The notes beneath the pieces were generated by a model. The model saw only the letters and a program-made list of their open reading frames with translations. It did not search any database and was not told the DNA's origin. From Pseudomonadota bacterium (GTDB lineage: Bacteria > Pseudomonadota > Gammaproteobacteria > Burkholderiales > Rhodocyclaceae): DNA of 61,227 nucleotides. Shown piece after piece: positions 1 through 61,227 of the stretch. The position numbers and the translations under genes are program-made. Each line of letters starts with the position of its first letter. Position 1 is the first letter of the stretch. The stretch is from the NCBI GenBank assembly GCA_018241725.1, contig JAFEDI010000022.1:1-61227 (forward strand), in the 5' to 3' direction.

Positions 1-125
1 GGTTGATTGATGGTCAGGCTTTCCAGAGACCCGCGGCTTCTTCGAGCGCTTCTGCCAGATCGTCGAAACCTTCGAGGCGGGCAGCCTCGGCGATCACTTC
101 CCAAGCGTCGTTGCGGTCGATGGCA
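1..125. repeat. 125-bp direct repeat joining the contig ends, left copy
   Basis: Bases 1-125 recur exactly at 61103-61227. This is the signature of a circular assembly of a circular, or circularly permuted and terminally redundant, phage chromosome. Removing one copy leaves 61,102 bp. The repeat lies mostly inside a leftward gene rather than at an intergenic packaging site, so it need not mark the physical ends of the virion DNA. A genuine short terminal repeat cannot be excluded without read coverage. Confidence 0.9.
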
Positions 126-439
126 GCGGCCGTTTTGGACTCGTCGTCCATGTCGCGGCGAGCGGCGGCGATCATCGCCTCGGTGTCGGACAGCAGGCTG
201 TTTTGGTCGGCTTCTTCCTCGGAGCGCTCGAACTCGACGCGCAGCCATTCGCCGTCTCCGAGCTGCGCCGCCGTGTCCTGCACGCTGTGGACGTGATCGG
301 GGTTGATGTCGTGGCGGTTCAGCCCGTAGGCGCCGGCGAAGTCGTCGGCGTCGAAGGAGTGGCCGGATTCGACATAGAAGCCGAAGCCGCTGACATCCGG
401 GTTTGTGGTCTTGGTCCAGCTCAGGTTGATCGTGGTCAT
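14..439 (-). CDS. hypothetical acidic protein, 141 aa
   Basis: I do not recognise this family. The C-terminal half is rich in Asp, Glu and Ala and looks helical (for example GFDDLAEALEEA near the end). The middle contains an aspartate-rich stretch around SFDADDFAGAYG. It is the second gene of the short leftward operon that starts at 719. Its stop lies inside the terminal overlap, so on the circular map the next gene downstream is the one at 60872-61057. No signal peptide or membrane segment is visible. An acidic early protein could be a DNA mimic, but nothing here shows that. Confidence 0.7.
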   Translation of the reverse strand: MTTINLSWTKTTNPDVSGFGFYVESGHSFDADDFAGAYGLNRHDINPDHVHSVQDTAAQLGDGEWLRVEFERSEEEADQNSLLSDTEAMIAAARRDMDDESKTAAAIDRNDAWEVIAEAARLEGFDDLAEALEEAAGLWKA

Positions 440-458
440 TTCGGCATCCTCGTTCGGT

Positions 459-502
459 CGGCGCCATGGGCGCCGGAATGGTGGTAGCGCCGTCCGTGGC
501 GC
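459..502 (-). other. GC-rich hairpins between two leftward genes
   Basis: Two compact inverted repeats sit between the genes at 513-719 and 14-439. CGGCGCC-ATG-GGCGCCG occupies 459-475, and GCGCC-GTCCGT-GGCGC occupies 487-502. The second recurs at 61079-61096, also between two genes of this operon. There is no following T-run, so these look more like mRNA processing or stability elements than terminators. Confidence 0.5.
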
Positions 503-512
503 CGTGGGCAGA

Positions 513-719
513 TCAGACGGCGGTAATCGCGGCGACGATGATGGCCGTCAGCGCCAGCACCGTGATGGCGCTGGTCCAGATCATCCGGCGTTCCAGCTTC
601 CCGCACTGGGCGGCCCACTGCCGCATGAGCCCGTCGCGCTGCGCGTCGGACTCGGCCGCGCAGATAGCGGACCACAGGCTGCGCATGTGCGAGGGGACGG
701 CGGCTTCGTACTTGTTCAT
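513..719 (-). CDS. small membrane-anchored protein, 68 aa
   Basis: The N-terminal two thirds are soluble and charged (MNKYEAAVPSHMRSLWSA...). The last 20 or so residues form one hydrophobic segment (MIWTSAITVLALTAIIVA), so a C-terminal tail anchor is likely. A purine-rich ribosome binding site, AGGAG, precedes the ATG. It is the first gene of the leftward operon that runs through the circle junction, directly downstream of control region 720-1144. An overlapping ORF at 436-675 on the same strand is arginine-rich and looks like a shadow. Function unknown. Confidence 0.65.
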   Translation of the reverse strand: MNKYEAAVPSHMRSLWSAICAAESDAQRDGLMRQWAAQCGKLERRMIWTSAITVLALTAIIVAAITAV

Positions 720-1144
720 CGTGGCGTACTCCTGTTGGTTGATACGGGCCCCTAGTCTAGCACGTGTCGGGGCGGTGTTCTAGGACCGGGGCATGGGGGG
801 CGAGGATCGGCGGGGCTACCCCTATCTCTCCCCACCCAAAATACCTAATCCAAAAATCCCCAAACCCTAGCATATTAAATCGTAGATCGTAGTTTCTCAG
901 TCCGTGGATAGTAGCTGCTTAATTCGTAGATCGTAGTTTTTCAGTCAGTGGGTAGTAACCGCTTAATCCGTAGATCGTAGTTTTTCAGTACGTGGATAGT
1001 AGTTTTTCAGTCCGTGGATAGTAACCGCTTAATTCGTAATATACCCAGTCCGCAGTCAGTACCCGACAAAAATAAATCCCCCTACCCCCCTTGCCCCCTG
1101 CCTCTCCCCCTAGCTACGATCTAATCAACAGAGGAGACCCCCGC
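720..1144. promoter_or_regulatory. divergent control region upstream of the late operon
   Basis: This stretch of about 425 bp has no convincing gene and lies between the divergently read genes starting at 719 (leftward) and 1145 (rightward). It holds the 44-bp repeat array at 881-1034. It also has a C-rich stretch at 1078-1110 just before the ribosome binding site GAGGAG of the first late gene. I see no clear sigma-70 consensus pair for the late operon, so activation through the repeats is plausible but not shown. Confidence 0.55.
881..1034. repeat. 44-bp tandem repeat array, about 3.5 units
   Basis: Units begin at 881, 925 and 969, exactly 44 bp apart, and a partial unit follows. Each unit starts CGTAGATCGTAGTTTTTCAG and continues with a CCGTGGATAGTAACCGCTTAATT-type half. 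The third unit has an internal duplication of AGTTTTTCAG and CGTGGATAGTA. The spacing is about four helical turns, as expected for phased protein-binding sites. The core ATCGTAGT (ACTACGAT on the other strand) also occurs in the 56-kb control region. Roles as a late-promoter activator site or as origin iterons are both possible. Confidence 0.8.
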
Positions 1145-1600
1145 ATGTTCGACGACCTCGACTTAGACCTCCCCCCGCTGGACCTCCCAGTGGACAACCC
1201 AGTTGCCTTAATGGCAACCCCTACTACGCACTTATGGCCAATTGCGTTCATACGTGATCTAGCCCTTGGGCTTGACTCCGAAGAAGATATCCTTGAGCGG
1301 CATAGCATATCTAGAGACGACTACGACCGAATCGTAAACCACCCGAGGTTCAGATCGGAGTTTCACTCCGTACTGACCTCCCTTCAACAGTCAGGACAAT
1401 TATTTCGCGAACGAGCCCGGATGCAGGCTGAAGACTACCTTGCGAAGATCGACAATATAGTCAACGACCCAAACACAGACTACAAAACTGTGCTCGCCGC
1501 GATTGACAAAGTAGTCGGGTGGTCCGGGCTCGCAGCGAAAACCCAAGCAGATACTGGCGGGTCTGCGCAGGCTAACGTGCAGATTAATATAAACCTATGA
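1145..1600 (+). CDS. putative terminase small subunit
   Basis: I chose the start at 1145, not the upstream in-frame start at 1091, because GAGGAG lies 8-13 bases before it. The product is 151 residues. The N-terminus is acidic (MFDDLDLDLPPLDLP), then comes a helical segment resembling a helix-turn-helix (SEEDILERHSISRDDYDRIV), then a long charged helix and a polar C-terminus. Small terminases recognise the packaging site on phage DNA and regulate the large subunit. Size, DNA-binding-like segment and position at the head of the late operon fit, but the family is too divergent to be certain. Another small DNA-binding protein is possible. Confidence 0.5.
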   Translation: MFDDLDLDLPPLDLPVDNPVALMATPTTHLWPIAFIRDLALGLDSEEDILERHSISRDDYDRIVNHPRFRSEFHSVLTSLQQSGQLFRERARMQAEDYLAKIDNIVNDPNTDYKTVLAAIDKVVGWSGLAAKTQADTGGSAQANVQININL

Positions 1601-1977
1601 ACATCCATCTCCGTGATCCCCAGTACGTTTTAGGCGCCCGCGCTGAATCGGTCGATACGCTATTAGCAATTGCTGGCGGACTATTTTCAGTAGACGTGAT
1701 GTTCTTTAGTTCGTCTCTACCCCCCGCCGCGCTAACTGCCCTCCCACCCTCCTCGTGGGCCGTGTGGTCTATCATCACTGTGTTCATGACGATTGGTCGC
1801 ATCCTATGGCCTACGAACCCGGGGATCATAGCAATCACAGCTACGCGGTTTTTGCAATGCGTATTCTGGTGTGCGCTCGCGCTAGCCTACTATCATTCCT
1901 CTAACGCATACTCCGCTACCGTATTCGTACTAGCATTTGCCGGCGGATCGTGCTGGTCGCTCACAAGGAGTGATTAA
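1597..1977 (+). CDS. holin-like membrane protein, 126 aa
   Basis: Three or four hydrophobic segments are visible, the clearest being SSWAVWSIITVFMTIGRILW, GIIAITATRFLQCVFWCAL and YSATVFVLAFAGGSCW. The start overlaps the preceding stop (ATGA). It lies close upstream of the transglycosylase gene at 2727. Small multi-span proteins next to a lysin usually form the inner-membrane lesion that times lysis. The holin assignment rests on topology and neighbours only. Confidence 0.5.
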   Translation: MNIHLRDPQYVLGARAESVDTLLAIAGGLFSVDVMFFSSSLPPAALTALPPSSWAVWSIITVFMTIGRILWPTNPGIIAITATRFLQCVFWCALALAYYHSSNAYSATVFVLAFAGGSCWSLTRSD

Positions 1978-2273
1978 TGGACTCCTTATCGGATATAATC
2001 AAAGCGTTGGAGTCTAACCCCGGAGCAGGTGGACTTACCCTCGGAACCATGCTCATCTTGTATCGTATCGCCCGTAACGTACGAGCAGATAACCGCGAGG
2101 ATAACGTGCAGAGGCAGATCGACGAGTGGTATAAAAAGATAGCGGATTCCGTAGACTCGCTTAACGCGCAGATACGCGCGTTGCTCGCAGAGAACGCACA
2201 GTTAAAGGCGGAAGTAGCTGTGCTGAAATCGCAATTAGAGGATAAACAGGATGACGTACCAAAGGCTCAGTAG
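1977..2273 (+). CDS. membrane-anchored coiled-coil protein, spanin-like
   Basis: The 98-residue product has one hydrophobic segment near the N-terminus (GGLTLGTMLILYRIARNV), then a charged helix predicted to form a coiled coil (SLNAQIRALLAENAQLKAEV). This is the layout of an inner-membrane spanin or holin accessory protein. It follows the holin-like gene directly, with the start at the preceding stop. No outer-membrane lipoprotein partner with a lipobox is visible nearby, so spanin function is unproven. Confidence 0.5.
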   Translation: MDSLSDIIKALESNPGAGGLTLGTMLILYRIARNVRADNREDNVQRQIDEWYKKIADSVDSLNAQIRALLAENAQLKAEVAVLKSQLEDKQDDVPKAQ

Positions 2274-2430
2274 GCTACGTGCGTATCGTACTGGGTTGGC
2301 TACCCTCCGTACCTTCGTAGGAACCGAAGAATCTCACGGAATTAGTGAAGCCGAGCGGCAGACAATCGTAATGAGTGATTTACTCGACATCCTCAACAAG
2401 CGCGTGGAGCTACAAAATGGCAGCAAATGA
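2251..2430 (+). CDS. small overlapping ORF, 59 aa
   Basis: An open frame starts MTYQRLSRLRAYRTGLATLR and ends KRVELQNGSK. It begins 23 bases before the end of the upstream gene and ends 14 bases after the start of the DUF3310 gene, so it exactly bridges what would otherwise be a 143-bp gap. AGG lies just before the ATG. The N-terminus is basic and the rest looks helical. This tight double overlap is typical of real phage genes. I recognise no domain. Confidence 0.55.
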   Translation: MTYQRLSRLRAYRTGLATLRTFVGTEESHGISEAERQTIVMSDLLDILNKRVELQNGSK

Positions 2431-2707
2431 TTACCAAGTAGGCGGAACGCACTACAAAGACATGGGCGTTGAGCCATGGGACGTAATTGATACATGGCCG
2501 ATAGAGCAGCAGGTTGGCTACTATCGCGGTAACGTCCTCAAATATACGATGCGTATGGGGGCAAAAGGCGCCCCCACTGACGACCTTCGTAAAGCAGAAC
2601 ACTACGCCCGTAAATTAAGCGAGGTGTTGACACGCGCGCACTCCCCGATCAGTCTCGATGCTGTCAGTGCCGTTCCACTGTGTGCTAACCTCCCGATGAG
2701 CAAGTAA
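2417..2707 (+). CDS. DUF3310 family protein
   Basis: The product contains the hallmark YQVGGTHYKDMGVEPWDVID, then GNVLKYTMRMGAKG and DDLRKAEHYARKL, the conserved blocks of DUF3310 (phage proteins sometimes called SaV-like or nucleotide-kinase-like). I prefer the ATG at 2417 (MAANDYQVGG) to the GTG at 2375, because the family normally begins just before YQVGGTHY and GTGGAG precedes it. The last 25 residues are not part of the family. The biochemical role is not established. Its position inside a lysis/late cluster is unusual; in other phages it is usually with metabolic genes. Confidence 0.85.
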   Translation: MAANDYQVGGTHYKDMGVEPWDVIDTWPIEQQVGYYRGNVLKYTMRMGAKGAPTDDLRKAEHYARKLSEVLTRAHSPISLDAVSAVPLCANLPMSK

Positions 2708-2726
2708 CTCTCATGGACCCCCGCAC

Positions 2727-3299
2727 ATGACCCCGGCCATCAACGCCCTCTATGTCCGATCCTCGCAGGGAGCCGGGGTCGTCCAGAACACCGCACAGCG
2801 GCTCGACCTGCCGGTCTGCCTCGTGGCGGCCATCGTCCTCGTGGAGAGCGCAGGAGAGCCGCTGGCGGTTCGATTCGAGCCCCCCTACAGGTACTACTGG
2901 GACAACCACTCCGGGGCCGCCTACCGCCGCGTTACGCCCGCTGAGCGGGCCTCGGAGACGGCCCCGCCCGACTTCGCCGCCCTGCCGTCGATCGGCTCGC
3001 GGGACACGGAGTGGGCGCTCCAGGCGGCGTCCTGGGGGCCGATGCAGGTGATGGGTGCCGTGGCCCGCGAGCTTGGATTCCGCGGGTGGTTCCCCGCCCT
3101 CTGCACCTGGCCCGTGGGCGTAGACTACGGCACGCTTCACCTGCGTAAATTGCGGAATCGCTTCTTGGCCCGTTTTGGGTGGGAGGGGGTAGCGGCTTCC
3201 TACAATGCCGGGTCTCCGAACCGCTTGGACAATGGTAAGTGGGCGAACCAATCGTATGTAGATAAAATCCGCGCTGCTGGCGGGTTCGAGGGTCTATGA
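2727..3299 (+). CDS. lytic transglycosylase, probable endolysin
   Basis: This 190-residue protein shows the soluble lytic transglycosylase (GH23-like) pattern. AAIVLVESAGEP carries the likely catalytic Glu at residue 40, SWGPMQVMG comes near residue 105, and AASYNAGSP near residue 163. Such enzymes cleave the glycan strands of peptidoglycan. There is no signal peptide, so export would depend on the holin-like protein upstream. A virion-associated role is an alternative. No strong ribosome binding site is visible. The first 400 bases are distinctly richer in G+C than the last 170 and the neighbouring genes. Confidence 0.8.
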   Translation: MTPAINALYVRSSQGAGVVQNTAQRLDLPVCLVAAIVLVESAGEPLAVRFEPPYRYYWDNHSGAAYRRVTPAERASETAPPDFAALPSIGSRDTEWALQAASWGPMQVMGAVARELGFRGWFPALCTWPVGVDYGTLHLRKLRNRFLARFGWEGVAASYNAGSPNRLDNGKWANQSYVDKIRAAGGFEGL

Positions 3300-3300
3300 T

Positions 3301-4554
3301 ATGTCGCGTAAAATTTACCTCCCCGTGATAGGCGTATGGGAAGACATCGACGACGTTACACTGCTGAGCGGAGTGCCGAAAGTAGCGTCGGATGGGTCGC
3401 TCGTAGACTCCTCCGGGGCACCCGTTTCGGTGGCCGCCGCCGCTCGGTTCCCATCGGTAGCCGTTAGCGGGGCCTCCGTTTCGTTAACTAGCGTTCATAT
3501 CGGTAAGATGGTACGTGTTACTACAGGAGCTTCGGATAGCGCGGTTTCATTGCCTGCGTCTGCTACTAATGGTGATACGCTTATCACCGCGAAAGCCGAT
3601 ACTGGAGCCGGGAAAGTAAACATTAGTTCCGATACAGCGTGGCTGATAGTGCAGGACGATGTAGTGCAGTGGGTGTATAATGGAAGCGCATGGGTCGCGT
3701 TGGACTGGCGCATCTCTCCCGTACGCCAAGTGTTTACCGCTACAGGTGTCTACACCCGCCCGCCGCTATCGCGATACGTGTACGCGAAGCTTATTGGCGC
3801 AGGCGGAGGTGGGGGTGGAGGCAGGAAGGGCGCGGCCGGCAGCGTGCGTTGTGGCGGCGGTGGCGCACAATCCGGCGGCTATTCAGAGCGGTTGTTCCCG
3901 GCGGGGTTGCTTGGTGCGCCGTTGACGCAGGTGCCGGTGACTATTGGTGCGTTCGGTGTTGGCGGGTCTGCCCAGACCGCAAACAGCACGAACGGCAATA
4001 GCGGCATCAGCGGCAGTTCGACCAGTTTCGGGACGTTTCTGATTGCGCAGGGCGGCACAAACGGCGCCGGCGGAACGGCAACGAACGGCCTTGGCGGCGC
4101 ATCGAACGGCGTCGGCACGATCAACGCGATTGCTGGCGCGGCCGGCAGTACGACCGGAGGCGCCGGAGTACAGCCGCTAACGCATGGCGCGGTGTCCGCC
4201 AGCGGCTCATCCGGGGCCGGCATTACGTCTGGCAACGTCGATTCAGCCGGTGCCGCTGGCCGTAACGGCGGGCGCATGGGCAACGACCTTACCGGTGGCG
4301 CAGCGGGCGCGTCTGCTGGCGGCAATGGCACGGATGGCCTCAGTCAGCCGACCGACTTCTCGCTCGGATTCTTCGGCGGATCGGCCGGCGGCTCCGGAGG
4401 CAGCAGTCTGGTCGGTAACGGTGGTAACGGCGGCAAAGGTGGGTGGCCAGGAGGCGGTGGGTCCGGAGGAGGTGCAGCGGTTGACTCTGTGGGTAACGCA
4501 GGCGCTGGCGGCGACGGGGCCGACGGGGCCGCAGAAATCATCACGTTGTTCTGA
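3301..4554 (+). CDS. glycine-rich tail fibre / receptor-binding protein
   Basis: Of 417 residues, the first 140 form a Ser/Val-rich beta-type domain, followed by YVYAKLIGAGGGGGGG and then about 230 residues of Gly-rich sequence. It ends GADGAAEIITLF. This matches phage tail-fibre and adhesin glycine-rich domains that pack as polyglycine helices and expose variable receptor-binding loops. Such proteins act outside the virion at the host surface. It sits between the lysin and the packaging genes, away from the main tail block, as an exchangeable module might. The glycine repeats make this a likely fast-evolving host-range locus. Confidence 0.7.
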   Translation: MSRKIYLPVIGVWEDIDDVTLLSGVPKVASDGSLVDSSGAPVSVAAAARFPSVAVSGASVSLTSVHIGKMVRVTTGASDSAVSLPASATNGDTLITAKADTGAGKVNISSDTAWLIVQDDVVQWVYNGSAWVALDWRISPVRQVFTATGVYTRPPLSRYVYAKLIGAGGGGGGGRKGAAGSVRCGGGGAQSGGYSERLFPAGLLGAPLTQVPVTIGAFGVGGSAQTANSTNGNSGISGSSTSFGTFLIAQGGTNGAGGTATNGLGGASNGVGTINAIAGAAGSTTGGAGVQPLTHGAVSASGSSGAGITSGNVDSAGAAGRNGGRMGNDLTGGAAGASAGGNGTDGLSQPTDFSLGFFGGSAGGSGGSSLVGNGGNGGKGGWPGGGGSGGGAAVDSVGNAGAGGDGADGAAEIITLF

Positions 4555-4565
4555 CGAGGTATCGA

Positions 4566-4778
4566 ATGAGTACGAATCGGTTTGCGATAGTGACGTTGGC
4601 GACTAACATCGTCGATGGTGTTTCCGTCGGGCAGCCGTCCGTCCCCCCGACGAAGATCGCTCTGGAAGTATTGGAGGGCGAGAGGGTCGGTCCGGAGTTC
4701 CGATACCACCCCGGGGAAGTTCCGAGATTTACAGCCCCGCCGGAGGAACCCCCGCCGGAAGACCCGCCGGTGGAGTAA
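4566..4778 (+). CDS. small protein downstream of fibre gene, 70 aa
   Basis: The N-terminal half (FAIVTLATNIVDGVSVGQP) is beta-like and resembles the opening of small tail-fibre assembly or accessory proteins. The C-terminus is Pro/Glu rich (PPEEPPPEDPPVE). It follows the fibre gene by 11 bases and precedes the large terminase. A fibre chaperone or accessory role is an inference from position. I do not recognise the family firmly. Confidence 0.6.
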   Translation: MSTNRFAIVTLATNIVDGVSVGQPSVPPTKIALEVLEGERVGPEFRYHPGEVPRFTAPPEEPPPEDPPVE

Positions 4779-4821
4779 TTAGTAACCCCGGAGATAACCA
4801 GGTGAGCGTACTGTAGGTTAT

Positions 4822-6276
4822 ATGCTTCAAATAAATTACACTTCTCCGGGGCCGATTGCTAGCGCGTTCATTCGTGAGCGCGCTAGCATGTCTCTTTTGC
4901 TCGGACCGATCGGGTCTGGTAAGTCTGCGGCGTGTGTAATTAAGATACTTACCTTGTGCATCAAGCAACACAAGGGGCCTGATGGGATGCGCCGCTCTCG
5001 GTGGGCGGTCGTGCGTAATACGAAAGAGCAGCTAAAGGACACTACGCTGCGTACGTGGCTCGATTGGCTGCCGCCTAATTCGTCACTAACGGTGTCCGAT
5101 GGGTGGGGCCAGTGGAAGGAAGTGGAGCGTACGTTCTACTTGGAGTTTGATGATGTACGAGCAGAAATCCTCTTTCGCGCGCTAGATAAGCCAGAGGACG
5201 TGAGTAAACTCCTGTCCCTCGAACTTACTGGCGCGTGGTTTAATGAGTGCCGTGAGATCGACGTGGTGCTGTTTAATCGCGCGTACGAACGGTGCGGTCG
5301 GTATCCGTCTGTTCGCAACGGAGGGTCTGCGTGGAGCGGGATCATTGCGGACACCAACGCTCCTGTTATGGGGTCCGATTGGTATAAAGTCATAGAAGGG
5401 CTACCCCTGGTTGATGACCAGCCTAACTCAGTAGTTCCCGTGGTATCGTATAAACAGCCCTCTGGTATGAGTGCGGAGGCCGAGAACCTGCCTAACCTCA
5501 CTCCGGGGTACTACCAAGATAAGGCCCGTGGTAAGACGCAGGACGAGATCGACGTATATATCCACGGTATATACGGCGTGTCTGACTATCTGAAGCCGGT
5601 GTTCGCACGGCAGTTCAAGCATAAGCACCACGTCTCTACGACTCCGCTCAAGGTTATACCCGGGGCGCCGGTGATCGTAGGGATCGACCCGGGGCTGTCG
5701 TTCGGGGCGGCGCTGTTCCAGGTGGACTGGGCGGGGCGTATATTTTTGCTGCGGGAGATCGCTAGCTTCGATGAAGGGCTTACGACGGTATGTGAGCGTA
5801 AGCTGCTCCCTCTCCTACGCAATACGTTCCCGGGGTGCCCGGTTATTACTGTGATTGATCCTGCGGGGTTCAATCGTTCGTCGAACGACGAGAAGCGGGC
5901 TACGGACATACTCAGGTCACACAAGCTGCGCTGTCGGCCGGCGGATAATAACGACCCAGACTCGCGAGTGCAGGCGCTACGACAGCTCCTGGATGGGTGG
6001 ACTCCTGACGGCCCTAAGATTCTCATCGACCCTAGCTGTAAGATGCTCATTAGTGGCTTCATGGTTAACTACGTGTTCCAGAAGCACCGTAGCGGACAGT
6101 TTTCGCCGACTCCATCGAAGAACGAGTATTCGCATGTGATGGACGCTGCGGGGTACGCCGCTATGTATTTAACCCATGGGTTCCGATACGAAGACGCTAC
6201 TGCCATAGATGAGTATAGGGCTGCGGTAAATAGCCAGCAGCAGTCGCAGCCGATGGACTCGTACACAGGGTATTGA
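4822..6276 (+). CDS. terL: terminase large subunit
   Basis: This is the DNA-packaging motor of 484 residues. The ATPase domain has Walker A GPIGSGKS at residues 28-35 and a Walker B region LELTGAWFNE with Glu142. The RNase H-like nuclease domain has its acidic residues in VGIDPGLSFG (Asp289), TVIDPAG (Asp346) and HVMDAAGY (Asp441). It docks on the portal and cuts concatemeric DNA while driving it into the prohead. The portal gene follows after one base. A second ATG at 4888 is possible but would remove the residues preceding Walker A. Confidence 0.93.
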   Translation: MLQINYTSPGPIASAFIRERASMSLLLGPIGSGKSAACVIKILTLCIKQHKGPDGMRRSRWAVVRNTKEQLKDTTLRTWLDWLPPNSSLTVSDGWGQWKEVERTFYLEFDDVRAEILFRALDKPEDVSKLLSLELTGAWFNECREIDVVLFNRAYERCGRYPSVRNGGSAWSGIIADTNAPVMGSDWYKVIEGLPLVDDQPNSVVPVVSYKQPSGMSAEAENLPNLTPGYYQDKARGKTQDEIDVYIHGIYGVSDYLKPVFARQFKHKHHVSTTPLKVIPGAPVIVGIDPGLSFGAALFQVDWAGRIFLLREIASFDEGLTTVCERKLLPLLRNTFPGCPVITVIDPAGFNRSSNDEKRATDILRSHKLRCRPADNNDPDSRVQALRQLLDGWTPDGPKILIDPSCKMLISGFMVNYVFQKHRSGQFSPTPSKNEYSHVMDAAGYAAMYLTHGFRYEDATAIDEYRAAVNSQQQSQPMDSYTGY

Positions 6277-6277
6277 C

Positions 6278-8278
6278 ATGTTACAAGAGACAAACGAAGC
6301 CTACAGCAAGCTCGTCGGTGTAGTAGACCGTGTGTTCGGGCTTGCGAAGAGCGATCGTCAGTACTACGAGACGAAGTGGATCGCTAACCACCTGCAGTAC
6401 CGTGGTAAGTACGACAACACCGTAACGCTTCTGCCCGGGCGGTCGAGGGTGTATCCGCGAGATACGCGCGTGAAGGTGGAAGGCTTCGTCGCAAAGATGA
6501 TGGAACTGATGTTCCCGGCGTCGGAGAACAACTTTACGTTCCAGCCATCGCCTGTGCCTGATATTCCAAGGGAAGACTTGCAGCGTATTATGCAGCAAGT
6601 GCAAGACCCGAAGGAGGTGCGGGAGGCAGTCATGGCGTTCGCGCAGGAGCGAGCCGACGCCATGACTACGGAATGCGAAGACCAGTTGCAGGAACTCGAC
6701 TGGACGCAGATGTGTAAGTCCGTACTCCGTAGTGGTGCGAAGTATGGGTTAGGTGTTGCCCGTGGCCCGGACGTTATTTTTAAGGAACGTAAGTACTACC
6801 TGCCCGACCCAGTTACAGGGTTAGTTAGTACGCAGAAAGAAGATTACCCACGTCCGTTCTTCGACGCTGTGAACATCTGGAGGGCGTATCCTGATTTTTC
6901 TGCGCGCGTATGGGAAGACCAGCAGTTCTTCTTTGAGGAAGTCGTTCTCACTCGGCCGATGTTGTATGCGCTAGCTAAGCGTACGGATTTCCGCGGTAAG
7001 ATAATCCGCGATTATCTGCGCGAGCACACTACCGGTACGTATCGGCCGGCGGAGTACGAGTCTAAACTATACGCGGATGGCGAAGGCAGGCGCTCTGTTC
7101 CTAGCGCGCGGCAGTATATGGTGCGTCGCAACTTACTGTTTGTGGCAGCTAAGTACCTCCGTGATATCCCCGGCATGGTTGACTTACCTACGGAAGACGA
7201 AGAAGACGTGTTCGTCGATGTGTGGACGATCGACGGGTTCGTCATAAAAGCAGTCCGTCCGCCGCTAGGTGAACGTCCGTCTGATCTGTATCACGGGTTT
7301 ATTTACCTCGGAGATGAGGAGTCCCCGATCTGCGGCGTAGGTATGCCGGAGAATCTGCGCGATTCGCAGATGCAGGTGTGCGCGGCTAGCAGAGCGTTGA
7401 TGGATAACACTGCGGCAGTTGCGGGTCCGATCGTTGAAGTGAATGAGGCTCTACTAGCGGCAGGAGAAGGTAAAAAGCAGGTTCGCTCGTTCACTACGTT
7501 CCGACGAGACGACATGGGGGCAGATGGTAACATCCCCGCTATTCGTAACGTCTCGGTAGATTCGCATATCCAAGAGATTCTCGCGGTACTCAAATATCAG
7601 CGGGAAGTACTTGATGTGGAGTCTATGCTGCCGTCATGGCTTATGGGGCAGACGCAACAGTTAGGGGAGGCGTTCCGCACTACTAGCAATATGTCCGCCA
7701 TGCAAGGTGGCGCTAACCTGTTCGCAAAGGATACGGTCCGGGCGTTCGACAAATTTATTAAGTCGATGATTACATCTCTGTATAACTGGAACATGGAGTT
7801 CAACGATAAGCCCGAGATTAAGGGGGACTACGATGTTATTCCGCGCGGCACTGTGTCTTTGCTTGCTCGTGAAATCCGTGGTATGGCTCTCGATCAGCTT
7901 GCCACTACGCTTAGTCCTGAAGATAGGGCGTTAATTGATACACGCGAGATGCTTATCGAGCGTATAAAGTCTCGTGACCTCCCGACTAAGTTGATCCTGA
8001 GTGAGCAGCAAGCTGCGGCAGCACAGCAGTCTATGCAGCAGCAGGCTACGGCCGCACAGCAGATTGAACAGTCTCTTACGGCGGCTAAAGCGCAGCAAGC
8101 CTCTGCCGCCGCTAGTAAGTTAGGCGCGGAAGCAATGGCGATAGGCATGAAAGCGCCGGTGGAAGCGCAGAGTATGGCGAATGATTCTACGGCGAATGCT
8201 ATTGCGTCTATAGGGGGTATGCTGAACGATGGACATCAAATCGAAAGAAGCAGTGCTGATTCGGCAGCTTCAGGCTAG
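6278..8278 (+). CDS. portal protein (head-tail connector)
   Basis: The 666-residue product lies directly after the large terminase and before scaffold and capsid, the standard portal position, and has the size of podovirus portals. It is rich in charged helices. The region LPSWLMGQTQQLGEAFRTTS resembles conserved portal segments. The last 100 residues are a Gln/Ala-rich helical tail (QQAAAAQQSMQQQATAAQQ), consistent with a barrel helix extending into the head. It would form the dodecameric ring through which DNA enters and leaves. No catalytic residues are expected. Confidence 0.85.
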   Translation: MLQETNEAYSKLVGVVDRVFGLAKSDRQYYETKWIANHLQYRGKYDNTVTLLPGRSRVYPRDTRVKVEGFVAKMMELMFPASENNFTFQPSPVPDIPREDLQRIMQQVQDPKEVREAVMAFAQERADAMTTECEDQLQELDWTQMCKSVLRSGAKYGLGVARGPDVIFKERKYYLPDPVTGLVSTQKEDYPRPFFDAVNIWRAYPDFSARVWEDQQFFFEEVVLTRPMLYALAKRTDFRGKIIRDYLREHTTGTYRPAEYESKLYADGEGRRSVPSARQYMVRRNLLFVAAKYLRDIPGMVDLPTEDEEDVFVDVWTIDGFVIKAVRPPLGERPSDLYHGFIYLGDEESPICGVGMPENLRDSQMQVCAASRALMDNTAAVAGPIVEVNEALLAAGEGKKQVRSFTTFRRDDMGADGNIPAIRNVSVDSHIQEILAVLKYQREVLDVESMLPSWLMGQTQQLGEAFRTTSNMSAMQGGANLFAKDTVRAFDKFIKSMITSLYNWNMEFNDKPEIKGDYDVIPRGTVSLLAREIRGMALDQLATTLSPEDRALIDTREMLIERIKSRDLPTKLILSEQQAAAAQQSMQQQATAAQQIEQSLTAAKAQQASAAASKLGAEAMAIGMKAPVEAQSMANDSTANAIASIGGMLNDGHQIERSSADSAASG

Positions 8279-8471
8279 TATGGATACGCGAGTAAAAGAG
8301 CTATTACATGAGCTACTAGAACTACGTGAAATGAGACACGCTGTTGCCCTGCTGGAAACTGATGACCGGAGGCTTGCCGGTCGGGGGTTAGAATGTCGCG
8401 ATATACGCCGCGTGTTATTGACACGTGCGTTGCCCGATGTAGACTCGGACCACGAGGTGAACTATGTCTGA
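8229..8471 (+). CDS. small helical protein between portal and scaffold, 80 aa
   Basis: The product begins MDIKSKEAVLIRQLQASM and is charged and helical (RVKELLHELLELREMR), suggesting a short coiled coil. The first 50 bases overlap the portal gene and the last 8 overlap the scaffold gene. An alternative start is ATG 8280, just after the portal stop. A promoter-like sequence at 8418-8445 lies inside this frame. Function unknown; small proteins here are sometimes head-completion factors. Confidence 0.55.
   Translation: MDIKSKEAVLIRQLQASMDTRVKELLHELLELREMRHAVALLETDDRRLAGRGLECRDIRRVLLTRALPDVDSDHEVNYV
8418..8445 (+). promoter_or_regulatory. candidate sigma-70 promoter before scaffold/capsid genes
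   Basis: TTGACA at 8418-8423 is followed after 16 bp by TAGACT at 8440-8445. The predicted start of transcription, near 8452, is just ahead of the scaffold ribosome binding site GAGGTGA and ATG 8464. An internal promoter here would raise scaffold and capsid levels over portal and terminase. It overlaps coding sequence, so it may be coincidence. Confidence 0.45.
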
Positions 8472-9369
8472 TTACGCTGATGACTTCGGGAAGTTCTTCG
8501 CGGAAGACCTGGCCGCAGCTACTGCTGAGCCGGCGCCTCCGGTCGAAGACGTGCCGGCGGAAGAGCCGGAGGCCGCCGCCCCGGTCGAAGAGCCCGTCGT
8601 GGCTGAAACCCCGATCGTCGAGGAAGAGGCCCCTGCTGCGGCGGAGGAGCCGGAGGCCGCCGCCCCGGTCGAAGAGCCCCGACAGGCGGAGATCGACGCG
8701 CTGCGGGCCGAACTGGCGGCCCTGCGGTCGGAGATGGCCGCCCCGAAGGCCCCGGTGGAACCCCCTGCGCCGGCCCCCGCTGCGGAGCCTCAGCGACCGG
8801 AGGCGTCGCTTCGAGCCGAACAGGCCCTCAAGACTTACGCTGAGGAATGGCCGGAGCAGTTCGCTGCGATCCAGGCGTACCACACCCTTGCGGAAGAACG
8901 TACGACCGCTATCGTCCAAGAGGCATTTGGCAAGCTAGCGCCGTTCGTGGAAAAGATGGCGCAGGAGAAGTTGTTTGCCGATCTGCGCCAGATGAGTGAT
9001 GTGCGGTTCGACGAGTCTGCGGACGCCGTAGTGAAGTGGGTGGAGTCGCAGAAAGACCCGGAGATTCGTAACGGGTACAAGGCGGTGCTGTTCCCGGGTA
9101 GTCCGCTTCGCGCTGACGCCGCTAGGATCGCGGAGGTGTTTCGTACCTATCACGCGATCAACCGTAAGGATACGCCGGTGCCTGCCCCTGCGGCAGTTGT
9201 GCCGGCTAAGGAAGAGAAGAAACAGGAGAAGCAGGTTTTGAAGGAAGTGCTGAAGACTATGGCTCCGGTAGCGTCGCGCCCTGGTGCAGCTACTACGTCT
9301 GAACCAGACCCTGATGACTTTGAAGCTAACTTCGCCGTCTTTTTGAAAGCGGCTAGCGGCGCTAACTGA
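8464..9369 (+). CDS. capsid scaffolding protein
   Basis: This acidic protein of 301 residues is between portal and major capsid genes, where podoviruses encode the internal scaffold. Residues 15-110 are a low-complexity Pro/Ala/Glu region (VEDVPAEEPEAAAPVEEP and similar). The middle and C-terminal parts are charged helices, ending with an acidic DPDDFEANF segment. Scaffolds direct shell assembly and leave before DNA packaging. The low-complexity part is much richer in G+C than the rest of the gene. GAGGTGA precedes the ATG at good spacing. Confidence 0.75.
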   Translation: MSDYADDFGKFFAEDLAAATAEPAPPVEDVPAEEPEAAAPVEEPVVAETPIVEEEAPAAAEEPEAAAPVEEPRQAEIDALRAELAALRSEMAAPKAPVEPPAPAPAAEPQRPEASLRAEQALKTYAEEWPEQFAAIQAYHTLAEERTTAIVQEAFGKLAPFVEKMAQEKLFADLRQMSDVRFDESADAVVKWVESQKDPEIRNGYKAVLFPGSPLRADAARIAEVFRTYHAINRKDTPVPAPAAVVPAKEEKKQEKQVLKEVLKTMAPVASRPGAATTSEPDPDDFEANFAVFLKAASGAN

Positions 9370-9382
9370 GAGGTAGATTCAC

Positions 9383-10414
9383 ATGGCTCTGTCCCGATTT
9401 GGTGATATCGGTTCGCGTACAGCTTCCTACAATATCGTAGAGATGCTGAAGCGGATGGTCCCGCTTATGCCGCTGGAGCGGTTTGGTCAGTCGGAAGTGG
9501 TTCCGCTGAATATGACGCAGACCGTGAAGTGGCGTCGATTTGAGCCGCTGCCAGTTACGACGGTTCCGCTGACGGAGGGTATCACGCCGGCCGGGCATAC
9601 TCCGACGGTCACGGATGTTACCGCTAATTTAGTTCAGTACGGCGGATTCATCCGGCATTCCGATGTCATCCTTGATGTGGCTACGGACCCGATTCTCGCG
9701 AATTATCGCGATCTGCTTGCGCAACAGTGTGCAGAAACGCTCGAAACTGTTCGCTATCAGTCGCTCCTCGCTGGCTCGAATGTGTTTTACGCGAACGGCA
9801 CGACCCGCAGCGCGGTGAATACCGCGGTATCTGCGACTCTGCTTCGTAAGGTTGCGCGAATGCTAGCGCGTAACAATGCGCGTGAATTTACGTCTGTCGT
9901 GGCGTCGAGCCCGAACTACGCTTCGCAGGCTGTGGAAGCGGCGTACATCGTGCCTTGTCATCCAGATCTTGAGTACGATATTCGCCAACTCCCGGGGTTC
10001 ATCCACAAGAAGAACTACGGACCCGGCGTTACCGCGCTCCCCGGTGAGCTTGGTTCGTGGGAACGGTTCCGGTTCATCGAGTCTACGCTGTTCGCTCCGT
10101 TCTACGGCGCAGGCGGTACGAAGGGCTCGATGATCGGCGCTGGTACGGCGGCGGATGTCTATCCTATGATCGTGCTGGCTATGGATGCTTGGGCTACGGT
10201 CGTGCTCCGCGGTTCGTACTCTGGCAGCGATCGTAGCGCGGACGGCACGTCTGTCGTGTCGCCAGTTGATCTGATCGTGAAGAACCCTGGTTCTGGCGGT
10301 GCGGAAGACCCGATGAACCAGCGTGGATCGGTTTCTTGGAAGACCATGTTTACGGCGCAGATTCTCCAAGATGCGTGGATGTGCCGTGTTGAAGTTGCGG
10401 CTACCGAACTCTGA
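9383..10414 (+). CDS. major capsid protein, N4-gp56 family
   Basis: The 343-residue product has the features of the N4-gp56 type HK97-fold capsid family: TVKWRRFEPLPVTTVPLTEG near residue 50, then LVQYGGFIRHSDVILDVATD and a C-terminal EVAATEL. It forms the icosahedral shell. It follows the scaffold gene by 13 bp. The match is to the remembered family pattern, and the order portal-scaffold-capsid supports it strongly. Confidence 0.9.
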   Translation: MALSRFGDIGSRTASYNIVEMLKRMVPLMPLERFGQSEVVPLNMTQTVKWRRFEPLPVTTVPLTEGITPAGHTPTVTDVTANLVQYGGFIRHSDVILDVATDPILANYRDLLAQQCAETLETVRYQSLLAGSNVFYANGTTRSAVNTAVSATLLRKVARMLARNNAREFTSVVASSPNYASQAVEAAYIVPCHPDLEYDIRQLPGFIHKKNYGPGVTALPGELGSWERFRFIESTLFAPFYGAGGTKGSMIGAGTAADVYPMIVLAMDAWATVVLRGSYSGSDRSADGTSVVSPVDLIVKNPGSGGAEDPMNQRGSVSWKTMFTAQILQDAWMCRVEVAATEL

Positions 10415-10429
10415 TAGGAGGATATAGAT

Positions 10430-10918
10430 ATGCACCGTGAAATGGCTAACATCGCCGCGTGCTATACGTCGGCGGGTGTCGCGATCAACGCCCCTGGTGC
10501 GGCTACGATCAAGACTACGAGTGCTTCGCAGATCATGTTCAACGGCGCTATTAAGTCCGTTGCAGCTACATCGGCGATTGCGTTCCCGTCTACAATTGCG
10601 TCGCAGCCGGCGGGTACTACGTTTACGTACCTCCTGACGTTCAAGTTCTCTGATAGTTCCGCGCGAATCTTTGGCCCGCAGGAACTGCTGGATGTGAACG
10701 GTACGAATATCGGCAACCGTAACCCGACGGCGAACGCTACGGCCATCGCGAATAGCCTCCCGCGCGTTCCGAACGGGTTTGTTGTGGTCGGAGCGGTGAA
10801 GATTACTACCGATGCCTCGACCGTCTTTACCCCGGGTACTACGGCGCTTGACGCCTCTGGCATCACACCAACGTACACGAACCTGTCAGGATACCCGGAC
10901 TACGGTATCACGGTCTGA
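10430..10918 (+). CDS. putative head decoration or head-fibre protein
   Basis: A strong ribosome binding site, TAGGAGGATAT, precedes the start, indicating high expression. The 162-residue product is Ala/Thr/Ser rich and beta-type (FTYLLTFKFSDSSARIFG), with few charges. It sits immediately after the major capsid gene and before a terminator. Position, expression signal and composition suit an abundant capsid-surface protein, but no family is recognised. Confidence 0.55.
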   Translation: MHREMANIAACYTSAGVAINAPGAATIKTTSASQIMFNGAIKSVAATSAIAFPSTIASQPAGTTFTYLLTFKFSDSSARIFGPQELLDVNGTNIGNRNPTANATAIANSLPRVPNGFVVVGAVKITTDASTVFTPGTTALDASGITPTYTNLSGYPDYGITV

Positions 10919-10922
10919 TAAG

Positions 10923-10940
10923 AAGGGGCTCCGGCCCCTT
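10923..10940 (+). terminator. hairpin terminator after capsid block
   Basis: AAGGGGC and GCCCCTT form a 7-bp stem with a TCCG loop directly after the stop of the decoration-type gene, followed by the T-rich ACTTCTCT. It would separate high-level capsid transcription from the tail genes. The T-run is weak, so read-through is likely. Confidence 0.6.
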
Positions 10941-10959
10941 ACTTCTCTGTGGGGGTATC

Positions 10960-11214
10960 GTGGATAACGACAGCGTTGCTAGTATTAAGCGGGCTGAAAA
11001 CGGATGGGTACTTTGTGTAAAAGTCCCATCCGGAGAGGAATATGCTATGATGGATCAGTACCGTATGGCGGTGTTTACTACGGTAGCTGATCTTACTGCT
11101 TTCCTCGGCTCTGTTCTCGATTCCTATCCGGAGACTGAATCCGAAGATGATATGGACGAGGATGAAATGTTCGCGCAATCATTCAGAGACGCCTTGAAAG
11201 GTATGCAGTCATGA
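10960..11214 (+). CDS. hypothetical acidic protein, 84 aa
   Basis: A GTG start follows GGGGG at suitable spacing. The product has a mixed alpha/beta N-terminus (ENGWVLCVKVPSGEEYAMMD) and a strongly acidic stretch SEDDMDEDEMFAQ. It overlaps the next gene by 4 bp. The position between capsid and adaptor suggests a head-completion or connector role, but nothing in the sequence confirms it. Confidence 0.65.
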   Translation: MDNDSVASIKRAENGWVLCVKVPSGEEYAMMDQYRMAVFTTVADLTAFLGSVLDSYPETESEDDMDEDEMFAQSFRDALKGMQS

Positions 11215-11549
11215 CCGATTTTGATTTTGGGGACATTGATTCTCCGCGGATTATTACCCCCGATACTTATTTGGACACTAGCCCGACCGTCGCGCCTCCG
11301 CCTACTGGGAAGAAATATCGGGTGATTATCAGTAGCGAGGCTAACAAGCCGTCAATCCGGTATCTGGCTATTAACGGCGTGTCTCGATATGTGCAGGTAG
11401 ATGTTGAAGTGGAACTCGAAGAAGAGTTCGTACGGATGCTGTCTGAAGGCACGCGCCCTATGCCGCGCGAAACCCGGGTCGATGGGATCGGCTCGATCGA
11501 GAGTATTAATGTGCGAGCGCATCAGTTCCAAGTGTTAGGCCCGGCATGA
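11211..11549 (+). CDS. hypothetical protein in the connector region, 112 aa
   Basis: The N-terminus is acidic (MTDFDFGDIDSPRIITPD), followed by beta-like sequence (GKKYRVIISSEANKPSIRYL) and a short acidic patch VEVELEEEFV. It overlaps neighbours by 4 bp on both sides (ATGA), so it is co-translated with the adaptor gene. No known domain is recognised. Confidence 0.65.
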   Translation: MTDFDFGDIDSPRIITPDTYLDTSPTVAPPPTGKKYRVIISSEANKPSIRYLAINGVSRYVQVDVEVELEEEFVRMLSEGTRPMPRETRVDGIGSIESINVRAHQFQVLGPA

Positions 11550-12196
11550 CTACCAAGGCGTCACTACTCACGCAGCTAAAGTTTGAGCTTTTCGAGTCAG
11601 ACTACGGCGGTATGTGGACGCCAGATTACCTCACTCGTAAGCTCAACGAAGCTCAGTATCGGTTCTGCGAAGACACTGGGTTGTTCGTCGATCGCGCCAC
11701 GTACGTCGTAAACGTCGCAGCGGGTACACAAGATTACCCGCTCGACCCTAAGATTATTCGTGTGCTAGACGCACGTATCTCCGGGTCGTCTTGCTCGCTA
11801 ATGCAACTCTCTTATGAGGAGTTTGTAGCGTATGTCGCCGACGATACGACGTATGTGGGTACGCCCACAGTATTTACTACTGAGGCGGCGATGGGTACTT
11901 TTTCAGTACCTACGCCATCCGCGGATGTAACAATCAGGTTGCGTGTTCACCGGTATGCACTGCACGAGATTGACGATACGCATGGGTCTGAGACCCCGGC
12001 GCAATTCGATCGGGCATTGATTCACTACGCTGCTGCTGAAGCCCTTTTGAAGCATGATGCGGAGTTATCTGACCCGGTGAAGTCGGCGGAGCACCGCAGT
12101 ATTTATCGAGAAGAAGTAATACGCGCGCGTCAGTATGTAAACAACGTCATGGGCACGCACCTTGCCCTCGAAGTGAACCCTTCCTATGTGGTGTAA
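11546..12196 (+). CDS. tail adaptor / head-tail connector protein
   Basis: The 216-residue product contains YLTRKLNEAQYRFCEDTGLF early, then beta-rich segments (TQDYPLDPKIIRVLDARISG), then a helix-rich end with FDRALIHYAAAEALLKHDAE. This layout matches the SU10-like phage adaptor proteins that sit under the portal ring and link it to the nozzle. The next gene encodes a nozzle-like protein, which supports the call. Confidence 0.72.
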   Translation: MTTKASLLTQLKFELFESDYGGMWTPDYLTRKLNEAQYRFCEDTGLFVDRATYVVNVAAGTQDYPLDPKIIRVLDARISGSSCSLMQLSYEEFVAYVADDTTYVGTPTVFTTEAAMGTFSVPTPSADVTIRLRVHRYALHEIDDTHGSETPAQFDRALIHYAAAEALLKHDAELSDPVKSAEHRSIYREEVIRARQYVNNVMGTHLALEVNPSYVV

Positions 12197-12199
12197 ATT

Positions 12200-13546
12200 A
12201 TGCCTACCCCAAAGGCGAAAGAGCTATACTCTATAGTAGGGTTCAACTTCGGTATTAACAACCTAGAATCAGCTACGGCCTTAGAATCTGACTCTCTAGG
12301 GCCGTACTCGTATAAGTACCGTATTGCGCTTCGTGAAGCAGTCAATGTTGACTTGACCCTTACCGGCGGCGTTCGTCGCCGCGACGGCTATTCCCTCATT
12401 TCTTCCGGTCGCGTTACCTCCCTCTGGTCCGATACCCGCCTATCTTTCGGCCTCTGCGTTCGTGACGGATATTTATGCCGAGTATCAGAGGACGGCGTAC
12501 TGACGCAACTCACGACAGTGACGAATGAATATATCTGCTACGCATATGCGAATGGCGACGTATTATGGTCCGATGGTACACGTTGCGGGCGAGTGAAAGC
12601 TGATGGCACTTGGGGGTACTGGGGGCTGCCGGTTCCGCCTAAGCCCTCGGCTTCTACCGCATCCGGCGGTGATCTTACTGAGGGGCGATATCGCGTAGCG
12701 GTTACTTGCGTAGATGCTTTCGGACGGGAGTCTGCTTGCCTCGGGTTCGTCGAGATTGATGTTGCGAACGGGCAGAAGATCGTAGTTACCGGTGTGCCTA
12801 CAAGCGGCCGGTCTGACATTACGAACTTCTATGTGTACTGTTCTCTTCCGTTCGGTGAGACTTTATACGTCAGTCGTAGGCTCGATCTCGGATTAGGCGG
12901 GTGTGAGATTTCATTGGCCGATCTGAAACGCGGGCAGGAGCTAGTTACCTTACATCTATCCCCCCCGACGGGGGCTAAGTTCATCCGAGTTGAATACGGC
13001 CGGGCATTGATTGCACGTGAGAACTACATAGTTGCCTCTTCTCCGCTTAACTTCGATCTATTCGATGAAGCGTATAATACTATCCCATTTGACTCGATAG
13101 TCACGGGTATCGAATGTACGGGAGACGGCTGGTACGTCGGAACAGAAAAAGGGCTGTACTTCCTGCAGGGCACTGACTTAGATAGTTTGAAAGTCGCGCG
13201 GCTTAACTACGCCGGCGTTGTATCTGGCACGATGACTCGCGTCGAACGGAAGTACATCGTAGATAAGGGCCGCGACGCTATCTACTGGCTTGGTACTGAC
13301 GGCCTATTCTATTCCGGTAGTCCAGGAGGTGAAGTGGCTCCGCTTGCTGCGGGGCGGTTTAAGGTTGGGCGGTTCGCATCGGGGGCTTCTCTTACACGGC
13401 AGTTACGCGGAAGCAGATCGGTGTTGTTCACAGTATCGCCCACTAACCTCGATGCCGAACGCGGAATAGCGCAGGTAGTTCCGCCGCTTGCTCCGTATAA
13501 ATTGCAGGGGGCAGCGCAGTTGGGCGCGGTAGTATGCGGTATCTAG
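12200..13546 (+). CDS. tail nozzle-like beta-propeller protein
   Basis: This is a 448-residue, beta-rich protein. Near residue 50 it has AVNVDLTLTGGVRRRDGYSL followed by VTSLWSD, a combination typical of podovirus nozzle or tubular tail proteins with repeated beta blades. Later blades include DGWYVGTEKGLYFLQG and RDAIYWLGTDGLFYSG. It would form the distal tube below the adaptor. It overlaps the following gene by 13 bp. Confidence 0.68.
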   Translation: MPTPKAKELYSIVGFNFGINNLESATALESDSLGPYSYKYRIALREAVNVDLTLTGGVRRRDGYSLISSGRVTSLWSDTRLSFGLCVRDGYLCRVSEDGVLTQLTTVTNEYICYAYANGDVLWSDGTRCGRVKADGTWGYWGLPVPPKPSASTASGGDLTEGRYRVAVTCVDAFGRESACLGFVEIDVANGQKIVVTGVPTSGRSDITNFYVYCSLPFGETLYVSRRLDLGLGGCEISLADLKRGQELVTLHLSPPTGAKFIRVEYGRALIARENYIVASSPLNFDLFDEAYNTIPFDSIVTGIECTGDGWYVGTEKGLYFLQGTDLDSLKVARLNYAGVVSGTMTRVERKYIVDKGRDAIYWLGTDGLFYSGSPGGEVAPLAAGRFKVGRFASGASLTRQLRGSRSVLFTVSPTNLDAERGIAQVVPPLAPYKLQGAAQLGAVVCGI

Positions 13547-15501
13547 GGCCGGTGCATTTCCGATACCTCGGCGGAGGCCCCGTGCCTTTCGCCGCTGAAT
13601 CGGCGGGGCGGGTCGCCCTTGGCAAACTACGAGCGATGTCCCCATCGGTGCCTACCTGTGCGTACACGGTTCGTACCCCGGAGTATATAGTAACAGCCCG
13701 CTTCTATTATGGGCGACCTATTGTAGATATAACCCCAATTGCCGGTACGTCGTTGACGGAGGAATACTCGGAAGATAGCGTCTTCGTGGATAGCGGGCTG
13801 CTATTCTATACCGCAGAAAGCCCGTTCTTTCGCGCCATATCTCGGCAAACGCAGCAGGTACTAGCCGAGGAGGCCGTGCATTCGTGGCTCGGTACTGTAG
13901 AACTCTACGCTAATGGCGGGTATAAGTTTAAGTCGGATAACAAGAACCCCTCTACGGCTATAGAAGACTTAATAGCAACGCTTCCGTACATCGAGTTCCC
14001 TGGGCGTGCTAGGCGGCTTAAACAGGCGCTGCTCGGTCGTATGGATTCTCGTGGGGTATATCAGCTATCATTAGCCGCAGCGATCCCTGACTTCGGGCTG
14101 TGTTTTACTGGTAAGTACTATTACTGCTTGTCTGTACATAACAACGCGCTGTACGTGGCCAGATTACTATTCTCTTATCAAGTAGCTGATGTAGATGCTA
14201 TATCAGTCGAAGCGGCGGATAAGGAAAAGAAGGAGGCGTATATACTTTCCCTCGCGGACCTGCGTGACTTGCAGTGGGAGAAATTAGCCGATGTGAACGT
14301 TATTGGAAGTCCGCTCGCTTACGGATGGAACTGGAGCCCAGACGGGTTAGCTGGCACTAGCATATGTCACACATTAGAAAGCAACGGAATAACGGCCGTC
14401 TATACGGCTAGACGGTATCATATATACATGATAGTAGCGGATAACGGGGAACTCGCTTCGGCTACTACTCAGTTATTGGAGTCGTCCGTTTGGTATCCTC
14501 GTAGGCAGTTTACAAATATATGGTTCCCAGTCGGGCTGAAAGTTGCCTGCCTCGTTCCTCCGTTAACAAGTTCATCATATCAAGATTCAATCCCTTATGA
14601 TGCCCCTATATACTCGTTCTTTACGGAGACTGGGGCGCTTCGTGTGGTGCGGCTCTCTCACTCATATAACAGACATGCGGGGAAAAATGAGATTATAAAT
14701 GACCCCTACGTGTGCGGGTTCGAGACTACTGGGTGGCGGGTAAATCATGACCAGTTTGACGACCATACATACACCTTTACGTTGACCGACACCGGAGAAT
14801 ATGTGCGGGCCAACGGATATGGATACTCCGCAGTGAAGATGCGGGCGACGCTTAACTACGTGGGGTCTACAAACATAAGCACTACGATTGCTATGTTATT
14901 CATAGCGAACGCCTGTCCTAGCGGATCGGGGGCGGATATATCGGCGAGCAATAATACTAGCGGCGTAGATATTGATTATGGGCAATTTACCGTAGAATAT
15001 ATAGCGGACGCAGTAGATTCACTGTCCCCAAGAGTAGCATTGATTATATCTCCGTATGATTGCGAAAGCGTGACTCTGTTATCTTCTGAGAATTATTCCG
15101 AGTCTGGCACGATCGATACGCGATTACAAGTAAACAGCGTTGCTACTGTGTGTCATTTTACGGAGCATGATTTACCAGTATATAATTATATGACGACTAA
15201 CTCCTCTCCCTACATTCAAACGGGGTACGAATTTATTAGTACCTCTTCCTTTACGTTCAGTTCCTTGCAGGTGGGGTTGCAGTTTTCTACTCAGCAAAAC
15301 GGATTACCAGCCGCGAAGCAGGCTACCGTGTTTCTCGATCCTACACTGGAGGAGATGCTTGATCTACAAGTGCCCCCTTTAGTTCGACAGGGGTCCGGCG
15401 TCTGTTGGTTTGTTCAACATCCAGATGACTATTCTAACTACTCCTCAAGCGGTATGGTGGACGAAGCCGACGTTAAATCTACCTTCACTGGGTGGGCGTG
15501 A
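13534..15501 (+). CDS. large structural protein, unknown, 655 aa
   Basis: This beta-rich, Tyr/Ser-rich protein has no recognised domain. It lies between the nozzle and the SPRY-domain tail protein, so a tail component is likely. It uses AT-rich codons (ATA, TTA, TAT) more than its neighbours, which may indicate a separate origin. Charged helical parts are few, for example VEAADKEKKEAYILSLADL in the first half. The stop overlaps the next start as TGATG. Confidence 0.65.
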   Translation: MRYLGPVHFRYLGGGPVPFAAESAGRVALGKLRAMSPSVPTCAYTVRTPEYIVTARFYYGRPIVDITPIAGTSLTEEYSEDSVFVDSGLLFYTAESPFFRAISRQTQQVLAEEAVHSWLGTVELYANGGYKFKSDNKNPSTAIEDLIATLPYIEFPGRARRLKQALLGRMDSRGVYQLSLAAAIPDFGLCFTGKYYYCLSVHNNALYVARLLFSYQVADVDAISVEAADKEKKEAYILSLADLRDLQWEKLADVNVIGSPLAYGWNWSPDGLAGTSICHTLESNGITAVYTARRYHIYMIVADNGELASATTQLLESSVWYPRRQFTNIWFPVGLKVACLVPPLTSSSYQDSIPYDAPIYSFFTETGALRVVRLSHSYNRHAGKNEIINDPYVCGFETTGWRVNHDQFDDHTYTFTLTDTGEYVRANGYGYSAVKMRATLNYVGSTNISTTIAMLFIANACPSGSGADISASNNTSGVDIDYGQFTVEYIADAVDSLSPRVALIISPYDCESVTLLSSENYSESGTIDTRLQVNSVATVCHFTEHDLPVYNYMTTNSSPYIQTGYEFISTSSFTFSSLQVGLQFSTQQNGLPAAKQATVFLDPTLEEMLDLQVPPLVRQGSGVCWFVQHPDDYSNYSSSGMVDEADVKSTFTGWA

Positions 15502-17033
15502 TGAGTTTTAGCGACTTCAATCGAAGCACTGATGTAGTCTTATCGAGCGGATACTACGTTGCGGGTAAATCGGGGGGCAGCGGGTCTTGGCGTGGGGTAT
15601 TAGGCAATAATGGGCTGTCGGGGAAGGTCTATTTCGAGATATCAGTAACTACTTATAATGGACTATTGTGGCTTGGTATAGGTACGCTGGCGGCGGCTCT
15701 AAACGCTTCGCCTGCTACTGGCGGCTCAGGCACTGCCTATGTGTACGCCTCGGATGCGTACAAGAGCAATGGGGCGGGGGCTGTAAGTTTTGGGGCTACC
15801 TACGCGGCTAGCGACGTAATTGGCGTAGCGTTCGACGCTACTGCGGGGGCTATTTGGTTTGCTAAGAACAACACTTGGCAGGCTAGCGGCAACCCGGCGA
15901 CGGGCGCAAATCCAGCGTATACAGGTATCACAGGGTCATTTTTTCCGCTGGCGTCCATGTCGGGTACAGCGGGGTCAGTAACGGTAACTATTAAGGATGA
16001 TGGTAGCCAAACCTATTCTCCGCCGTCGGGGTTCACCGCACTCAACGGCCCGGCGTATTCTCCTCCGCACGCCGCTTTTTCCGGAGCGGCGGTGACTTTA
16101 GCTACTACGTCCCAGGGAGAACTTTTGCTGTTTCCGCTGCTTAACAGCGCGGCTACTACTGGTGATGCAACCTCTATCGGCGCTGTAATGGCGCATTTGC
16201 AGTTGCGGGCTTCCTTTGGGTCTGAGGCTGTTATTTCCTCTGGGAGTATCGGTGTCGGAGAGTCGATACAGGGGGTAACAGCTACCGGGCCAGTTACTTC
16301 CCTCGGGCAGGTAGCAGTTCGGAGGCGTGTTACAGCTAATATCACGCTGCCGCCGCTAATCTCGGTTGGCGCGTGTATACTCCGCCCCAAAATATCGGGG
16401 GGCGCATCTACTGGTGCGGCTACATCCTTCGGGCAGATAGCAGTTCGGAGGCGTGTTACAGCTAATATCACGCTGCCGGCGTTAGCCTCGGTCGGTGCGT
16501 GCAAGCTCCGCCACAAAATATCGGGGGCTGCTACTACCGGACCGGTTACGTCTAGCAGCTTTTATGCCCCCGCGTATGTATACCACCCCGATCATGACGC
16601 TTTCACTGAGTACACTAACTTCGGATTCAATTCCTACGCTCGCATAGGGGGGAATTACTTCGCTGCTAGCAACTCCGGCCTATATCGACTTGAAGGCGAG
16701 GCTGACGCCGGGGCGCCGATCGCGGCTCACGTCCTCACGGGCATGCTCGACTTCGGGGGGCACACGATGTCGCGAACGCCTCGGGTGTACTTTGATTTCT
16801 CAGGTGATTCCGGTCTCGCTGTATCCGTGTATACTTCCATTGATGGTTTGCGTCGAACGGAAGCATTCGCGCTTTCGCTCTCCGCGGCCCCCGTTGACAG
16901 ATCGGCATGCCTCCCCCTCGGTCGGGGCCTTCCGTCTCACTTTTGGCAATACCGTGTGTCGAACGTAAGCGGCGGCGATTTGGAGTTCACCCGCTGCGCC
17001 CCGCATGTAATCCCGCTCACCAGGAGTGTCTGA
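15501..17033 (+). CDS. SPRY-domain tail protein with internal repeats
   Basis: I start it at ATG 15501, which overlaps the preceding stop, rather than GTG 15492. Residues of about 30-170 form a SPRY (B30.2-like) fold: GKVYFEISVTTYNGLLWLGI, then DVIGVAFDATAGAIWFAKN and PLASMSGTAGSVTVTI. Phage tail proteins use this fold as a carbohydrate- or protein-binding module. Residues 245-350 carry two copies of a repeat of about 42 residues, each with AVRRRVTANITLP. The C-terminal 170 residues are beta-like. A receptor-binding or tail-decorating role is likely. Confidence 0.7.
   Translation: MSFSDFNRSTDVVLSSGYYVAGKSGGSGSWRGVLGNNGLSGKVYFEISVTTYNGLLWLGIGTLAAALNASPATGGSGTAYVYASDAYKSNGAGAVSFGATYAASDVIGVAFDATAGAIWFAKNNTWQASGNPATGANPAYTGITGSFFPLASMSGTAGSVTVTIKDDGSQTYSPPSGFTALNGPAYSPPHAAFSGAAVTLATTSQGELLLFPLLNSAATTGDATSIGAVMAHLQLRASFGSEAVISSGSIGVGESIQGVTATGPVTSLGQVAVRRRVTANITLPPLISVGACILRPKISGGASTGAATSFGQIAVRRRVTANITLPALASVGACKLRHKISGAATTGPVTSSSFYAPAYVYHPDHDAFTEYTNFGFNSYARIGGNYFAASNSGLYRLEGEADAGAPIAAHVLTGMLDFGGHTMSRTPRVYFDFSGDSGLAVSVYTSIDGLRRTEAFALSLSAAPVDRSACLPLGRGLPSHFWQYRVSNVSGGDLEFTRCAPHVIPLTRSV
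16319..16478 (+). repeat. 126-bp internal duplication in the SPRY tail gene
   Basis: The string beginning TTCGGAGGCGTGTTACAGCT occurs at 16319 and again at 16445. Shared sequence around both copies encodes G-Q-V/I-AVRRRVTANITLP and S-V-G-A-C-x-L. The near identity at DNA level indicates a recent in-frame tandem duplication. Confidence 0.8.
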
Positions 17034-17034
17034 C

Positions 17035-17439
17035 ATGGCCCTCGGCTTTGCTACTACGCTTCGCACCGCCCGCGCTTCGCAGATCGTCGCCGCTATTGAT
17101 GCAGGGGCGGGGGCGGGGAAACTTCGGTTGTATAACGGTACTCGCCCCGCAACAGGTGGTGCCGTTACTACCCTGCTAGCAGAACTGACGTTCTCTGATC
17201 CATGCGGTACAGTTACTAGCGGAGTGCTTACGTTTAGCGCCATTGCATCGGATGCTAGTGCGGACAACACCGGAACCGCTACTTGGTTCCGTATCGTCGA
17301 TTCCACAGGCGCGTTTGTGCTCGATGGAACTATCACCGTTACTGGGGGTGGGGGGGACATTACTATGACTTCCACAAGCATTCAGGCGGGTGTAACGGTG
17401 GATGCTACATCTCTGGTATTTACCGAGGACAACGTGTAA
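17035..17439 (+). CDS. conserved phage tail-module protein, 134 aa
   Basis: ATG 17035 is preferred because AGGAG lies at good distance, whereas GTG 17026 would sit on it. The product has ATTLRTARASQIVAAIDAGA, then GKLRLYNGTRPATGG and TATWFRIVDSTGAFVLDG. This pattern is common in small phage and prophage tail-region proteins of unknown function. It is a beta-rich single domain. It overlaps the next gene by one base. Confidence 0.75.
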   Translation: MALGFATTLRTARASQIVAAIDAGAGAGKLRLYNGTRPATGGAVTTLLAELTFSDPCGTVTSGVLTFSAIASDASADNTGTATWFRIVDSTGAFVLDGTITVTGGGGDITMTSTSIQAGVTVDATSLVFTEDNV

Positions 17440-18725
17440 TGGCCGGATATGTTCCTAGCGCACCTAACGCTCCTACGTTAGGTGTACCGTCTACTGGGGC
17501 AGCGGCAGAAACCAAGGCGTTATTCGGCGTCCTGCTTGACCGTGGGCAGGACTTCATCAATCGAACGATTGACGCGCTCAATGCGCTCGAAACGCTGCCT
17601 TCGCAGATCGTTCCCACGGCGCCGGTAGTGTCGTGGACTGACCCGGCGTTCACTCGCCCGACGGCGCTCGCGGGAGCACGGCCAGAGGCGCCCGTCCTTC
17701 CAGATGTTACGTTCACTCGCCCGACGGCGCTCGCGGGAGCACGGCCAGAGGCGCCCGTCCTTCCAGATGTTACGTTCACTCGCCCGACGGCGCTCGCGGG
17801 AGCACGGCCGGAGGCGCCGTTGATTCCGGGCGAGGCGGCGGCGCGGATTATCCTGGATTGGCTCGCCGACCCTGACCCCGAGGTGCGCAGGGCCTACGAG
17901 GCCGCGACCTTCGCGCGTGCGGCTGACAGGGCCGTGGCGGAGGGCATGCGGCTCTCTGACGAAGCCACTTCCCGGTGGGCTGCTGCGGGGTTTAGTCTTC
18001 CACCCGGAATGCTGAACGCGCAGTTGGATCGCATCCAGGGGCAGGTCTCAAACGCGACACTGCAGGCTAGCTACGAGGCGATGACGCGCGCACAGGACTT
18101 GCAGATTCAGAAGTACACCCTATGTATTCAGCAGGTTCTTGGCGCTATTACTGATATCTACAAAGCTGAGACTTCTGTATACGTTGGAGATAGGAACGCC
18201 GACTCCGAGGCGTTGAAGGCGGAAGCTGACGTGTATGGGGCTAAAGTGCAGGCTCTCGGGGTAAAGACAGAGGTTTACAAAGCGCAGACCTCTGCTTATA
18301 TCGGTGAGCGGAACGCGGATGCGGAGGCGCTACGGTCTGAGGCGGCTGTATACGAGGCTAGTGTGCGGGCGTTAGAGGTAAACACCGATATATACAAGGC
18401 GCAGACTTCGGTATACGTTGGGGACAGGAATGCAGACGCAGAGGCGCTGAAGGCGGAGGCCGATGTGTTTGGCGCTAAAGTTCAGGCGCTTGTTCAACGA
18501 GTCACGATGGAACTTCGTGGGTCGGAGATCGAAAATAACGTGATGATTGCGAACCTACAGCTTATAGAAAAAGCTATGGGGGAGATCGCGCAGACGTATG
18601 CCCAGTTGGCGGCGGGAGCTACTTCTGCGCTACACGCAAGCACCGGGTTTGAAGACCGTGCTCAGTACACGAACAGCCAGGGTACGGACTGGCGCGTGGA
18701 CTGGGGCTTCCGGGCGGATTACTGA
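17439..18725 (+). CDS. extended repeat / coiled-coil virion protein, 428 aa
   Basis: The start is ATG 17439 at the preceding stop; the frame stays open upstream but that part is a shadow. Residues of about 65-130 are three 21-residue repeats of the type FTRPTALAGARPEAPVLPDV. Residues of about 245-355 hold three 35-residue repeats with IYKAQTSVYVGDRNADAEAL, predicted helical. The C-terminus is aromatic (DWRVDWGFRADY). The layout suggests a long fibrous or ejected protein that tolerates repeat-number change. It precedes the two internal-protein genes. No family is recognised. Confidence 0.65.
   Translation: MAGYVPSAPNAPTLGVPSTGAAAETKALFGVLLDRGQDFINRTIDALNALETLPSQIVPTAPVVSWTDPAFTRPTALAGARPEAPVLPDVTFTRPTALAGARPEAPVLPDVTFTRPTALAGARPEAPLIPGEAAARIILDWLADPDPEVRRAYEAATFARAADRAVAEGMRLSDEATSRWAAAGFSLPPGMLNAQLDRIQGQVSNATLQASYEAMTRAQDLQIQKYTLCIQQVLGAITDIYKAETSVYVGDRNADSEALKAEADVYGAKVQALGVKTEVYKAQTSAYIGERNADAEALRSEAAVYEASVRALEVNTDIYKAQTSVYVGDRNADAEALKAEADVFGAKVQALVQRVTMELRGSEIENNVMIANLQLIEKAMGEIAQTYAQLAAGATSALHASTGFEDRAQYTNSQGTDWRVDWGFRADY
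17648..17809 (+). repeat. 63-bp in-frame tandem repeat
   Basis: GTTCACTCGCCCGACGGCGC recurs at 17648, 17711 and 17774, exactly 63 bp apart. The first two units are almost identical over the whole 63 bp, and the third diverges after 36 bp. The unit is richer in G+C than the rest of the gene. Copy number is likely to vary by slippage or recombination. Confidence 0.9.
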
Positions 18726-18736
18726 GGGTTACGATT

Positions 18737-20683
18737 ATGGCTGATTACAGACCGATGCCTCGTGGCGCGTATGATGCGAACGGTCGCCCGATCGGTCGTT
18801 GGCCGGAACCTCCGGAGCCTGTAGCTCCGCGGCAAGATTTGCTGCCTACTCCTGCGCCGGCTCCTGCTCCGGCCCCCGTGCAACGTACTTCCCCGGGGGG
18901 TGTGGGTTGGATGCCGAATAAGCAAGAACGCGACATGATGCAGGATTTGTATCCGGAGTCTACTCCGCGCCCGCCTACCCGCTTGGAGAAGTTCTTTCAG
19001 TGGCTATCCGGGTCTAGTGACGCGGGAGCAGCGGTTAACTACGATCCTAACGCGCGCGGGTTTGCGCTGCGAGACGCTACTATCCCGACGGCTGCCGTTA
19101 CTAATACATCGACGGCGACCCCTCCGGTGTACGTAGATTTCTTACGCCCGGATATGCAGGGGCTTGTACAGCAAGAAGCAAGTAGAATGACTGCGCAGCC
19201 TGAATTGCGTAGAGCGTATAATGGGGTGGTTGATTATACGTCTGATAATATAGTTCCCGCTATTGAGGGTTATCGCGAACCAGCGTCGGATTTCGTATCT
19301 CGGCAGGTACTCGAACCGGTGATCGGCGGCGTGCCGTCGCGTGCGCCCGGTGCCCCTGACGTTCCCCCGTTCCGGTGGGGGGTAGAAGGCAGAAACACCG
19401 CGGGTGGATTATTCCGTGCCCCGGAACTCGACGGGTTATACGGCCGAGCCGTTGATTATACGTCGGGTACTATTATCCCCGCGGCTCGCGATGCGTATGA
19501 TCGCGCGGTTGATTATACGTCGGGTACTATTATCCCGGCTATTAGTCGCGCCGCAGATGCTACGTCCGGGTGGATAGATACTGCGGCGCGGGCGTATGGT
19601 GGGGAGACACGGGCTCAGGCGGCTACATTGTCCCTTCCTGGGGGCCGTGCTCCATTGCCGACGGCGGAGAGTTACCCGGATCACTTCCAAGTGCCGGGCG
19701 GGCGTATCGGCGCCCCCTCGGTTACTGCGCCCCCGCCTGCGCCAGTTACTACCTCCCCCGAGATAGCCGTTCCGTACGCTGGAGGCACGTATTACCGCAA
19801 TGATTCGTCCGGCGTCCCCGTGCTTAGTAATGTCCCCGGAGGTACATACGGTATCGGGTTCAATTCCGCCCCCGCGTATGCTATGGGCGCGACACTTGCG
19901 GCTCAGCGGCCGGATATCTACAACCCGGACGGCACCCCACGGCAGACTACATTTGGTGGGCAGGCAGTTGACCCGGGGCTCGCTGACACAGTAGCTACGG
20001 TGTCTCAGATTACTAAGGACATGCAGGCGCTTAATCCGCGCGGCGGCCCTCCGCGGATCGTCGGAGAGGAAGACCCGTTCGATGCTGCCATCCGCAGCGT
20101 TCGTTCTTCGGGGTTGTCTAAGAACACCCAAGCGAAGTATATCGCCGATATTACGCAGCAGCGGGCTAACGCAAGTCAGGCGGCTGCTAGGGACGCTACT
20201 AGCTTAGCCACTGCTCGGATCGGCGCCGATTCTGCTAATGCTAGGCTAGCGGCAGAGGATAAGCGGGAGGCCGATCGCCTCGACCTCGGACGCGCTAAAT
20301 TAGCTGCGGATGTCGCGGGTAGAGGTAGGGTTACTACGGAGGAGGTGCCCGTTGTGTTTGGTAAGATAGCGGGTAATCCTACTCCTGAAAATAAAGCGGG
20401 TATCATTCATACCGCGGTACAGGGGAAGTACGTCGGATCGGGGATTACTCCCGAAGCCGCGTCGGCCGCCCTACGCGCGAATATCACATCAGATATAAAC
20501 CGATACTTTGACGCCGCTATGAGTAAGCCGGAGGAGAGGGCTAAGCTCGAAGCTGAGTTCGGCACGTCTGACGAGGCGAAGCTACGTGAGGAGTATCTAC
20601 TCCGCGCATACCGCCAGAGGACGACTCGGCAGCGAACCACGCAACCTACTACCGGAATCGGCGGTACATCGTTAGAGGAATAA
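18737..20683 (+). CDS. putative internal virion / ejection protein, 648 aa
   Basis: The N-terminus is Pro/Ala rich (PTPAPAPAPAPVQ). The middle has repeated VDYTSGTIIPA segments (near residues 157, 235 and 255). The C-terminal half contains a long charged Ala-rich helix (ATARIGADSANARLAAEDKR). It lies directly upstream of the 1980-residue protein at the end of the late operon, where podoviruses encode proteins packaged in the head and ejected with DNA. GAGGG precedes the start. No enzyme motif is seen. Confidence 0.6.
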   Translation: MADYRPMPRGAYDANGRPIGRWPEPPEPVAPRQDLLPTPAPAPAPAPVQRTSPGGVGWMPNKQERDMMQDLYPESTPRPPTRLEKFFQWLSGSSDAGAAVNYDPNARGFALRDATIPTAAVTNTSTATPPVYVDFLRPDMQGLVQQEASRMTAQPELRRAYNGVVDYTSDNIVPAIEGYREPASDFVSRQVLEPVIGGVPSRAPGAPDVPPFRWGVEGRNTAGGLFRAPELDGLYGRAVDYTSGTIIPAARDAYDRAVDYTSGTIIPAISRAADATSGWIDTAARAYGGETRAQAATLSLPGGRAPLPTAESYPDHFQVPGGRIGAPSVTAPPPAPVTTSPEIAVPYAGGTYYRNDSSGVPVLSNVPGGTYGIGFNSAPAYAMGATLAAQRPDIYNPDGTPRQTTFGGQAVDPGLADTVATVSQITKDMQALNPRGGPPRIVGEEDPFDAAIRSVRSSGLSKNTQAKYIADITQQRANASQAAARDATSLATARIGADSANARLAAEDKREADRLDLGRAKLAADVAGRGRVTTEEVPVVFGKIAGNPTPENKAGIIHTAVQGKYVGSGITPEAASAALRANITSDINRYFDAAMSKPEERAKLEAEFGTSDEAKLREEYLLRAYRQRTTRQRTTQPTTGIGGTSLEE

Positions 20684-20688
20684 TACGC

Positions 20689-23600
20689 ATGGCCTCTACC
20701 ATGTTCGATACGATTATGGCTCGCATGGACGCCGGCACGCTCGATGACCAGACGCCCGCGCCTGCCGCTCGCGTTGCGCCCACAGGGAGCGACGTGGTGC
20801 AGGGTGCCACCTCTGGTCTCGGGATGACGGTGCAGGGCGCTGGCGCGCTTGGAGAGGCCCTTAGCGGGGGGGCTGTGGGGTCGGGCCTGCGTCAGGCCGG
20901 AGCGGGGATTTCGGAGCGGGCCGCCGCCGCTGCACCGGGTGCGCAGCCCGGGGCCGGGTACGCCGATGAGACGCAGTTCAACATCTCGCAGAGCCTGGGC
21001 TCCTCCGTTCCGCTGTCGGCCGCTGGCGCGCTCGGTGGCGCCGCGATTGGTCGCGGGATCGGCATGGCGCTCGGGTCTTTCGGTGGCCCGATCGGTACGT
21101 TCGTAGGCGGGGCAGCTGGCGGAGTCCTCGGGTCCGCCGCCGCGTCATTCTTGTCCGAACTCGGGCAGATGCGGCAGGAGCAGGTGGCTACGGGCAAGGG
21201 GGGGCAGGCGTCCGACCTTCTCCCCTACGCCGCGGCTTCGGCGGCGCTCGAACTCGGTAACACCGCCCTGGATACAGGGGTCGGAGCGATGGCCGCAGCG
21301 GCGTCGCGGCGGCTCCCCGTGGCGGGTCCGGTGATCGGCCCGGTGGTCAACGCGCTCGCAGGCAAACAGGGCTCGACTCGGCGGGCGCTTACCGCGGGTG
21401 TCGCCGCTGGCGCTGCAACTAGCGCTATCACGGAGCCCCCGATTGAGGCGGCGCAGGAATACTCGCAGGTACTCGCGCGGCAGACGTACGACCCGGAATA
21501 CACCGTGGATAGGCCGGAGGTGCAGCAGAGGCTATCCGACGCCGCGTGGCAAGCCCTGAAGATGGCTCCCTGGATGGGCGGCGGGCTAGGTCTGCTTGGC
21601 GGCGTCGGACACGTGGCGCAGAAGCGCGAAGCTGATCGGGTCGATCTGGCTACGCGGCTGGCAGAAGCTACTGGTATTACCCCACAACTCGATCGCGCAC
21701 CTACTGTGGCTGATCTGACCCCGGTGTATGAACAGTACGCGGCGGCTAACGGGGTAGATATCTCCGGTATTAAGTCTTCTGGGTCTGCTCGGCTGCTAGA
21801 CATTTACGGGGTAGTTACGGACGCTATCCGTGCTAATGAGCAATCGGATGTAGCCGCACGACAGACTGCGGAGCAAGCACGATCTCAGTTAGAAGCCAAC
21901 GCTAACGCTATTGGCGTGCCTACGCAGAACAGGACTTCCACGGATATCCTGAAAGAGATTCTTACGGTTACTGAACGTCGTAGAGCGGAGAACGAATCTG
22001 CGGCAGTAGCCGTAAACCCCGTCGTGCTTAAAGGAGAAGTCGCTCGTGTGCTTGGTATTCAGTACGCAGATGATACGTCTCGTAGTGTATTGTTCGGGGG
22101 AACCGCAGAGGAGATTAAGAAAGTAATCTCGCATCTTAATTCTACTGCTACTAAACTAGGTCTTGACCCGAAGCAGGTAGAAGGCGCAGGCGTAGATAAA
22201 GCGCAGGGGCTATATACCGCGGTGGTTGAGCAGATTGCGAATAATATCCGACAGACCGCGCTTAATACCCGGCTGGGTCTCGGGGAAGTTGATACAGCAG
22301 CACGTACGCAGCGTAGGCAGGAAGCTACCGACGCGATTAAGAAGATCGGAAATATCCCCGTTCGCAGTATTACCGCAGAGACTGTTACTAAGGCGCTCAA
22401 ACAGATTAGTAAGATTGATCCGTTACACCCGGCTAACTTCGCTACTGATAGTCGCGCAGTGATGCCGGACACTACGGTTATGTTCGTCAATAGTACGGCG
22501 GCTACTACGTATCACGTAGATGCGATCGACGCGCAGGGCAACGCGAAACTCACCAGCTACGCCACTGGGGATTCGTTCGTCGTGCCTAGCGATCAGGTTC
22601 AAAAGGTGCTGGCCCCGATCAACTTAGCTAAGTGGAACGCCGCAGTTAATGACGTAAGTACGTCTGTAGCAGATCGGACCCGGCTCATTGTTGCGTCTAC
22701 CGACCCTGATGCGATAGCGGAGAAGGTTAGAGAATACAGTGGGGCTCCGACTGCTCCGACTGCTCCGACTGCTCCGACTGCTCCGACTGCTCCGACTGCT
22801 CCGACTGCTCCGACTGCTCCGACTGCTCCGACTGCTCCAACTTCGTCTCGTAGCAAGGAGCAGTTACGCCCGTTGCCCGGCCTGGATAAAGTCTTAGCAG
22901 TTGAGCGGGTAGGTGCGCAGCTAACTAAAACAGGAAAGGCGTACTTGAATTTCGTCCGATGGGGGGAACGCGGAGATAGCCTACTTAAGGAAGCTAAGTA
23001 TTCTAAGCTGCTTAACGCGGTTAAACAGGGGAACGCCAAAACAATACTCGAAGAACTTGAGGCTACATACCCGTATCCTAATATAAACAGGGCTATCGTC
23101 GCACGGCTACGACAGTTAAACGACGTGCGCGGCTCGGTTAGCTTGAGCGTGCAAATTAAGCCCCCACCGAAGGCTACGTGGGCGGGCGCGTATGATCCTG
23201 TGTCGCACACTATCCTCCTGCATCCGTCGAAGGGGCTTAGCCGCGGAACGCTTCTACACGAACTCGTCCATGCGTACACGGCGATTCAGATTGAAAATAT
23301 AAAGCGGGGGAAGAGCCCGAAGACGGAAGCGTATGTTCAGCTAAACCGCGTGTACAATGATGTGAAGAAGTATCTCGCGGAGCGCGGTATTACGGCATAC
23401 GCGATGCAGGATTTACACGAGTTCGTTGCGGAAGCAATGTCAGACGCGGGGTTCCAGACGATACTACATGAGTTTGAGGCGGTGGGGAAGAAGTCTGCGT
23501 GGACTAAGTTCGTAGACGTAGTTGCGAAGCTATTAGGTCTTCTCAATACTGACGGGCTCGCCCGAGTTATGTCTCTCGTAGATGAGGTTGCGTTCTCGCA

Positions 23601-26600
23601 GATAGAAGGCCGTAAGTCGCTATCATACCTCGCTAAAGACTTTACTGGGTTGCAGATGTACGCTCAGTCTACGATCGAACCTACCGAGGAAGAAAACGCG
23701 GCCCGCATACGCTCCGTTACGAAGGTTCCTACTACGGCTACGCGGTTCTCATCGGCACTTACCCGCTTAGAAAACTTGGCGCTTACCATCGCGCCAATGG
23801 ATAAGTTTGTCCGGCACACGTCTCGTTATTTTTCTGGCATGCCGATCAACCCGATGACGGCTATTAACCGACTGCGGCAGGAACGCACGAACTTTGAAGA
23901 CACCCTGGCTACTGAGGCGACCCGTAATGTCCACTTGTGGGATAAGCTCTTCTCTGCTGACCAGAAAAACCAGATTAACCTTGTGGCTGACCGTATGGCG
24001 AGTACGCTTCTTGATCCTCGTCTGCCGCTATCGGCTCAGGAGTTTACACAGGATGAATGGACTAGGCGCGGACTAGATCAGAAGTTCGGGTCGTACGCAG
24101 AATCATACGCGCAGACGAAGGGGGCGTATGACGCGCTTAATAAGCAGCAGAAAGATGCTGTTAGTACTATGTTTGGGGCGGTTAAGTCTCTAACTAACCG
24201 GTATCTCGACGCGCTTACTACGCGGTACATGGAGAGCCTAGACCCGGAGAAATTCTCCCATGAGGAGCGAGTTAAAGCGGCTACGGAATTCCGGGAGAAT
24301 TTCAAACTACTACCCGGGGCGTACATGCCTAATATGCGTATCGGTAAATACCTCCTTTCGGTGGGCAATATCGTTACGCAGCCGGATGGTAGCCGTAAGT
24401 TCGTACGGCAATATATCGAAGGTTTGGAGTCACACGCGGCGGCTGTCCAACGGGTGAAAGACCTGGAAGCTGCCGGGAAGCACGCTTTCTTCGAGGAGAA
24501 ACAGGCGTTCCATGAGCGAGTGGAAGGCGTGGGTGCGGAAGTAGTCAATCGGATGGAGGGGGCATTGCGGGCAAGTTTCGCGCGTAGGTCAGGGGTAGAC
24601 CCTAACAGCGAAGAAGCGGCTGCGTTTGAGCAGGCCGTAAATTATACGGTTAGCGTACTCCGCGAAGCCGCTATCGACGCGCTACCCGAGTCTTCGTTCT
24701 TCAAGAACCAGCAGCGCAGAGAGTTCATCGCTGGCCAATCGCAGGATCGTATCCGTGACTATCTTCTGTTTACGATGAAGATGTCGCATCGGATCGGTGA
24801 TGCTGAGTTTGGACTGAAGCAGTACAACGAACTCGCGAAAATGCGGGCCTATATACGTCAGGCTAAGCAGGGCGTATCGTCTTCGTCGCGCGTTATTCCG
24901 GAGATGTCTACGGTGTATAACGCTATGGCGGAGCGGGTTCGTGGAAGTATGAAGTCCGGGACAAACGGGCTTACGGATATGCTGTCTCGTATCTCGTTCG
25001 CCATGTATCTGTCTAGTCCGTCACAATTTATTGTCCAGGCTACGCAGCCGTATACGTACTGGGCGGCAAAAATGATCGGATCGGGGCACGACGCCGCGGA
25101 TGTCTACGGCAAACTGAACAAGTGGATGTTTAAGAATCTTACGAATAAGCGGCTGCGCCAGCAGAGCTTGGAGGATGAGTTATACACTCCTGAGATAGAG
25201 ACTGCGCTGGATACCTTCCGCACAGTTACCCTCGACGACGTACTAGAAGGACGGATTAATAAGCCAGTCGGCGACTACGTGCTATCTAAGGAACAGATCA
25301 ACGCGGCTATGTCCGCTATGTCGCCCGAAACGCAGCAGAAGATCGCGTTACGTCTTGCGCTCGACCGCGGTCTTATTGACATCTCTCTCGTCCACGAAGG
25401 GCGTCGGCGTGCGTCTGAGGCTACGGTAGATACGGAGGCAGGCACGGCCATCCCGCTGATTACTCGCGCGTGGCACGGGTTCGAGAAAGTCCTAGCGCTA
25501 CCTATGCAGAAGTCCGAGACTTGGGTGCGCATGTCTACCATGCTATCCGGGTTTGAGCTGGCTCGCGAAAAGGGCGTGTCATTCCTGGACGCCGTACTGT
25601 GGTCCGAGAACATGACCCGCGAGACCCAGTTCGATTACACGTCTCCTAATCGCGCTCCTGTGCTAAATAATCCTACTGCACGGTTGCTGTCTAATATGCA
25701 GACGTTCCGCATCAATACGATCGCGTCGTCGCTAATGGACATGCACGATGCGTTCTCTAAGGCGTCTACGCCGGAAGAGAAGAAGGCGGCTCGTACTGCG
25801 CTTATGTGGATGTATGCGTCTACAGCGTCTCTCGGTGGCGTAGCTGCAGTTCCTTTTGCGGGATTAACTTTATGGATTACGAGCCTGCTACTATCTTACC
25901 TTGATGACGACCCCCAAGACGTAGACCTGAAAGAGGAGCTAGATAAGGCCCTGCTATCCGGTCCATTCGGAACCGTGTTCGCTCGTGGTATCCCGGCGGC
26001 GCTCGGGGCTGACATATCTAAGCGTGTTACCCTCAGTGACTTAGTAACTATTCCGTTCGCAGATATGCCAGACTATATTGAGGGTCGGGCTGCGTCAGAT
26101 CGGCTAGCCGCAACTATCCTAGGCCCGACGTTCGATGCGTCTGTCCGCATGGGTTTGGAAGCCCGTAAAGCTATGCAGGACGGGGACTGGGTTAAGTTCC
26201 TTACAGTATTCATGCCTAAGATGTTAGCTGATGGCGTTAAGGCCACGGACATAGCTACTAATGGTGTGCGCACCGCTGATGGCACGATGCTGATTCAAGA
26301 CCCTAGCCCGTGGGATGTTATATCCGCGGCACTCGGTATCCGTTCCACTGAGGTGTCGTTGCAGCGCGACCTGAATGCGTACCAGGTAGTCGGCGACCGT
26401 GAGCTAGCGCACACGAAGGGCCGGATCATGGACCGGTATGTACGCGCAGTGCAGGAAGACGGCGACATTACTGGCGCGCTCGCAGATATGATGCAGTGGA
26501 ACGAACTGCACCCGGAAGCGGCGATCGAAGGGACGGCGATCCGGGCGGCGATCCGAGCGGCGTTCCGCCAGCAGACGGCGCCCGCGCAGACCGTCGATGA

Positions 26601-26631
26601 GCGGCTGGCGGCCCTGGCGGAACGCGGATAA
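20689..26631 (+). CDS. giant internal polyvalent protein with zincin-like peptidase motif
   Basis: This is the largest gene, 1980 residues and last in the late operon. Residues of about 100-165 are a Gly/Ala-rich hydrophobic segment (GGAAIGRGIGMALGSFGGPI) that could insert in membranes. An Ala-Pro-Thr repeat starts at residue 686. HELVH at residues 857-861 is a metallopeptidase zinc motif, and DLHEFVAEAM about 50 residues later may give the third ligand. The last 600 residues include ARLLSNMQTFRINTIASSLM and ISFAMYLSSPSQFIVQATQP, resembling polyvalent-protein LPD38-type domains. It is probably ejected into the host. I found no polymerase motifs of the N4 virion RNA polymerase kind. Confidence 0.75.
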   Translation: MASTMFDTIMARMDAGTLDDQTPAPAARVAPTGSDVVQGATSGLGMTVQGAGALGEALSGGAVGSGLRQAGAGISERAAAAAPGAQPGAGYADETQFNISQSLGSSVPLSAAGALGGAAIGRGIGMALGSFGGPIGTFVGGAAGGVLGSAAASFLSELGQMRQEQVATGKGGQASDLLPYAAASAALELGNTALDTGVGAMAAAASRRLPVAGPVIGPVVNALAGKQGSTRRALTAGVAAGAATSAITEPPIEAAQEYSQVLARQTYDPEYTVDRPEVQQRLSDAAWQALKMAPWMGGGLGLLGGVGHVAQKREADRVDLATRLAEATGITPQLDRAPTVADLTPVYEQYAAANGVDISGIKSSGSARLLDIYGVVTDAIRANEQSDVAARQTAEQARSQLEANANAIGVPTQNRTSTDILKEILTVTERRRAENESAAVAVNPVVLKGEVARVLGIQYADDTSRSVLFGGTAEEIKKVISHLNSTATKLGLDPKQVEGAGVDKAQGLYTAVVEQIANNIRQTALNTRLGLGEVDTAARTQRRQEATDAIKKIGNIPVRSITAETVTKALKQISKIDPLHPANFATDSRAVMPDTTVMFVNSTAATTYHVDAIDAQGNAKLTSYATGDSFVVPSDQVQKVLAPINLAKWNAAVNDVSTSVADRTRLIVASTDPDAIAEKVREYSGAPTAPTAPTAPTAPTAPTAPTAPTAPTAPTAPTSSRSKEQLRPLPGLDKVLAVERVGAQLTKTGKAYLNFVRWGERGDSLLKEAKYSKLLNAVKQGNAKTILEELEATYPYPNINRAIVARLRQLNDVRGSVSLSVQIKPPPKATWAGAYDPVSHTILLHPSKGLSRGTLLHELVHAYTAIQIENIKRGKSPKTEAYVQLNRVYNDVKKYLAERGITAYAMQDLHEFVAEAMSDAGFQTILHEFEAVGKKSAWTKFVDVVAKLLGLLNTDGLARVMSLVDEVAFSQIEGRKSLSYLAKDFTGLQMYAQSTIEPTEEENAARIRSVTKVPTTATRFSSALTRLENLALTIAPMDKFVRHTSRYFSGMPINPMTAINRLRQERTNFEDTLATEATRNVHLWDKLFSADQKNQINLVADRMASTLLDPRLPLSAQEFTQDEWTRRGLDQKFGSYAESYAQTKGAYDALNKQQKDAVSTMFGAVKSLTNRYLDALTTRYMESLDPEKFSHEERVKAATEFRENFKLLPGAYMPNMRIGKYLLSVGNIVTQPDGSRKFVRQYIEGLESHAAAVQRVKDLEAAGKHAFFEEKQAFHERVEGVGAEVVNRMEGALRASFARRSGVDPNSEEAAAFEQAVNYTVSVLREAAIDALPESSFFKNQQRREFIAGQSQDRIRDYLLFTMKMSHRIGDAEFGLKQYNELAKMRAYIRQAKQGVSSSSRVIPEMSTVYNAMAERVRGSMKSGTNGLTDMLSRISFAMYLSSPSQFIVQATQPYTYWAAKMIGSGHDAADVYGKLNKWMFKNLTNKRLRQQSLEDELYTPEIETALDTFRTVTLDDVLEGRINKPVGDYVLSKEQINAAMSAMSPETQQKIALRLALDRGLIDISLVHEGRRRASEATVDTEAGTAIPLITRAWHGFEKVLALPMQKSETWVRMSTMLSGFELAREKGVSFLDAVLWSENMTRETQFDYTSPNRAPVLNNPTARLLSNMQTFRINTIASSLMDMHDAFSKASTPEEKKAARTALMWMYASTASLGGVAAVPFAGLTLWITSLLLSYLDDDPQDVDLKEELDKALLSGPFGTVFARGIPAALGADISKRVTLSDLVTIPFADMPDYIEGRAASDRLAATILGPTFDASVRMGLEARKAMQDGDWVKFLTVFMPKMLADGVKATDIATNGVRTADGTMLIQDPSPWDVISAALGIRSTEVSLQRDLNAYQVVGDRELAHTKGRIMDRYVRAVQEDGDITGALADMMQWNELHPEAAIEGTAIRAAIRAAFRQQTAPAQTVDERLAALAERG
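22744..22842 (+). repeat. 9-bp minisatellite encoding Ala-Pro-Thr repeats
   Basis: Ten perfect copies of GCTCCGACT occupy 22744-22833 and an eleventh copy with one change follows. They encode a rigid linker of Ala-Pro-Thr units between two parts of the giant internal protein. Perfect units suggest recent slippage, so length may vary among genomes or reads. Confidence 0.95.
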
Positions 26632-26687
26632 AAAGAACCCGCCGGAGGGGGGCCACGGCGGGTTAACAGGGGGAGGAGAGATGAAGC
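26630..26687 (-). ncRNA. candidate small RNA with anti-Shine-Dalgarno tract
   Basis: A consensus-like promoter at 26695-26723 points leftward. From the expected start near 26687, an RNA of about 58 nt would end at the terminator 26636-26664. Its single-stranded 5' part contains CUCUCCUCCCCC, complementary to strong ribosome binding sites of the GGAGGA type. It lies between the stops of two convergent operons and no gene is read from it leftward. Promoter spacing and terminator are seen; transcription and function are inferred. Confidence 0.45.
26636..26664 (-). terminator. terminator between the two convergent main operons
   Basis: AACCCGCCG and CGGCGGGTT form a 9-bp stem with an 11-base loop. 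On the minus strand the hairpin is followed by a T-run (CTTTTTA), so it works as an intrinsic terminator for leftward transcripts. It is also just after the stop of the giant rightward gene, where it may slow rightward transcription, although no T-run follows on that side. Confidence 0.85.
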
Positions 26688-26694
26688 AGGAAGA

Positions 26695-26723
26695 AGTCTA
26701 GCCCGTAGTCGCGGGAGTGTCAA
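26695..26723 (-). promoter_or_regulatory. sigma-70 promoter pointing at the operon-end terminator
   Basis: On the minus strand TTGACA (26723-26718) is followed by a 17-bp spacer and TAGACT (26700-26695). This is a full -35 match, ideal spacing and a four-of-six -10 match (T-A-x-A-x-T). It starts 8 bp after the last leftward gene ends, so it cannot serve that gene and would only transcribe the short stretch up to the terminator. Confidence 0.6.
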
Positions 26724-26730
26724 GTGGGGG

Positions 26731-26976
26731 TTATATCCAGTCCCATTCTCCAGTCGGTTCAGTGGGGTGCTCAAACAACCTACCGCCTTGCGCGTCAATT
26801 TCTAACAGGTCCATGATCTGCTTCGCTATCCCTTCGTTGTAGATATACATCACGTCTTTCGCGAACGGGTTGTGTCCGGAGTACGGGCAGACGTGGTAAT
26901 ACACCTGCCCCCCAACGGTGCTCGTGCGGACGACGTATCTGCGCCCACGATGGATGATCTCCCGCGGATCACTCAT
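26731..26976 (-). CDS. hypothetical protein, 81 aa
   Basis: This is the last gene of the long leftward operon. It begins MSDPREIIHRGRRYVVRTST, followed by GGQVYYHVCPYSGHNPFA and a helical end. A short beta sheet followed by a helix is likely. It overlaps the upstream gene by 8 bp. No family recognised. Confidence 0.7.
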   Translation of the reverse strand: MSDPREIIHRGRRYVVRTSTVGGQVYYHVCPYSGHNPFAKDVMYIYNEGIAKQIMDLLEIDAQGGRLFEHPTEPTGEWDWI

Positions 26977-27256
26977 CGTCGTCCGGTTCCTCCGCCAACT
27001 TTAACCGATAGCCCGCATCTTCAGTTGCGAGGTTCATCGCGCGTAGATATCCTTCTGCCTCGATCGTTCCCATCGTAAGCCCGTTGGCTTTCATGTCGTC
27101 GTAGAGCCTTTGCGCGTCTTCTCGATGCTGCTCGATCTCAGCTACTAGATCACGAAGCGCGCGTTCCCACTTCGGGTCTCGTTTGCGCGCCCGCTCTACT
27201 TGATACGCAACCATGCACTTGATTGCGTCGATAATATCGTTGTCGATCGTATTCAT
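26969..27256 (-). CDS. hypothetical helical protein, 95 aa
   Basis: The product is charged and almost wholly helical (KWERALRDLVAEIEQHREDA) and ends in an acidic tail EEPDDDE. It starts within an initiation sequence AGAGGTGGAAGCATGAA shared with two neighbouring genes (starts 27462 and 28290), and overlaps the upstream stop as ATGA. Function unknown. Confidence 0.7.
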   Translation of the reverse strand: MNTIDNDIIDAIKCMVAYQVERARKRDPKWERALRDLVAEIEQHREDAQRLYDDMKANGLTMGTIEAEGYLRAMNLATEDAGYRLKLAEEPDDDE

Positions 27257-27462
27257 GCTTCCACCTCTGTCGCGTCAATGGCCATTGTATGATGCACGCA
27301 TCCGAACTTAGGGCCTACCCAAAACCAGCCCCCTTCATAATTGTTTGGGTACACCAACTCGTCGTCTTCCATTTCTATGTTGCCGTATCTCTCTTGGCGC
27401 AATTTAGGGTGCTCGCACCACCCGTCCTCGTTTCTATACTTACACGTTTCACAGTAGTTCAT
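27253..27462 (-). CDS. small cysteine-rich, probably zinc-binding protein, 69 aa
   Basis: MNYCETCKYRNEDGWCEHP gives C-x2-C-x8-C, followed by a fourth Cys and two His in FGCVHHTM, a likely zinc site. Such small knuckle proteins are common in phage early regions and often bind nucleic acid, but no specific role is known. The final residues DATEVEA are also the tail of the primase-helicase, because both genes overlap the same type of downstream initiation sequence. Confidence 0.7.
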   Translation of the reverse strand: MNYCETCKYRNEDGWCEHPKLRQERYGNIEMEDDELVYPNNYEGGWFWVGPKFGCVHHTMAIDATEVEA

Positions 27463-27480
27463 GCTTCCACCTCTTCTCGG

Positions 27481-28290
27481 TTAGATACTACACCAACCGC
27501 ACTCATCATTAACATCTTCTTCTACGCATGGGGTCTCGGATAAGAAGTCTCTTACATCCCACCGGCGATGAACTTTTATAAATTTTCTCGGATTACCCTC
27601 CCGCGCCCACTTTTCTTCTAGGGATATGAGATGCGTCAGTGTATGCCTACCATGCGGGTCGCGCCCTACTAGCTCCCATTCTTTCTTACGTGCTAGAAAG
27701 CAAGGGTAGCATCCTACACGCTGATGGCCGCGATCGTATAGCGGATTTATAGGCGCACCAGTTTCCCTTAGATGATTAAACACTTGCTCCGTGGTCCAGT
27801 CTACTATCGGTAGCTTTATAGGTATCGTAGCAATTCGTCTGTGCGACGGCTTATTATAAAAGGACGCTACATCCCCCAACGTAAATTCGTCTGTAGCGGA
27901 TAAACTGCCATATTTACTAGCCCGCTCGCTAGATTCGTCCGCCCGCATCCCAAACCATATCTCTACGTTACCGCTATCTGCATTGATAGACATCAGCCAT
28001 TTAGCGAACGGCTCTTGTTTCAGTCGCTGCGTACACCCCCTTGCGGCGCTATTGGGGAAGTATTGCGCCTGTTCTAGGAAGGCAAGCATCCCGCCTCCCG
28101 CTCGATTAGTTCTATATATGTAAACTCCGTAAAACGCCGCCATGCGGTCTAAATGGGCGTATGTGTCGGGATGGTCGAACCCGGTATCCTGATGCACCGC
28201 TATTACCCGCCGACCCGTCTTCAACGCGATAGATAAGACTACCTGAGAGTCTTTCCCGCCACTAACCGGGACGATTATAGGGGTATTCAT
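27481..28290 (-). CDS. PAPS-reductase / PP-loop family protein
   Basis: The 269-residue product has the PP-loop SGGKDS at residues 10-15, which binds the pyrophosphate of ATP or PAPS. IAVHQDTGFDHPDTYAH follows, and a C-terminal RVGCYPCFLARKKEW with a Cys pair. These are the features of the phosphoadenosine phosphosulfate reductase-like family. Phage members are suspected of acting in sulfur or nucleotide modification (DndC-like chemistry) rather than sulfate assimilation, but the substrate is not known here. The last 15 residues add two more Cys. It overlaps the primase-helicase stop by 4 bp. Confidence 0.8.
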   Translation of the reverse strand: MNTPIIVPVSGGKDSQVVLSIALKTGRRVIAVHQDTGFDHPDTYAHLDRMAAFYGVYIYRTNRAGGGMLAFLEQAQYFPNSAARGCTQRLKQEPFAKWLMSINADSGNVEIWFGMRADESSERASKYGSLSATDEFTLGDVASFYNKPSHRRIATIPIKLPIVDWTTEQVFNHLRETGAPINPLYDRGHQRVGCYPCFLARKKEWELVGRDPHGRHTLTHLISLEEKWAREGNPRKFIKVHRRWDVRDFLSETPCVEEDVNDECGWCSI

Positions 28291-31247
28291 GCTTCCACCT
28301 CTGTTGCGTCAAGAATCATAGTAGGGTCGAACGGGTTCTGCACCTTACGCGCTGCGCAGCGACGGCGAATCTCACGGGTTGCATCGCCGAACAGCGGGTC
28401 TTTCTGCGCGATCGACGTTACGTTCTCCATGGCGAGGTCCGTTCCGATCGACTGTAGTCGCAGGGTCCACGTAGGGACGGCCGGGAGCTTGTACGCGGTC
28501 TGCGCGCCGAGGGACTTCCTTGTCTGCCGTCCCGCCCTTGCTCCCCCGGTGAAGTACCCGCGCTCGACCAGCCAGTCTTTGACCTGCCGTATGTCCATCC
28601 GCATTGTCTTCGCTACCCACTCAGCGAACACCGGCACGTTCACTAGCATAGTGGATTCTTCCGGCTTGTCAAACCGATATTCGTAGCGCAGATAAATACG
28701 AGACGGGTTTACGCTCGGGTTCATGTGGAACACGGTCAACGCCCCGCCGCCCTGTTTCTCCATGTATCCCATGATGATGCTAGCGCCGAGATACTCCGAC
28801 GCGAACCGAGCAAGCGCATCCCCCGGGTTAGAGACCATATCCGCGCGGGTGTGGCGCTCTGTGCAAACTTTGTCCGCTACCCACTGCAACACTCGACCTA
28901 CGTCAAACTCAATCAGCCCCAAGTCTTTCAGGATACGGCCGGCCACACCGGCAACGGCCATCGTCGCCACAGCGAAGCGTTCGTCAGCCCGCGCGGCCAG
29001 TAGCTGTTCTACTTGCTGTGACGCAGAGTTAACCATCCCTTGAAGGTCGTCGTATCGGGCCATCAACGCCCGTAGGAACTCCCGGCCGACATGCCCGTGG
29101 TTTGCGCGGATGAAGGCGTCGATCGTTTTACCGCGGGCTTGCGTGATCGCAGTGTCGCGCGGCACTGGTAGCTCGATCAGCCGATTAAGTTCCGCCGTCG
29201 CGTTCGCCTTGAACATGAGCTTCGACGACAGGAACTGGTTCGTCGTTACGACTCCGATCGTACACCACGAGGCCCCTTCTCGGTCACTCCTATCGCGTTT
29301 CAGCGTTCCGCGGTCACGCCCGTTCGTGATGTTATAGAGTAAGTCACTGATCGCTTGATCTTGTACGTTCGTGATTTCGTCGATCGCAACGGGTAGGTTC
29401 GCGTAAATGCCGAACCGCTTCTGCGCGAACTTCTCGCTATCGACGGCGAGCATGAGCATCTTGTACGGGTCGCCGTACGCGGACAACCCAAGTTTGCACG
29501 TAAGCGTCTTGCCGTTACCTGAGTCCCCGACGAGAGACACCGTTGCACCGCTTAGCCCGGTAAAGGACATTAGCGGGGCGCCGATCTCACACAACAGGGC
29601 AAACGCTAGCGGCTCCATATTAGGCTGAGCGTATAGCTTGCTGATCGTCTTAAACCCGTTCAACGCAGTCTGGCGGTCCCCCTTCGTTCCAAGTGATTTA
29701 ACTATATCGGGCGCTGCGCGGCTAATACCTACATGCCGAAATGACCCATCATGTGAGATCGCTTCTTCGCCGATGACGAAGCTCGGTGAACTGGAATCGC
29801 GTTCCTTCCATCCCATCGTGGCGTACAGGGTATCGCGTTTCTGTGTAGACCTAATCCTCTCCAGGTAGCCGCCCATGTAGAACCTCATTCGTGTCAGGTT
29901 TTCTTGACTCAGTACGGAGATACCTGCGCCAAGTAAGGTCTTGTGTAATTCCCGCTGATCTGCGAATACCCGTGTCTCTACCACTAAGTCCTTCGCTTCT
30001 TCGTGCGGGAGCTTGTACTTAAATATAGCAACCTCAGTTCGCAACCCATCGTCATATGCTACCGTTACGGGGTACAAGTCGTGCGGGTAGAACGTCACCC
30101 ACTGATCGTCGATCTTGATCTGCAGCCCGTCTTCCGTGCGGCGAAACCCCTGTGGCGGCTCAAACCCCTGATCGTGCTTGATCGGTTCTGGATCAGGGTA
30201 TCCGAGTTTGATCGGCGAGTTGATCTTCCCGAAGAAACTGCATGACTCGCATAGCGACGGGTTAACTTCGTGGAACTTCCTGCACGTAGTTCCCCCAGTC
30301 GCGTTCGCGCGCCACTGTTCCGCCTTTGCTTCGGTCTCTTCCCGGCGGTAGAACGGGTGCCCCTGCGAATACTCGTGGATCGCATCCGGTTCCGTCGCGA
30401 ACGCCGCAACGCCAAGGGTAGCGTACCACAGAGGCTCCGCGACGTTTCCCTGCGCAGCTTTAACGAAACTCAACTGCGCGCATGCGTTCGCCGCTTTGTT
30501 AACTGAAAACGGGCGGGGGTTGCTGATGCCTTCCAGGTATACTGACGCCTGTGAGTTCGCCTTCTTCGTGACGCCGAGGTTGATCTTCCTACGCTTCGTC
30601 GCCTCGTTTAGCAAGGCAACGAACTGATGCGGCGTCGGGGGGGTATACCCATCGACCGTCGATTGTATTGCCTGCACCGGCTTCCAGAGGGATGGGTTCT
30701 TTTTATTATGCGACCCTACCGGGCGTAGGACTCCGGCGTTATTCGCGGTAATCGCGGGGTCCGGAACTACCCCGTATGCGTCGAGGACTCGCTTAAAAAG
30801 AGACGCGACGTTACCCCATACTACGGATGTGATATGTTCAGATAACGGCCATACAGCGTACACGCCATTGCCGGAAGAAATGATGTACGGGAATAAGAAC
30901 CCGGAGGCAGCGCAGAAATCCTTGATTGACTGCACTGCATCTTTCTGCGTCGCGTGCGGTTTCTCAGGCCCCACGTCGAGGTCAAGAAAAAACGCGCGGG
31001 ATGAATGCGCGTTATCTGACTTTCTCTTCGTGTTACTTTGGAACGTGTTTGTGGCCAGGTATATGTCAGACGCACTGCTTCTATCGGCCGAGGAGATAAA
31101 TATCTCAAGCTCAGACAGAGCGGAAAAGAACCTGTTTCTGAATAGTCGCTTCCCGTTATCCCCTATGATGTCAAGTAATTCAGACGCGCAATAGAAGCCG
31201 TTCCCCTCCGCGGGCAACACTGCCCGCAGGTAGTCTCGCATCTGCAT
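28287..31247 (-). CDS. replicative primase-helicase (AEP-like primase + DUF927-type helicase)
   Basis: The 986-residue protein begins with an archaeo-eukaryotic primase-like domain. FFLDLDVG supplies acidic residues Asp89 and Asp91, ISSGNGVYAVWPL is at 123-135, and GVLRPVGSHNKKNPS follows. The second half is a DUF927-like helicase with Walker A SLVGDSGNGKT near residue 575 and AIDEITN as Walker B. A Cys cluster (CRKFHEVNPSLCESC) lies between and may bind zinc. It would synthesise primers and unwind phage DNA. No other primase or replicative helicase is present, so this is probably the central replication protein. It is encoded upstream of the PP-loop gene. Confidence 0.82.
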   Translation of the reverse strand: MQMRDYLRAVLPAEGNGFYCASELLDIIGDNGKRLFRNRFFSALSELEIFISSADRSSASDIYLATNTFQSNTKRKSDNAHSSRAFFLDLDVGPEKPHATQKDAVQSIKDFCAASGFLFPYIISSGNGVYAVWPLSEHITSVVWGNVASLFKRVLDAYGVVPDPAITANNAGVLRPVGSHNKKNPSLWKPVQAIQSTVDGYTPPTPHQFVALLNEATKRRKINLGVTKKANSQASVYLEGISNPRPFSVNKAANACAQLSFVKAAQGNVAEPLWYATLGVAAFATEPDAIHEYSQGHPFYRREETEAKAEQWRANATGGTTCRKFHEVNPSLCESCSFFGKINSPIKLGYPDPEPIKHDQGFEPPQGFRRTEDGLQIKIDDQWVTFYPHDLYPVTVAYDDGLRTEVAIFKYKLPHEEAKDLVVETRVFADQRELHKTLLGAGISVLSQENLTRMRFYMGGYLERIRSTQKRDTLYATMGWKERDSSSPSFVIGEEAISHDGSFRHVGISRAAPDIVKSLGTKGDRQTALNGFKTISKLYAQPNMEPLAFALLCEIGAPLMSFTGLSGATVSLVGDSGNGKTLTCKLGLSAYGDPYKMLMLAVDSEKFAQKRFGIYANLPVAIDEITNVQDQAISDLLYNITNGRDRGTLKRDRSDREGASWCTIGVVTTNQFLSSKLMFKANATAELNRLIELPVPRDTAITQARGKTIDAFIRANHGHVGREFLRALMARYDDLQGMVNSASQQVEQLLAARADERFAVATMAVAGVAGRILKDLGLIEFDVGRVLQWVADKVCTERHTRADMVSNPGDALARFASEYLGASIIMGYMEKQGGGALTVFHMNPSVNPSRIYLRYEYRFDKPEESTMLVNVPVFAEWVAKTMRMDIRQVKDWLVERGYFTGGARAGRQTRKSLGAQTAYKLPAVPTWTLRLQSIGTDLAMENVTSIAQKDPLFGDATREIRRRCAARKVQNPFDPTMILDATEVEA

Positions 31248-31253
31248 ATTTAT

Positions 31254-31532
31254 TTACTCGAACGGTTTGATTATCTGCCGAATGGCGTTACTGCGGGCTT
31301 CCCCGGTCAGCCCCCCGCGGTAAGGCAGCTTGCCCGCCTTCGCCGCCTTAAACACAGCCCACGCAAGGGCTGTCCACCGTGCTTCGTTGTCTTTTTCTTT
31401 GAACCCGATGTCTCGGTTCATCCATCGGCGCACGGTAGAGATATGAACTTCCAGTATCCTAGCTAAGTCCGCGCGGGTAAGCCCGCACTTCTCGAACACA
31501 TTAATGGACCACGGGATGAATTTAGGGTCCAT
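31254..31532 (-). CDS. helix-turn-helix regulator, 92 aa
   Basis: GLTRADLARILEVHISTVRR at residues of about 17-36 is a clear helix-turn-helix of the Cro/XRE type. The rest is helical with a basic C-terminus. It lies just upstream of the primase-helicase gene in the same operon. It is one of two candidates (with 32161-32406) for binding the 16-bp palindromes in the 56-kb control region. Confidence 0.75.
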   Translation of the reverse strand: MDPKFIPWSINVFEKCGLTRADLARILEVHISTVRRWMNRDIGFKEKDNEARWTALAWAVFKAAKAGKLPYRGGLTGEARSNAIRQIIKPFE

Positions 31533-31704
31533 TTGCCCACCATCCGAGAGTAAGCAGCAACGCGGATGTAATGAATATAGCTATAATAAGCCCTTTTGCC
31601 TGAGTATCTAACCACTCAGACCTAGCTACTTCCCGAAACATACTAGCAGAGAACCCGATCCCGATCAAGCCTATAATCGTAAAATACAGGGCCAGATATT
31701 TCAT
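31522..31704 (-). CDS. small two-span membrane protein, 60 aa
   Basis: Two hydrophobic segments are clear: LALYFTIIGLIGIGF near the N-terminus and GLIIAIFITSALLLTLGWW near the C-terminus, joined by a charged linker. It overlaps the HTH gene by 11 bp and the upstream gene by 4 bp. A role at the host membrane is likely; its nature is unknown. Confidence 0.65.
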   Translation of the reverse strand: MKYLALYFTIIGLIGIGFSASMFREVARSEWLDTQAKGLIIAIFITSALLLTLGWWANGP

Positions 31705-31925
31705 TCCGTTATGTCCATGATGAGCGGCATGAGGTTCACTTCGGTGTTACTGAACATATGTAACCAAGCCGCAGCGGTCTCCATGTCGTTAGCTGCAATT
31801 GCGTCGAGCAGTGCCGTTGCGCATTCCCGCGGGTCTTCTTCTACGCAATTAGCTCCATACGTATTATACAAATCTCGGATCGCCGCCGCTGTGCATTCGA
31901 GAAACGCGCTTACGTTCGTGTTCAT
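31701..31925 (-). CDS. hypothetical protein, 74 aa
   Basis: This is an Ala-rich helical protein with NMETAAAWLHMFSNTEVN near its C-terminus. Both this gene and its upstream neighbour (31922-32164) contain a pattern of amphipathic helices with A-x-A-A-x-L, which hints at distant paralogy, though I cannot align them fully. Four-base overlaps join both neighbours. Confidence 0.6.
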   Translation of the reverse strand: MNTNVSAFLECTAAAIRDLYNTYGANCVEEDPRECATALLDAIAANDMETAAAWLHMFSNTEVNLMPLIMDITE

Positions 31926-32164
31926 ACAGCCTCCTCGATCGTAAATGTCACGCCGCCGTTGGCCGTCATTGTATACGTCGCGTCTACGAGTGCGCCTGTT
32001 AGTTGTATCCTATATAGCAGTGCCGCGGCGTGCGCCCACCGGCCGTCGCGCAGACAGTCGATGAAGTGCGGTATTTCCTCTCGCGGTTCTGCGTCCGCAT
32101 CGTCAAGCATCGACATTTCCCACAGAACGTCCGATAGGAATTCGGCGGCCTCTTTAGATATCAT
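31922..32164 (-). CDS. hypothetical protein, 80 aa
   Basis: It begins ISKEAAEFLSDVLWEMSMLD, is acidic in the middle and ends with a beta-like MTANGGVTFTIEEAV. It overlaps the upstream HTH gene by 4 bp (ATGA). No known domain. Confidence 0.6.
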   Translation of the reverse strand: MISKEAAEFLSDVLWEMSMLDDADAEPREEIPHFIDCLRDGRWAHAAALLYRIQLTGALVDATYTMTANGGVTFTIEEAV

Positions 32165-32406
32165 ACGGCCTCCTCTAACTCCTCAATCACAACCTGACTA
32201 TGCACACCTAAGTGTACGAGCAGCCCGGCGGGAACCCTGCGCGCAGAGTTCAGCGCACGAGAGATAGAGCTAGCGCTGTATCCGTACGCGCTCGCCACTT
32301 GGTTCTGCGAAGTCATCTCGCACAACGCAGTAAGCCTGGCGCGAACCTCGTCATCCGACACCTCGCACCCCGTCTTGTTATCCACGTATATCCGCCGGCG
32401 TTTCAT
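32161..32406 (-). CDS. Cro/XRE-like DNA-binding protein, 81 aa
   Basis: After a basic N-terminus (MKRRRIYVDNKTG), residues of about 32-60 read TSQNQVASAYGYSASSISRALNS in two overlapping helices, the pattern of a lambda-repressor-type helix-turn-helix. It is first after terminator 32425-32447, so it probably has its own promoter or depends on read-through. It is likely a transcriptional regulator of phage genes. Confidence 0.7.
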   Translation of the reverse strand: MKRRRIYVDNKTGCEVSDDEVRARLTALCEMTSQNQVASAYGYSASSISRALNSARRVPAGLLVHLGVHSQVVIEELEEAV

Positions 32407-32424
32407 CGGTATGCCTCAGAAGGT

Positions 32425-32447
32425 AAGGCGCGGAAGACCCGCGCCTT
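32425..32447 (-). terminator. intrinsic hairpin after the 32480-33436 gene
   Basis: AAGGCGCGG and CCGCGCCTT form a 9-bp stem with a 5-base loop in the 73-bp gap downstream of the leftward gene at 32480-33436. Only a short TT follows, so termination may be partial, which would limit transcription of the regulators and primase downstream. Confidence 0.65.
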
Positions 32448-32479
32448 TGCCAGTCAGTATAGCGGGGGCTGCGTGTTTG

Positions 32480-33436
32480 TCACAGTCCGAGCGATCGAGC
32501 CAACTCGTCGTCGTTCAGGTCTGCGACGGATTGCGGCGGCGGGGCCATGTCGGCGAACAGGTCGAGGCCGGGCGCAGCGGGGGGCGTAGGCGCGGGCGCC
32601 GCCGGGACCACGCTGAGGGCCGGGGGGGCCGCCTTCGCCGGCTCAGGGGCGGGCTTCGGGGCTTCCACGGGCTTCGCCGCTTCGACGACCGGAGGCTTCG
32701 GCGCGGGCAGCGCCTTGACCGTAGGCGCGGCGAGCGCCCGCACGTCATCCGTCTCCCGGAGGGCCAGGAGCTTCTGCACCGAAGCCCGCGGGTACAGTTG
32801 CCCGAACCGGAACGCCAGCACCGGGTACGTGAACGCCGGGTCGAAGCTGATGATCGTCTGGCACACCACGAGGTCCGTAACCCCGTTCTTCTGCATCTCG
32901 CGGACATACGTCGCGAAATTCTTGAAGCTCGCCGGGGGAATGTCCAGGTGGTACACCATCGTGTTATCTGCGCCGGGGACGCGGACGCAGACGATCAGAC
33001 GCTTCTTGTCCGTGCAACGCTTACCGCCTCCTGCGTTGCCATCGGCCCCTACCGCCGTGCCGAACTGGTTGTGCTGGCACGCGGCGCAGTTCTCACCCTG
33101 CTTGTTGCGCGCAGCCGGGTCCGGGGAAACGCCGTCTTCCGAGAAGCAGTCCGGAGCTTCCTTCGTCGGATTCTTCGGATCGTACTTCTGGAGATAGAAC
33201 GTCTTCCGTGGGTTAGGCCACGCGCCGAACACGACGACCTGTAGGCTCGACGCCACGTTGCCGGCCGCATCGAGGATCACGCGGGGTTCCTCCCCCGGCA
33301 GGTTAACCATAAAGCGCGTTCCGTTCAGACTGATGGACGGGAACGCATTGCTACCGCCGAGGCCAGCGAGAAGATCGGCGGATGCGTCGTGGGAGATGAG
33401 GTCGGCCAATTCAGCGAGAAGTTTCGAGTCAATCAT
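32480..33436 (-). CDS. putative single-stranded DNA-binding-like protein with acidic tail
   Basis: The 318-residue protein has an N-terminal beta-rich domain with GAWPNPRKTFYLQKYDP. A probable zinc site follows (CFSEDG, then CAACQHNQFG, then KRCTDKKRL). A Pro/Ala-rich linker (PAPKPPVVEAAKPVEAPKP) leads to a conserved-looking acidic tip SVADLNDDELARSLGL. A globular domain, flexible linker and acidic tip recall single-stranded DNA-binding proteins that recruit partners through the tail. This pattern recurs in many phages without proven function, so the call is tentative. The linker is far richer in G+C than the start of the gene. Confidence 0.5.
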   Translation of the reverse strand: MIDSKLLAELADLISHDASADLLAGLGGSNAFPSISLNGTRFMVNLPGEEPRVILDAAGNVASSLQVVVFGAWPNPRKTFYLQKYDPKNPTKEAPDCFSEDGVSPDPAARNKQGENCAACQHNQFGTAVGADGNAGGGKRCTDKKRLIVCVRVPGADNTMVYHLDIPPASFKNFATYVREMQKNGVTDLVVCQTIISFDPAFTYPVLAFRFGQLYPRASVQKLLALRETDDVRALAAPTVKALPAPKPPVVEAAKPVEAPKPAPEPAKAAPPALSVVPAAPAPTPPAAPGLDLFADMAPPPQSVADLNDDELARSLGL

Positions 33437-33441
33437 TTCGA

Positions 33442-33999
33442 TTACGCCTTGTTGAATTTAACAACACGCTCGGTAGTAACAGTAACACCGGGCAGCTTCG
33501 ACATATCAAGAGTATCACCTACTACAGCACTGATGCCGGAGGCGTTCAGGGCTTTGTTCAAAATACTGAAGTCCCCCCTAGCTAGAATCCACTTATATAC
33601 CTCCGCCCAATCAGTTGCGGTAAACCGACGTTTAGTCTCGAAGTGGGTGTTCGCTACCCCACGGTTCGTTACTGACTCCACTCCTAGCGTATCCATTTGC
33701 CCCGCGGCCCATTGCTCCAATTCCTTCTGCCGCGCCTTGATCTTCTCTACCTGTGAGTCACAGCCACCTTCCAAGGCGCTCTTCATCTCACGCAGCCGCA
33801 GGTACTCCCGCTGCGCCGCCTCCATCGAATCCGGAACCTCCGAACTTACTACTACCTCCCCGGTTTCAAAACCGTAGTGCTGCATGAGCCATACGAGTTG
33901 GTTTTTCAGCCGCTCTCGGAATTGCGCGTCGCCATTCTCTACTGCGGACGCCGTACGCGCTAGCGCGGCAATTACTCGGTCTGGTGTAACGTCAGTCAC
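33442..33999 (-). CDS. phage DNA-metabolism accessory protein with coiled coil, 185 aa
   Basis: A central helix (REYLRLREMKSALEGG) leads to MDTLGVESVTNRGVANTHFE and a C-terminal domain ending KLPGVTVTTERVVKFNKA. This layout, helical part plus short beta segment and a domain ending near P-G-V-T-V, resembles Gp157-like phage proteins found next to recombination or SSB-like genes. It is followed at once by the SSB-like gene. The exact role is unknown. Confidence 0.55.
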   Translation of the reverse strand: MTDVTPDRVIAALARTASAVENGDAQFRERLKNQLVWLMQHYGFETGEVVVSSEVPDSMEAAQREYLRLREMKSALEGGCDSQVEKIKARQKELEQWAAGQMDTLGVESVTNRGVANTHFETKRRFTATDWAEVYKWILARGDFSILNKALNASGISAVVGDTLDMSKLPGVTVTTERVVKFNKA

Positions 34000-34166
34000 T
34001 TATGTTTCCCCCCTAACCTGCGTGGGCTGAACGCTCTGCGTCCAGGGCCGTATTTCTTTACCCTTTTATAAATCCCTCCATACGACATGCCTAGTTTAAT
34101 CGCCCAGTCTAGCAGTGTCAATCTGTTTCCATCAAACTCGTACGTAGTTTCTCTGTCTCGGCGCAT
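33996..34166 (-). CDS. small basic helix-turn-helix protein, 56 aa
   Basis: I prefer ATG 34166 over GTG 34181 because GGAGGAAGAG lies directly before it. LTLLDWAIKLGMSYGGIYKR is a helix-turn-helix-like segment similar to the DNA-binding tails of phage homing endonucleases, and the C-terminus is basic (GRRAFSPRRLGGKHK). It could be a stand-alone DNA-binding protein or the remnant of a larger nuclease. It overlaps the upstream gene by about 49 bp. Confidence 0.55.
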   Translation of the reverse strand: MRRDRETTYEFDGNRLTLLDWAIKLGMSYGGIYKRVKKYGPGRRAFSPRRLGGKHK

Positions 34167-34570
34167 GTTCTCTTCCTCCACACAAACGCCCTCGGGTTTT
34201 TCGTTCCGATGGCTCGCTCACCTTCTACCGCCCCGCGTTCGCGTAGCCATGATAACGCAGGGCTTACATCTGATCTAGCCATGTCGAGGATTTCTGCGAT
34301 TTCTGCGCAGGTAATCCCTCCTTCGGGTATCAGTTGTAGTACCTGCGCGCATAGAGACTTCTTAGTCGGCGCAGGTTTTACCGGAATCAGCGACAGTACC
34401 CCGGATGTAACCCGAATCTCCCCGCGCTTAATTAAGAAATCTACTACACCCCACGCTTCATACACCGGCATACGGAGTTCTACACCGACAGTCTCTGTTG
34501 TAATATGCCGACCGTCCGCGATTAAGCGAAGTAACGTCCGAACCGGGTTTGACGCCATAGTAAAACTCAT
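34118..34570 (-). CDS. winged-helix-like DNA-binding protein, 150 aa
   Basis: Two related halves are visible, each with a helix-turn-helix-type pattern: VRTLLRLIADGRHITTETVG and then LIPEGGITCAEIAEILDMAR followed by SPALSWLRERGAVEGERAIG. This suggests tandem winged-helix domains. The C-terminus overlaps the next gene. A regulatory or replication-linked DNA-binding role is likely. Confidence 0.55.
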   Translation of the reverse strand: MSFTMASNPVRTLLRLIADGRHITTETVGVELRMPVYEAWGVVDFLIKRGEIRVTSGVLSLIPVKPAPTKKSLCAQVLQLIPEGGITCAEIAEILDMARSDVSPALSWLRERGAVEGERAIGTKNPRAFVWRKRTCAETEKLRTSLMETD

Positions 34571-34878
34571 ACTGCGGTCTCCGAGTTCATGGTGTAGTGC
34601 GTAGCCATTAGGATCGTGTTGAACGCTTCGGGGTCGAGTAGCTTCCGTGCTGTTTCCATGAATATAGTAGATTCGAGCGTAGGCGTCAAGACTTTTGTAG
34701 CCATGCTAATCGCTGTACGACGTACTGCAACGGCCTCCTGCGCCCGCCGACGCCAGTCCGACTCGTCGGGGTTATTGGCTAACTGTAGTTCGATCTTACG
34801 GATTTCGTCCTTCGCGGTACGAATCAAGGTGCGCAGTTCTTCCGGCGTCATGCGCTCGAAATGGCGTTCGAGTTTCAT
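34567..34878 (-). CDS. hypothetical helical protein, 103 aa
   Basis: This is a charged helical protein (MTPEELRTLIRTAKDEIRKI) with a second helix around RRAQEAVAVRRTAIS. It overlaps MKLA copy 1 upstream and the winged-helix gene downstream by 4 bp each. No recognised family. Confidence 0.6.
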   Translation of the reverse strand: MKLERHFERMTPEELRTLIRTAKDEIRKIELQLANNPDESDWRRRAQEAVAVRRTAISMATKVLTPTLESTIFMETARKLLDPEAFNTILMATHYTMNSETAV

Positions 34879-35063
34879 TCTAAAATCTCCACATAGCGGG
34901 GCAGCATACTCTTAGATGGTAATGTATAAACGCCTACTCCCGGTATAATAATTTCGTATGTTACCCAAGAGAGATCGAGGAAGTATTCCTCGAAATGACG
35001 TACTTGCACTACCGTACCTATTCTAGCCCCAAACAACGATCTCAGTAGAACGCCAAGTCTCAT
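34875..35063 (-). CDS. MKLA family small protein, copy 1
   Basis: I start it at ATG 35063 (MRLGVLLRS), with GAGGAG just upstream, not at 35078. The 62 residues hold ARIGTVVQV, then a long loop and IIPGVGVYTLPSKSMLP, ending RYVEILE. It is the most diverged copy: M-R-L-G replaces M-K-L-A. It follows the SF2 helicase stop with a one-base gap, and its stop overlaps the start of the next gene by 4 bases. Confidence 0.7.
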   Translation of the reverse strand: MRLGVLLRSLFGARIGTVVQVRHFEEYFLDLSWVTYEIIIPGVGVYTLPSKSMLPRYVEILE

Positions 35064-35064
35064 A

Positions 35065-36606
35065 TCACTCCTCTCCATGATGCCCCGTAAGTAAGTCTAG
35101 GATGGCTTGTTGCAGCCGGCCTTTTTCTTCCAAGGACTTATAGACCTTGCGTTCCACTGAAGTCGCAGATATACGTACGATAGTCATGTGGTTCTTTTGC
35201 CCGGGCCGTTTAATACGGGCGTTCGCCTGTTCGTAGGTTTCGTTCGACGCATAGGGGGCGTACCAGATTACGGTGCTCGCAACTTCCAGGTTTATCCCGT
35301 GGGACATCGCTCGCGGATGAGCCAAGATAATCTGTGCGTCTCGTCGGCTCTTCGTCCTGAAGTCGCTGAAAATCTTCGACCGTGCAGCGTCCGATACTGA
35401 CCCGTCTATCACGGATACGCCGTATCCGTCCGTCTTTAACTGAGATAATAGCACTCCGATTACGGAAGTAAAAGGCACGAACACGATTACTTTCTCATCA
35501 CAGGCGTCGATGATCTCCCGTATAGCGTCGTATCGTGGCTTCACATCAAGTAATGCGACCTGTTTATCTTCTCCGTATATAGCGCCACATGCCGCCTGAA
35601 TGAGTTTGTTGGCGAGGACTGCGGCGTTAACCGCCGTGATGTTTACCCCCTTAACCTCCGTGCAGGACTCATCCAGCAGTTGCTTATGATGCTTCCGCTG
35701 TTCGTCTGTGAGGTCCACTGTCAGGTCGATATAGGACACGGGCGGTAGGTCGATACAGTCCTCTGTTCGGAACCGCACGCACGGGCGCATGTATTTCGCT
35801 ACGATCTCCTCTGCGCCCTCCCGCGGCTCCCACTTAAACTGCGTGACTTTCCGCATCACCATGTCGCGAAATGTACCGTAGCTCACGCCGGTTGACTTCG
35901 GACGAATCAGTTCTATTTGGTGGTACGCATCCGTCGGTTCGTTCGGCGTAGGCGTCCCAGTCATTCCCCACACCCAAGTGGCGGTGTCCGTGAGCGTCTT
36001 TATTGCCTTATACGCTCCTGTCTTATTACGGGCTACCTGCGCTAGCTCGTCGATAACTACCATGTCAAACTGACCACGAAGTAGCTCCGCCCGGACACGA
36101 ACGCTTTCGGCATTGAGGATACATATCCTGGCCCGCTTCGCTAGTTTCTCCTTACAAACGCTTGGGGAGCCGCGGAGGATATCGTGCGACAAATGCGGGA
36201 AGTTAAGGAATATCGTTGATCCCCACACGTCTTTCAACGTCGATCGCGGGGAGATAATAAGCACGCGGTTTACCTGCTTCGCGCGAATCAGGTAGTCGAT
36301 GGCCCACAGGACAGCGAGGGTCTTGCCGGTGCCCATCCCGTTAAGCACGAACATACGCCGATATACAGTACACATATCGGCAGTAATTCGCTGATGCCGC
36401 ATCGGGGTATACGGGCCACACCAGTTATATCCGTAATGGATAGGACTCGGCGCTGCGATGTTCATGTTACGAAGGAGCCGCACTGCATCCAAGGTGTGCG
36501 GGATCGCAACTACGTCTACCCCCTCCACCTTCGCCCGCCTCGTGTTCGGAAGAGTCGCCAACTCCGGCTGATCCGGAATGATAATGTGCTGCTTAATTAC
36601 TTTCAT
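35065..36606 (-). CDS. SF2 / SNF2-type DNA helicase
   Basis: The 513-residue protein has the superfamily 2 motifs in order: YTPMRHQ near residue 66, Walker A NGMGTGKT with Lys95, VVIDELAQ with Asp186-Glu187, GMTGTPTPN near 214, and C-terminal QANARIKRPGQ. These define a helicase/translocase with two RecA-like lobes, of the kind phages use in replication, recombination or fork remodelling. The start lies inside the 3' end of MKLA copy 2, overlapping by 14 bp and thus translationally coupled. Confidence 0.88.
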   Translation of the reverse strand: MKVIKQHIIIPDQPELATLPNTRRAKVEGVDVVAIPHTLDAVRLLRNMNIAAPSPIHYGYNWCGPYTPMRHQRITADMCTVYRRMFVLNGMGTGKTLAVLWAIDYLIRAKQVNRVLIISPRSTLKDVWGSTIFLNFPHLSHDILRGSPSVCKEKLAKRARICILNAESVRVRAELLRGQFDMVVIDELAQVARNKTGAYKAIKTLTDTATWVWGMTGTPTPNEPTDAYHQIELIRPKSTGVSYGTFRDMVMRKVTQFKWEPREGAEEIVAKYMRPCVRFRTEDCIDLPPVSYIDLTVDLTDEQRKHHKQLLDESCTEVKGVNITAVNAAVLANKLIQAACGAIYGEDKQVALLDVKPRYDAIREIIDACDEKVIVFVPFTSVIGVLLSQLKTDGYGVSVIDGSVSDAARSKIFSDFRTKSRRDAQIILAHPRAMSHGINLEVASTVIWYAPYASNETYEQANARIKRPGQKNHMTIVRISATSVERKVYKSLEEKGRLQQAILDLLTGHHGEE

Positions 36607-36805
36607 CGAGAACTTCCAAGTTATAGATAGCTATGCCACGAGCGCGGGAATACCCAGGGATACTGCATAAATATGTATTAAAGAATGGAGTGACGTCGTG
36701 AACCTGAACTATAGTTCCTTTCGGCGCTATCTGCTGCCCGTACCCCATACGGACGTCAATTTCGTCCGATACGTTAATATCATTTCTAAGTCTCGCTAAT
36801 CTCAT
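36593..36805 (-). CDS. MKLA family small protein, copy 2
   Basis: The 70-residue product has MRLARLRNDINVSDE, then a long insertion before APKGTIVQV, and CSIPGYSRARG, ending LEVLDESN. The tail DESN is the out-of-frame reading of the helicase start (ATGAAAGTAATTAA). Copy 3 overlaps its start by 20 bases. Confidence 0.78.
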   Translation of the reverse strand: MRLARLRNDINVSDEIDVRMGYGQQIAPKGTIVQVHDVTPFFNTYLCSIPGYSRARGIAIYNLEVLDESN

Positions 36806-36962
36806 CTAAAAACTCCAAGTCCCCTTCATGTATGTTTATATACTGATTGCTCCCGGGGACACTACATACGTAGATACCCCGTATGAACCATTCGCACAAT
36901 ACCTGCACGGTGGTTCCTGCGGCAATCAGTCCTACTGGTGTTCGTAGTGTAGCTAGGCGCAT
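36786..36962 (-). CDS. MKLA family small protein, copy 3
   Basis: This 58-residue copy is shorter than the others: MRLATLRTPVGLIAAGTTVQ, then CSVPGSNQYINI and LEFLDEISET at the end. The start is only two bases after the T-run of terminator 36965-36992 and has no Shine-Dalgarno sequence, so how it is translated is unclear. It has the smallest spacer between the opening and the G-T-T-V-Q-V core and may show the minimal fold. Confidence 0.75.
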   Translation of the reverse strand: MRLATLRTPVGLIAAGTTVQVLCEWFIRGIYVCSVPGSNQYINIHEGDLEFLDEISET

Positions 36963-36964
36963 AG

Positions 36965-36992
36965 AAAAGAGGGCGCGTGTTACCGCGCCCTC
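36965..36992 (-). terminator. intrinsic terminator after the 37000-37599 gene
   Basis: GAGGGCGCG and CGCGCCCTC form a 9-bp stem with a 6-base loop, followed on the minus strand by TTTTCT. It lies 8 bp beyond the stop of the leftward gene at 37000-37599 and almost touches the start of MKLA copy 3. Genes downstream therefore need read-through or antitermination. Confidence 0.8.
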
Positions 36993-36999
36993 CCGGGTG

Positions 37000-37599
37000 T
37001 TACTCAGCGGCCGGGGCGCCGCCCTTCATGGCCAGGATGCGCTCTGCGACCTGCTTGACAGCCGGGTCCGCCAGCAGATGCGCGATGCGCAGCGCCGTGG
37101 TCTTGGCCTTGTCGCCGCTCGGGTCCACGATCGGCTTCAGGTCTTCCGCCACATCCGGCGCAGTCTTGCCGGTCGTCGCCGCGTACACAGCCAGATACGC
37201 CGTGATGAGGATCGACAGGTTCATGGTCGGCGCACGCGGCACACCGGCAGCGATCGGGCTGGCGTTCGTGAAGAACGCTTCGCCTTCCTCAGCCAGCCTC
37301 GCCACGACAGCGCGCATGTCCGAGACCACGGTGTCTTCGGCCTTGCTGACGATGGCGGACTTCAGGCCGAGCAGCGCCAGTCGAACCCACACCGGCTTGG
37401 GAAACTGCGCCAGCGTAAAGACCTCCTTATCGGCTTCGATCCACTTCCCCTCGGCGTCGCGGCGTCGTTCGGTCGCCGTCAGGGCGAAGGTATTGGTTGC
37501 GGTATCGACGGTATAGTCGAAACCGACGCGCTTCGGACGCGGCTTGACAACCTTCGGTTCGGCAGTGAGACCCAGGTCAATCGGTTCGGGAGAGTTCAT
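37000..37599 (-). CDS. hypothetical abundant-type protein, 199 aa
   Basis: The N-terminus is basic and proline-rich (AEPKVVKPRPKRVGFDYTV). A mixed alpha/beta middle follows with FPKPVWVRLALLGLKSAIVS, then Ala-rich helices and a C-terminal AERILAMKGGAPAAE. It is GC-rich compared with its neighbours and is closed by a strong terminator, suggesting high expression. I do not recognise the family. It overlaps the VRR-NUC gene by 23 bp. Confidence 0.65.
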   Translation of the reverse strand: MNSPEPIDLGLTAEPKVVKPRPKRVGFDYTVDTATNTFALTATERRRDAEGKWIEADKEVFTLAQFPKPVWVRLALLGLKSAIVSKAEDTVVSDMRAVVARLAEEGEAFFTNASPIAAGVPRAPTMNLSILITAYLAVYAATTGKTAPDVAEDLKPIVDPSGDKAKTTALRIAHLLADPAVKQVAERILAMKGGAPAAE

Positions 37600-37930
37600 C
37601 TCGCAAGCTCCTCAGAAATTTGGACAATTCGTGGATGTCAGATTCAGACCGGACAACAAGGTACTGACCTTGTGCTTCTACTATAGCGGCCTGTTGCCGA
37701 CGTTGCAAGGGGGTTAGTTCATTCTTTCCACCGGGGTCTTTCGTTTCGATGCCGATAAACCAGCCGTGCAGACAGAGAATGAAATCCGGAACCCCCCGTA
37801 CTCCGTAGCCCGTCTGCACCGGCATGTACCACCAGCACGACGGCCCAAGCGACTTCAGCACCCCCTTGACCCGCTCCTTGACATCCGCCTCGGAGCGCAC
37901 TATCGCGCTACCCCGGCTAGCTGCAGCCAT
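37577..37930 (-). CDS. VRR-NUC domain nuclease
   Basis: The 117-residue protein matches the compact VRR-NUC fold of PD-(D/E)XK nucleases: YGVRGVPDFILCLHG provides the Asp, GIETKDPGG gives Glu-x-Lys, and LTPLQRRQQAAIVEAQGQYL follows. Stand-alone phage VRR-NUC proteins act as structure-specific nucleases in recombination or replication. It overlaps the exonuclease gene by 31 bp. Confidence 0.82.
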   Translation of the reverse strand: MAAASRGSAIVRSEADVKERVKGVLKSLGPSCWWYMPVQTGYGVRGVPDFILCLHGWFIGIETKDPGGKNELTPLQRRQQAAIVEAQGQYLVVRSESDIHELSKFLRSLRDELSRTD

Positions 37931-38439
37931 AGATGCTGCCGGCGGGCGTCTTCAAGCGCGTCATGCGCCACTGTCTTACCGAGAATCCGGGTCACTTCGG
38001 CGTCGATCTCGTCTCGTCGATCCCGCGGAACCCCGGCTCGCTCCGTGCGATAGCACCGTTCCTGCCAGTATTCCCACGGAAGGTTGTGCCCGATCCGATA
38101 GGCATGCCAGCGAAGGATGGGGAGATCGAACGATGCTCCGTTACTCCATACCGTGTACCCGTCAGGGAGCGACGCCTGCTGGAACGCTATATACAGATTG
38201 CACAGAACTACGTGCATGCGCAGTCGAACGGCAGCGGTCTGCTTGAGCCGTGCTTCCTCCCGCTGCTTCATCCACCAGAGGATCGTATCGGCGTTAACCT
38301 GTGCGCCGTACGTCAACTGGCTGTCGATATCGACGTACTCATGGAAAGTAAACTGCGGGCTAAACACCCCGATACTAAGCACTACAGAAGTCGGCCCGGT
38401 GCCGAGCGTTTCGATGTCAACCATTACTACGTCTTGCAT
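37900..38439 (-). CDS. 3'-5' exonuclease, Rv2179c-like
   Basis: I start it at ATG 38439 because GAGAGG lies at the right distance. The 179 residues have VMVDIETLGTGPTSVVLSIG with Asp8 and Glu10, SNGASFDLPILRW with the second-site Asp, and VAHDALEDARRQ with the final His-Asp pair, a DEDDh exonuclease. The arrangement resembles the Rv2179c-like 3'-5' exoribonuclease family. RNA degradation or DNA trimming are both possible. The polymerase carries its own proofreading domain, so this is a separate activity. Confidence 0.82.
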   Translation of the reverse strand: MQDVVMVDIETLGTGPTSVVLSIGVFSPQFTFHEYVDIDSQLTYGAQVNADTILWWMKQREEARLKQTAAVRLRMHVVLCNLYIAFQQASLPDGYTVWSNGASFDLPILRWHAYRIGHNLPWEYWQERCYRTERAGVPRDRRDEIDAEVTRILGKTVAHDALEDARRQHLWLQLAGVAR

Positions 38440-38452
38440 GATTACCTCTCGA

Positions 38453-38701
38453 TCAGTCGTTAAGGAACCCACGGATGGCTTCTCTATGATCCATCATGTA
38501 GTTAAATGTTTCGATGATTACGAATTTCGTACCGTCTACCCCCTCTCCCCCCTCCGACAGCTTCTGCCGGAAGTACTCCGCCACCTGCGGTTTAATGGTA
38601 TCGACCATTATACGGATAAAATCCACTTGGGCTTCATACCGTTCGCAAGCGTCACGGTCGGCGAACTCAGTGCCGTCATCGGCGACGTATTTAGTTCTCA
38701 T
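38453..38701 (-). CDS. hypothetical protein, 82 aa
   Basis: MRTKYVADDGTEFADRDACE resembles the opening of small phage proteins that pair a short beta hairpin with a helix (YEAQVDFIRIMVDTIKPQV). The start overlaps the end of MKLA copy 4 by 11 bases in the same manner as family members overlap each other. Function unknown. Confidence 0.65.
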   Translation of the reverse strand: MRTKYVADDGTEFADRDACERYEAQVDFIRIMVDTIKPQVAEYFRQKLSEGGEGVDGTKFVIIETFNYMMDHREAIRGFLND

Positions 38702-38897
38702 CTAAGTAGTCCAGGCTGCCGCGTACAGCGTGAATCGTAGGGAGGGTTAGCACCAGTCCACCTGGGGCATCGAGTTGTACCCACTTGTTAAGACTATGTT
38801 CTGTTACTTGCACCGTAGTTCCGGCTGGTACAGTAACGTAGTGACGTAGATCGCAGTCCCACATTTCCAAATCGGTATTAAGCGTCGCTAGTCGCAT
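38691..38897 (-). CDS. MKLA family small protein, copy 4
   Basis: Start at ATG 38897. MRLATLNTDLEMWDCDLRHY is identical to the opening of copy 5. PAGTTVQVTEHSLNKWVQLD is nearly so, then APGGLVLTLP and LDYLDEN. The first 127 bases repeat 39093-39219 with 3 mismatches, so the two copies separated recently. The stop is within the next gene's start. Confidence 0.78.
   Translation of the reverse strand: MRLATLNTDLEMWDCDLRHYVTVPAGTTVQVTEHSLNKWVQLDAPGGLVLTLPTIHAVRGSLDYLDEN
38771..38897 (-). repeat. 127-bp near-identical direct repeat (partner 39093-39219)
   Basis: The 5' parts of MKLA copies 4 and 5 match over 127 bp with three differences, all close together near the distal end. The offset between repeats is 322 bp. 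This is a recent duplication that can still recombine. Confidence 0.9.
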
Positions 38898-39219
38898 ATA
38901 GCGGCCCTCCATCTAAAAAATCAAAGTGGACACCTCTATAATAGTCAGCCGGAAAGCTAAGCATTAACCCGCCCGGAGCGCGGACTTCCATCCACTTTTC
39001 GTTAGGTTTTGTTACGTGTACCACAGTTTCGATTGGCACGGAAACGTACTCCTTGCGCTCTCCATTCCACATGTCTAGCCCGCCGGGGGCACCGAGTTGT
39101 ACCCACCTCTTGAGACTATGTTCTGTTACTTGCACCGTAGTTCCGGCTGGTACAGTAACGTAGTGACGTAGATCGCAGTCCCACATTTCCAAATCGGTAT
39201 TAAGCGTCGCTAGTCGCAT
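38878..39219 (-). CDS. MKLA family protein, copy 5 (fused double copy, 113 aa)
   Basis: Residues 1-48 equal copy 4 through PAGTTVQVTEHSLKRWVQLG and APGGL. At that point a second unit begins without its own start (DMWNGERKEYVSVPIETVVH), continues KWMEVRAPGGLMLSFPAD and ends ATSDA. The junction aligns DMWNGERKEYVSV with EMWDCDLRHYVTV, so it arose by unequal recombination between two copies. In the second unit I-E-T-V-V-H-V replaces the usual G-T-x-V-Q-V, suggesting relaxed constraint. Confidence 0.75.
   Translation of the reverse strand: MRLATLNTDLEMWDCDLRHYVTVPAGTTVQVTEHSLKRWVQLGAPGGLDMWNGERKEYVSVPIETVVHVTKPNEKWMEVRAPGGLMLSFPADYYRGVHFDFLDGGPLYATSDA
39093..39219 (-). repeat. 127-bp near-identical direct repeat (partner 38771-38897)
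   Basis: This is the second member of the pair described at 38771-38897. It ends exactly at the start codon of copy 5 and continues a little into the A-P-G-G coding part, where the two genes diverge. Confidence 0.9.
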
Positions 39220-39427
39220 CGGGTGAACCCTCGTCTAAGTATTCCAAGTACTTAACGTATACGCCACTGGTCTTCGTACTGATTAGTAACCCACCGGGGG
39301 CGTGAATCGTTAGCCATTGCTCGCCCATGTTCTCTACTTGTACCATCGTACCGGCCTGTACTAAGACGCACTGACTGATGTTCGGGTCCCACATAGTCAA
39401 CGGAGCCCTAAGTCTCGCCAATCTCAT
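39200..39427 (-). CDS. MKLA family small protein, copy 6
   Basis: The product has 75 residues: MRLARLRAPLTMWDPNISQ, then QAGTMVQVENMGEQWLTIH, APGGLLIST and EYLDEGSPDATSDA. A good ribosome binding site GAGGTGAGG precedes it, following terminator 39446-39465, so it probably opens a new translation block. The tail ATSDA is the shifted reading of copy 5's start. Confidence 0.78.
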   Translation of the reverse strand: MRLARLRAPLTMWDPNISQCVLVQAGTMVQVENMGEQWLTIHAPGGLLISTKTSGVYVKYLEYLDEGSPDATSDA

Positions 39428-39445
39428 GCCTCACCTCGAAAGATT

Positions 39446-39465
39446 CGGGCGGTTCCCTCCGCCCG
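39446..39465 (-). terminator. hairpin upstream of MKLA copy 6
   Basis: CGGGCGG and CCGCCCG form a 7-bp stem with a 6-base loop, followed on the minus strand by AATCTTT. It lies about 250 bp after the stop of copy 7 and ends the non-coding island 39466-39712. Confidence 0.6.
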
Positions 39466-39712
39466 GTAACGTCTAAGGGCCGTCGTTTCTGTGCATACGG
39501 TACTTAGGCTTGCTGAGGACGAGGCGCATGCGTACGTCTCGCTCTCAGTTCGCAGTGTCAGATCACCATCGGGAAGAAGGGCCTAACGGCTCTGACTGCG
39601 GGGGATGCCTGCGCTCTAATCCCGCGGGACGCTCCTTTCGGATGGGCTTGTCGGCACCGCTGCCCGGATCGCGGCAATGCACATGGCCGACTCACGTATG
39701 CTTAACCCTCAG
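39466..39712. other. island without an assigned gene
   Basis: Nearly 250 bp interrupt the otherwise overlapping MKLA array. On the minus strand only short frames exist (22 residues from MCIAAIRA, 18 residues from MRLVLSKP). On the plus strand an ORF from ATG 39528 with GAGGACGAGG upstream runs to 39749, 73 residues with six Cys (SDCGGCLRSNPAG, QCTWPTHVC). I looked for a tRNA and found none. An ncRNA ending at terminator 39446-39465, or a small antisense Cys-rich protein, are both possible. Confidence 0.4.
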
Positions 39713-39904
39713 TCACTCTACCACCTCAACTACGTCGTGTATTCTATAATCGCCTATCAGCAAAATCAACCCTCCGGGGGCGTGCAACATATACTCCCCG
39801 TTCCGCTGCTCCTCCACCTGAATTACTGCCCCCGCACGTACGGCAACCCATTCGCCGTAGCGATCCACGAAGTATGTGTCCTTCTTAAGCGTTGCTAGTT
39901 TCAT
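39713..39904 (-). CDS. MKLA family small protein, copy 7
   Basis: This 63-residue copy reads MKLATLKKDTYFVDRYGEW, RAGAVIQVEEQRNGEYML, HAPGGLILLIGDY and ends VVEVVE. It is the only intact copy whose stop is not overlapped by another gene, and it lacks the D-D-E-T-S tail, which supports the view that the tail is a by-product of overlap. Confidence 0.8.
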   Translation of the reverse strand: MKLATLKKDTYFVDRYGEWVAVRAGAVIQVEEQRNGEYMLHAPGGLILLIGDYRIHDVVEVVE

Positions 39905-40094
39905 CGCCTAGGAATTCCAAATACTCGTTAACCCGCTCCTCGAACACTGATTCCATCAAGTTACCCGGGGCGTAAATAAGCACCGACCCCCGTCTAGGCT
40001 CCGCCACTTGCACGACCGCACCGGCTTTTACCGTCGTGATCGTTAGCCCCGGAGTTATCATGCAGAGGTTTCGTTTAAGCCTTGCTAGTTTCAT
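39885..40094 (-). CDS. MKLA family small protein, copy 8
   Basis: The product is 69 residues: MKLARLKRNLCMITPGLT, KAGAVVQVAEPRRGSVLIY, APGNLMESVFEERVNEYLEF and L-G-D-E-T-S-N-A. It overlaps copies 7 and 9 by 20 bases each. The final residues are encoded by the same bases as M-K-L-A of copy 7. Confidence 0.8.
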   Translation of the reverse strand: MKLARLKRNLCMITPGLTITTVKAGAVVQVAEPRRGSVLIYAPGNLMESVFEERVNEYLEFLGDETSNA

Positions 40095-40293
40095 CGTCTA
40101 AGAACTCCAAGCACTCATTAACGAACCCCCCGGATATTGACTCTATCATACCGCCGGGCGCGTGAATCGTATACCCCATATATGACCCGAGGAAGAACTG
40201 TTCCACCTGCACAGTAGTTCCCTTATTTACTACGACCTCTTCGCCCGCTCGGTTCCATAGGGTGATGTCTCGTTTAAGTATCGCCAGTTTCAT
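40075..40293 (-). CDS. MKLA family small protein, copy 9
   Basis: The start is ATG 40293 (MKLAILKRDITLWNRAGEE), not 40299. The 72 residues continue NKGTTVQVEQFFLGSYMGYT, IHAPGGMIESISGG and ECLEFLDDETSKA. It differs from copy 8 mostly between the strands, with the outer frame constant. Confidence 0.8.
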   Translation of the reverse strand: MKLAILKRDITLWNRAGEEVVVNKGTTVQVEQFFLGSYMGYTIHAPGGMIESISGGFVNECLEFLDDETSKA

Positions 40294-40516
40294 CAGCAAG
40301 GAACTCGACTACGTTATCTAGTTCATCTTTTTCTACGAAGGAAACTAATCCTCCGGGGGCGTGCAGAACATTGCAGGTGAACCAGCTAAGGCCATATAGT
40401 TGTATGGTCATATCGTTATTACTCACCTGTATAGTGGTCCCCTTCGGTAACACGCCGCCGCTAATACGCGCGTCGCCTAAGAAATAGAAATCATTTTTAA
40501 GTATCGCCAGTTTCAT
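40274..40516 (-). CDS. MKLA family small protein, copy 10
   Basis: The start is ATG 40516 (MKLAILKNDFYFLGD). The 80 residues include LPKGTTIQVSNNDMTIQLYG, CNVLHAPGGLVSFVEKDEL and VEFLADETGDT. The loop after the core is the longest of the single copies. It is most similar to copy 11. Confidence 0.8.
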   Translation of the reverse strand: MKLAILKNDFYFLGDARISGGVLPKGTTIQVSNNDMTIQLYGLSWFTCNVLHAPGGLVSFVEKDELDNVVEFLADETGDT

Positions 40517-40715
40517 CGTCATCAGCAAGGAACTCAACCGTGTCATCTAGTTCGTGCTTGTGTACGAGGGAAATTAACCCTCCGGGGGCCAACAGGCGAT
40601 AACCTCCTGACCAGTGAAAAAGCGTGGTTTCCTTAATTACCTGTACGACAGTACCCTTCGGTAATATCCCTCCCCTAAAGAAATATAAATCCTTTTTAAG
40701 CGTAGCTAACCTCAT
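40497..40715 (-). CDS. MKLA family small protein, copy 11
   Basis: The start is ATG 40715. The 72 residues read MRLATLKKDLYFFRGGILPK, GTVVQVIKETTLFHWSGGY, LAPGGLISLVHKHELDD and TVEFLADDDETGDT. The C-terminal parts of copies 10 and 11 (LADETGDT and LADDDETGDT) are nearly identical, pointing to tandem duplication. Confidence 0.8.
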   Translation of the reverse strand: MRLATLKKDLYFFRGGILPKGTVVQVIKETTLFHWSGGYRLLAPGGLISLVHKHELDDTVEFLADDDETGDT

Positions 40716-40924
40716 TCCAGCCACTCCACTTCCTCGCTAAGTTCGCCCAAATCTACCCACCTGCGCCCCGCGCTCCCGGGGGCGATCAGGATCGCCATGT
40801 CGGGGTCATCCCAAGGTTCTGCTCCTACTACCTGTACGACCGTCCCCGCGCGGATAAACGCTTCATCGTGTGACGGGGACTCGCGGAAGAACCACTGTGA
40901 CGTACGCATGCGGGCGAGCATCAT
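40712..40924 (-). CDS. MKLA family small protein, copy 12
   Basis: The start at 40924 (MMLARMRTSQWFF) overlaps the stop of the nuclease gene as ATGA; ATG 40921 is equally possible. The core is RAGTVVQVVGAEPW, then LIAPGSAGRRWVDLGE and VEWLE. It is the promoter-proximal end of the first array and is more acidic than its relatives. Confidence 0.75.
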   Translation of the reverse strand: MMLARMRTSQWFFRESPSHDEAFIRAGTVVQVVGAEPWDDPDMAILIAPGSAGRRWVDLGELSEEVEWLE

Positions 40925-41628
40925 CTCTTCGGTCTCCAGTTCGGGCATTGCTTAGCCGGGCACCAGCCGTTACATAGGCCGGATCGCTTCATCGGGAACG
41001 CTTCCGCTGAGTGCTGCAGCGATGCGTTGTCAATCTCGGTCAGCCGTACATCCCACGGATGGTTCGGCGCACGGCTTTCCTCGGTGAATCGTACTTCTCC
41101 TGAGTCCTCATCGCTTTCGCGGGGAGTGACTACCCCCTGATTATACCATATGAACCGGTATTGTACAGCCTGCAACGTCGGGAATGTATGAGATAGCAAC
41201 CATGCGTAGAAGTAGGCTTGCTCAGGGGAATGCCGTACTTTCCCTGACTTCCAGTCATAGAGCTTAGCGTAGACAGGGGTTGCCAAGTTGTCAAGCAAGA
41301 TCAGGTCGGCTTTCCCTACGGCCCACGCGAGCCGCGGGGGCAGCACGACGTGGCTCTGACCGATCGCCAGGTCATGCTCAATCAGCGGCACCCACCGACC
41401 GGAGTCCACCGCCTGCTGGACGACCCGCACGTAACCGCCTACGGCGGCGTCCAGCGCGGCCGGGAGCGGGGCCTGCCCCCGTAGGGTGCGCTCAATGTGC
41501 GCGTGCTCCTCGACGCCGCGCAGGGCCTCCGGCCCCATCTCGGACCGACATGACCGCTCCACGCGCTGATGGAAAAACTGCCGAGGACAGGTGGTGTACT
41601 GCTTCCAGGAAGTGTACGAGTGGGCCAT
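40921..41628 (-). CDS. PD-(D/E)XK nuclease, RecB/Cas4-like
   Basis: I start it at ATG 41628, overlapping the polymerase stop (TGATG). The 235 residues begin SYTSWKQYTTCPRQFFHQ, a RecB-type opening with Cys. WAVGKADLILLDN supplies the Asp and KLYDWKSGK the Asp-x-Lys of the PD-(D/E)XK site. The C-terminus has LCNGWCPAKQCPNW, giving three Cys that with the N-terminal Cys could hold an iron-sulfur cluster as in Cas4/AddB nucleases. A role in recombination or DNA end processing next to the polymerase is likely. Confidence 0.8.
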   Translation of the reverse strand: MAHSYTSWKQYTTCPRQFFHQRVERSCRSEMGPEALRGVEEHAHIERTLRGQAPLPAALDAAVGGYVRVVQQAVDSGRWVPLIEHDLAIGQSHVVLPPRLAWAVGKADLILLDNLATPVYAKLYDWKSGKVRHSPEQAYFYAWLLSHTFPTLQAVQYRFIWYNQGVVTPRESDEDSGEVRFTEESRAPNHPWDVRLTEIDNASLQHSAEAFPMKRSGLCNGWCPAKQCPNWRPKR

Positions 41629-43610
41629 CACTTTGCCTCTGCGTAGTTAGCGGCGATTTTGCCTTCGGCCCCTAATGGTATATCACGATACCAGTCTCTT
41701 CCAGTGGACATTATCGTTAATGTCCTGTCGAACACTGCCTGCGCTTGATCCTTATGGGCGACCTGGATGAGTTCGTCATGGACCGTCAGCGCGATCCGGG
41801 ATACGCCACGAAGCTCCCGGTCCACGAGCAACATCGCGTCGGTCATAATGATCCGACTGAGCGCCTGTGTAATATTCTCCGCCAGCTTCCCCCCGTAAAT
41901 ACCTAGCCATGACTTCCCGTTCCAGTAAGCATATGAGCGTCCTTCCTGTCGCAGTTTCGTGTACGCGAGCCGTAGCCCGTTCGGCAAGCGGATCGCGTCT
42001 TTCTCCGTCCGCAGCGGACCGAAGTCAGCCTCTACGCCATTAAGCATATACTTCAGCATCAGGTCGCAGGTAGACCAGTACTTTACGATGTTCGGGCTCG
42101 ACGCCCGCCAAGCCGTAACTAAGTGGTCCGCAACCGCGCAATGGGTTTGTACCGCCTCCGCGTCTACAGGGTAGAAAAACCCACTGCGAGCAATATGATC
42201 TCGTTGCCGGCGTTGCTTATACGCATCGGCAGAAAACGCCCCTACATCTACGCCTAGTCGGTCGGCGTCCACGGGGGTGAACCGGATTGACGGTAAGCCC
42301 ATTAACCCCTTAAAAACTTCGCTCGCAAACTTCGGCGACCCCATGTTATACCCAAGGCCGAGCACAATTACCTTACCGACATTACGTTCCGGCATCCCCT
42401 TAACGATCTTCGTCCCGTAGATATTCGAGGCCGTGTATGCGTACACGCATTCACCTGCACGAAATACCGCGAGGACGCTTTCTTCGTTGGCGAGCCAAGC
42501 GAGAACGCGGGCTTCGATAGAAGAAAAGTCCACGACGACCAGATCATGATCTGGCGGGGGGATGACGGCCGAACGCAACCCCTTACCGCGAGGGAGGTTC
42601 TGCATATTTACGTCGTCGGTGCCGGAGAATCGGAACGTGTTTTCCGCCCCGCAGTAGGCAAGCGGGATAGGCAGCAGTGGGCGCCCCGTAAACGCCACGC
42701 TGCGCTGCGCGATACCGATGAAACGCTGCGCCCGCGCCTGTCGCAAGGATGATTGGTTGCCTAACTTAGCCTCTACGAGCGCAGCGACTCGCGGGTCATC
42801 GTGGGTTCGGAGCGCGAGTAGTTCCTGATCGGTCTTTGCGAACGCATACGTCAGCTTCTCCGGGTCTGACGGAGACGGCTTCCTCGGAGGGGATACGCCG
42901 AGCGCAGTGAGCAACGCAGCGAACTTCGGAGCACTACGCAAGTCCGCTAACGTCGTGCCGAGGTCTGAGAGGGTAGTGGTTCGTTCGTGCTCCGCCGTAT
43001 CGTAAATATCTTGGCATAAGCCAGCGGCTACCTCCATCACAGGCTTGGTAAACATCTCAAGCGTCAAGTGCTGCACCAAGAACTCTTTCAGCGGTATGCG
43101 CGGCTTCAGGCGGTTGTATATTTCTCGGCACAGCCACGTATCTTGGTTATTATATTCTGCGAACGCATCACGCATGGCGGGACTCATGTCCTCCACATGC
43201 ACGCCGTTCATGAATCTGTCTAGCACGTCGCCTTTAGGCGGTAGGCCGTAATACTCCGCGAGCGTTTTCAAGCTAGCCTTTTTATGCCCCGCCGCCCGTG
43301 CCATTCCTAGTGTATCGACCATCAACTTCGGATGGATACCTAGCCGCCAAGCGAGAATTGCGAAATCAAACATCCCGTTGTGGGAGGCGAACGGATGAGA
43401 CGGGGCGGCGGAGCGGAGGAACGCAATGATACCCGGCCATTCAGGGGTGTCTGCGAAGAAACACCGCGGGGGCCGGTCATCTACTGCGACCGATACGGAC
43501 ACAAAGGCAAATCGAGGATCGCGGATATAAGATTCCAGGGTCACTCCTTTTGAACGGAGGGAATACTTAGTCTTACTGTTGTAATGAGTTTCCCAGTCGA
43601 GGAAGATCAC
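41628..43610 (-). CDS. DNA polymerase, family A, with 3'-5' exonuclease
   Basis: This is a 660-residue replicative polymerase. The exonuclease domain has MIFLDWETHY (Asp5, Glu7), SHNGMFDFAIL (Asn78, Asp82) and EYNNQDTW (Tyr153, Asp157). The polymerase domain has motif A LVVVDFSSIEARVLAW with Asp361, motif B-like RNVGKVIVLGLGYNMG and motif C TVHDELIQ near 612. In motif A, Ser-Ser replaces the common Tyr/Ser-Gln, as in several phage enzymes. It would copy phage DNA with the primase-helicase. Confidence 0.92.
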   Translation of the reverse strand: MIFLDWETHYNSKTKYSLRSKGVTLESYIRDPRFAFVSVSVAVDDRPPRCFFADTPEWPGIIAFLRSAAPSHPFASHNGMFDFAILAWRLGIHPKLMVDTLGMARAAGHKKASLKTLAEYYGLPPKGDVLDRFMNGVHVEDMSPAMRDAFAEYNNQDTWLCREIYNRLKPRIPLKEFLVQHLTLEMFTKPVMEVAAGLCQDIYDTAEHERTTTLSDLGTTLADLRSAPKFAALLTALGVSPPRKPSPSDPEKLTYAFAKTDQELLALRTHDDPRVAALVEAKLGNQSSLRQARAQRFIGIAQRSVAFTGRPLLPIPLAYCGAENTFRFSGTDDVNMQNLPRGKGLRSAVIPPPDHDLVVVDFSSIEARVLAWLANEESVLAVFRAGECVYAYTASNIYGTKIVKGMPERNVGKVIVLGLGYNMGSPKFASEVFKGLMGLPSIRFTPVDADRLGVDVGAFSADAYKQRRQRDHIARSGFFYPVDAEAVQTHCAVADHLVTAWRASSPNIVKYWSTCDLMLKYMLNGVEADFGPLRTEKDAIRLPNGLRLAYTKLRQEGRSYAYWNGKSWLGIYGGKLAENITQALSRIIMTDAMLLVDRELRGVSRIALTVHDELIQVAHKDQAQAVFDRTLTIMSTGRDWYRDIPLGAEGKIAANYAEAK

Positions 43611-43646
43611 GTTACTCCTCCAAAATAGATAGCACTGTTACGCCCA

Positions 43647-44006
43647 TCACTGATCTCTCCACTCGCCGTGAATAATAATCGTAGCTGTCCAGCGAAACGA
43701 GCGAAGCGGGACGAACGCTACGCTAGTGTCAGTGACAATCCGCATACACAACTTGCCTCCTACCTTAACCCCCCGCGTAATCACTGCCGTCAACACCGTA
43801 CCCGGAAGACTATGAATGTTCCCGCCTTGCATTCTGCAGAACAGCACTGGCTTATTCAGTTTAATCATGGCGGAACAGGCTTTCCGCGCCGCCCTATATT
43901 CATACACCATTATACCCCTACGCCACCAGCGGGTGTAGCCGGGGCTTCTATTGTAATAGCAGAAATACTTGGTAGAAATCATTCGATCATACTTACGATC
44001 CTTCAC
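43647..44006 (-). CDS. hypothetical basic protein, 119 aa, sibling of 43993-44307
   Basis: A GTG start at 44006 is preceded by GGAG. The second half (AMIKLNKPVLFCRMQGGN, LPGTVLTAVITRGVKVGG, VAFVPLRSFRW and GEWRDQ) aligns with the neighbouring upstream gene. An internal ATG at 43868 would give just this half, so the true start is uncertain. The G-T-V-L core and a following strand give a distant likeness to the MKLA family. Confidence 0.55.
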   Translation of the reverse strand: MKDRKYDRMISTKYFCYYNRSPGYTRWWRRGIMVYEYRAARKACSAMIKLNKPVLFCRMQGGNIHSLPGTVLTAVITRGVKVGGKLCMRIVTDTSVAFVPLRSFRWTATIIIHGEWRDQ

Positions 44007-44307
44007 GTCTCCATCCCCCCTTAGTGATTACCCGTATCCGCCGGCGTAATTGACGGTGCCTAAAAGCGTAGGTGTCGCCGTGATTTTCTACTATTGTATA
44101 CGACCCCCACGACGTTTTCGCTCCTACACGGTGCCTACTTCGTATCATCTTTACGTTCAGTACCGTGTTCTTCGGCAAGTCGAACAACGGTCGTTTCAAG
44201 ACTACCATGGCGTTGCAGGTATAACACACCGTATTATCATAATCGTGCCATCGCAGGATAGATACGTGCGACCGCCGTAGCACCTTATCGAGGTATTTAT
44301 TTTTCAT
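43993..44307 (-). CDS. hypothetical basic protein, 104 aa, sibling of 43647-44006
   Basis: YTCNAMVVLKRPLFDLPKN, TVLNVKMIRSRHRVGAK, YAFRHRQLRRR and TKGGWRREGS match the neighbour position by position. The product is strongly basic, so nucleic acid binding is possible. The N-terminal 35 residues are unique. It overlaps the dihydrofolate reductase gene by 11 bp and its sibling by 14 bp. Confidence 0.6.
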   Translation of the reverse strand: MKNKYLDKVLRRSHVSILRWHDYDNTVCYTCNAMVVLKRPLFDLPKNTVLNVKMIRSRHRVGAKTSWGSYTIVENHGDTYAFRHRQLRRRIRVITKGGWRREGS

Positions 44308-44755
44308 ATATCCTCCAAGTAAGATCCCCCGAATGAGTTTCGTCTATTACCCGCCATACCGACCAGTCGATGGGCGGGAATCTCGCATCCCCTTCCACGT
44401 CATACCCCACGGTAGTTACATACATCCTATCACAGAGGCCGACAGATTGCGCATATATGTTCGCCCCTCCGATAATCATAATCTCCGTCGCGTCCGAGAA
44501 AGCATCCAGCGCGGAAGTAAGCGACGAGAACGCCCACGCGCCCGGAGTAATTAAGTTTGGGTTACTGGTGATGACGATGTTATCCCGGTTAGGCAGCCGT
44601 CCTGGCAGTGACTCCCACGTCTTACGCCCCATGATAACTGGCTTACCGACGGTACGCCTTTTGAAATACCGCAAGTCCTCCGGTTCATACCACGGAATAC
44701 GACCGCCGTTACCGATGACCCCGTTCTTACTCATCGCTACGATTAACGAAATCAT
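44297..44755 (-). CDS. folA: dihydrofolate reductase
   Basis: This is a full-length 152-residue enzyme. MISLIVAMSKNGVIGNGG, RIPWYEPEDLRYFKRRT with active-site Asp27, VGKPVIMGRKTWESLPGR and MIIGGANIYAQSV are the family signatures. It reduces dihydrofolate to tetrahydrofolate for nucleotide synthesis. No thymidylate synthase is recognisable next to it, so it probably supports the host pathway under high demand, or works with an unidentified enzyme. Confidence 0.95.
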   Translation of the reverse strand: MISLIVAMSKNGVIGNGGRIPWYEPEDLRYFKRRTVGKPVIMGRKTWESLPGRLPNRDNIVITSNPNLITPGAWAFSSLTSALDAFSDATEIMIIGGANIYAQSVGLCDRMYVTTVGYDVEGDARFPPIDWSVWRVIDETHSGDLTWRIYEK

Positions 44756-45225
44756 ACCCTTTCTCGCAACAGCCGAAACAACGTAGTAGGGTTAGGCACC
44801 CATTGCTTATGCACTGCGCCGCCTAGTGTAGACGGAACTACGGTGTACCGCAACGTGTGGTAGTACGTCACCATGAACTTAGGATAGTACGAATCGAACA
44901 GCATATGCTGCTTGATGTACGGTCGCTGTAGGTTAAACCATTCGTCGCGCCGCATAATCTGCACTATCCGGTCCAGCACCTCTTCCGGGTACGTGAGCGA
45001 CGCTACCATGCCGATCAGGTCGTCGTCCTTGTAGCCCTTGACGTAAGGGATCGGGGTAGACGTGTCGTTCATCCGGTCGTACAGCGGAGCGAGGAGATAC
45101 GGGCGCTCGCAGTCCCACTGGCCGAGGGGCGCCCCATTCCGGAAAAACCCATCTATGGCCTTCGCCCGCTGCGTTAACGCAACTGCGTCGGGATGGGCAC
45201 GGATGAAGAAGTATAGGAGTTTCAT
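44752..45225 (-). CDS. hypothetical protein, 157 aa
   Basis: The sequence starts MKLLYFFIRAHPDAVALTQR and includes YLLAPLYDRMNDTSTPIPY and WFNLQRPYIKQHMLFDSYY. It is rich in Tyr, Leu and Pro. I compared it mentally with thymidylate synthase because of its position and saw no match. It overlaps dihydrofolate reductase and MKLA copy 13 by 4 bp each. Confidence 0.65.
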   Translation of the reverse strand: MKLLYFFIRAHPDAVALTQRAKAIDGFFRNGAPLGQWDCERPYLLAPLYDRMNDTSTPIPYVKGYKDDDLIGMVASLTYPEEVLDRIVQIMRRDEWFNLQRPYIKQHMLFDSYYPKFMVTYYHTLRYTVVPSTLGGAVHKQWVPNPTTLFRLLRERV

Positions 45226-45419
45226 AGTGGCTCAAAATACTCACGGAACAGGTAATAATCCAGGAGGGCGTACCCAGGTATTCCGGGGAAATACACGTCG
45301 TACCCACCATAGGTATCCTCATACTGAACTATCGTACCTATTGGCGGGCCGGTAATGACCGTGGGCGGGCAAACTAGCAGCCACTCATCGCCGCTACGTA
45401 TCGCCCTAGCTAGTTTCAT
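45222..45419 (-). CDS. MKLA family small protein, copy 13 (second subfamily)
   Basis: The product is 65 residues: MKLARAIRSGDEWLLVCPP, PPIGTIVQYEDTYGGYDVY, FPGIPGYALLDYY and FREYFEPL. It belongs to the subfamily of the 45-48 kb array, in which P-P-x-G-T-x-V-Q-Y-E replaces A-G-T-x-V-Q-V, and Y-F-P-G replaces A-P-G-G. Confidence 0.8.
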   Translation of the reverse strand: MKLARAIRSGDEWLLVCPPTVITGPPIGTIVQYEDTYGGYDVYFPGIPGYALLDYYLFREYFEPL

Positions 45420-45621
45420 CGTCTAAGTCCTCGAAATACTCCCAGAATAGATTCCAAGTTATAGGGGCGTGCCCAAGTATTCCGGGAAAGTACATATCGC
45501 ACCCCACATTAATAATCGGCTCATACTGCACGATCGTACCCACCGGGGGCCTATCAACTATCGAGTATGGCTCGGTAATTGCCCAAGCGCCCCCGGTACG
45601 AATCACCCTAGCTAACCTCAT
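45406..45621 (-). CDS. MKLA family small protein, copy 14
   Basis: It has 71 residues: MRLARVIRTGGAWAITEPY, PPVGTIVQYEPIINVGCD, MYFPGILGHAPITWNLFW and EYFEDLDDETS. The tail DDETS is the out-of-frame reading of copy 13's start. Its own start overlaps the VWA gene stop as ATGA. Confidence 0.8.
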   Translation of the reverse strand: MRLARVIRTGGAWAITEPYSIVDRPPVGTIVQYEPIINVGCDMYFPGILGHAPITWNLFWEYFEDLDDETS

Positions 45622-46775
45622 TCCGGACCCACCTCAATAACAGACCCGTAAACAGGCGAGTAGTCTTCGTTCTTCGCCCCCTTCGGCACCATCCATACGA
45701 TCGGATACTCGGCGTTCCGCGCGCTACTCGGGAGAGGCGCACCCCAGTCAGTAAGAACGATAACCACAGAGGGCGGTTCTTCGCCGTTCGCCCACTCAAA
45801 CACCGGTCCAAAGTTAGTACCGCCGCGGCCAGGGACACTTTCTAAGCGATGAATATCACTGGCATTGATATTGTCATCGACTCGCTGAATACCGTAGTCG
45901 AAGAACAACACGGTCAGCCGCTCGACCGAGTACGCGCCGAGCACATGCGGAACCTGACTGACGAACCGGGCCAGTAAGTTACTGCTAACGCTCCCGCTAG
46001 TGTCGATCGCAATCACTACGTGGGCAATGGCGTCAGACTTACCGCGGCCGGGGAGGTACATATCCTGCGCGACGTAACGCTTATTCGGGCGCCGCCATGA
46101 CGTGTCCGACGGAACTACGGCGGACAGATAGCGCGAGAGCATGTCCCGGTAATCCGCCTCCGGAGCGAGGTCGCTACGGACGCGCTCTTCCATCCCGCCA
46201 GACCGTTGCCCTGCCGCACGCTTCGCCTCCGCGGCCTGGATCGCCGCTTGCTGCCATGCCGGGTGTGCAGCTTCGGTTGCTGCGTCCCCCTCAATCACGT
46301 CGAGGTCAACTTCCATACTGACGTACGCAGGATCACGGCTGATGATCTCGTACACCTCGTACCACGACATATTGCGGAACTGCTCGTCGATGAAGTATTC
46401 CCCGGGGGGTACAGCGAAGCCCTCGTCCTTCGCAATGAGATTCACTACGAAATCCATCGCGATATTAGCGAGGTGACGGTTCCGCCCACCGAGTACGCCG
46501 GGCAGGCAGTGCCCGAACACGCAATGCAGGATTTCGTGGAAAAAGGCAAACCCGAGGTCGCCTTTTTTCTCTAACACCGGGGTGTTCACCCACATGCGAC
46601 GCCCATCCGTCGCGGCGAGCGGGATAGTCAAATCCTCAATGACTTCCAGCCGGGCAATGAGTGTCGTCATCCACGGGTATGCGTGCGTGACCCGGCTACG
46701 CACCAGTTCCAACGGGGTATACGGCCACGGGGCCTTACCACGAGTGATCTGGATCAAGTCTTCAGGAGTTAGCAT
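45618..46775 (-). CDS. VWA-domain protein with N-terminal zincin-like metallopeptidase
   Basis: The 385-residue protein has a metallopeptidase-type motif FHEILHCVFGH at residues 79-89 and a C-terminal von Willebrand A domain with MIDAS VIAIDTSGSVS (Asp258). RGGTNFGPVFEW and VIVLTDWGAP follow at the later MIDAS positions. This is the architecture of DUF2201/CobT-like proteins that work with MoxR/CobS-type AAA+ ATPases. The partner ATPase is encoded at 47822-48961. Together they may remodel a protein or insert a metal; the substrate is unknown. Confidence 0.82.
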   Translation of the reverse strand: MLTPEDLIQITRGKAPWPYTPLELVRSRVTHAYPWMTTLIARLEVIEDLTIPLAATDGRRMWVNTPVLEKKGDLGFAFFHEILHCVFGHCLPGVLGGRNRHLANIAMDFVVNLIAKDEGFAVPPGEYFIDEQFRNMSWYEVYEIISRDPAYVSMEVDLDVIEGDAATEAAHPAWQQAAIQAAEAKRAAGQRSGGMEERVRSDLAPEADYRDMLSRYLSAVVPSDTSWRRPNKRYVAQDMYLPGRGKSDAIAHVVIAIDTSGSVSSNLLARFVSQVPHVLGAYSVERLTVLFFDYGIQRVDDNINASDIHRLESVPGRGGTNFGPVFEWANGEEPPSVVIVLTDWGAPLPSSARNAEYPIVWMVPKGAKNEDYSPVYGSVIEVGPE

Positions 46776-46971
46776 CGGTTAAATCCTCGAAATATAAGTT
46801 GAACGCTTTCATATTCATACTACTACCTACTACGCACCCGGGGAAGTATACATCTACCCGCTTCCCGTCGTATTCGTACTGCACGATCGTACCGATGGGC
46901 GGGCTTATCGCGCCACCGTCATTCAGCCTCCACGGGCAGTTATCCCACTTGACTATCCTCGCCAGTTTCAT
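46762..46971 (-). CDS. MKLA family small protein, copy 15
   Basis: The start is ATG 46971. The 69 residues read MKLARIVKWDNCPWRLND, PPIGTIVQYEYDGKRVDVY, FPGCVVGSSMNMKAFN and YFEDLTDANS. Its tail TDANS is the shifted reading of the VWA protein start (ATGCTAACTCC), so the VWA gene is coupled to it. The opening is nearly the same as copy 16's. Confidence 0.8.
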   Translation of the reverse strand: MKLARIVKWDNCPWRLNDGGAISPPIGTIVQYEYDGKRVDVYFPGCVVGSSMNMKAFNLYFEDLTDANS

Positions 46972-47171
46972 TCTAGCCACTCGAAGTATTCGGTAAACAC
47001 CGCGGAGTTAACGGTACTACATACATCGTACCCCGGAAAGTACACACGCACACCTACCTCCGAAATACCTCCATCTACTTGTACGACCGTACCTATTGGT
47101 GGGTTAACCTCAGTTCCATCGTCTAACCACCAGTTAAAACTGTCCCACTTAACTATCCTAGCTAATCTCAT
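46968..47171 (-). CDS. MKLA family small protein, copy 16
   Basis: It has 67 residues: MRLARIVKWDSFNWWLDD, PPIGTVVQVDGGISEVGVR, VYFPGYDVCSTVNSAVF and EYFEWLE. Its start is inside the 3' end of the frameshifted copy 17. With copy 15 it shares LARIVKWD, indicating a duplication younger than the rest of the subfamily. Confidence 0.8.
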   Translation of the reverse strand: MRLARIVKWDSFNWWLDDGTEVNPPIGTVVQVDGGISEVGVRVYFPGYDVCSTVNSAVFTEYFEWLE

Positions 47172-47356
47172 CGAAGAAATCCTCGAAATATCGTTTGCTC
47201 ATGCGCGCAAACCCGTTAAACCCCGGTACATAGATTTCTACACTGCATGCCCGTTTCCATTCCTTGTATGTAATTTTTGTACCTACTGGGATATACACCC
47301 CTCGGCTGGTAAATAAACTGCGCGGTACATACACATACTGCGGATTTTAGTTTCAT
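47158..47356 (-). pseudogene. MKLA family small protein, copy 17, frameshifted
   Basis: An ATG-AAA-CTA start overlaps the stop of copy 18 just as in intact neighbours, but the frame then stops after 46 residues. In another frame a normal body follows: SRGVYIPVGTKITYKEW, VEIYVPGFNGFARMSK and RYFEDFFDEIS, ending in the overlap with copy 16. Removing one base in the A4 run right after the start (47345-47348) would restore a 65-residue member. A +1 ribosomal shift or a sequencing error would give the same picture. Confidence 0.75.
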
Positions 47357-47568
47357 AGTTCCCCGAAATACCTATTAAACGCCATCATACTAACCGTCAT
47401 GTGACTGGCGTACCCGGGGAAATACACTCGACGCCAGTAGTCATCGCATTTACCCCTCGGTAGTTCTTCATACTGCACGGTCGTACCCACTGGCGGGTTA
47501 ACTGTATCCCCGTTGTCGAGAATCCACGGGATTGACTGGCGCTTTATTACCTTAGCCAGGTTCATCAT
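47353..47568 (-). CDS. MKLA family small protein, copy 18
   Basis: It starts MMNLAKVIKRQSIPWILD (ATG 47568, or 47565) and continues NPPVGTTVQYEELPRGK, RRVYFPGYASHMTVSMMAFN and YFGEL, 71 residues. The second residue differs from the family norm. The stop overlaps the start of copy 17 by 4 bases. Confidence 0.78.
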   Translation of the reverse strand: MMNLAKVIKRQSIPWILDNGDTVNPPVGTTVQYEELPRGKCDDYWRRVYFPGYASHMTVSMMAFNRYFGEL

Positions 47569-47777
47569 AAGAACTCGAAATATCTATTAAACGCACTAAC
47601 TTCCAGTTCTTTTACCCCTACGCAGCCGGGGAAGTGTACGACATATGCAACAGTCCCACTAAACTTATATGTCTTACGCTCCACCTGAACGACTGTGCCT
47701 ATATCCGGGTTAATCTCCGTATCGTCCGATAGATACCACGGAGTACCGTCTCGGTGGATAACCCTAGCCAGCTTCAT
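47565..47777 (-). CDS. MKLA family small protein, copy 19
   Basis: The start is ATG 47777, directly after GAGGAGGGGGG; the longer upstream frame to 47957 is antisense-like and lacks a ribosome binding site. The 70 residues read MKLARVIHRDGTPWYLSDD, NPDIGTVVQVERKTYKFSG, VVHFPGCVGVKELEV and NRYFEFL. It opens the second array and has the strongest ribosome binding site of the family. Confidence 0.8.
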   Translation of the reverse strand: MKLARVIHRDGTPWYLSDDTEINPDIGTVVQVERKTYKFSGTVAYVVHFPGCVGVKELEVSAFNRYFEFL

Positions 47778-47790
47778 CCCCCCTCCTCGT

Positions 47791-47811
47791 AGCGGGGGCT
47801 TAGCCCCCGCT
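47791..47811 (-). other. strong hairpin between MoxR gene and MKLA copy 19
   Basis: AGCGGGGGC and GCCCCCGCT pair in a 9-bp stem with a 3-base loop. On the minus strand it is followed not by a T-run but by ACGAGGAGGGGGG, the ribosome binding site of copy 19. It may be a processing site, pause site or weak terminator that changes the ratio of ATPase to downstream genes. Confidence 0.6.
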
Positions 47812-47821
47812 ATTAGCATCG

Positions 47822-48961
47822 TTACCTGACGAACGTCAGCGCGCACAGTGTCGCGCTTAGCCGGACATATGCTTGCGACTGTGCGTACCACGGGTGACGG
47901 CGTACGCAGTCCGCATTCATGCAGACGATGAACTCGCCGGGGCACCGCGCGAGCCATTCGATACGGTTGTCTACGTTATCGGGCGTGAGGGTAGCGGCCA
48001 GGAGAGTGATGAACGCGAACGCAGTGCCGACGTTCGCGAGATCACCTTCCCCCGGAATGGGCGCGTGCATCGGGTCGTTATCGACCACGGAGGGGTCCGG
48101 CATCGTCATCGCTTCACGCATGTACGTGACGAACTCCGCCCCGATCGCGTGCCCGACCGTGCAGTGGATCGCCGCTTCGAGCGTCGGCAGGGATGCGTCG
48201 GTGCCAAGCTCGTCGTGCGCTTGCAGGAGCCGGCTGACGGTCCCCCACGACCGCGGAGTGGCGTATGCGGACTCCCCCCGGTCACGGGCCTCGGCGAAGC
48301 TGTCGAGGTGAGACGGCCGGCGACGGGTGTAGGCGAGCACGGTGGGATGCGACCGATGCGCAAGGGCCTGCAGCGGCAGCAGGCGCGTCGATTCGCCGGT
48401 GGAGATGTCGAGGTACGGGTCCACTGAACGGAGCGTGTGCGGGCGCACAGGCGCGTCCAGCGCCCATGCCTCGAAGTCGGCGAAGCTGGCCCGGATCGGA
48501 ACGTGGATCATGCGGTTATCCAGCGCCATGTTCACCGCCGTGGCGCCGCTGCGATGAGCGGCGAGGTTGCCCGCGCAGATCAGCACGCTCCCCTCCGGCA
48601 ACCGGTAATCACCGATCCGGCGTTCCAGGATCAGCCGCTGCGCGGCCTTTTTCGTTGCGGTATCCGCCGCCGTGATCTCGTCGAGGAACACCACTGCCGG
48701 CCGCGTCGGCAGCATCGCCGGCGGGGCGAACCGGGTCTGATGCGTATCGCGGTCGTACCACGGCAGGCCCGTCAGGTCCGTACATTCGTGGTTCGGGAGA
48801 TTGATGACGTACAGCGGCAGTTCGAGCGCACCGGCGATCATCTCAACGATGCTGGACTTACCGATACCGGGGCTGCCTTCGAGACAGACCACGGAGCGGC
48901 TGTGGGCCGCAAGCATCGCGATTTCCATAGCTTCGTTCAGGGTGTAGGACGGGGTGTTCAT
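47822..48961 (-). CDS. MoxR/CobS-type AAA+ ATPase
   Basis: The 379-residue protein has Walker A LEGSPGIGKSS at residues 28-37 and Walker B AVVFLDEITAAD with Asp94-Glu95. Sensor-1 region SVLICAGNLAAHRSGATAV follows. These mark a MoxR-like AAA+ ATPase. Members of this group act as chaperones with VWA-domain partners, and the partner is 1 kb downstream at 45618-46775, separated by five MKLA copies. The gene is richer in G+C than the surrounding small genes. Confidence 0.85.
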   Translation of the reverse strand: MNTPSYTLNEAMEIAMLAAHSRSVVCLEGSPGIGKSSIVEMIAGALELPLYVINLPNHECTDLTGLPWYDRDTHQTRFAPPAMLPTRPAVVFLDEITAADTATKKAAQRLILERRIGDYRLPEGSVLICAGNLAAHRSGATAVNMALDNRMIHVPIRASFADFEAWALDAPVRPHTLRSVDPYLDISTGESTRLLPLQALAHRSHPTVLAYTRRRPSHLDSFAEARDRGESAYATPRSWGTVSRLLQAHDELGTDASLPTLEAAIHCTVGHAIGAEFVTYMREAMTMPDPSVVDNDPMHAPIPGEGDLANVGTAFAFITLLAATLTPDNVDNRIEWLARCPGEFIVCMNADCVRRHPWYAQSQAYVRLSATLCALTFVR

Positions 48962-48974
48962 GGTGTCTCCTTGG

Positions 48975-49148
48975 TTAACCGAAAATACGAGCGAAGAGGA
49001 GGGCGAAGAACAACACGAGGCTCGCGCACCACATTTTCGCCGCGGTTACATCGTCGTCAGTTACCGACACGCGCTTCAACGCCGAAATAAGTACGAGGGT
49101 GCGAAACACTAACCAACCGAAAGAAATTACAATGAGAAACGTGAGCAT
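48975..49148 (-). CDS. small two-span membrane protein, 57 aa
   Basis: The frame reads MLTFLIVISFGWLVFRTLVL, a charged loop (KRVSVTDDDVTAAKM) and WCASLVLFFALLFARIF. It fills the gap between the MoxR gene and the next upstream gene. AAGGTG precedes the ATG. Two hydrophobic helices joined by a polar loop suggest an inner-membrane protein; function unknown. Confidence 0.6.
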   Translation of the reverse strand: MLTFLIVISFGWLVFRTLVLISALKRVSVTDDDVTAAKMWCASLVLFFALLFARIFG

Positions 49149-49167
49149 AGTACGTCACCTTCAACGT

Positions 49168-49413
49168 TTACGACTGCCACCAGCCGGTATCATACAGGGT
49201 TAAAGTATCTATGTCTACTACATACGTGTCATCGCCGTCCGTGATAGTAACCCAGTCCTCTTGGTGCCGCACTACGCGGTGCAAATCTTCTACGCAGTAC
49301 GGCCCCCCGGCATGAACCACCAGCGCACCGCTATGGATAATCGGCTTGCACTTACAACGGAGTACGCGGGCCTGTTCTGCCAGGCTTGAGTCTTGCGGGT
49401 CTACGATTTCCAT
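49168..49413 (-). CDS. hypothetical protein, 81 aa
   Basis: MEIVDPQDSSLAEQARVLRC is followed by a Cys pair (LRCKCKPIIHSG), HAGGPYCVEDLHRVV and a beta-rich ending YVVDIDTLTLYDTGWW. Three Cys and several His could bind a metal. Its start overlaps the stop of the upstream gene by one base. Confidence 0.65.
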   Translation of the reverse strand: MEIVDPQDSSLAEQARVLRCKCKPIIHSGALVVHAGGPYCVEDLHRVVRHQEDWVTITDGDDTYVVDIDTLTLYDTGWWQS

Positions 49414-49874
49414 TATCCTCGCTCCTTCTGTGGATAGCTGGCTGAAAATCGCCGCCCGTCGCTGTAATTTTCGTCATTTTCATCGACGTATTTATAAACG
49501 CTGTAATTTATTAACGTCTTTCCGTTCTCCCTAACGATCGAACATTTCGATCCTAGATATGGGTCAATCGTCCATCCAGCCTCCTGCCCATTTTCCCGCA
49601 AAACCGATGCCGCTTTTTCACGGTCGTAGATTTCGCTGTCAACAACCAACTGCCGACTTTCGGATACTTTTTTCATCCCAACAACATCAAGACATCTTGC
49701 TTCCGCTTCAACCTCAGTCATCGCCACTCCAGACAATATGTTTCCTAACTGCTCCGGGGTCATACGAATAACGAGAAATTCAGCCTTTGACGCATCATCC
49801 TTAACGGCGAGCCTGATATAGTCGTCTCCAGAGCTTGTCGCCCTTGAAAAAGTCACTTTCGCCTTGATGTTCAT
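49413..49874 (-). CDS. hypothetical protein, 153 aa
   Basis: The N-terminal half is beta-rich (MNIKAKVTFSRATSSGDDYI) with VIRMTPEQLGNILSGVAMTE, the C-terminal half charged and ending RRFSASYPQKERG. No recognised family. It overlaps the Lar-like gene by 4 bp. Confidence 0.6.
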   Translation of the reverse strand: MNIKAKVTFSRATSSGDDYIRLAVKDDASKAEFLVIRMTPEQLGNILSGVAMTEVEAEARCLDVVGMKKVSESRQLVVDSEIYDREKAASVLRENGQEAGWTIDPYLGSKCSIVRENGKTLINYSVYKYVDENDENYSDGRRFSASYPQKERG

Positions 49875-50140
49875 TTACTCTTCTCCTCGCGCATCGCAAC
49901 GAGCGCCGTCGCATAGGCGTTCCAGTAGGCAATTGCGTCCGCTTTCCGCGCTTTGTAGAAGTTCCCCGGGGGGCCCCCGCAATAGCCGTCATCCTCCTGC
50001 GGACCTATCGGCTGGTTGTTACTACACATTACGTTCCCTAGCTTGCGCGTCCACAGGCCGGCGTCCGATCCGCACACCGGACAGCGGGCGATGTATCGCT
50101 TCAACGGGTCGCGGGCTTTCTCGTATGTATCGTCGTTCAT
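49871..50140 (-). CDS. Lar-like restriction alleviation protein
   Basis: The 89-residue protein has RCPVCGSDAGLWTRK, then VMCSNN, DDGYCGGPPG and a C-terminal KADAIAYWNAYATALVA. Small proteins with paired Cys motifs followed by an A-I-x-x-W-N helix match the Lar family, which in the Rac prophage modulates host restriction. Here an anti-restriction role is an inference; a plain zinc-ribbon protein is the alternative. Confidence 0.6.
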   Translation of the reverse strand: MNDDTYEKARDPLKRYIARCPVCGSDAGLWTRKLGNVMCSNNQPIGPQEDDGYCGGPPGNFYKARKADAIAYWNAYATALVAMREEKSK

Positions 50141-50790
50141 TTCCCCTCCTCGTACCGAGTCAGTTCCTCTTCTCGGGCAATATATGCGCCGCCGCTGTGC
50201 GATACGCTGTACTTATTCCGTCGGTTAGCGGGGAGCACCCCGTCAACTATCCCAAGTTGCCCCCGGTACAACACCATATCCCCCTGTTTGAACTTGGTCG
50301 GGGCGTGCTCATTGAACCATGCGCGGAGTTCGCGGGCTTCGACTGCACGAGCGTCAGTAAGTACGCGGTACGCGATAATGTCGCGCGGGTCGTTATCGTC
50401 ATCCCAGTCGAGGGCGACGGCTTTCTTGGAAAAACGCGCTCCGTCTCGCAGGATAACTTCGACCTCCGTATCGAAGGGAACCGGACGTTCCCCGCCGCGC
50501 CAACGAGTGAACTCCGGCGGGATAGTGGGAAGCCCTTCGCGAGCGTCTAGGATTTCATTAATCAGGGATGTGAGTTCTTCGCGGTTCATTGTGATGTTCC
50601 TCGGGCCTGAGACGTGTTCGAGGTGGTGTAACTTGACGAAGCCATACACTGATCCGTTCGTAAAGTATGGCGTGTCAGTACCGTCATCCGCCAATAACTT
50701 CACCTGTGTGCCAAGGTCAAAACCCTCATCGTCCGTAGTTACACGGAACACGGTGTCTTTCGTATAACCTGCGGCTTCAAACGGAGTCAT
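50137..50790 (-). CDS. hypothetical protein with beta-barrel-like repeats, 217 aa
   Basis: Start at ATG 50790 (MTPFEAAGYTKDTVFRVTTD) after GGGGTAAGTG. Three segments look like small SH3-like barrels: DLGTQVKLLADDGTD, PFDTEVEVILRDGARFSKKA and FKQGDMVLYRGQLGIVDGV. Each pairs a G/D-x-x-V turn with a strand, a possible likeness to the MKLA core, but I cannot show homology. It overlaps the Lar-like gene by 4 bp. Confidence 0.6.
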   Translation of the reverse strand: MTPFEAAGYTKDTVFRVTTDDEGFDLGTQVKLLADDGTDTPYFTNGSVYGFVKLHHLEHVSGPRNITMNREELTSLINEILDAREGLPTIPPEFTRWRGGERPVPFDTEVEVILRDGARFSKKAVALDWDDDNDPRDIIAYRVLTDARAVEARELRAWFNEHAPTKFKQGDMVLYRGQLGIVDGVLPANRRNKYSVSHSGGAYIAREEELTRYEEGK

Positions 50791-50791
50791 A

Positions 50792-51079
50792 TCACTTACC
50801 CCACGAGATTTCGACGTACCTGGTGGTGTTATAACCACCGGAACGCAGGGAGTATCCGTTACGGCTTAGTTCAATCTGAACGCTCAGCCCGATACCAGAC
50901 GAGGACAGCATATCGGTAACGACTTGGCCTAGTTCGGCGTCATCATCGCGAATGCAGATACTCGTGCGAGTTTCTGCTACTGCGTCAATCCGGCGTTCGA
51001 TTTCGAGGATGGCGCGATCAATTAGCCGTTCCTCGCGGGAAATGAGTTTGGCTCGTGCTTCGGCTGCGGTTAACATATT
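50792..51079 (-). CDS. hypothetical protein, 95 aa
   Basis: ATG 51079 has GGGGGTAAAT before it. The product starts MLTAAEARAKLISREERLID, is helical for 40 residues and then beta-like with a Ser/Gly-rich stretch and GGYNTTRYVEISWGK. Similar proteins are frequent in phages, without known function. Confidence 0.65.
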   Translation of the reverse strand, partial: NMLTAAEARAKLISREERLIDRAILEIERRIDAVAETRTSICIRDDDAELGQVVTDMLSSSGIGLSVQIELSRNGYSLRSGGYNTTRYVEISWGK

Positions 51080-51136
51080 TACCCCCATTGACTCGCCATT
51101 GCTTCCGCTACACCCATATATGTCAGGCTGCGGAGT

Positions 51137-51640
51137 TTAGCACGGTCGGCGCTTGGGCCGAGTTTGTTCTGCCCGCTTGGCGTACCTCGCTTTGCGTATT
51201 ATATCCGTAGGCTTGAGGAGGGGCAAGCCTTTCAGCCACAGACACGTCGCTTTACTTGCGTCCTCGCCGAACCACCAAGGTTGGATAATCTGGTCCGGCT
51301 TACGAATGCGGGACGATATGCACCCGATAGGATTTTCCAGTGCGATGCGGGGTATAGGCGCAGTGAGGAGGAGCCGGACGAACTCTAACGCTTCCTCCGT
51401 TAACGCCGCCCTACCCGGTACACGCTTGTTCCAGTGCAAACCGCTACCGGCCAAGTATGTGCAAGGAGGGTGCGCAATCAGCATATCCCAACGGTCGTTA
51501 AGCAAGTCGCGTACATCCCCCTGATAATGCGGGCCGGGGGCTTCCGTAGGGAGTAGGTCGCACGATACAGCGTCATGCCCGCGGGCGATGAACGCATCGC
51601 GTACCCGACCGGAAAACTCGCACGCAACAAGAACTCGCAT
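51137..51640 (-). CDS. DNA cytosine methyltransferase-like protein
   Basis: The 167-residue protein has MRVLVACEFSGRVRDAFIAR (cofactor-binding opening), AVSCDLLP, DMLIAHPPCTYLAGSG with the motif IV Cys60, and IALENPIG (motif VI, Glu102). Cytosine-5 methyltransferases are usually longer because of a target-recognition domain, which is missing here; short forms like this are common in phages. It may modify phage DNA against restriction or act on another substrate. Confidence 0.7.
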   Translation of the reverse strand: MRVLVACEFSGRVRDAFIARGHDAVSCDLLPTEAPGPHYQGDVRDLLNDRWDMLIAHPPCTYLAGSGLHWNKRVPGRAALTEEALEFVRLLLTAPIPRIALENPIGCISSRIRKPDQIIQPWWFGEDASKATCLWLKGLPLLKPTDIIRKARYAKRAEQTRPKRRPC

Positions 51641-51673
51641 GGGTGTTACCTCCGCCTATAGGTTTCATCCATA

Positions 51674-51997
51674 TTAATCATCCCAGTTGTCGGCGTACCG
51701 CCATTCGCAGCCGGTGTCGTCGCCTATGCGGTTCTCGAACCCGTATTTAACTGCGGTAGCTCTGAACACCGGCAGCCCATAGTTAGGATATGTGTCAAAC
51801 TCTTCCAGCCCCTCTTCGAGGACGCGATTCCACGCTAGTACCTCATCGTGCCATAGGGAAGCACTGATGCCGCGCCGGCCAAGGGCCGCGGTAAACCCGT
51901 AGTCTACGGCGGCTTTTAGGCGGGAAAGCACATTCTCACGGGTGAACGGCTCGGGGGGAGCTAGGCCAAGTGACCGGGCAAATTCAGCGGTTTTCAT
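51674..51997 (-). CDS. hypothetical protein, 107 aa
   Basis: It begins MKTAEFARSLGLAPPEPF and contains RRGISASLWHDEVLAWNRVL, which is helical, then EEFDTYPNYGLPVFRATAVK and an acidic end. No family recognised. It lies 33 bp before the methyltransferase-like gene. Confidence 0.65.
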   Translation of the reverse strand: MKTAEFARSLGLAPPEPFTRENVLSRLKAAVDYGFTAALGRRGISASLWHDEVLAWNRVLEEGLEEFDTYPNYGLPVFRATAVKYGFENRIGDDTGCEWRYADNWDD

Positions 51998-51999
51998 TT

Positions 52000-52296
52000 T
52001 CAGTAATCCTCGTTAACTAACAGGACCATCAGGTTGTACTTGGACACGTCCACGAGGTGGGCAGTCCAGCCGGTGTACTCCGGGAACTCAAGCCGAGTCG
52101 GGTTCATGTCGTCCTCGGTTTCGCCGAGGGCTATAAGCGGCCAGTGTTCGTCGAATCCTGCTCGGCTGTAGTGTAGTATGTACGGCCATTTATCCTCAAG
52201 TTCAATCGAAAGGTACGCGATACGATCAGTCTTATCTATGACCGTTGCGCCTGCGGGAGATACCCCGATGGACCCTTGGGTTCGGACTCGCATCAT
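52000..52296 (-). CDS. hypothetical protein, 98 aa
   Basis: The start at 52296 (or ATG 52293) overlaps the stop of the repeat protein gene. The product has VRTQGSIGVSPAGATVI, LSIELEDKWPYILHYSRAGF and ends YNLMVLLVNEDY. It is mostly beta. Unknown function. Confidence 0.6.
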   Translation of the reverse strand: MMRVRTQGSIGVSPAGATVIDKTDRIAYLSIELEDKWPYILHYSRAGFDEHWPLIALGETEDDMNPTRLEFPEYTGWTAHLVDVSKYNLMVLLVNEDY

Positions 52297-52892
52297 TCCA
52301 CCTCAGCTTCTATGAACTCGCCCATAGGACCGAGCGAGTACCACGTATCCGGCTTGATTCCGTCCTTGCCGACCTGCGCAGTTTTTACGGCTACGACCGT
52401 ATATTCATCATACTGAGCCAGTACGAGGAACCCCCCGTTAGCGGCACGGGCGTAGGAGTTAGCCCCGAAAGCGGCTGCGATGGAGTTTTCGCCGGAGGCG
52501 GATGTTTTAGCCCGAGCGCCGGCCGTGAGTGCGTGGGCGCAGCTTCCGGCGGTGGTTGCGTGCGCATAGTCTCCGGCTGTAAGCGCGTGGGAGTAGCTTC
52601 CGGCGGTAGTTGCGTGCGCATCGTCTCCGGCCGTGAGCGCGTGGGCGAGTCGGCCGGCGGTAGTTGCGTGCGCATCGTCTCCAGCCGTGAGCGCGTGGGC
52701 GTAGTCCCCGGTAGCGGTTGTGTTGGAGAAGTTTCCAGCAGTAGTTGCGCGCGCATAGTATCCGGCTGTGAACGCGTCGGAGTAGTCCCCGGTAGTGGTT
52801 GCGTGGGAGCGGTCTCCAGCAGTAATTGCGCAGGAGAAGTCACCGGCTGTGAGTGCCGGCGAATAATCGTTGGTAGTAGTTACGTTGCCCAT
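52293..52892 (-). CDS. octapeptide-repeat protein 1 (DUF7666-like C-terminus), 199 aa
   Basis: Residues of about 5-130 are some 16 octapeptides of the form A-T-T-x-G-D-Y-A (for example ALTAGDYAHATTAGSCAHAL), expected to form a regular beta-solenoid. The C-terminal domain reads GANSYARAANGGFLVLAQYD, then AVKTAQVGKDGIKPDTWYS and EFIEAE, as in DUF7666-type phage proteins. It is the shortest of three paralogues (others at 53347 and 54348) and has no promoter of its own, lying 1 bp after the acidic gene. No function is established. Confidence 0.7.
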   Translation of the reverse strand: MGNVTTTNDYSPALTAGDFSCAITAGDRSHATTTGDYSDAFTAGYYARATTAGNFSNTTATGDYAHALTAGDDAHATTAGRLAHALTAGDDAHATTAGSYSHALTAGDYAHATTAGSCAHALTAGARAKTSASGENSIAAAFGANSYARAANGGFLVLAQYDEYTVVAVKTAQVGKDGIKPDTWYSLGPMGEFIEAEVE

Positions 52893-52893
52893 G

Positions 52894-53274
52894 TTAGCAC
52901 ACCTGAATGTAGAAGTTGCGACCGCGGAAAGTCAGTTCGGCGTAGTCGGCCTTTGCTTCCTCCGCAGCGGCTTCGTAGTTGATCGTTATGTGGCGGTACG
53001 GCCATTCGCCGGAGGTCAGATCTTTCGGCAATGCGTAACAGTCGTCGATAATTTCTTTGATGTAGTCCACGAAGTGGGACTCGGCGATGATGGGTTCGCC
53101 CTCATCCGCGTCAGAGTTGTACTGCCGGGCTTCGTGCAGGAACGCAGTGAGGTCTGTGAGTTCGGCGGATTCTTCCTCGGTCGGGGCGTCGAGGGCTTCG
53201 AGTTCTTCGATGCGGTCACGAATATCGCGGCCGTCGATGGCGTAGTCGTTCATCAGGCTGTCGGTAGTGTTCAT
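52894..53274 (-). CDS. hypothetical acidic protein, 126 aa
   Basis: This very acidic protein starts MNTTDSLMNDYAIDGRDIRD and has TEEESAELTDLTAFLHEARQ and ESHFVDYIKEIIDDCYALPK. The end, WPYRHITINYEAAAEEAKAD followed by an aromatic strand, is a pattern I recall in many phage and plasmid proteins of unknown role. It is the first gene after promoter 53305-53333. A DNA-mimic role would fit the charge but is speculative. Confidence 0.65.
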   Translation of the reverse strand: MNTTDSLMNDYAIDGRDIRDRIEELEALDAPTEEESAELTDLTAFLHEARQYNSDADEGEPIIAESHFVDYIKEIIDDCYALPKDLTSGEWPYRHITINYEAAAEEAKADYAELTFRGRNFYIQVC

Positions 53275-53304
53275 TGCTTAGTCCTCTGCGTTCGTTGTGG
53301 GTGT

Positions 53305-53333
53305 AGATTACTCAGCGGTTGCCGGTTTGTCAA
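53305..53333 (-). promoter_or_regulatory. sigma-70 promoter, copy 1 of 3
   Basis: On the minus strand TTGACA (53333-53328), a 17-bp spacer and TAATCT (53310-53305) lie about 30 bp before the start codon of the acidic gene. The surrounding stretch of about 70 bp is nearly identical in copies 2 and 3. Confidence 0.85.
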
Positions 53334-53346
53334 GGGGGGATGGCTA

Positions 53347-54276
53347 TCACTCAGCTTCGACGAACTCCCCCGTGGGGCTGAGTGCGTACCACGTATCCGG
53401 CTTGATTCCGTCGCGGCCGACTTGGGCGGTCTTAACGGCTACGACCGTATCTTCATCATACTGAGCCAGTACGATAAACCCGCCAGCAGCGGCACGGGCG
53501 TAGGAGTTAGCCCCTACGGCAACGGCGATGGAGTTTGCGCCGGTAGTAGCTGCGTGTGCATGGCCGCCGGTGGCGGTTGCGTGTGCGTGGTCTCCGGTGG
53601 TAGTTGCGTAAGTGAGTCGCCCGGTGGTAGCCGCGTGCGCGTGGTCTCCGGTGGTAGTTGCGTGAGCCCGTGGGCCGGCCGTGAGTGCGTGGGCGTGGTC
53701 TCCGGCGGTAGTTGCGTGTGCATGGCCGCCGGCGGTAGTTGCGCGGGCGTGGTCTCCGGTAGTGGCTGCGTGCGCGTAGCCACCGGTAGTAGCTGCGTGA
53801 GCCCGTTGACCGGTAGTAGTTGCGTGTGCGTCGTTTCCGGTAGTAGCTGCGTGTGCGCTATAGCCGGTGGTAGTTGCGTGCGCGTCGTTTCCGGTGGTAG
53901 TTGCGTGTGCGCTATAGCCGGCGGTGAGCGCGTGTGCGTCGTTTCCGGTGGTAGTTGCGCGAGCGCTATAGCCGGCGGTAGTTGCGCGGGCACCATAGCC
54001 GGCGGTGAGCGCGTGTGCGTCGTTTCCGGTGGTAGTTGCGTGTGCATGGCCGCCGGTGGTAGTTGCGTGTGCGTCGTTTCCGGCGGTAGTTGCGTGCGCA
54101 TAGTATCCGGCTGTGGACGCGCGGGAGTAGTCCCTGGTGGTGGTTGCGTGTGCGTCGTTTCCGGTGGTAGTTGCGTGTGCATGGCCGCCGGTGGTAGTTG
54201 CGTGTGCATGGCCGCCGGTGGTAGTTGCGTGGGCGTAGTCCCCAACGGTAGACACGAGATCATGCGACGTGTTCAT
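53347..54276 (-). CDS. octapeptide-repeat protein 2, 309 aa
   Basis: This is the longest paralogue, with about 29 octapeptides such as ATTTGNDAHATTTGGHAHAT. Within a repeat the first half varies (GDYAHA, GNDAHA, GYSAHA, GGHAHA) while A-T-T-x-G is fixed, which would place variable residues on one face of a solenoid. The C-terminal domain (GGFIVLAQYDEDTVVAVKTA, IKPDTWYALSPTGEFVEAE) matches the other two. It has its own sigma-70 promoter. Confidence 0.72.
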   Translation of the reverse strand: MNTSHDLVSTVGDYAHATTTGGHAHATTTGGHAHATTTGNDAHATTTRDYSRASTAGYYAHATTAGNDAHATTTGGHAHATTTGNDAHALTAGYGARATTAGYSARATTTGNDAHALTAGYSAHATTTGNDAHATTTGYSAHAATTGNDAHATTTGQRAHAATTGGYAHAATTGDHARATTAGGHAHATTAGDHAHALTAGPRAHATTTGDHAHAATTGRLTYATTTGDHAHATATGGHAHAATTGANSIAVAVGANSYARAAAGGFIVLAQYDEDTVVAVKTAQVGRDGIKPDTWYALSPTGEFVEAE

Positions 54277-54306
54277 GGCTTAGTCCTCTGTGTTCGTGAT
54301 GGGTGT

Positions 54307-54335
54307 AGATTACTTGGCGGTTGCCGGTTTGTCAA
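54307..54335 (-). promoter_or_regulatory. sigma-70 promoter, copy 2 of 3
   Basis: TTGACA (54335-54330), 17 bp and TAATCT (54312-54307) precede octapeptide-repeat gene 2. The spacer differs from copy 1 at two or three bases only. Confidence 0.85.
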
Positions 54336-54347
54336 GGGGGAGGGCTA

Positions 54348-55115
54348 TCACTCAGCTTCGACAAACTCGCCCGTAGGACTGAGTGTATACCACGTATCCG
54401 GCTTGATTCCGTCGCGGCCGACTTGGGCGGTCTTAACGGCTACGATGGCGGTTCCGTCGTACTGAGCCAGGGCGATGAACCCTCCGTTAGCGGCTTTTGC
54501 TACGGAGTTAGCCCCGAAAGCGGCTGCGATGGCGTTTTCGCCGGAGACGGATGCGCTGGAACGCAGGCCGGTAGTAGCCGCGTGGGCCAGTTGGCCGGCA
54601 GTAGTTGCGGGGGAGTAATCCCCGGTGGTAGCCGCGTGCGCGTAATCCCCGGTGGTAGTTGCGCAGGCGTAATCTCCGGTGGTAGCCGCGTTGGCGAAGT
54701 CACCGGCGGCAGTTGTATTGGCAAGGCTGCCGGTAGTAGCCGCGTGCGCGTAATCTCCGGTAGTAGCCGCGTGCGCGTAATCTCCGGTAGTAGCCGCGTG
54801 CGCGTAATCTCCGGTGGTAGTTGCGCGTGAGCTATAGCCGGCGGTAGTTGCGTGGGAGCTATAGCCGGAAGTAGTTGCGTGCGCGTAATCTCCGGTGGTA
54901 GTTGCGCGGGCGTAATCCCCGATGGTAGTTGCGCGGGCGTAATCTTCGGTGGTAGTTGCGCGGGAGCTATAGCCGGCGGTAGTTGCGTGGGAGCTATAGC
55001 CGGCGGTAGTTGCGTGGGAGCTATAGCCGGCAGTAGTTGCGGAGGCATCGTCGCCGGTGGTAGTTGTACGGGCGTAATCTTCGGTGGTAGACACGGGATC
55101 ATGCGACGTATTCAT
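54348..55115 (-). CDS. octapeptide-repeat protein 3, 255 aa
   Basis: About 23 octapeptides (for example ATTAGYSSHATTAGYSSHAT and TTGDYAHAATTGDYAHAATT) precede the common domain GGFIALAQYDGTAIVAVKTA and DTWYTLSPTGEFVEAE. Several adjacent repeats are identical at DNA level, showing recent expansion. The start region MNTSHDPVSTTEDYA matches paralogue 2. It is driven by promoter copy 3. Confidence 0.72.
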   Translation of the reverse strand: MNTSHDPVSTTEDYARTTTTGDDASATTAGYSSHATTAGYSSHATTAGYSSRATTTEDYARATTIGDYARATTTGDYAHATTSGYSSHATTAGYSSRATTTGDYAHAATTGDYAHAATTGDYAHAATTGSLANTTAAGDFANAATTGDYACATTTGDYAHAATTGDYSPATTAGQLAHAATTGLRSSASVSGENAIAAAFGANSVAKAANGGFIALAQYDGTAIVAVKTAQVGRDGIKPDTWYTLSPTGEFVEAE

Positions 55116-55145
55116 GGCTTAGTCCTCTGTGTTCGTTGTGGGTGT

Positions 55146-55174
55146 AGATTACTCGGCGGTTGCCGGTTTGTCAA
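55146..55174 (-). promoter_or_regulatory. sigma-70 promoter, copy 3 of 3
   Basis: TTGACA (55174-55169), 17 bp and TAATCT (55151-55146) stand before octapeptide-repeat gene 3. Upstream, 55175-55297 holds no gene that I can support. Confidence 0.85.
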
Positions 55175-55297
55175 GGGGGAGGGCCGTCTGAATGTCCACG
55201 AAGGAACGGTCATCGGCAGCGGCGTATCGCGAAGGATACCAAGTGGTGGGCTGGTCGCCGACAAAAAAGTACGGGACTCGGCCGCACCTCTGGTAAG

Positions 55298-55540
55298 TTA
55301 CGCAACTGCGAAGGTGGCCCGCTCAGTGCGTGTCGAGTAAGTGTACTTAATGCGGGAGCCGTCAGGGGCTTCGTACAGACCTGAGGTACATCGACCTTCT
55401 CGGTTAAACCGTTCGGATATGGTTTTCAACGGACCGAAAAGGAACCGTTCTCCGTCCGCGGATACGGCGTAGCCCCCATAGAACGTAATTCCGACCCATG
55501 TGCCGGATTGAAGCGTGTTTACAATGTCTGCGGCGGTCAT
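55298..55540 (-). CDS. hypothetical protein, 80 aa
   Basis: I choose ATG 55540 (MTAADIVNTLQSGTWVGITF), with GGAG upstream, because the longer frame would start inside the palindrome at 55560. The product continues GYAVSADGERFLFGPLKT and ends TYSTRTERATFAVA, mostly beta. Function unknown. Confidence 0.65.
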   Translation of the reverse strand: MTAADIVNTLQSGTWVGITFYGGYAVSADGERFLFGPLKTISERFNREGRCTSGLYEAPDGSRIKYTYSTRTERATFAVA

Positions 55541-55559
55541 GTCTGCGGCTCCGGTTTGA

Positions 55560-55583
55560 CCGACATGGGAATTCCCATGTCGG
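55560..55583 (-). promoter_or_regulatory. perfect 24-bp palindrome in leader
   Basis: CCGACATGGGAA and its exact complement TTCCCATGTCGG abut with no spacer. It lies between the leftward genes 55595-56020 and 55298-55540. As DNA it could be an operator. As RNA it would form a hairpin with a short loop that could protect or attenuate the mRNA. No T-run follows on the minus strand. Confidence 0.6.
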
Positions 55584-55594
55584 CCTTGATTCAA

Positions 55595-56020
55595 TCAGTT
55601 AGGGGCGAGACCCCTTTCGTAAATCCATCCCCGCCACACTTCTATCTCGCATTCCTTTAGGGCCTTCGCGGCGGCCGTCAGGGCTTGGCCGAGGGGGCGG
55701 GGTAGCCCGCGATCCCAGCAACCGGTGCCGTGCCCTTGCCGGGTGAACCACAGATCACGACCGGCTTCCCGCGGGCCGTAGCCGGGGTGTTCATAGGCGG
55801 CAGTGAGCAGGTCCGCGTGGGTCTGCTCGAACGCGGCACAGGTGGCGCGGATCGAGTGCAGGGCCTTGGCCGTGAGCCGGGCGGTTCCAAGACGGTTCAG
55901 CTTATCTTCGTCATCCGCCCCCGTGTCCCCGTTCGTGAAGAACAGGGCTTCGACGTACCCCTTAGTGAACTCGGGCAGCGCCTCAAAGCGGGCATCGGAA
56001 TTGAGCGTAAATTCGGGCAT
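55595..56020 (-). CDS. conserved phage protein of unknown function, 141 aa
   Basis: The order of elements, FTKGYVEALFFTNGDTG, an acidic D-D-E-D-K loop, then LWFTRQGHGTGCWDRGLPR and a C-terminal LTAAAKALKECEIEVW, matches a family common in phages of Proteobacteria. That family has no known function, but the W-x-T-R-x-G-H-G-x-G-x-W-D block is very conserved. It is the first gene of the leftward operon from promoter 56218-56246. Confidence 0.8.
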   Translation of the reverse strand: MPEFTLNSDARFEALPEFTKGYVEALFFTNGDTGADDEDKLNRLGTARLTAKALHSIRATCAAFEQTHADLLTAAYEHPGYGPREAGRDLWFTRQGHGTGCWDRGLPRPLGQALTAAAKALKECEIEVWRGWIYERGLAPN

Positions 56021-56063
56021 GTCTGCGTCTCCGGTAAGTTACGAATCTTGCGTTGCCGCTTCC

Positions 56064-56179
56064 GTATGTTACGAACCCTACTCTACACCTGCGTTGCCAA
56101 CTGCGCAACTCCCTCCGTATGTTACGATTCTTACTCTACACCTGCGTTGCCAACTGCGCAACCCCCTTTGTATGTTACG
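56064..56179. repeat. 53-bp tandem repeat in the leader of the leftward operon
   Basis: GTATGTTACG starts at 56064, 56117 and 56170, exactly 53 bp apart, and a related GTAAGTTACG is at 56034. Units 1 and 2 share CTCTACACCTGCGTTGCCAA followed by CTGCGCAAC. Read leftward, each unit carries GTTGC and GCAAC, able to form a small hairpin, and a GGAGGG tract. The array lies between promoter 56218-56246 and the first gene, so it is in the 5' untranslated RNA. Confidence 0.85.
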
Positions 56180-56217
56180 GTTTAGTAATGTACACCGGGG
56201 TCTAGTTGACGGGGTAG

Positions 56218-56246
56218 AGTATAGACGATGGGGACGGGGCGTACAA
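56218..56246 (-). promoter_or_regulatory. leftward sigma-70 promoter
   Basis: On the minus strand TTGTAC (56246-56241), a 17-bp spacer and TATACT (56223-56218) fit the sigma-70 consensus well. A GTACACTACGATTT box lies just upstream of the -35. It would drive the gene at 55595-56020 and genes beyond. Confidence 0.7.
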
Positions 56247-56438
56247 TAGGATTCTAAATCGTAGTGTACGACGGCATTTTTTGTCGGTAAGTTCGCCAAA
56301 ACCCACGGAAAATCAACGGGTTGCGTGATTGGTCAGGCCAATTGACCGGGAACCTTACGGGATGTTTAGAAAACACGTAAGTCATTGATTCGCCGTTACC
56401 CGCGTGAAAGTCGGACCGTCAGAATTTCGTCTGGTGAT

Positions 56439-56454
56439 GTTGTATTTATACAAC
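56439..56454. promoter_or_regulatory. palindromic operator GTTGTA-N4-TACAAC, site 1
   Basis: GTTGTATTTATACAAC is a near-perfect inverted repeat. It shares the GTTGTA and TACAAC half-sites and 4-bp centre with site 2 at 56606. This is typical of a dimeric helix-turn-helix regulator. It lies between the two divergent promoters. Confidence 0.65.
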
Positions 56455-56602
56455 TCCCGGTGATTTCCCATAGGAATCAATGGCTTGCGAGTGGATCGAC
56501 CCCTCCGGACAGGATTTTTAAGGAGTTCCCGTGGGAGCGCGTGGGAGTGAACCAGGGGGGCGGCTGGGAGGGGTCAAAAATTCCTTCGTGAACTTTATAG
56601 AA

Positions 56603-56624
56603 TTTGTTGTAAATTTACAACAAA
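56603..56624. promoter_or_regulatory. palindromic operator GTTGTA-N4-TACAAC, site 2
   Basis: A perfect 22-bp palindrome has half TTTGTTGTAAA. Its inner 16 bp, GTTGTAAATTTACAAC, match site 1 in half-sites and spacing. The sites are 167 bp apart, about 16 helical turns, which would permit looping by a bound regulator. Confidence 0.7.
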
Positions 56625-56899
56625 CACCTTATTTTTGTTGATTTCTAAGGGAAAATTTCAATTTTGGGAAAAGTGATTTCCGAGGTTTAGGGGCGAATCG
56701 CGGATTCGATACGAAAATGTCCGTTGGTACATTACGATTTTGGGAGGGGCGGCCGTCGTAATGTACGATTGCTGCACTGCAACAGGCCGAAGATTTTCGC
56801 GGTTAAGTCGTTGATTTTTAAGACGGGTTTCGAGGTTTAGGGAAAAGAACTGCGCGGTACACTACGATTTTCGGCGGGGACGGTATTTTACCGGACGGG

Positions 56900-56927
56900 T
56901 TTACTTGGCATTGCGACGTGCTATACT
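56900..56927 (+). promoter_or_regulatory. rightward promoter with extended -10
   Basis: TTTACT (56900-56905), a 16-bp spacer and TATACT (56922-56927) precede the rightward accessory operon. TGC directly before TATACT gives an extended -10 element, which can compensate for the weak -35. A GTACACTACGATTT box is 30 bp upstream. Confidence 0.65.
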
Positions 56928-56959
56928 TGTTGTGCGGTTCAACAAGTGGGGTACTAGCG

Positions 56960-57199
56960 ATGGTTACTTGGGACATTGAAGTTACGGACACATACGGCGG
57001 CGAAGCTAACTACGCTTGGGTAGACCGGTATGCGATTCGCACTCCGGACGATATATCCGACTTAGCTTTAGTCCGTCGTATCAAATCCGTTACTGGGTAC
57101 TCTGGTATCCGTGGACGGACGTATGTTGTTAGCGGGGACTCGGTAGAAATACGGTTTCCTGCGCGCTGCGTTGTAATTTTTGCGAATGTAAGGTATTGA
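56960..57199 (+). CDS. conserved small phage protein, 79 aa
   Basis: I start it at ATG 56960 (MVTWDIEVTDTYGGEANYAW) after GTGGGG rather than further upstream, where the frame runs through the promoter. The W-x-I-E-V-T-D-T-Y-G-G-E-A-N-Y-x-W-V block is common to many phages. It is a single small alpha/beta domain of unknown function. It is the first gene of the rightward accessory operon. Confidence 0.78.
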   Translation: MVTWDIEVTDTYGGEANYAWVDRYAIRTPDDISDLALVRRIKSVTGYSGIRGRTYVVSGDSVEIRFPARCVVIFANVRY

Positions 57200-57202
57200 A
57201 AA

Positions 57203-57424
57203 ATGCAATACGAATCGGACGACGTAAAAGCCCGTGCGCTGCAATGTGCGCGGGGCGAGTATCAGGAAGGGCTTATTACGGGCCGATATTCATGGTCCGG
57301 TAATGGCCTGCGCGGCCGGGCAAAGAATTGGTCCGGTAGTTATTGGCGATCCCGGAACGCATTAATTGCGCGGCTACGTGAAAATGGGTTAGTGATTGAA
57401 CTAGGAGTGCTGAAAAATGCGTGA
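57203..57424 (+). CDS. hypothetical protein, 73 aa
   Basis: It reads MQYESDDVKARALQCARGEY, ITGRYSWSGNGLRGRAKNW and a conserved end RLRENGLVIELGVLKNA. Its 3' end overlaps the next gene by 8 bp. A decayed second copy of that end lies at 57975-58064. Function unknown. Confidence 0.7.
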   Translation: MQYESDDVKARALQCARGEYQEGLITGRYSWSGNGLRGRAKNWSGSYWRSRNALIARLRENGLVIELGVLKNA

Positions 57425-57965
57425 AATGACCACGATGGTATATTCTTTTGCCGAGTTATCCGAAACTGCGCAGGAACGCGCGCTTAATGCGTTTCGTGAC
57501 GTTAACGTAGACTTCCCCTGGTGGTGGAGCACGTTTGACACGATTCGCACCGCAGGTAAGCTAATCGGTCTGGATATTGACATGATTTATTTTGACACGG
57601 ATTTATATTGTATTTTCAATGCGGATTATGAGTATGTGCGCGGGGCGGTTAAAGCGGTCCAAGCTGAATTTCCGCGTATGACTGATCTGCACGAAGTAGC
57701 GCAAAAACTGCAAGCGCTACAAAAGCGGCATTTTTATTCCCTTAGTTGCAATGTGGCATCACAGCGAGACACTAATTCGTATCAGTGTTTTCGTTTTGGC
57801 GAGGATTACGAATGCGAAGATTTGGGCGATATAATCGACGACTTTGCGTATTGGGCATGGGTATTATTGCGTGACGAGTACGAATATCTTACATCGGATG
57901 AAGCAATCCAAGAAATGATCGAATCGAATGAGTACGAATTCGACGAAGCGGGGAATTTATCCTGA
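57417..57965 (+). CDS. conserved phage protein, duplicate A, 182 aa
   Basis: MVYSFAELSETAQERALNAF, DFPWWWSTFDTIRTAGKLIG, the repeated aromatic-acidic middle and EYEYLTSDEAIQEMIESNEY match a family common in phages, sometimes labelled as related to antitoxins but without a shown role. Duplicate B (58057-58605) shares most positions. Its start overlaps the preceding gene's end by 8 bp, which is why the duplicated block also carried part of that gene. Confidence 0.75.
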   Translation: MREMTTMVYSFAELSETAQERALNAFRDVNVDFPWWWSTFDTIRTAGKLIGLDIDMIYFDTDLYCIFNADYEYVRGAVKAVQAEFPRMTDLHEVAQKLQALQKRHFYSLSCNVASQRDTNSYQCFRFGEDYECEDLGDIIDDFAYWAWVLLRDEYEYLTSDEAIQEMIESNEYEFDEAGNLS

Positions 57966-57974
57966 TCGTCGTGG

Positions 57975-58064
57975 TGCAGTTATTGGCGTTCACGTAACCG
58001 CGCAATTAATGCGGTACGTGAATATGGGTTAGTGATTGAACTCGGAGTACTGAAAAATGCGTGA
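57975..58064 (+). pseudogene. truncated remnant of the 57203-57424 gene
   Basis: A frame without a start codon encodes CSYWRSRNRAINAVREYGLV followed by IELGVLKNA and a stop. It is nearly the same as the last 29 residues of the 57203-57424 product. It lies directly before duplicate B and overlaps its start, just as the parent gene overlaps duplicate A. It marks the left edge of a duplicated block of about 640 bp. Confidence 0.8.
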
Positions 58065-58605
58065 AATGACCGTGACGGTATATTCGTTCAATGAACTTTC
58101 CGAAGCTGCGCAGAAGCGCGTGCTTAATGAGTTTAGTGACATTAACGTAGAGTTTAATTGGTACGAGGACACGTTTGGTACAATTCGTGCTGCGGGCGAA
58201 CTGCTTGGCTTGGAAATCGGGGATATTTATTTTGATGCTTATTCGTACTGTATTTTTGACGCGAGTTATGAGTATGTGCGCGGGGCAGCTAAAGCGGTTC
58301 GGAACGAATTCCCACAAGACACGAAACTGCATGGAATAGCTAAAGATTTACAGGCTTTGCAAAAACGACATTTCTATTCGTTGTCGTGCGCGGTAACTGA
58401 AGGCCGGAGTATGAATCACTATCGTTGCTTTCGTTTTGGCGAGGACTACGAATGCAAAGATTTGGGCGATATAATTGATGATTTTGCGCGTTGGGCGCGG
58501 ATATTACTGCGTGATGAATATAAATACCTTACGTCGGACGAAGCAGTCAAGGAAATGATCGAAGCGAACGGGTACGAATTCACCGAAGCGGGTAAACTCG
58601 TATGA
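58057..58605 (+). CDS. conserved phage protein, duplicate B, 182 aa
   Basis: This has equal length to duplicate A and the same landmarks: MREMTVTVYSFNELSEAAQK, LQALQKRHFYSLSC, CFRFGEDYEC-x-DLGDIIDDF and YLTSDEAVKEMIEANGYEF. The copies have drifted to roughly two thirds amino-acid identity by eye, so both are probably maintained. The ribosome binding context GGAGTACTGAAAA is kept in both. Confidence 0.75.
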   Translation: MREMTVTVYSFNELSEAAQKRVLNEFSDINVEFNWYEDTFGTIRAAGELLGLEIGDIYFDAYSYCIFDASYEYVRGAAKAVRNEFPQDTKLHGIAKDLQALQKRHFYSLSCAVTEGRSMNHYRCFRFGEDYECKDLGDIIDDFARWARILLRDEYKYLTSDEAVKEMIEANGYEFTEAGKLV

Positions 58606-58655
58606 TTATCGTTTTTGGCGTGGCAGTAATATGGCTATTCTATGTGCGGGGGTAA
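58602..58655 (+). CDS. candidate 17-residue membrane peptide
   Basis: ATG 58602 overlaps the preceding stop as ATGA. The frame encodes MIIVFGVAVIWLFYVRG and ends 4 bases before the next start. The peptide is one short transmembrane helix with a positive C-terminus. The tight coupling and hydrophobic content favour a real micro-protein, but a frame this short can occur by chance. Confidence 0.35.
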   Translation: MIIVFGVAVIWLFYVRG

Positions 58656-58659
58656 TGAT

Positions 58660-59484
58660 ATGAACATCGTAATTGACGGCCGTACATTCAAATCCAGTCA
58701 CGCGCTAGTTTACGGCGATTATGTCGGAGCGGGCAGCGTAGGTGTGGCTAACGTCCGCTGGTTGGAGGAGAACCGCCGGACTCTGACGCTCACTTATCGG
58801 GCGGACCCGCAGTACAGCGCCGAACGCGCTTTAGAAGCTCAGCACATACTTCCTGAAGATATCGCAGCAGCGGGCGCGGTCATCCTGCGGGGCGATCACG
58901 GATATCATGCCGGGTTTATCCTGACCGGTGTACCGGAAGGCGCTAGCGAGGACGATGAAGTACTCGCAGAGGACGGCCGGGACGTGCTGGACGCAATCGA
59001 GAATTACTGCGTTCTCGACGAAGAGTTTTTATATGAAATTGAGGAGGAATGGCGGCAGGAGCGCTTGACAGAAATATGGAAGTACGATGCACCGCGAGCG
59101 CTCGCAAAGCTGGATGCGGAAGCGGGCGAATTCGTGGATAACATGACCGAAGGTGAATTCGGGATCATGTGGTACGAAGCGGTAGAACTGCCCGATCTGG
59201 TCGAGTGGATTTACGAGGAGAACCAAGCGGTTCCGGACGGTCTGAACAATGCGATTCCGGCGCTGTTGGGATGGGTCAGGGACCGATTTGCGGAACTGGA
59301 ACAGCAAGCCGGAACACTCGGGTGGACAGTAATTCCGGAAAGCCCGGATGATCTTGCTACTACAGAATGGGGTTATGCCTCGCCCGGCGGTACGCCGGAT
59401 AAATGGTTCGCGTACCGATGGCAAGCTCTGGAAGCGGCAGCATCGGATACGTCTTTCCGGGACGTGCAGCCGCGTCTGATTTGA
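58660..59484 (+). CDS. hypothetical acidic protein, 274 aa
   Basis: The start ATG 58660 follows GGGGG at 8 bp. It begins MNIVIDGRTFKSSHALVYGD, has strongly acidic stretches (GASEDDEVLAEDGRDVLDAI), and a helical second half with GLNNAIPALLGWVRDRFAEL. No recognised family. The charge and small accessory context leave host-takeover functions open. Confidence 0.65.
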   Translation: MNIVIDGRTFKSSHALVYGDYVGAGSVGVANVRWLEENRRTLTLTYRADPQYSAERALEAQHILPEDIAAAGAVILRGDHGYHAGFILTGVPEGASEDDEVLAEDGRDVLDAIENYCVLDEEFLYEIEEEWRQERLTEIWKYDAPRALAKLDAEAGEFVDNMTEGEFGIMWYEAVELPDLVEWIYEENQAVPDGLNNAIPALLGWVRDRFAELEQQAGTLGWTVIPESPDDLATTEWGYASPGGTPDKWFAYRWQALEAAASDTSFRDVQPRLI

Positions 59485-59500
59485 TTAGAAGGTACCACAT

Positions 59501-59761
59501 ATGAAAACTCTTTCAGCCGTAATTGACGGGCGCGCGGAATTGAACGCGCAAGAGCGTGATTCGTTATTCGCGTTGCTTTCAACGCGCTGCGGCGCAAAGA
59601 CGAAAGCTAAATTACGCACCTGCATTGACCGGCTTGGTCCGGCGTCTAGTAACTACGCGATTTATGGGAGGGTCTTATTTCGTGATAATCGCGCGGATTA
59701 TATTGCTGGACAGTATTGGATTGAGGAACGCCGATTACTACGGCGATTGATAATGGGATAA
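59501..59761 (+). CDS. hypothetical protein, 86 aa
   Basis: MKTLSAVIDGRAELNAQERD leads into a basic helix (CGAKTKAKLRTCIDRLG) and ends YWIEERRLLRRLIMG. GAAGG precedes the ATG. It is the last gene of the rightward accessory operon, directly before the strong terminator. Unknown function. Confidence 0.65.
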   Translation: MKTLSAVIDGRAELNAQERDSLFALLSTRCGAKTKAKLRTCIDRLGPASSNYAIYGRVLFRDNRADYIAGQYWIEERRLLRRLIMG

Positions 59762-59764
59762 AAG

Positions 59765-59794
59765 AAAAAGCCCGCTAATTAGCGGGCTTTTTTA
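59765..59794. terminator. strong bidirectional terminator
   Basis: AAAAGCCCGCT and AGCGGGCTTTT pair in an 11-bp stem with an AATT loop, followed rightward by TTT and leftward by TTTCTTT. It separates the rightward accessory operon from the leftward operon ending at 59823. Confidence 0.92.
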
Positions 59795-59822
59795 TTACCT
59801 GATTAGTGCGACTTTGAATTGC

Positions 59823-60221
59823 TCAGTAGTTGCGCAGGTAGTCGTACCTCACTGCGAGGTACTGCTGTTCGTACCATTCTGCGGTCGCTATTATGTCCTT
59901 ATATGCCTGCGATTCCGCCGGCATGCGGCTCGCGAGTGCTACGCATGCGTCGGCTTCATCCAGGTATGCACGGCCGTATCCGTCCGGCAGGGTCCGGGAC
60001 GATACGTGCACTTCCGTGCCTGCGTGCATCAGCTCGTATCGGAGTGCCTTGTGAATGGCGTTATTCAGGGCGTCGTCCGCGGAGTCGCCGTCCCCGACGC
60101 TCTTTGGCGTCGGATACTTGTCCGGCGCATGTAGCCGCACGGTAGCTGAATATCGGTGCAGCACCGGCCGGTCAGCGTTAAAGCTAGTTGCGATTATTTC
60201 GGCGATAACGTCGAGGTTCAT
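59823..60221 (-). CDS. hypothetical protein, 132 aa
   Basis: The start is ATG 60221, with GAGGAG at the right distance; the longer upstream frame runs through the 63-bp hairpin repeat. The product reads MNLDVIAEIIATSFNADRPV, a beta segment, SVGDGDSADDALNNAIHKAL and a helical C-terminus. It is last in the leftward operon. Function unknown. Confidence 0.68.
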   Translation of the reverse strand: MNLDVIAEIIATSFNADRPVLHRYSATVRLHAPDKYPTPKSVGDGDSADDALNNAIHKALRYELMHAGTEVHVSSRTLPDGYGRAYLDEADACVALASRMPAESQAYKDIIATAEWYEQQYLAVRYDYLRNY

Positions 60222-60240
60222 CTTGGTTACTCCTCTGTTT

Positions 60241-60303
60241 GTTGTACTGCGGCTGTTTCGACAATAGGGCCGCCCGAGCGGCCCTATTAGCAAAACTCGC
60301 CCT
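60241..60303 (-). repeat. 63-bp leader repeat with strong hairpin, copy 1
   Basis: This sequence recurs without change at 60574-60636. It contains AATAGGGCCGC and GCGGCCCTATT, an 11-bp stem with a 4-base loop. It lies after the stop of 60307-60558 and just upstream of the ribosome binding site of 59823-60221. Confidence 0.92.
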
Positions 60304-60306
60304 TGG

Positions 60307-60558
60307 TCAGTCGTCAATTTCCACCGCATCCCGCGGGTATGTTTGTTCCCAGCACTGCCGTCGCGGGATTCCCCCGTAATACACAATACCCACTCCAGAC
60401 AGCGTAACAGCGTGCGAGCCACGGGCAATATATATGTGACTGATCGGTCGCCCGCGCGACGTGAGGCCTAGCTCTCTGACGAGGGCGCCGCCAGTCTGGC
60501 GCCCTCGTCCCAGGTAGGGTTTCAGTTGCGCAGCGGTAACTGTAATCGTAATGCGCAT
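60307..60558 (-). CDS. hypothetical protein, 83 aa
   Basis: Start at ATG 60558 after GAGGG. The product has MRITITVTAAQLKPYLGRGR, then LVRELGLTSRGRPISHIYIA and a C-terminal YYGGIPRRQCWEQTYP. It is basic and beta-rich. Both its leader and the next gene's leader hold the 63-bp repeat. Function unknown. Confidence 0.66.
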   Translation of the reverse strand: MRITITVTAAQLKPYLGRGRQTGGALVRELGLTSRGRPISHIYIARGSHAVTLSGVGIVYYGGIPRRQCWEQTYPRDAVEIDD

Positions 60559-60573
60559 GGTTAATCCCTCTTG

Positions 60574-60636
60574 GTTGTACTGCGGCTGTTTCGACAATAG
60601 GGCCGCCCGAGCGGCCCTATTAGCAAAACTCGCCCT
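60574..60636 (-). repeat. 63-bp leader repeat with strong hairpin, copy 2
   Basis: Identical to 60241-60303. It occupies the same relative place, between the stop of 60640-60870 and the ribosome binding site of 60307-60558. Two identical copies suggest a mobile or selected leader element such as an attenuator or RNase III site. Confidence 0.92.
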
Positions 60637-60639
60637 CGA

Positions 60640-60870
60640 TTATCGGACCGCAGCGGACCGCATTGCGTATGTCATCCGCGCGGCCGCAATGGTCACGCGC
60701 AGCCGACCGCATTCCTTATGCTCGCGCGTTAAACGCTCGATATCGTCCTGAATCCGCACTGCGGCACTGGCGCACTGCCAGGTTGCCGGATTGTTGTACT
60801 CGCTCGGGCGCCCGCCGTGCGTGGTAGCAGCGATCTTGGTAAGCGCGTGGAATGCCTGCATGACGTTCAT
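60640..60870 (-). CDS. hypothetical protein, 76 aa
   Basis: ATG 60870 overlaps the upstream stop region (TGACATG). It reads MNVMQAFHALTKIAATTHGG, TWQCASAAVRIQDDIERLT and a basic, Ala-rich end. It is helical. Unknown function. Confidence 0.62.
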   Translation of the reverse strand: MNVMQAFHALTKIAATTHGGRPSEYNNPATWQCASAAVRIQDDIERLTREHKECGRLRVTIAAARMTYAMRSAAVR

Positions 60871-60871
60871 G

Positions 60872-61057
60872 TCAGTAGGTCCAGATGCCGTTCCGAACGG
60901 CGATGGCACGCTCCCTCATTCTGCGTGCTTGGTCCGTTTGGATTGCAGCGAGCGCTTGGTCTGCACCGTCCTTCAGTGCGGCCCGGCGTGCATCGGCCGC
61001 CAGTGCGTAAAGCCGGGAGGCGACAAAGTGGTTCCTGTTCGTGGTCAGGTTAGTCAT
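60872..61057 (-). CDS. hypothetical protein, 61 aa
   Basis: MTNLTTNRNHFVASRLYALA is followed by Ala-rich, basic helices and VRNGIWTY. On the circular map it follows the gene at 14-439. Unknown function. Confidence 0.62.
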   Translation of the reverse strand: MTNLTTNRNHFVASRLYALAADARRAALKDGADQALAAIQTDQARRMRERAIAVRNGIWTY

Positions 61058-61078
61058 GTCAGTAGCTCCGATGTAAGG

Positions 61079-61096
61079 GGCGCCGTCCGTGGCGCC
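61079..61096 (-). other. GC hairpin upstream of the 61057 gene
   Basis: GGCGCC-GTCCGT-GGCGCC forms a 6-bp stem and 6-base loop. The same loop and stem core is found at 487-502 in the same operon, again in an intergenic gap. No T-run follows. Confidence 0.6.
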
Positions 61097-61102
61097 GGGG
61101 CA

Positions 61103-61227
61103 GGTTGATTGATGGTCAGGCTTTCCAGAGACCCGCGGCTTCTTCGAGCGCTTCTGCCAGATCGTCGAAACCTTCGAGGCGGGCAGCCTCGGCGATCACT
61201 TCCCAAGCGTCGTTGCGGTCGATGGCA
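61103..61227. repeat. 125-bp direct repeat joining the contig ends, right copy
   Basis: Identical to 1-125. It repeats the 3' end of the gene at 14-439, so the gene appears cut here only because of the linear representation. Confidence 0.9.

What the first reader, a model, noticed from the sequence alone, without database searches (positions are those of the whole stretch)
34875..47777. Nineteen-copy expansion of one undescribed small-protein family inside the replication region
Seen: 19 leftward genes (58-80 codons, plus one fused 113-residue copy) mostly begin M-K/R-L-A-x-L/I/V, then after a variable stretch carry G-T/A-x-V-Q-V or V-Q-Y-E, another variable stretch, an A-P-G-G or Y-F-P-G turn, and end near V/F-E-Y-F/L-E-x-L. 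They form two arrays (34.9-40.9 and 45.2-47.8 kb) of two subfamilies and lie between helicase, nuclease, polymerase, DHFR and MoxR/VWA genes. Inference: a small SH3-like beta barrel with a fixed frame and hypervariable surface loops, diversified by duplication. Such arrays could be an arsenal against varied host targets, or adaptors for the replication enzymes they are coupled to. I know of no described system of this form.
Basis: partly seen in the sequence, partly recalled or inferred. Interest (0 to 1): 0.88.

Follow-up and report, generated by a model that had tools for sequence, protein, structure and literature searches.

The report
Nineteen-copy phage SH3-like protein arrays
A virus of bacteria carries nineteen diverged copies of one unknown small protein, slotted between its DNA-copying genes, probably as a set of binders for different partners, and a related virus has done the same with an unrelated small protein.

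Summary
A ~61-kb phage contig holds 19 homologous small genes (20 domains) in its replication operon. Leave-one-out profiles recover 18 of 18 single-domain copies (E <= 1.1e-4; best non-family ORF 0.17). They sit at five sites, not two. No significant match was found in PHROGs, Pfam, NCBIfam or PDB sequences; limited scans of phage, IMG/VR and genome collections found no copy elsewhere. The copies are under purifying selection; loops change faster than core, but positive selection is not shown. Seventeen of 19 overlap the next start codon by 1-20 nt, five of these before non-family genes: they look like plug-in, translation-coupled cassettes. DNA and tree show local tandem duplication and one fusion. 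New here: syntenic Rhizobium phage RHph_TM3_14A carries 12 copies of an unrelated orphan family in the same operon; 16 of 18 relatives surveyed have no credible family of three or more. Best mechanism (inferred): a repertoire of small protein-binding modules against host or defence targets, made by duplication. Replication adaptors and near-neutral coupling cassettes are live rivals. Verdict: new variant of a known kind.

The parts
47565..47777 (-). family copy 1 (site 1, between MoxR and VWA), 70 aa
   Evidence: SD-like AGGAGG upstream
47353..47565 (-). family copy 2 (site 1), 70 aa
47158..47334 (-). family copy 3 (site 1), 58 aa from GTG; conserved ATG start at 47356 lies in another frame
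46968..47171 (-). family copy 4 (site 1), 67 aa; modelled as SH3-like barrel
46762..46971 (-). family copy 5 (site 1), 69 aa; overlaps start of VWA gene by 14 nt
45406..45621 (-). family copy 6 (site 2, after VWA), 71 aa
45222..45419 (-). family copy 7 (site 2), 65 aa; overlaps start of 44752 by 4 nt
40712..40921 (-). family copy 8 (site 3, after PDDEXK nuclease), 69 aa
40497..40715 (-). family copy 9 (site 3), 72 aa
40274..40516 (-). family copy 10 (site 3), 80 aa
40075..40293 (-). family copy 11 (site 3), 72 aa; modelled as SH3-like barrel
39885..40094 (-). family copy 12 (site 3), 69 aa
39713..39904 (-). family copy 13 (site 3), 63 aa; followed by a 285-nt stretch without a recognisable family gene
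39200..39427 (-). family copy 14 (site 3), 75 aa
38878..39219 (-). family copy 15 (site 3), 113 aa, fusion of two copies
38691..38897 (-). family copy 16 (site 3), 68 aa; first 107 nt identical to copy 15
36786..36962 (-). family copy 17 (site 4, before SNF2 helicase), 58 aa
36593..36805 (-). family copy 18 (site 4), 70 aa; overlaps start of SNF2 gene by 14 nt
34875..35063 (-). family copy 19 (site 5, after SNF2 helicase), 62 aa; overlaps start of 34567 by 4 nt
47822..48961 (-). MoxR-type AAA ATPase of the operon
   Evidence: phrog_1297
45618..46775 (-). metallopeptidase-VWA protein (DUF2201)
   Evidence: phrog_1314
41628..43610 (-). DNA polymerase I-like polymerase
   Evidence: by similarity to annotated phage polymerases
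40921..41631 (-). PD-(D/E)XK nuclease
35065..36606 (-). SNF2-type helicase

Best explanation
This is one orphan family of SH3-like barrel proteins of mostly 58-80 residues, multiplied within the replication operon of a ~61-kb tailed phage of a betaproteobacterium. Shown: 19 homologous genes at five places in a conserved operon; the fold, by confident prediction, for one member of each subfamily; purifying selection; start codons embedded in the end of the gene before. Inferred: each copy is a translation-coupled cassette. Recombination at the near-identical 20-nt start/stop junctions, or by microhomology, can add, remove or fuse whole copies without breaking translation of the replication genes downstream. 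Inferred function: small protein-binding modules made along with the replication enzymes. The framework (b1, GTxVQV, PG turn, parts of the last strand) is kept, while the RT-like and n-Src-like segments differ in length and sequence, so that different copies bind different partners, most likely host or defence proteins.
For: 19 copies, found only in this contig of the host assembly. SH3-like barrel, pLDDT 92.3 and 93.5; SH3 domains fill most rows of the PDB lists shown. Mean entropy 1.23 bits in b1 and 0.89 in the GTxVQV strand against 2.68 and 2.65 in the two loop segments, whose lengths run 10-24 and 11-22 residues (18 copies). Purifying selection: dN/dS 0.03/0.16, 0.28/0.74 and 0.40/1.26 in the three least saturated of 10 pairs; differences by codon position 211/181/342 over the 10 pairs, which share members. 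pN in variable segments 0.27-0.54 against 0.11-0.19 in core, 6 pairs. Junctions: 17 of 19 overlap the next start by 1-20 nt, 5 of the 17 before non-family genes. The C-terminal Glu codon, which lies where a Shine-Dalgarno for the next gene would be, is GAG 12 and GAA 3 against 32 and 37 elsewhere in the same 18 genes (Fisher p 0.023, copies not independent). Recent duplicate identical from the ATG for 107 nt and 0 nt upstream. Neighbours group in the tree (UFBoot 82-95 for the site groups). 0 of 34 IMG/VR records with a related polymerase match the profile (one search is the positive control). An unrelated 12-copy family in the same operon of RHph_TM3_14A. 14 of 19 copies have pI below 6, which speaks for protein rather than DNA partners, though the overlap-encoded tails add acidic residues.
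Confidence: 0.45

Rival explanations
1. Adaptors or subunits of the replication and MoxR-VWA machinery: each copy binds the enzyme encoded next to it.
For: Copies are interleaved with MoxR, VWA, nuclease and SNF2 genes and overlap several of their starts. The YFPG subfamily sits only around VWA. In print: some jumbo-phage DNA polymerases have an upstream gene for a small SH3-fold protein, raised as a possible subunit (PMC7824862, passage seen).
Against: Relatives with the same enzymes in the same order lack the family (0 of 34 records; many are fragments), so the enzymes do not need it as such; nine copies at one site are hard to explain by one adaptor per enzyme; RHph uses an unrelated family at similar places.
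Confidence: 0.25
2. Near-neutral plug-in cassettes: duplicates persist because each carries a start and a stop that keep translation of the operon intact; most copies do little.
For: Junction architecture and 20-nt near-identical overlaps; GAG preference at the C-terminal Glu codon, as expected of a built-in Shine-Dalgarno; a recent duplicate starting exactly at the ATG and a fusion copy; one copy with a displaced start frame; loops near relaxed in 40274/40497 (pN 0.27, pS 0.35).
Against: 18 of 19 copies have the whole domain in one frame from the conserved start, with core pN/pS of 0.19-0.53 in 6 pairs; confident folds for both members tested; 4.1 kb of 61 kb is a large load for a phage.
Confidence: 0.2
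3. Dosage amplification of one useful protein, as T4 multiplies tifA under selection by toxIN.
For: Tandem duplication here; T4 precedent PMC9391042 (passages seen).
Against: Of the 10 best pairs, all but one are 60% identical or less in protein, so this is not recent dosage.
Confidence: 0.07

Closest known systems
Lineage-specific expansion of a zinc-ribbon protein (~35 copies) in Bacillus phage G (PMC7824862, passage seen)
   Same: one small-protein family multiplied many-fold in a single phage, role unsettled
   Different: zinc ribbon, not an SH3-like barrel; jumbo phage; the passage seen says nothing of interleaving with a replication operon
T4 segmental amplification of tifA against toxIN (PMC9391042, passages seen) and SegB-driven amplification (PMC13096335, abstract and section list seen)
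   Same: tandem multiplication of small phage genes by recombination
   Different: tandem repeats raised under laboratory selection for more expression; here diverged copies kept as separate proteins
Small SH3-fold protein encoded upstream of some jumbo-phage DNA polymerases (PMC7824862, passage seen)
   Same: small SH3-fold protein beside a phage replicative polymerase
   Different: described there as an upstream gene, not an array; no sequence comparison was made here
T4 MotB, predicted N-terminal KOW (SH3-like) domain (PMC7827196, passages seen)
   Same: early phage protein with a predicted SH3-like domain
   Different: two domains, binds DNA; most copies here are acidic single domains
AMLLG small-protein family of Rhizobium phage RHph_TM3_14A (this work)
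   Same: 12 diverged copies, orphan, in the same syntenic operon
   Different: no profile relation to the window family (hhalign probability 0.06%); fold not predicted

Membership tests
SH3-like barrel fold | small barrel of five or six strands with a short helical turn before the last strand | tested here: met
Pfam SH3_3 (PF08239) bacterial SH3 | profile score above the curated cut-off (27 bits) | tested here: not met
   1 of 19 members at E 0.059, 14 bits
KOW-type SH3-like domain (as MotB N-terminus) | match to a KOW profile or structure | tested here: inconclusive
   no KOW family among the Pfam matches at E <= 0.1; not among the 50 entries shown by each fold search, which excludes nothing
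Phage G type zinc-ribbon expansion | zinc-binding cysteines in each copy | tested here: not met
   no conserved cysteine column in the alignment of 19
Phage G type zinc-ribbon expansion | many copies of one family in one phage genome | tested here: met
   19 copies; none found elsewhere within the reach
T4 tifA-type segmental amplification | near-identical tandem copies | tested here: not met
   one pair 95% identical over 143 nt, the other pairs far diverged
Jumbo-phage polymerase-associated SH3 protein | sequence or structural homology to that protein | not tested
   no comparison was made with the protein named in the review

The most novel reading that the evidence does not exclude
The replication operon of this phage group is a repertoire locus. 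Translation-coupled slots between core genes take up whichever small-protein family the lineage carries and multiply it into a set of diverged binders aimed at varied host or defence targets: an SH3-like barrel here, an unrelated AMLLG family in Rhizobium phages.
Probability: 0.25. Interest if true: 0.85.

Novelty: new variant of a known kind. Interest (0 to 1): 0.6.

Why it matters
If the copies bind different partners, one phage offers about nineteen natural variants of a tiny scaffold and a ready panel for finding new host or defence targets. If they are coupling cassettes, it shows how phages grow gene arrays inside an essential operon without breaking it. The second, unrelated expansion in the Rhizobium phages makes the question testable across lineages.

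Tried and rejected
Relatives of the family. PHROGs, NCBIfam and Pfam on all 19 members: nothing significant (best E 0.097, 0.016 and 0.041). PDB sequences by profile: best E 0.17. INPHARED tblastn with 2 of 19 members: 5 records, best E 0.9, and 30 records of which the 15 shown have E 3; no relative seen. IMG/VR: a peptide-pattern scan with subfamily 2 matched 37 stretches, 0 confirmed; four DNA-pattern scans gave 2, 3, 1 and 0 loci. GTDB contigs gave 28 loci. None of these 34 loci passes the profile (best E 0.076). Sensitivity is limited: the first pattern matches 6 of 19 copies in the window itself. Host-family genomes: only the own genome of 297 rings. Pieces of the surveyed relatives: best E 0.074 over 57 pieces.

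DNA-binding reading: charges are mixed, mostly acidic; not pursued. Relation of 43647 and 43993 to the family: hhalign probability 8%, not supported. A lost copy in the 285-nt gap 39428-39712: no profile match. Overall GAG:GAA use shows no bias (46:45 in the family, 141:141 in neighbours); I first took this against a built-in Shine-Dalgarno, but a count at the C-terminal Glu alone (12:3) speaks mildly for one. The G306 three-member cluster looks low-complexity by eye and was discounted. StenR_269 does not show this operon in its annotation and was not counted among the 18 relatives, nor searched for paralogue families; in the earlier, similar test it gave none of three or more.

Literature: full-text searches of the open PMC library, showed no description of such SH3-like arrays. 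Only listings were seen; two searches returned nothing, one search listed 15 of 25. Most subscription papers are not held.
Full report
What the window is. The contig is 61,227 bases with a 125-bp direct repeat at its ends, so most likely a circular or terminally redundant phage genome of about 61.1 kb within a 5.93-Mb bacterial assembly. Terminase, a connector protein and the major head protein lie on the right-going side. The left-going side holds a DUF927 primase-helicase-like protein, SNF2 helicase, nucleases, a DNA polymerase I-like polymerase, DHFR, a metallopeptidase-VWA protein and a MoxR ATPase. An 870-base 16S fragment of the host is 93.8% identical to a copy on a Niveibacterium microcysteis plasmid record, the best of 523 records, so I take the host to be a betaproteobacterium. 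No INPHARED record is close in DNA to the first 25 kb of the window; the nearest polymerases listed there are about 33% identical.

The observation. Nineteen leftward genes of 58-113 codons share one domain. A profile of all 19 rings at 20 places in this contig and nowhere else in the host assembly. In a leave-one-out test 18 of 18 single-domain copies were recovered among 933 window ORFs at E 4e-20 to 1.1e-4, while the best other ORF was 0.17 and the best reversed ORF 0.088. The copies occupy five slots in the operon: five between MoxR and VWA, two after VWA, nine between the PDDEXK nuclease and gene 38453, two before SNF2 and one after it.

Sequence evolution. Entropy is lowest in the first strand, GTxVQV and the PG turn, and highest in the RT-like and n-Src-like segments and the strand after PG; the two segment lengths vary 10-24 and 11-22 residues (18 copies, fused copy left out). 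Differences fall most often on third codon positions (211/181/342 over the 10 best pairs, which share members), and dN is below dS in the three least saturated pairs. In six pairs pN is 0.27-0.54 in variable segments and 0.11-0.19 in core, with pS 0.30-0.91. So the family is coding and constrained in its frame, with fast loops. There is no evidence for positive selection, and saturation limits power. The family's GC3 is 0.53 against 0.50-0.82 in 18 other operon genes.

Architecture of the junctions. Seventeen of 19 genes overlap the next start by 1, 4, 11, 14 or 20 nt, taking starts as. Exceptions are 39713 (285 nt without a recognisable family gene follows) and 47353, whose overlapping ATG opens a frame other than that of the next domain. 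In seven junctions the overlap is 20 nt: the DNA that reads MKLAxLK or MRLAxL in the downstream gene reads DETxxx-stop or the like in the upstream one, and these 20-mers are 95-100% identical between many copies. Five of the 17 downstream genes are not family members (VWA, 44752, 38453, SNF2, 34567). The C-terminal Glu codon sits where the ribosome-binding site of the next gene would be; it is GAG in 12 and GAA in 3 copies, against 32 and 37 for the other Glu codons of the same 18 genes (Fisher p 0.023, copies not independent). I infer that each copy acts as a cassette that can be inserted or removed without breaking coupling. A caution: overlapping starts also occur between other genes of this operon.

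How the copies arose. In the tree, members at one site tend to group (36593 with 36786, UFBoot 82; 45222 with 45406, 91; 38691, 38878 and 39200, 89; all of array 2, 88), which points to local tandem duplication after seeding of sites; deep nodes are weak. Copies 38691 and 38878 are identical for 107 nt from the ATG and not at all upstream of it. The 113-aa copy joins the first 48 residues of such a copy to a second one lacking its start; the join resembles the start region of a copy over a dozen bases, a weak hint of microhomology (inference).

Relatives. Fifty IMG/VR loci encode a relative of the polymerase. Where they extend far enough they nearly all keep one order on one strand: MoxR, VWA, polymerase, PDDEXK, VRR nuclease, SNF2, gene 32480, primase; in 14 the VRR match precedes the polymerase, and in L037 the primase match is on the other strand. 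Some are compact at the window's slots: in L003 the matched stretches of PDDEXK, VRR and SNF2 lie within 70 nt of each other. None of the 34 whole records searched (of the 50) matches the family profile; most are fragments. Eight further loci found through SNF2 also lack it.

A second expansion. Rhizobium phage RHph_TM3_14A has the syntenic operon and its own orphan small-protein family, marked by A-x-AMLLG and a later D-x-x-T-x-x-x stretch. Twelve copies pass the same test in clusters of 7 and 5 that weaker matches link; two of the twelve are not annotated as genes. Ten lie before MoxR, one after the polymerase and one between VRR and SNF2; one more gene ends in a fragment of the motif. tblastn with one member at E <= 0.01 finds only the four RHph_TM records; PHROGs and Pfam give nothing significant for the 6 members tested; it has no profile relation to the window family. 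Survey by one test: 18 relatives were examined, namely 15 IMG/VR records of at least 45 kb, 45.5 of 60.9 kb of RHph, and 34-35-kb parts of Rollin and KPP25. RHph has the 12 copies, G304 has 3, G306 has 3 low-complexity ORFs that I discount, and 15 have no family of three or more. The same test scores 14 in the window, where the profile finds 19. So the window's array is extreme, but not alone in kind.

Mechanism and ranking. Position among replication genes, a tiny scaffold with variable loops, mostly acidic single domains (14 of 19 with pI below 6) and restriction to one lineage fit a set of binders against host or defence proteins best (0.45 for the whole statement). Adaptors for replication enzymes (0.25) are weakened by absence from relatives with the same enzymes. 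Near-neutral cassettes (0.2) fit the junctions and the one displaced frame, but not the constraint. Dosage amplification (0.07) does not fit the divergence. All four are inference; none was tested. The mended counts did not move these odds.

Known kinds. A review of jumbo phages reports about 35 copies of a zinc-ribbon in Bacillus phage G and a small SH3-fold protein upstream of some phage polymerases (PMC7824862, passages). T4 multiplies tifA in tandem under selection (PMC9391042, passages), and SegB promotes such amplification (PMC13096335, abstract). T4 MotB is predicted to have a KOW-type SH3-like domain (PMC7827196, passages). I therefore file the find as a new variant of a known kind: a lineage-specific small-protein expansion, with a new family, an interleaved coupled architecture and a parallel, unrelated case in a related phage.

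Noticed in passing
L107 (MN988472.1 19645-45537): 2006-5382, 14730-14954, 17863-18081: Rhizobium phage RHph_TM3_14A has its own 12-copy orphan small-protein family (AMLLG motif) in the syntenic operon; two copies are unannotated and gene 17123 ends in a motif fragment.
   Followed up: partly
L022 2247-2696, 17994-18290, 18290-18691: Three paralogous small proteins (L(L/M)GF...FYTC...VFV...DPxxL) in the same operon of another relative; possibly akin to the AMLLG family, not tested.
   Followed up: partly
window 43647-44006 and 43993-44307: Two adjacent genes just downstream of DHFR, before the polymerase, look like diverged paralogues of each other (32% identity) with an LPxxTVL core reminiscent of, but not shown related to, the array family.
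   Followed up: partly
window 47158-47356: Copy with the conserved overlapping start in a different frame from the rest of the domain: decay, an assembly error or a GTG start.
   Followed up: partly
window 57417-57965 and 58057-58605: Two adjacent rightward 182-aa genes may be tandem duplicates, as ORFs antisense to them match each other; the first matches phrog_5162, unknown function.
   Followed up: no
window 52276-53461: Rightward ORFs at 52276-52413 and 53297-53461 match each other, so the DNA there holds a repeated stretch; the leftward ORF 52293-52892 matches phrog_4433, unknown function.
   Followed up: no
window 27481-28290: PAPS-reductase-family gene (PF01507, E 2.5e-25) directly downstream of the DUF927 primase-like gene.
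   Followed up: no
MN988472.1 42239-45322: Annotated 'putative integrase' matches the window's DUF927 primase-like protein (22% identity over 82%) and lies in the same operon position; the name looks doubtful.
   Followed up: no
MoxR-VWA gap in L006, L023, L032, L033, L034, L036, L038, L051: By eye, 8 of the 11 loci printed carry a similar protein of 284-457 aa between MoxR and VWA, where the window has five small family genes; whether the window has it elsewhere was not tested.
   Followed up: partly
window 1-125 and 61103-61227: 125-bp terminal direct repeat, sign of a circular or terminally redundant genome.
   Followed up: yes
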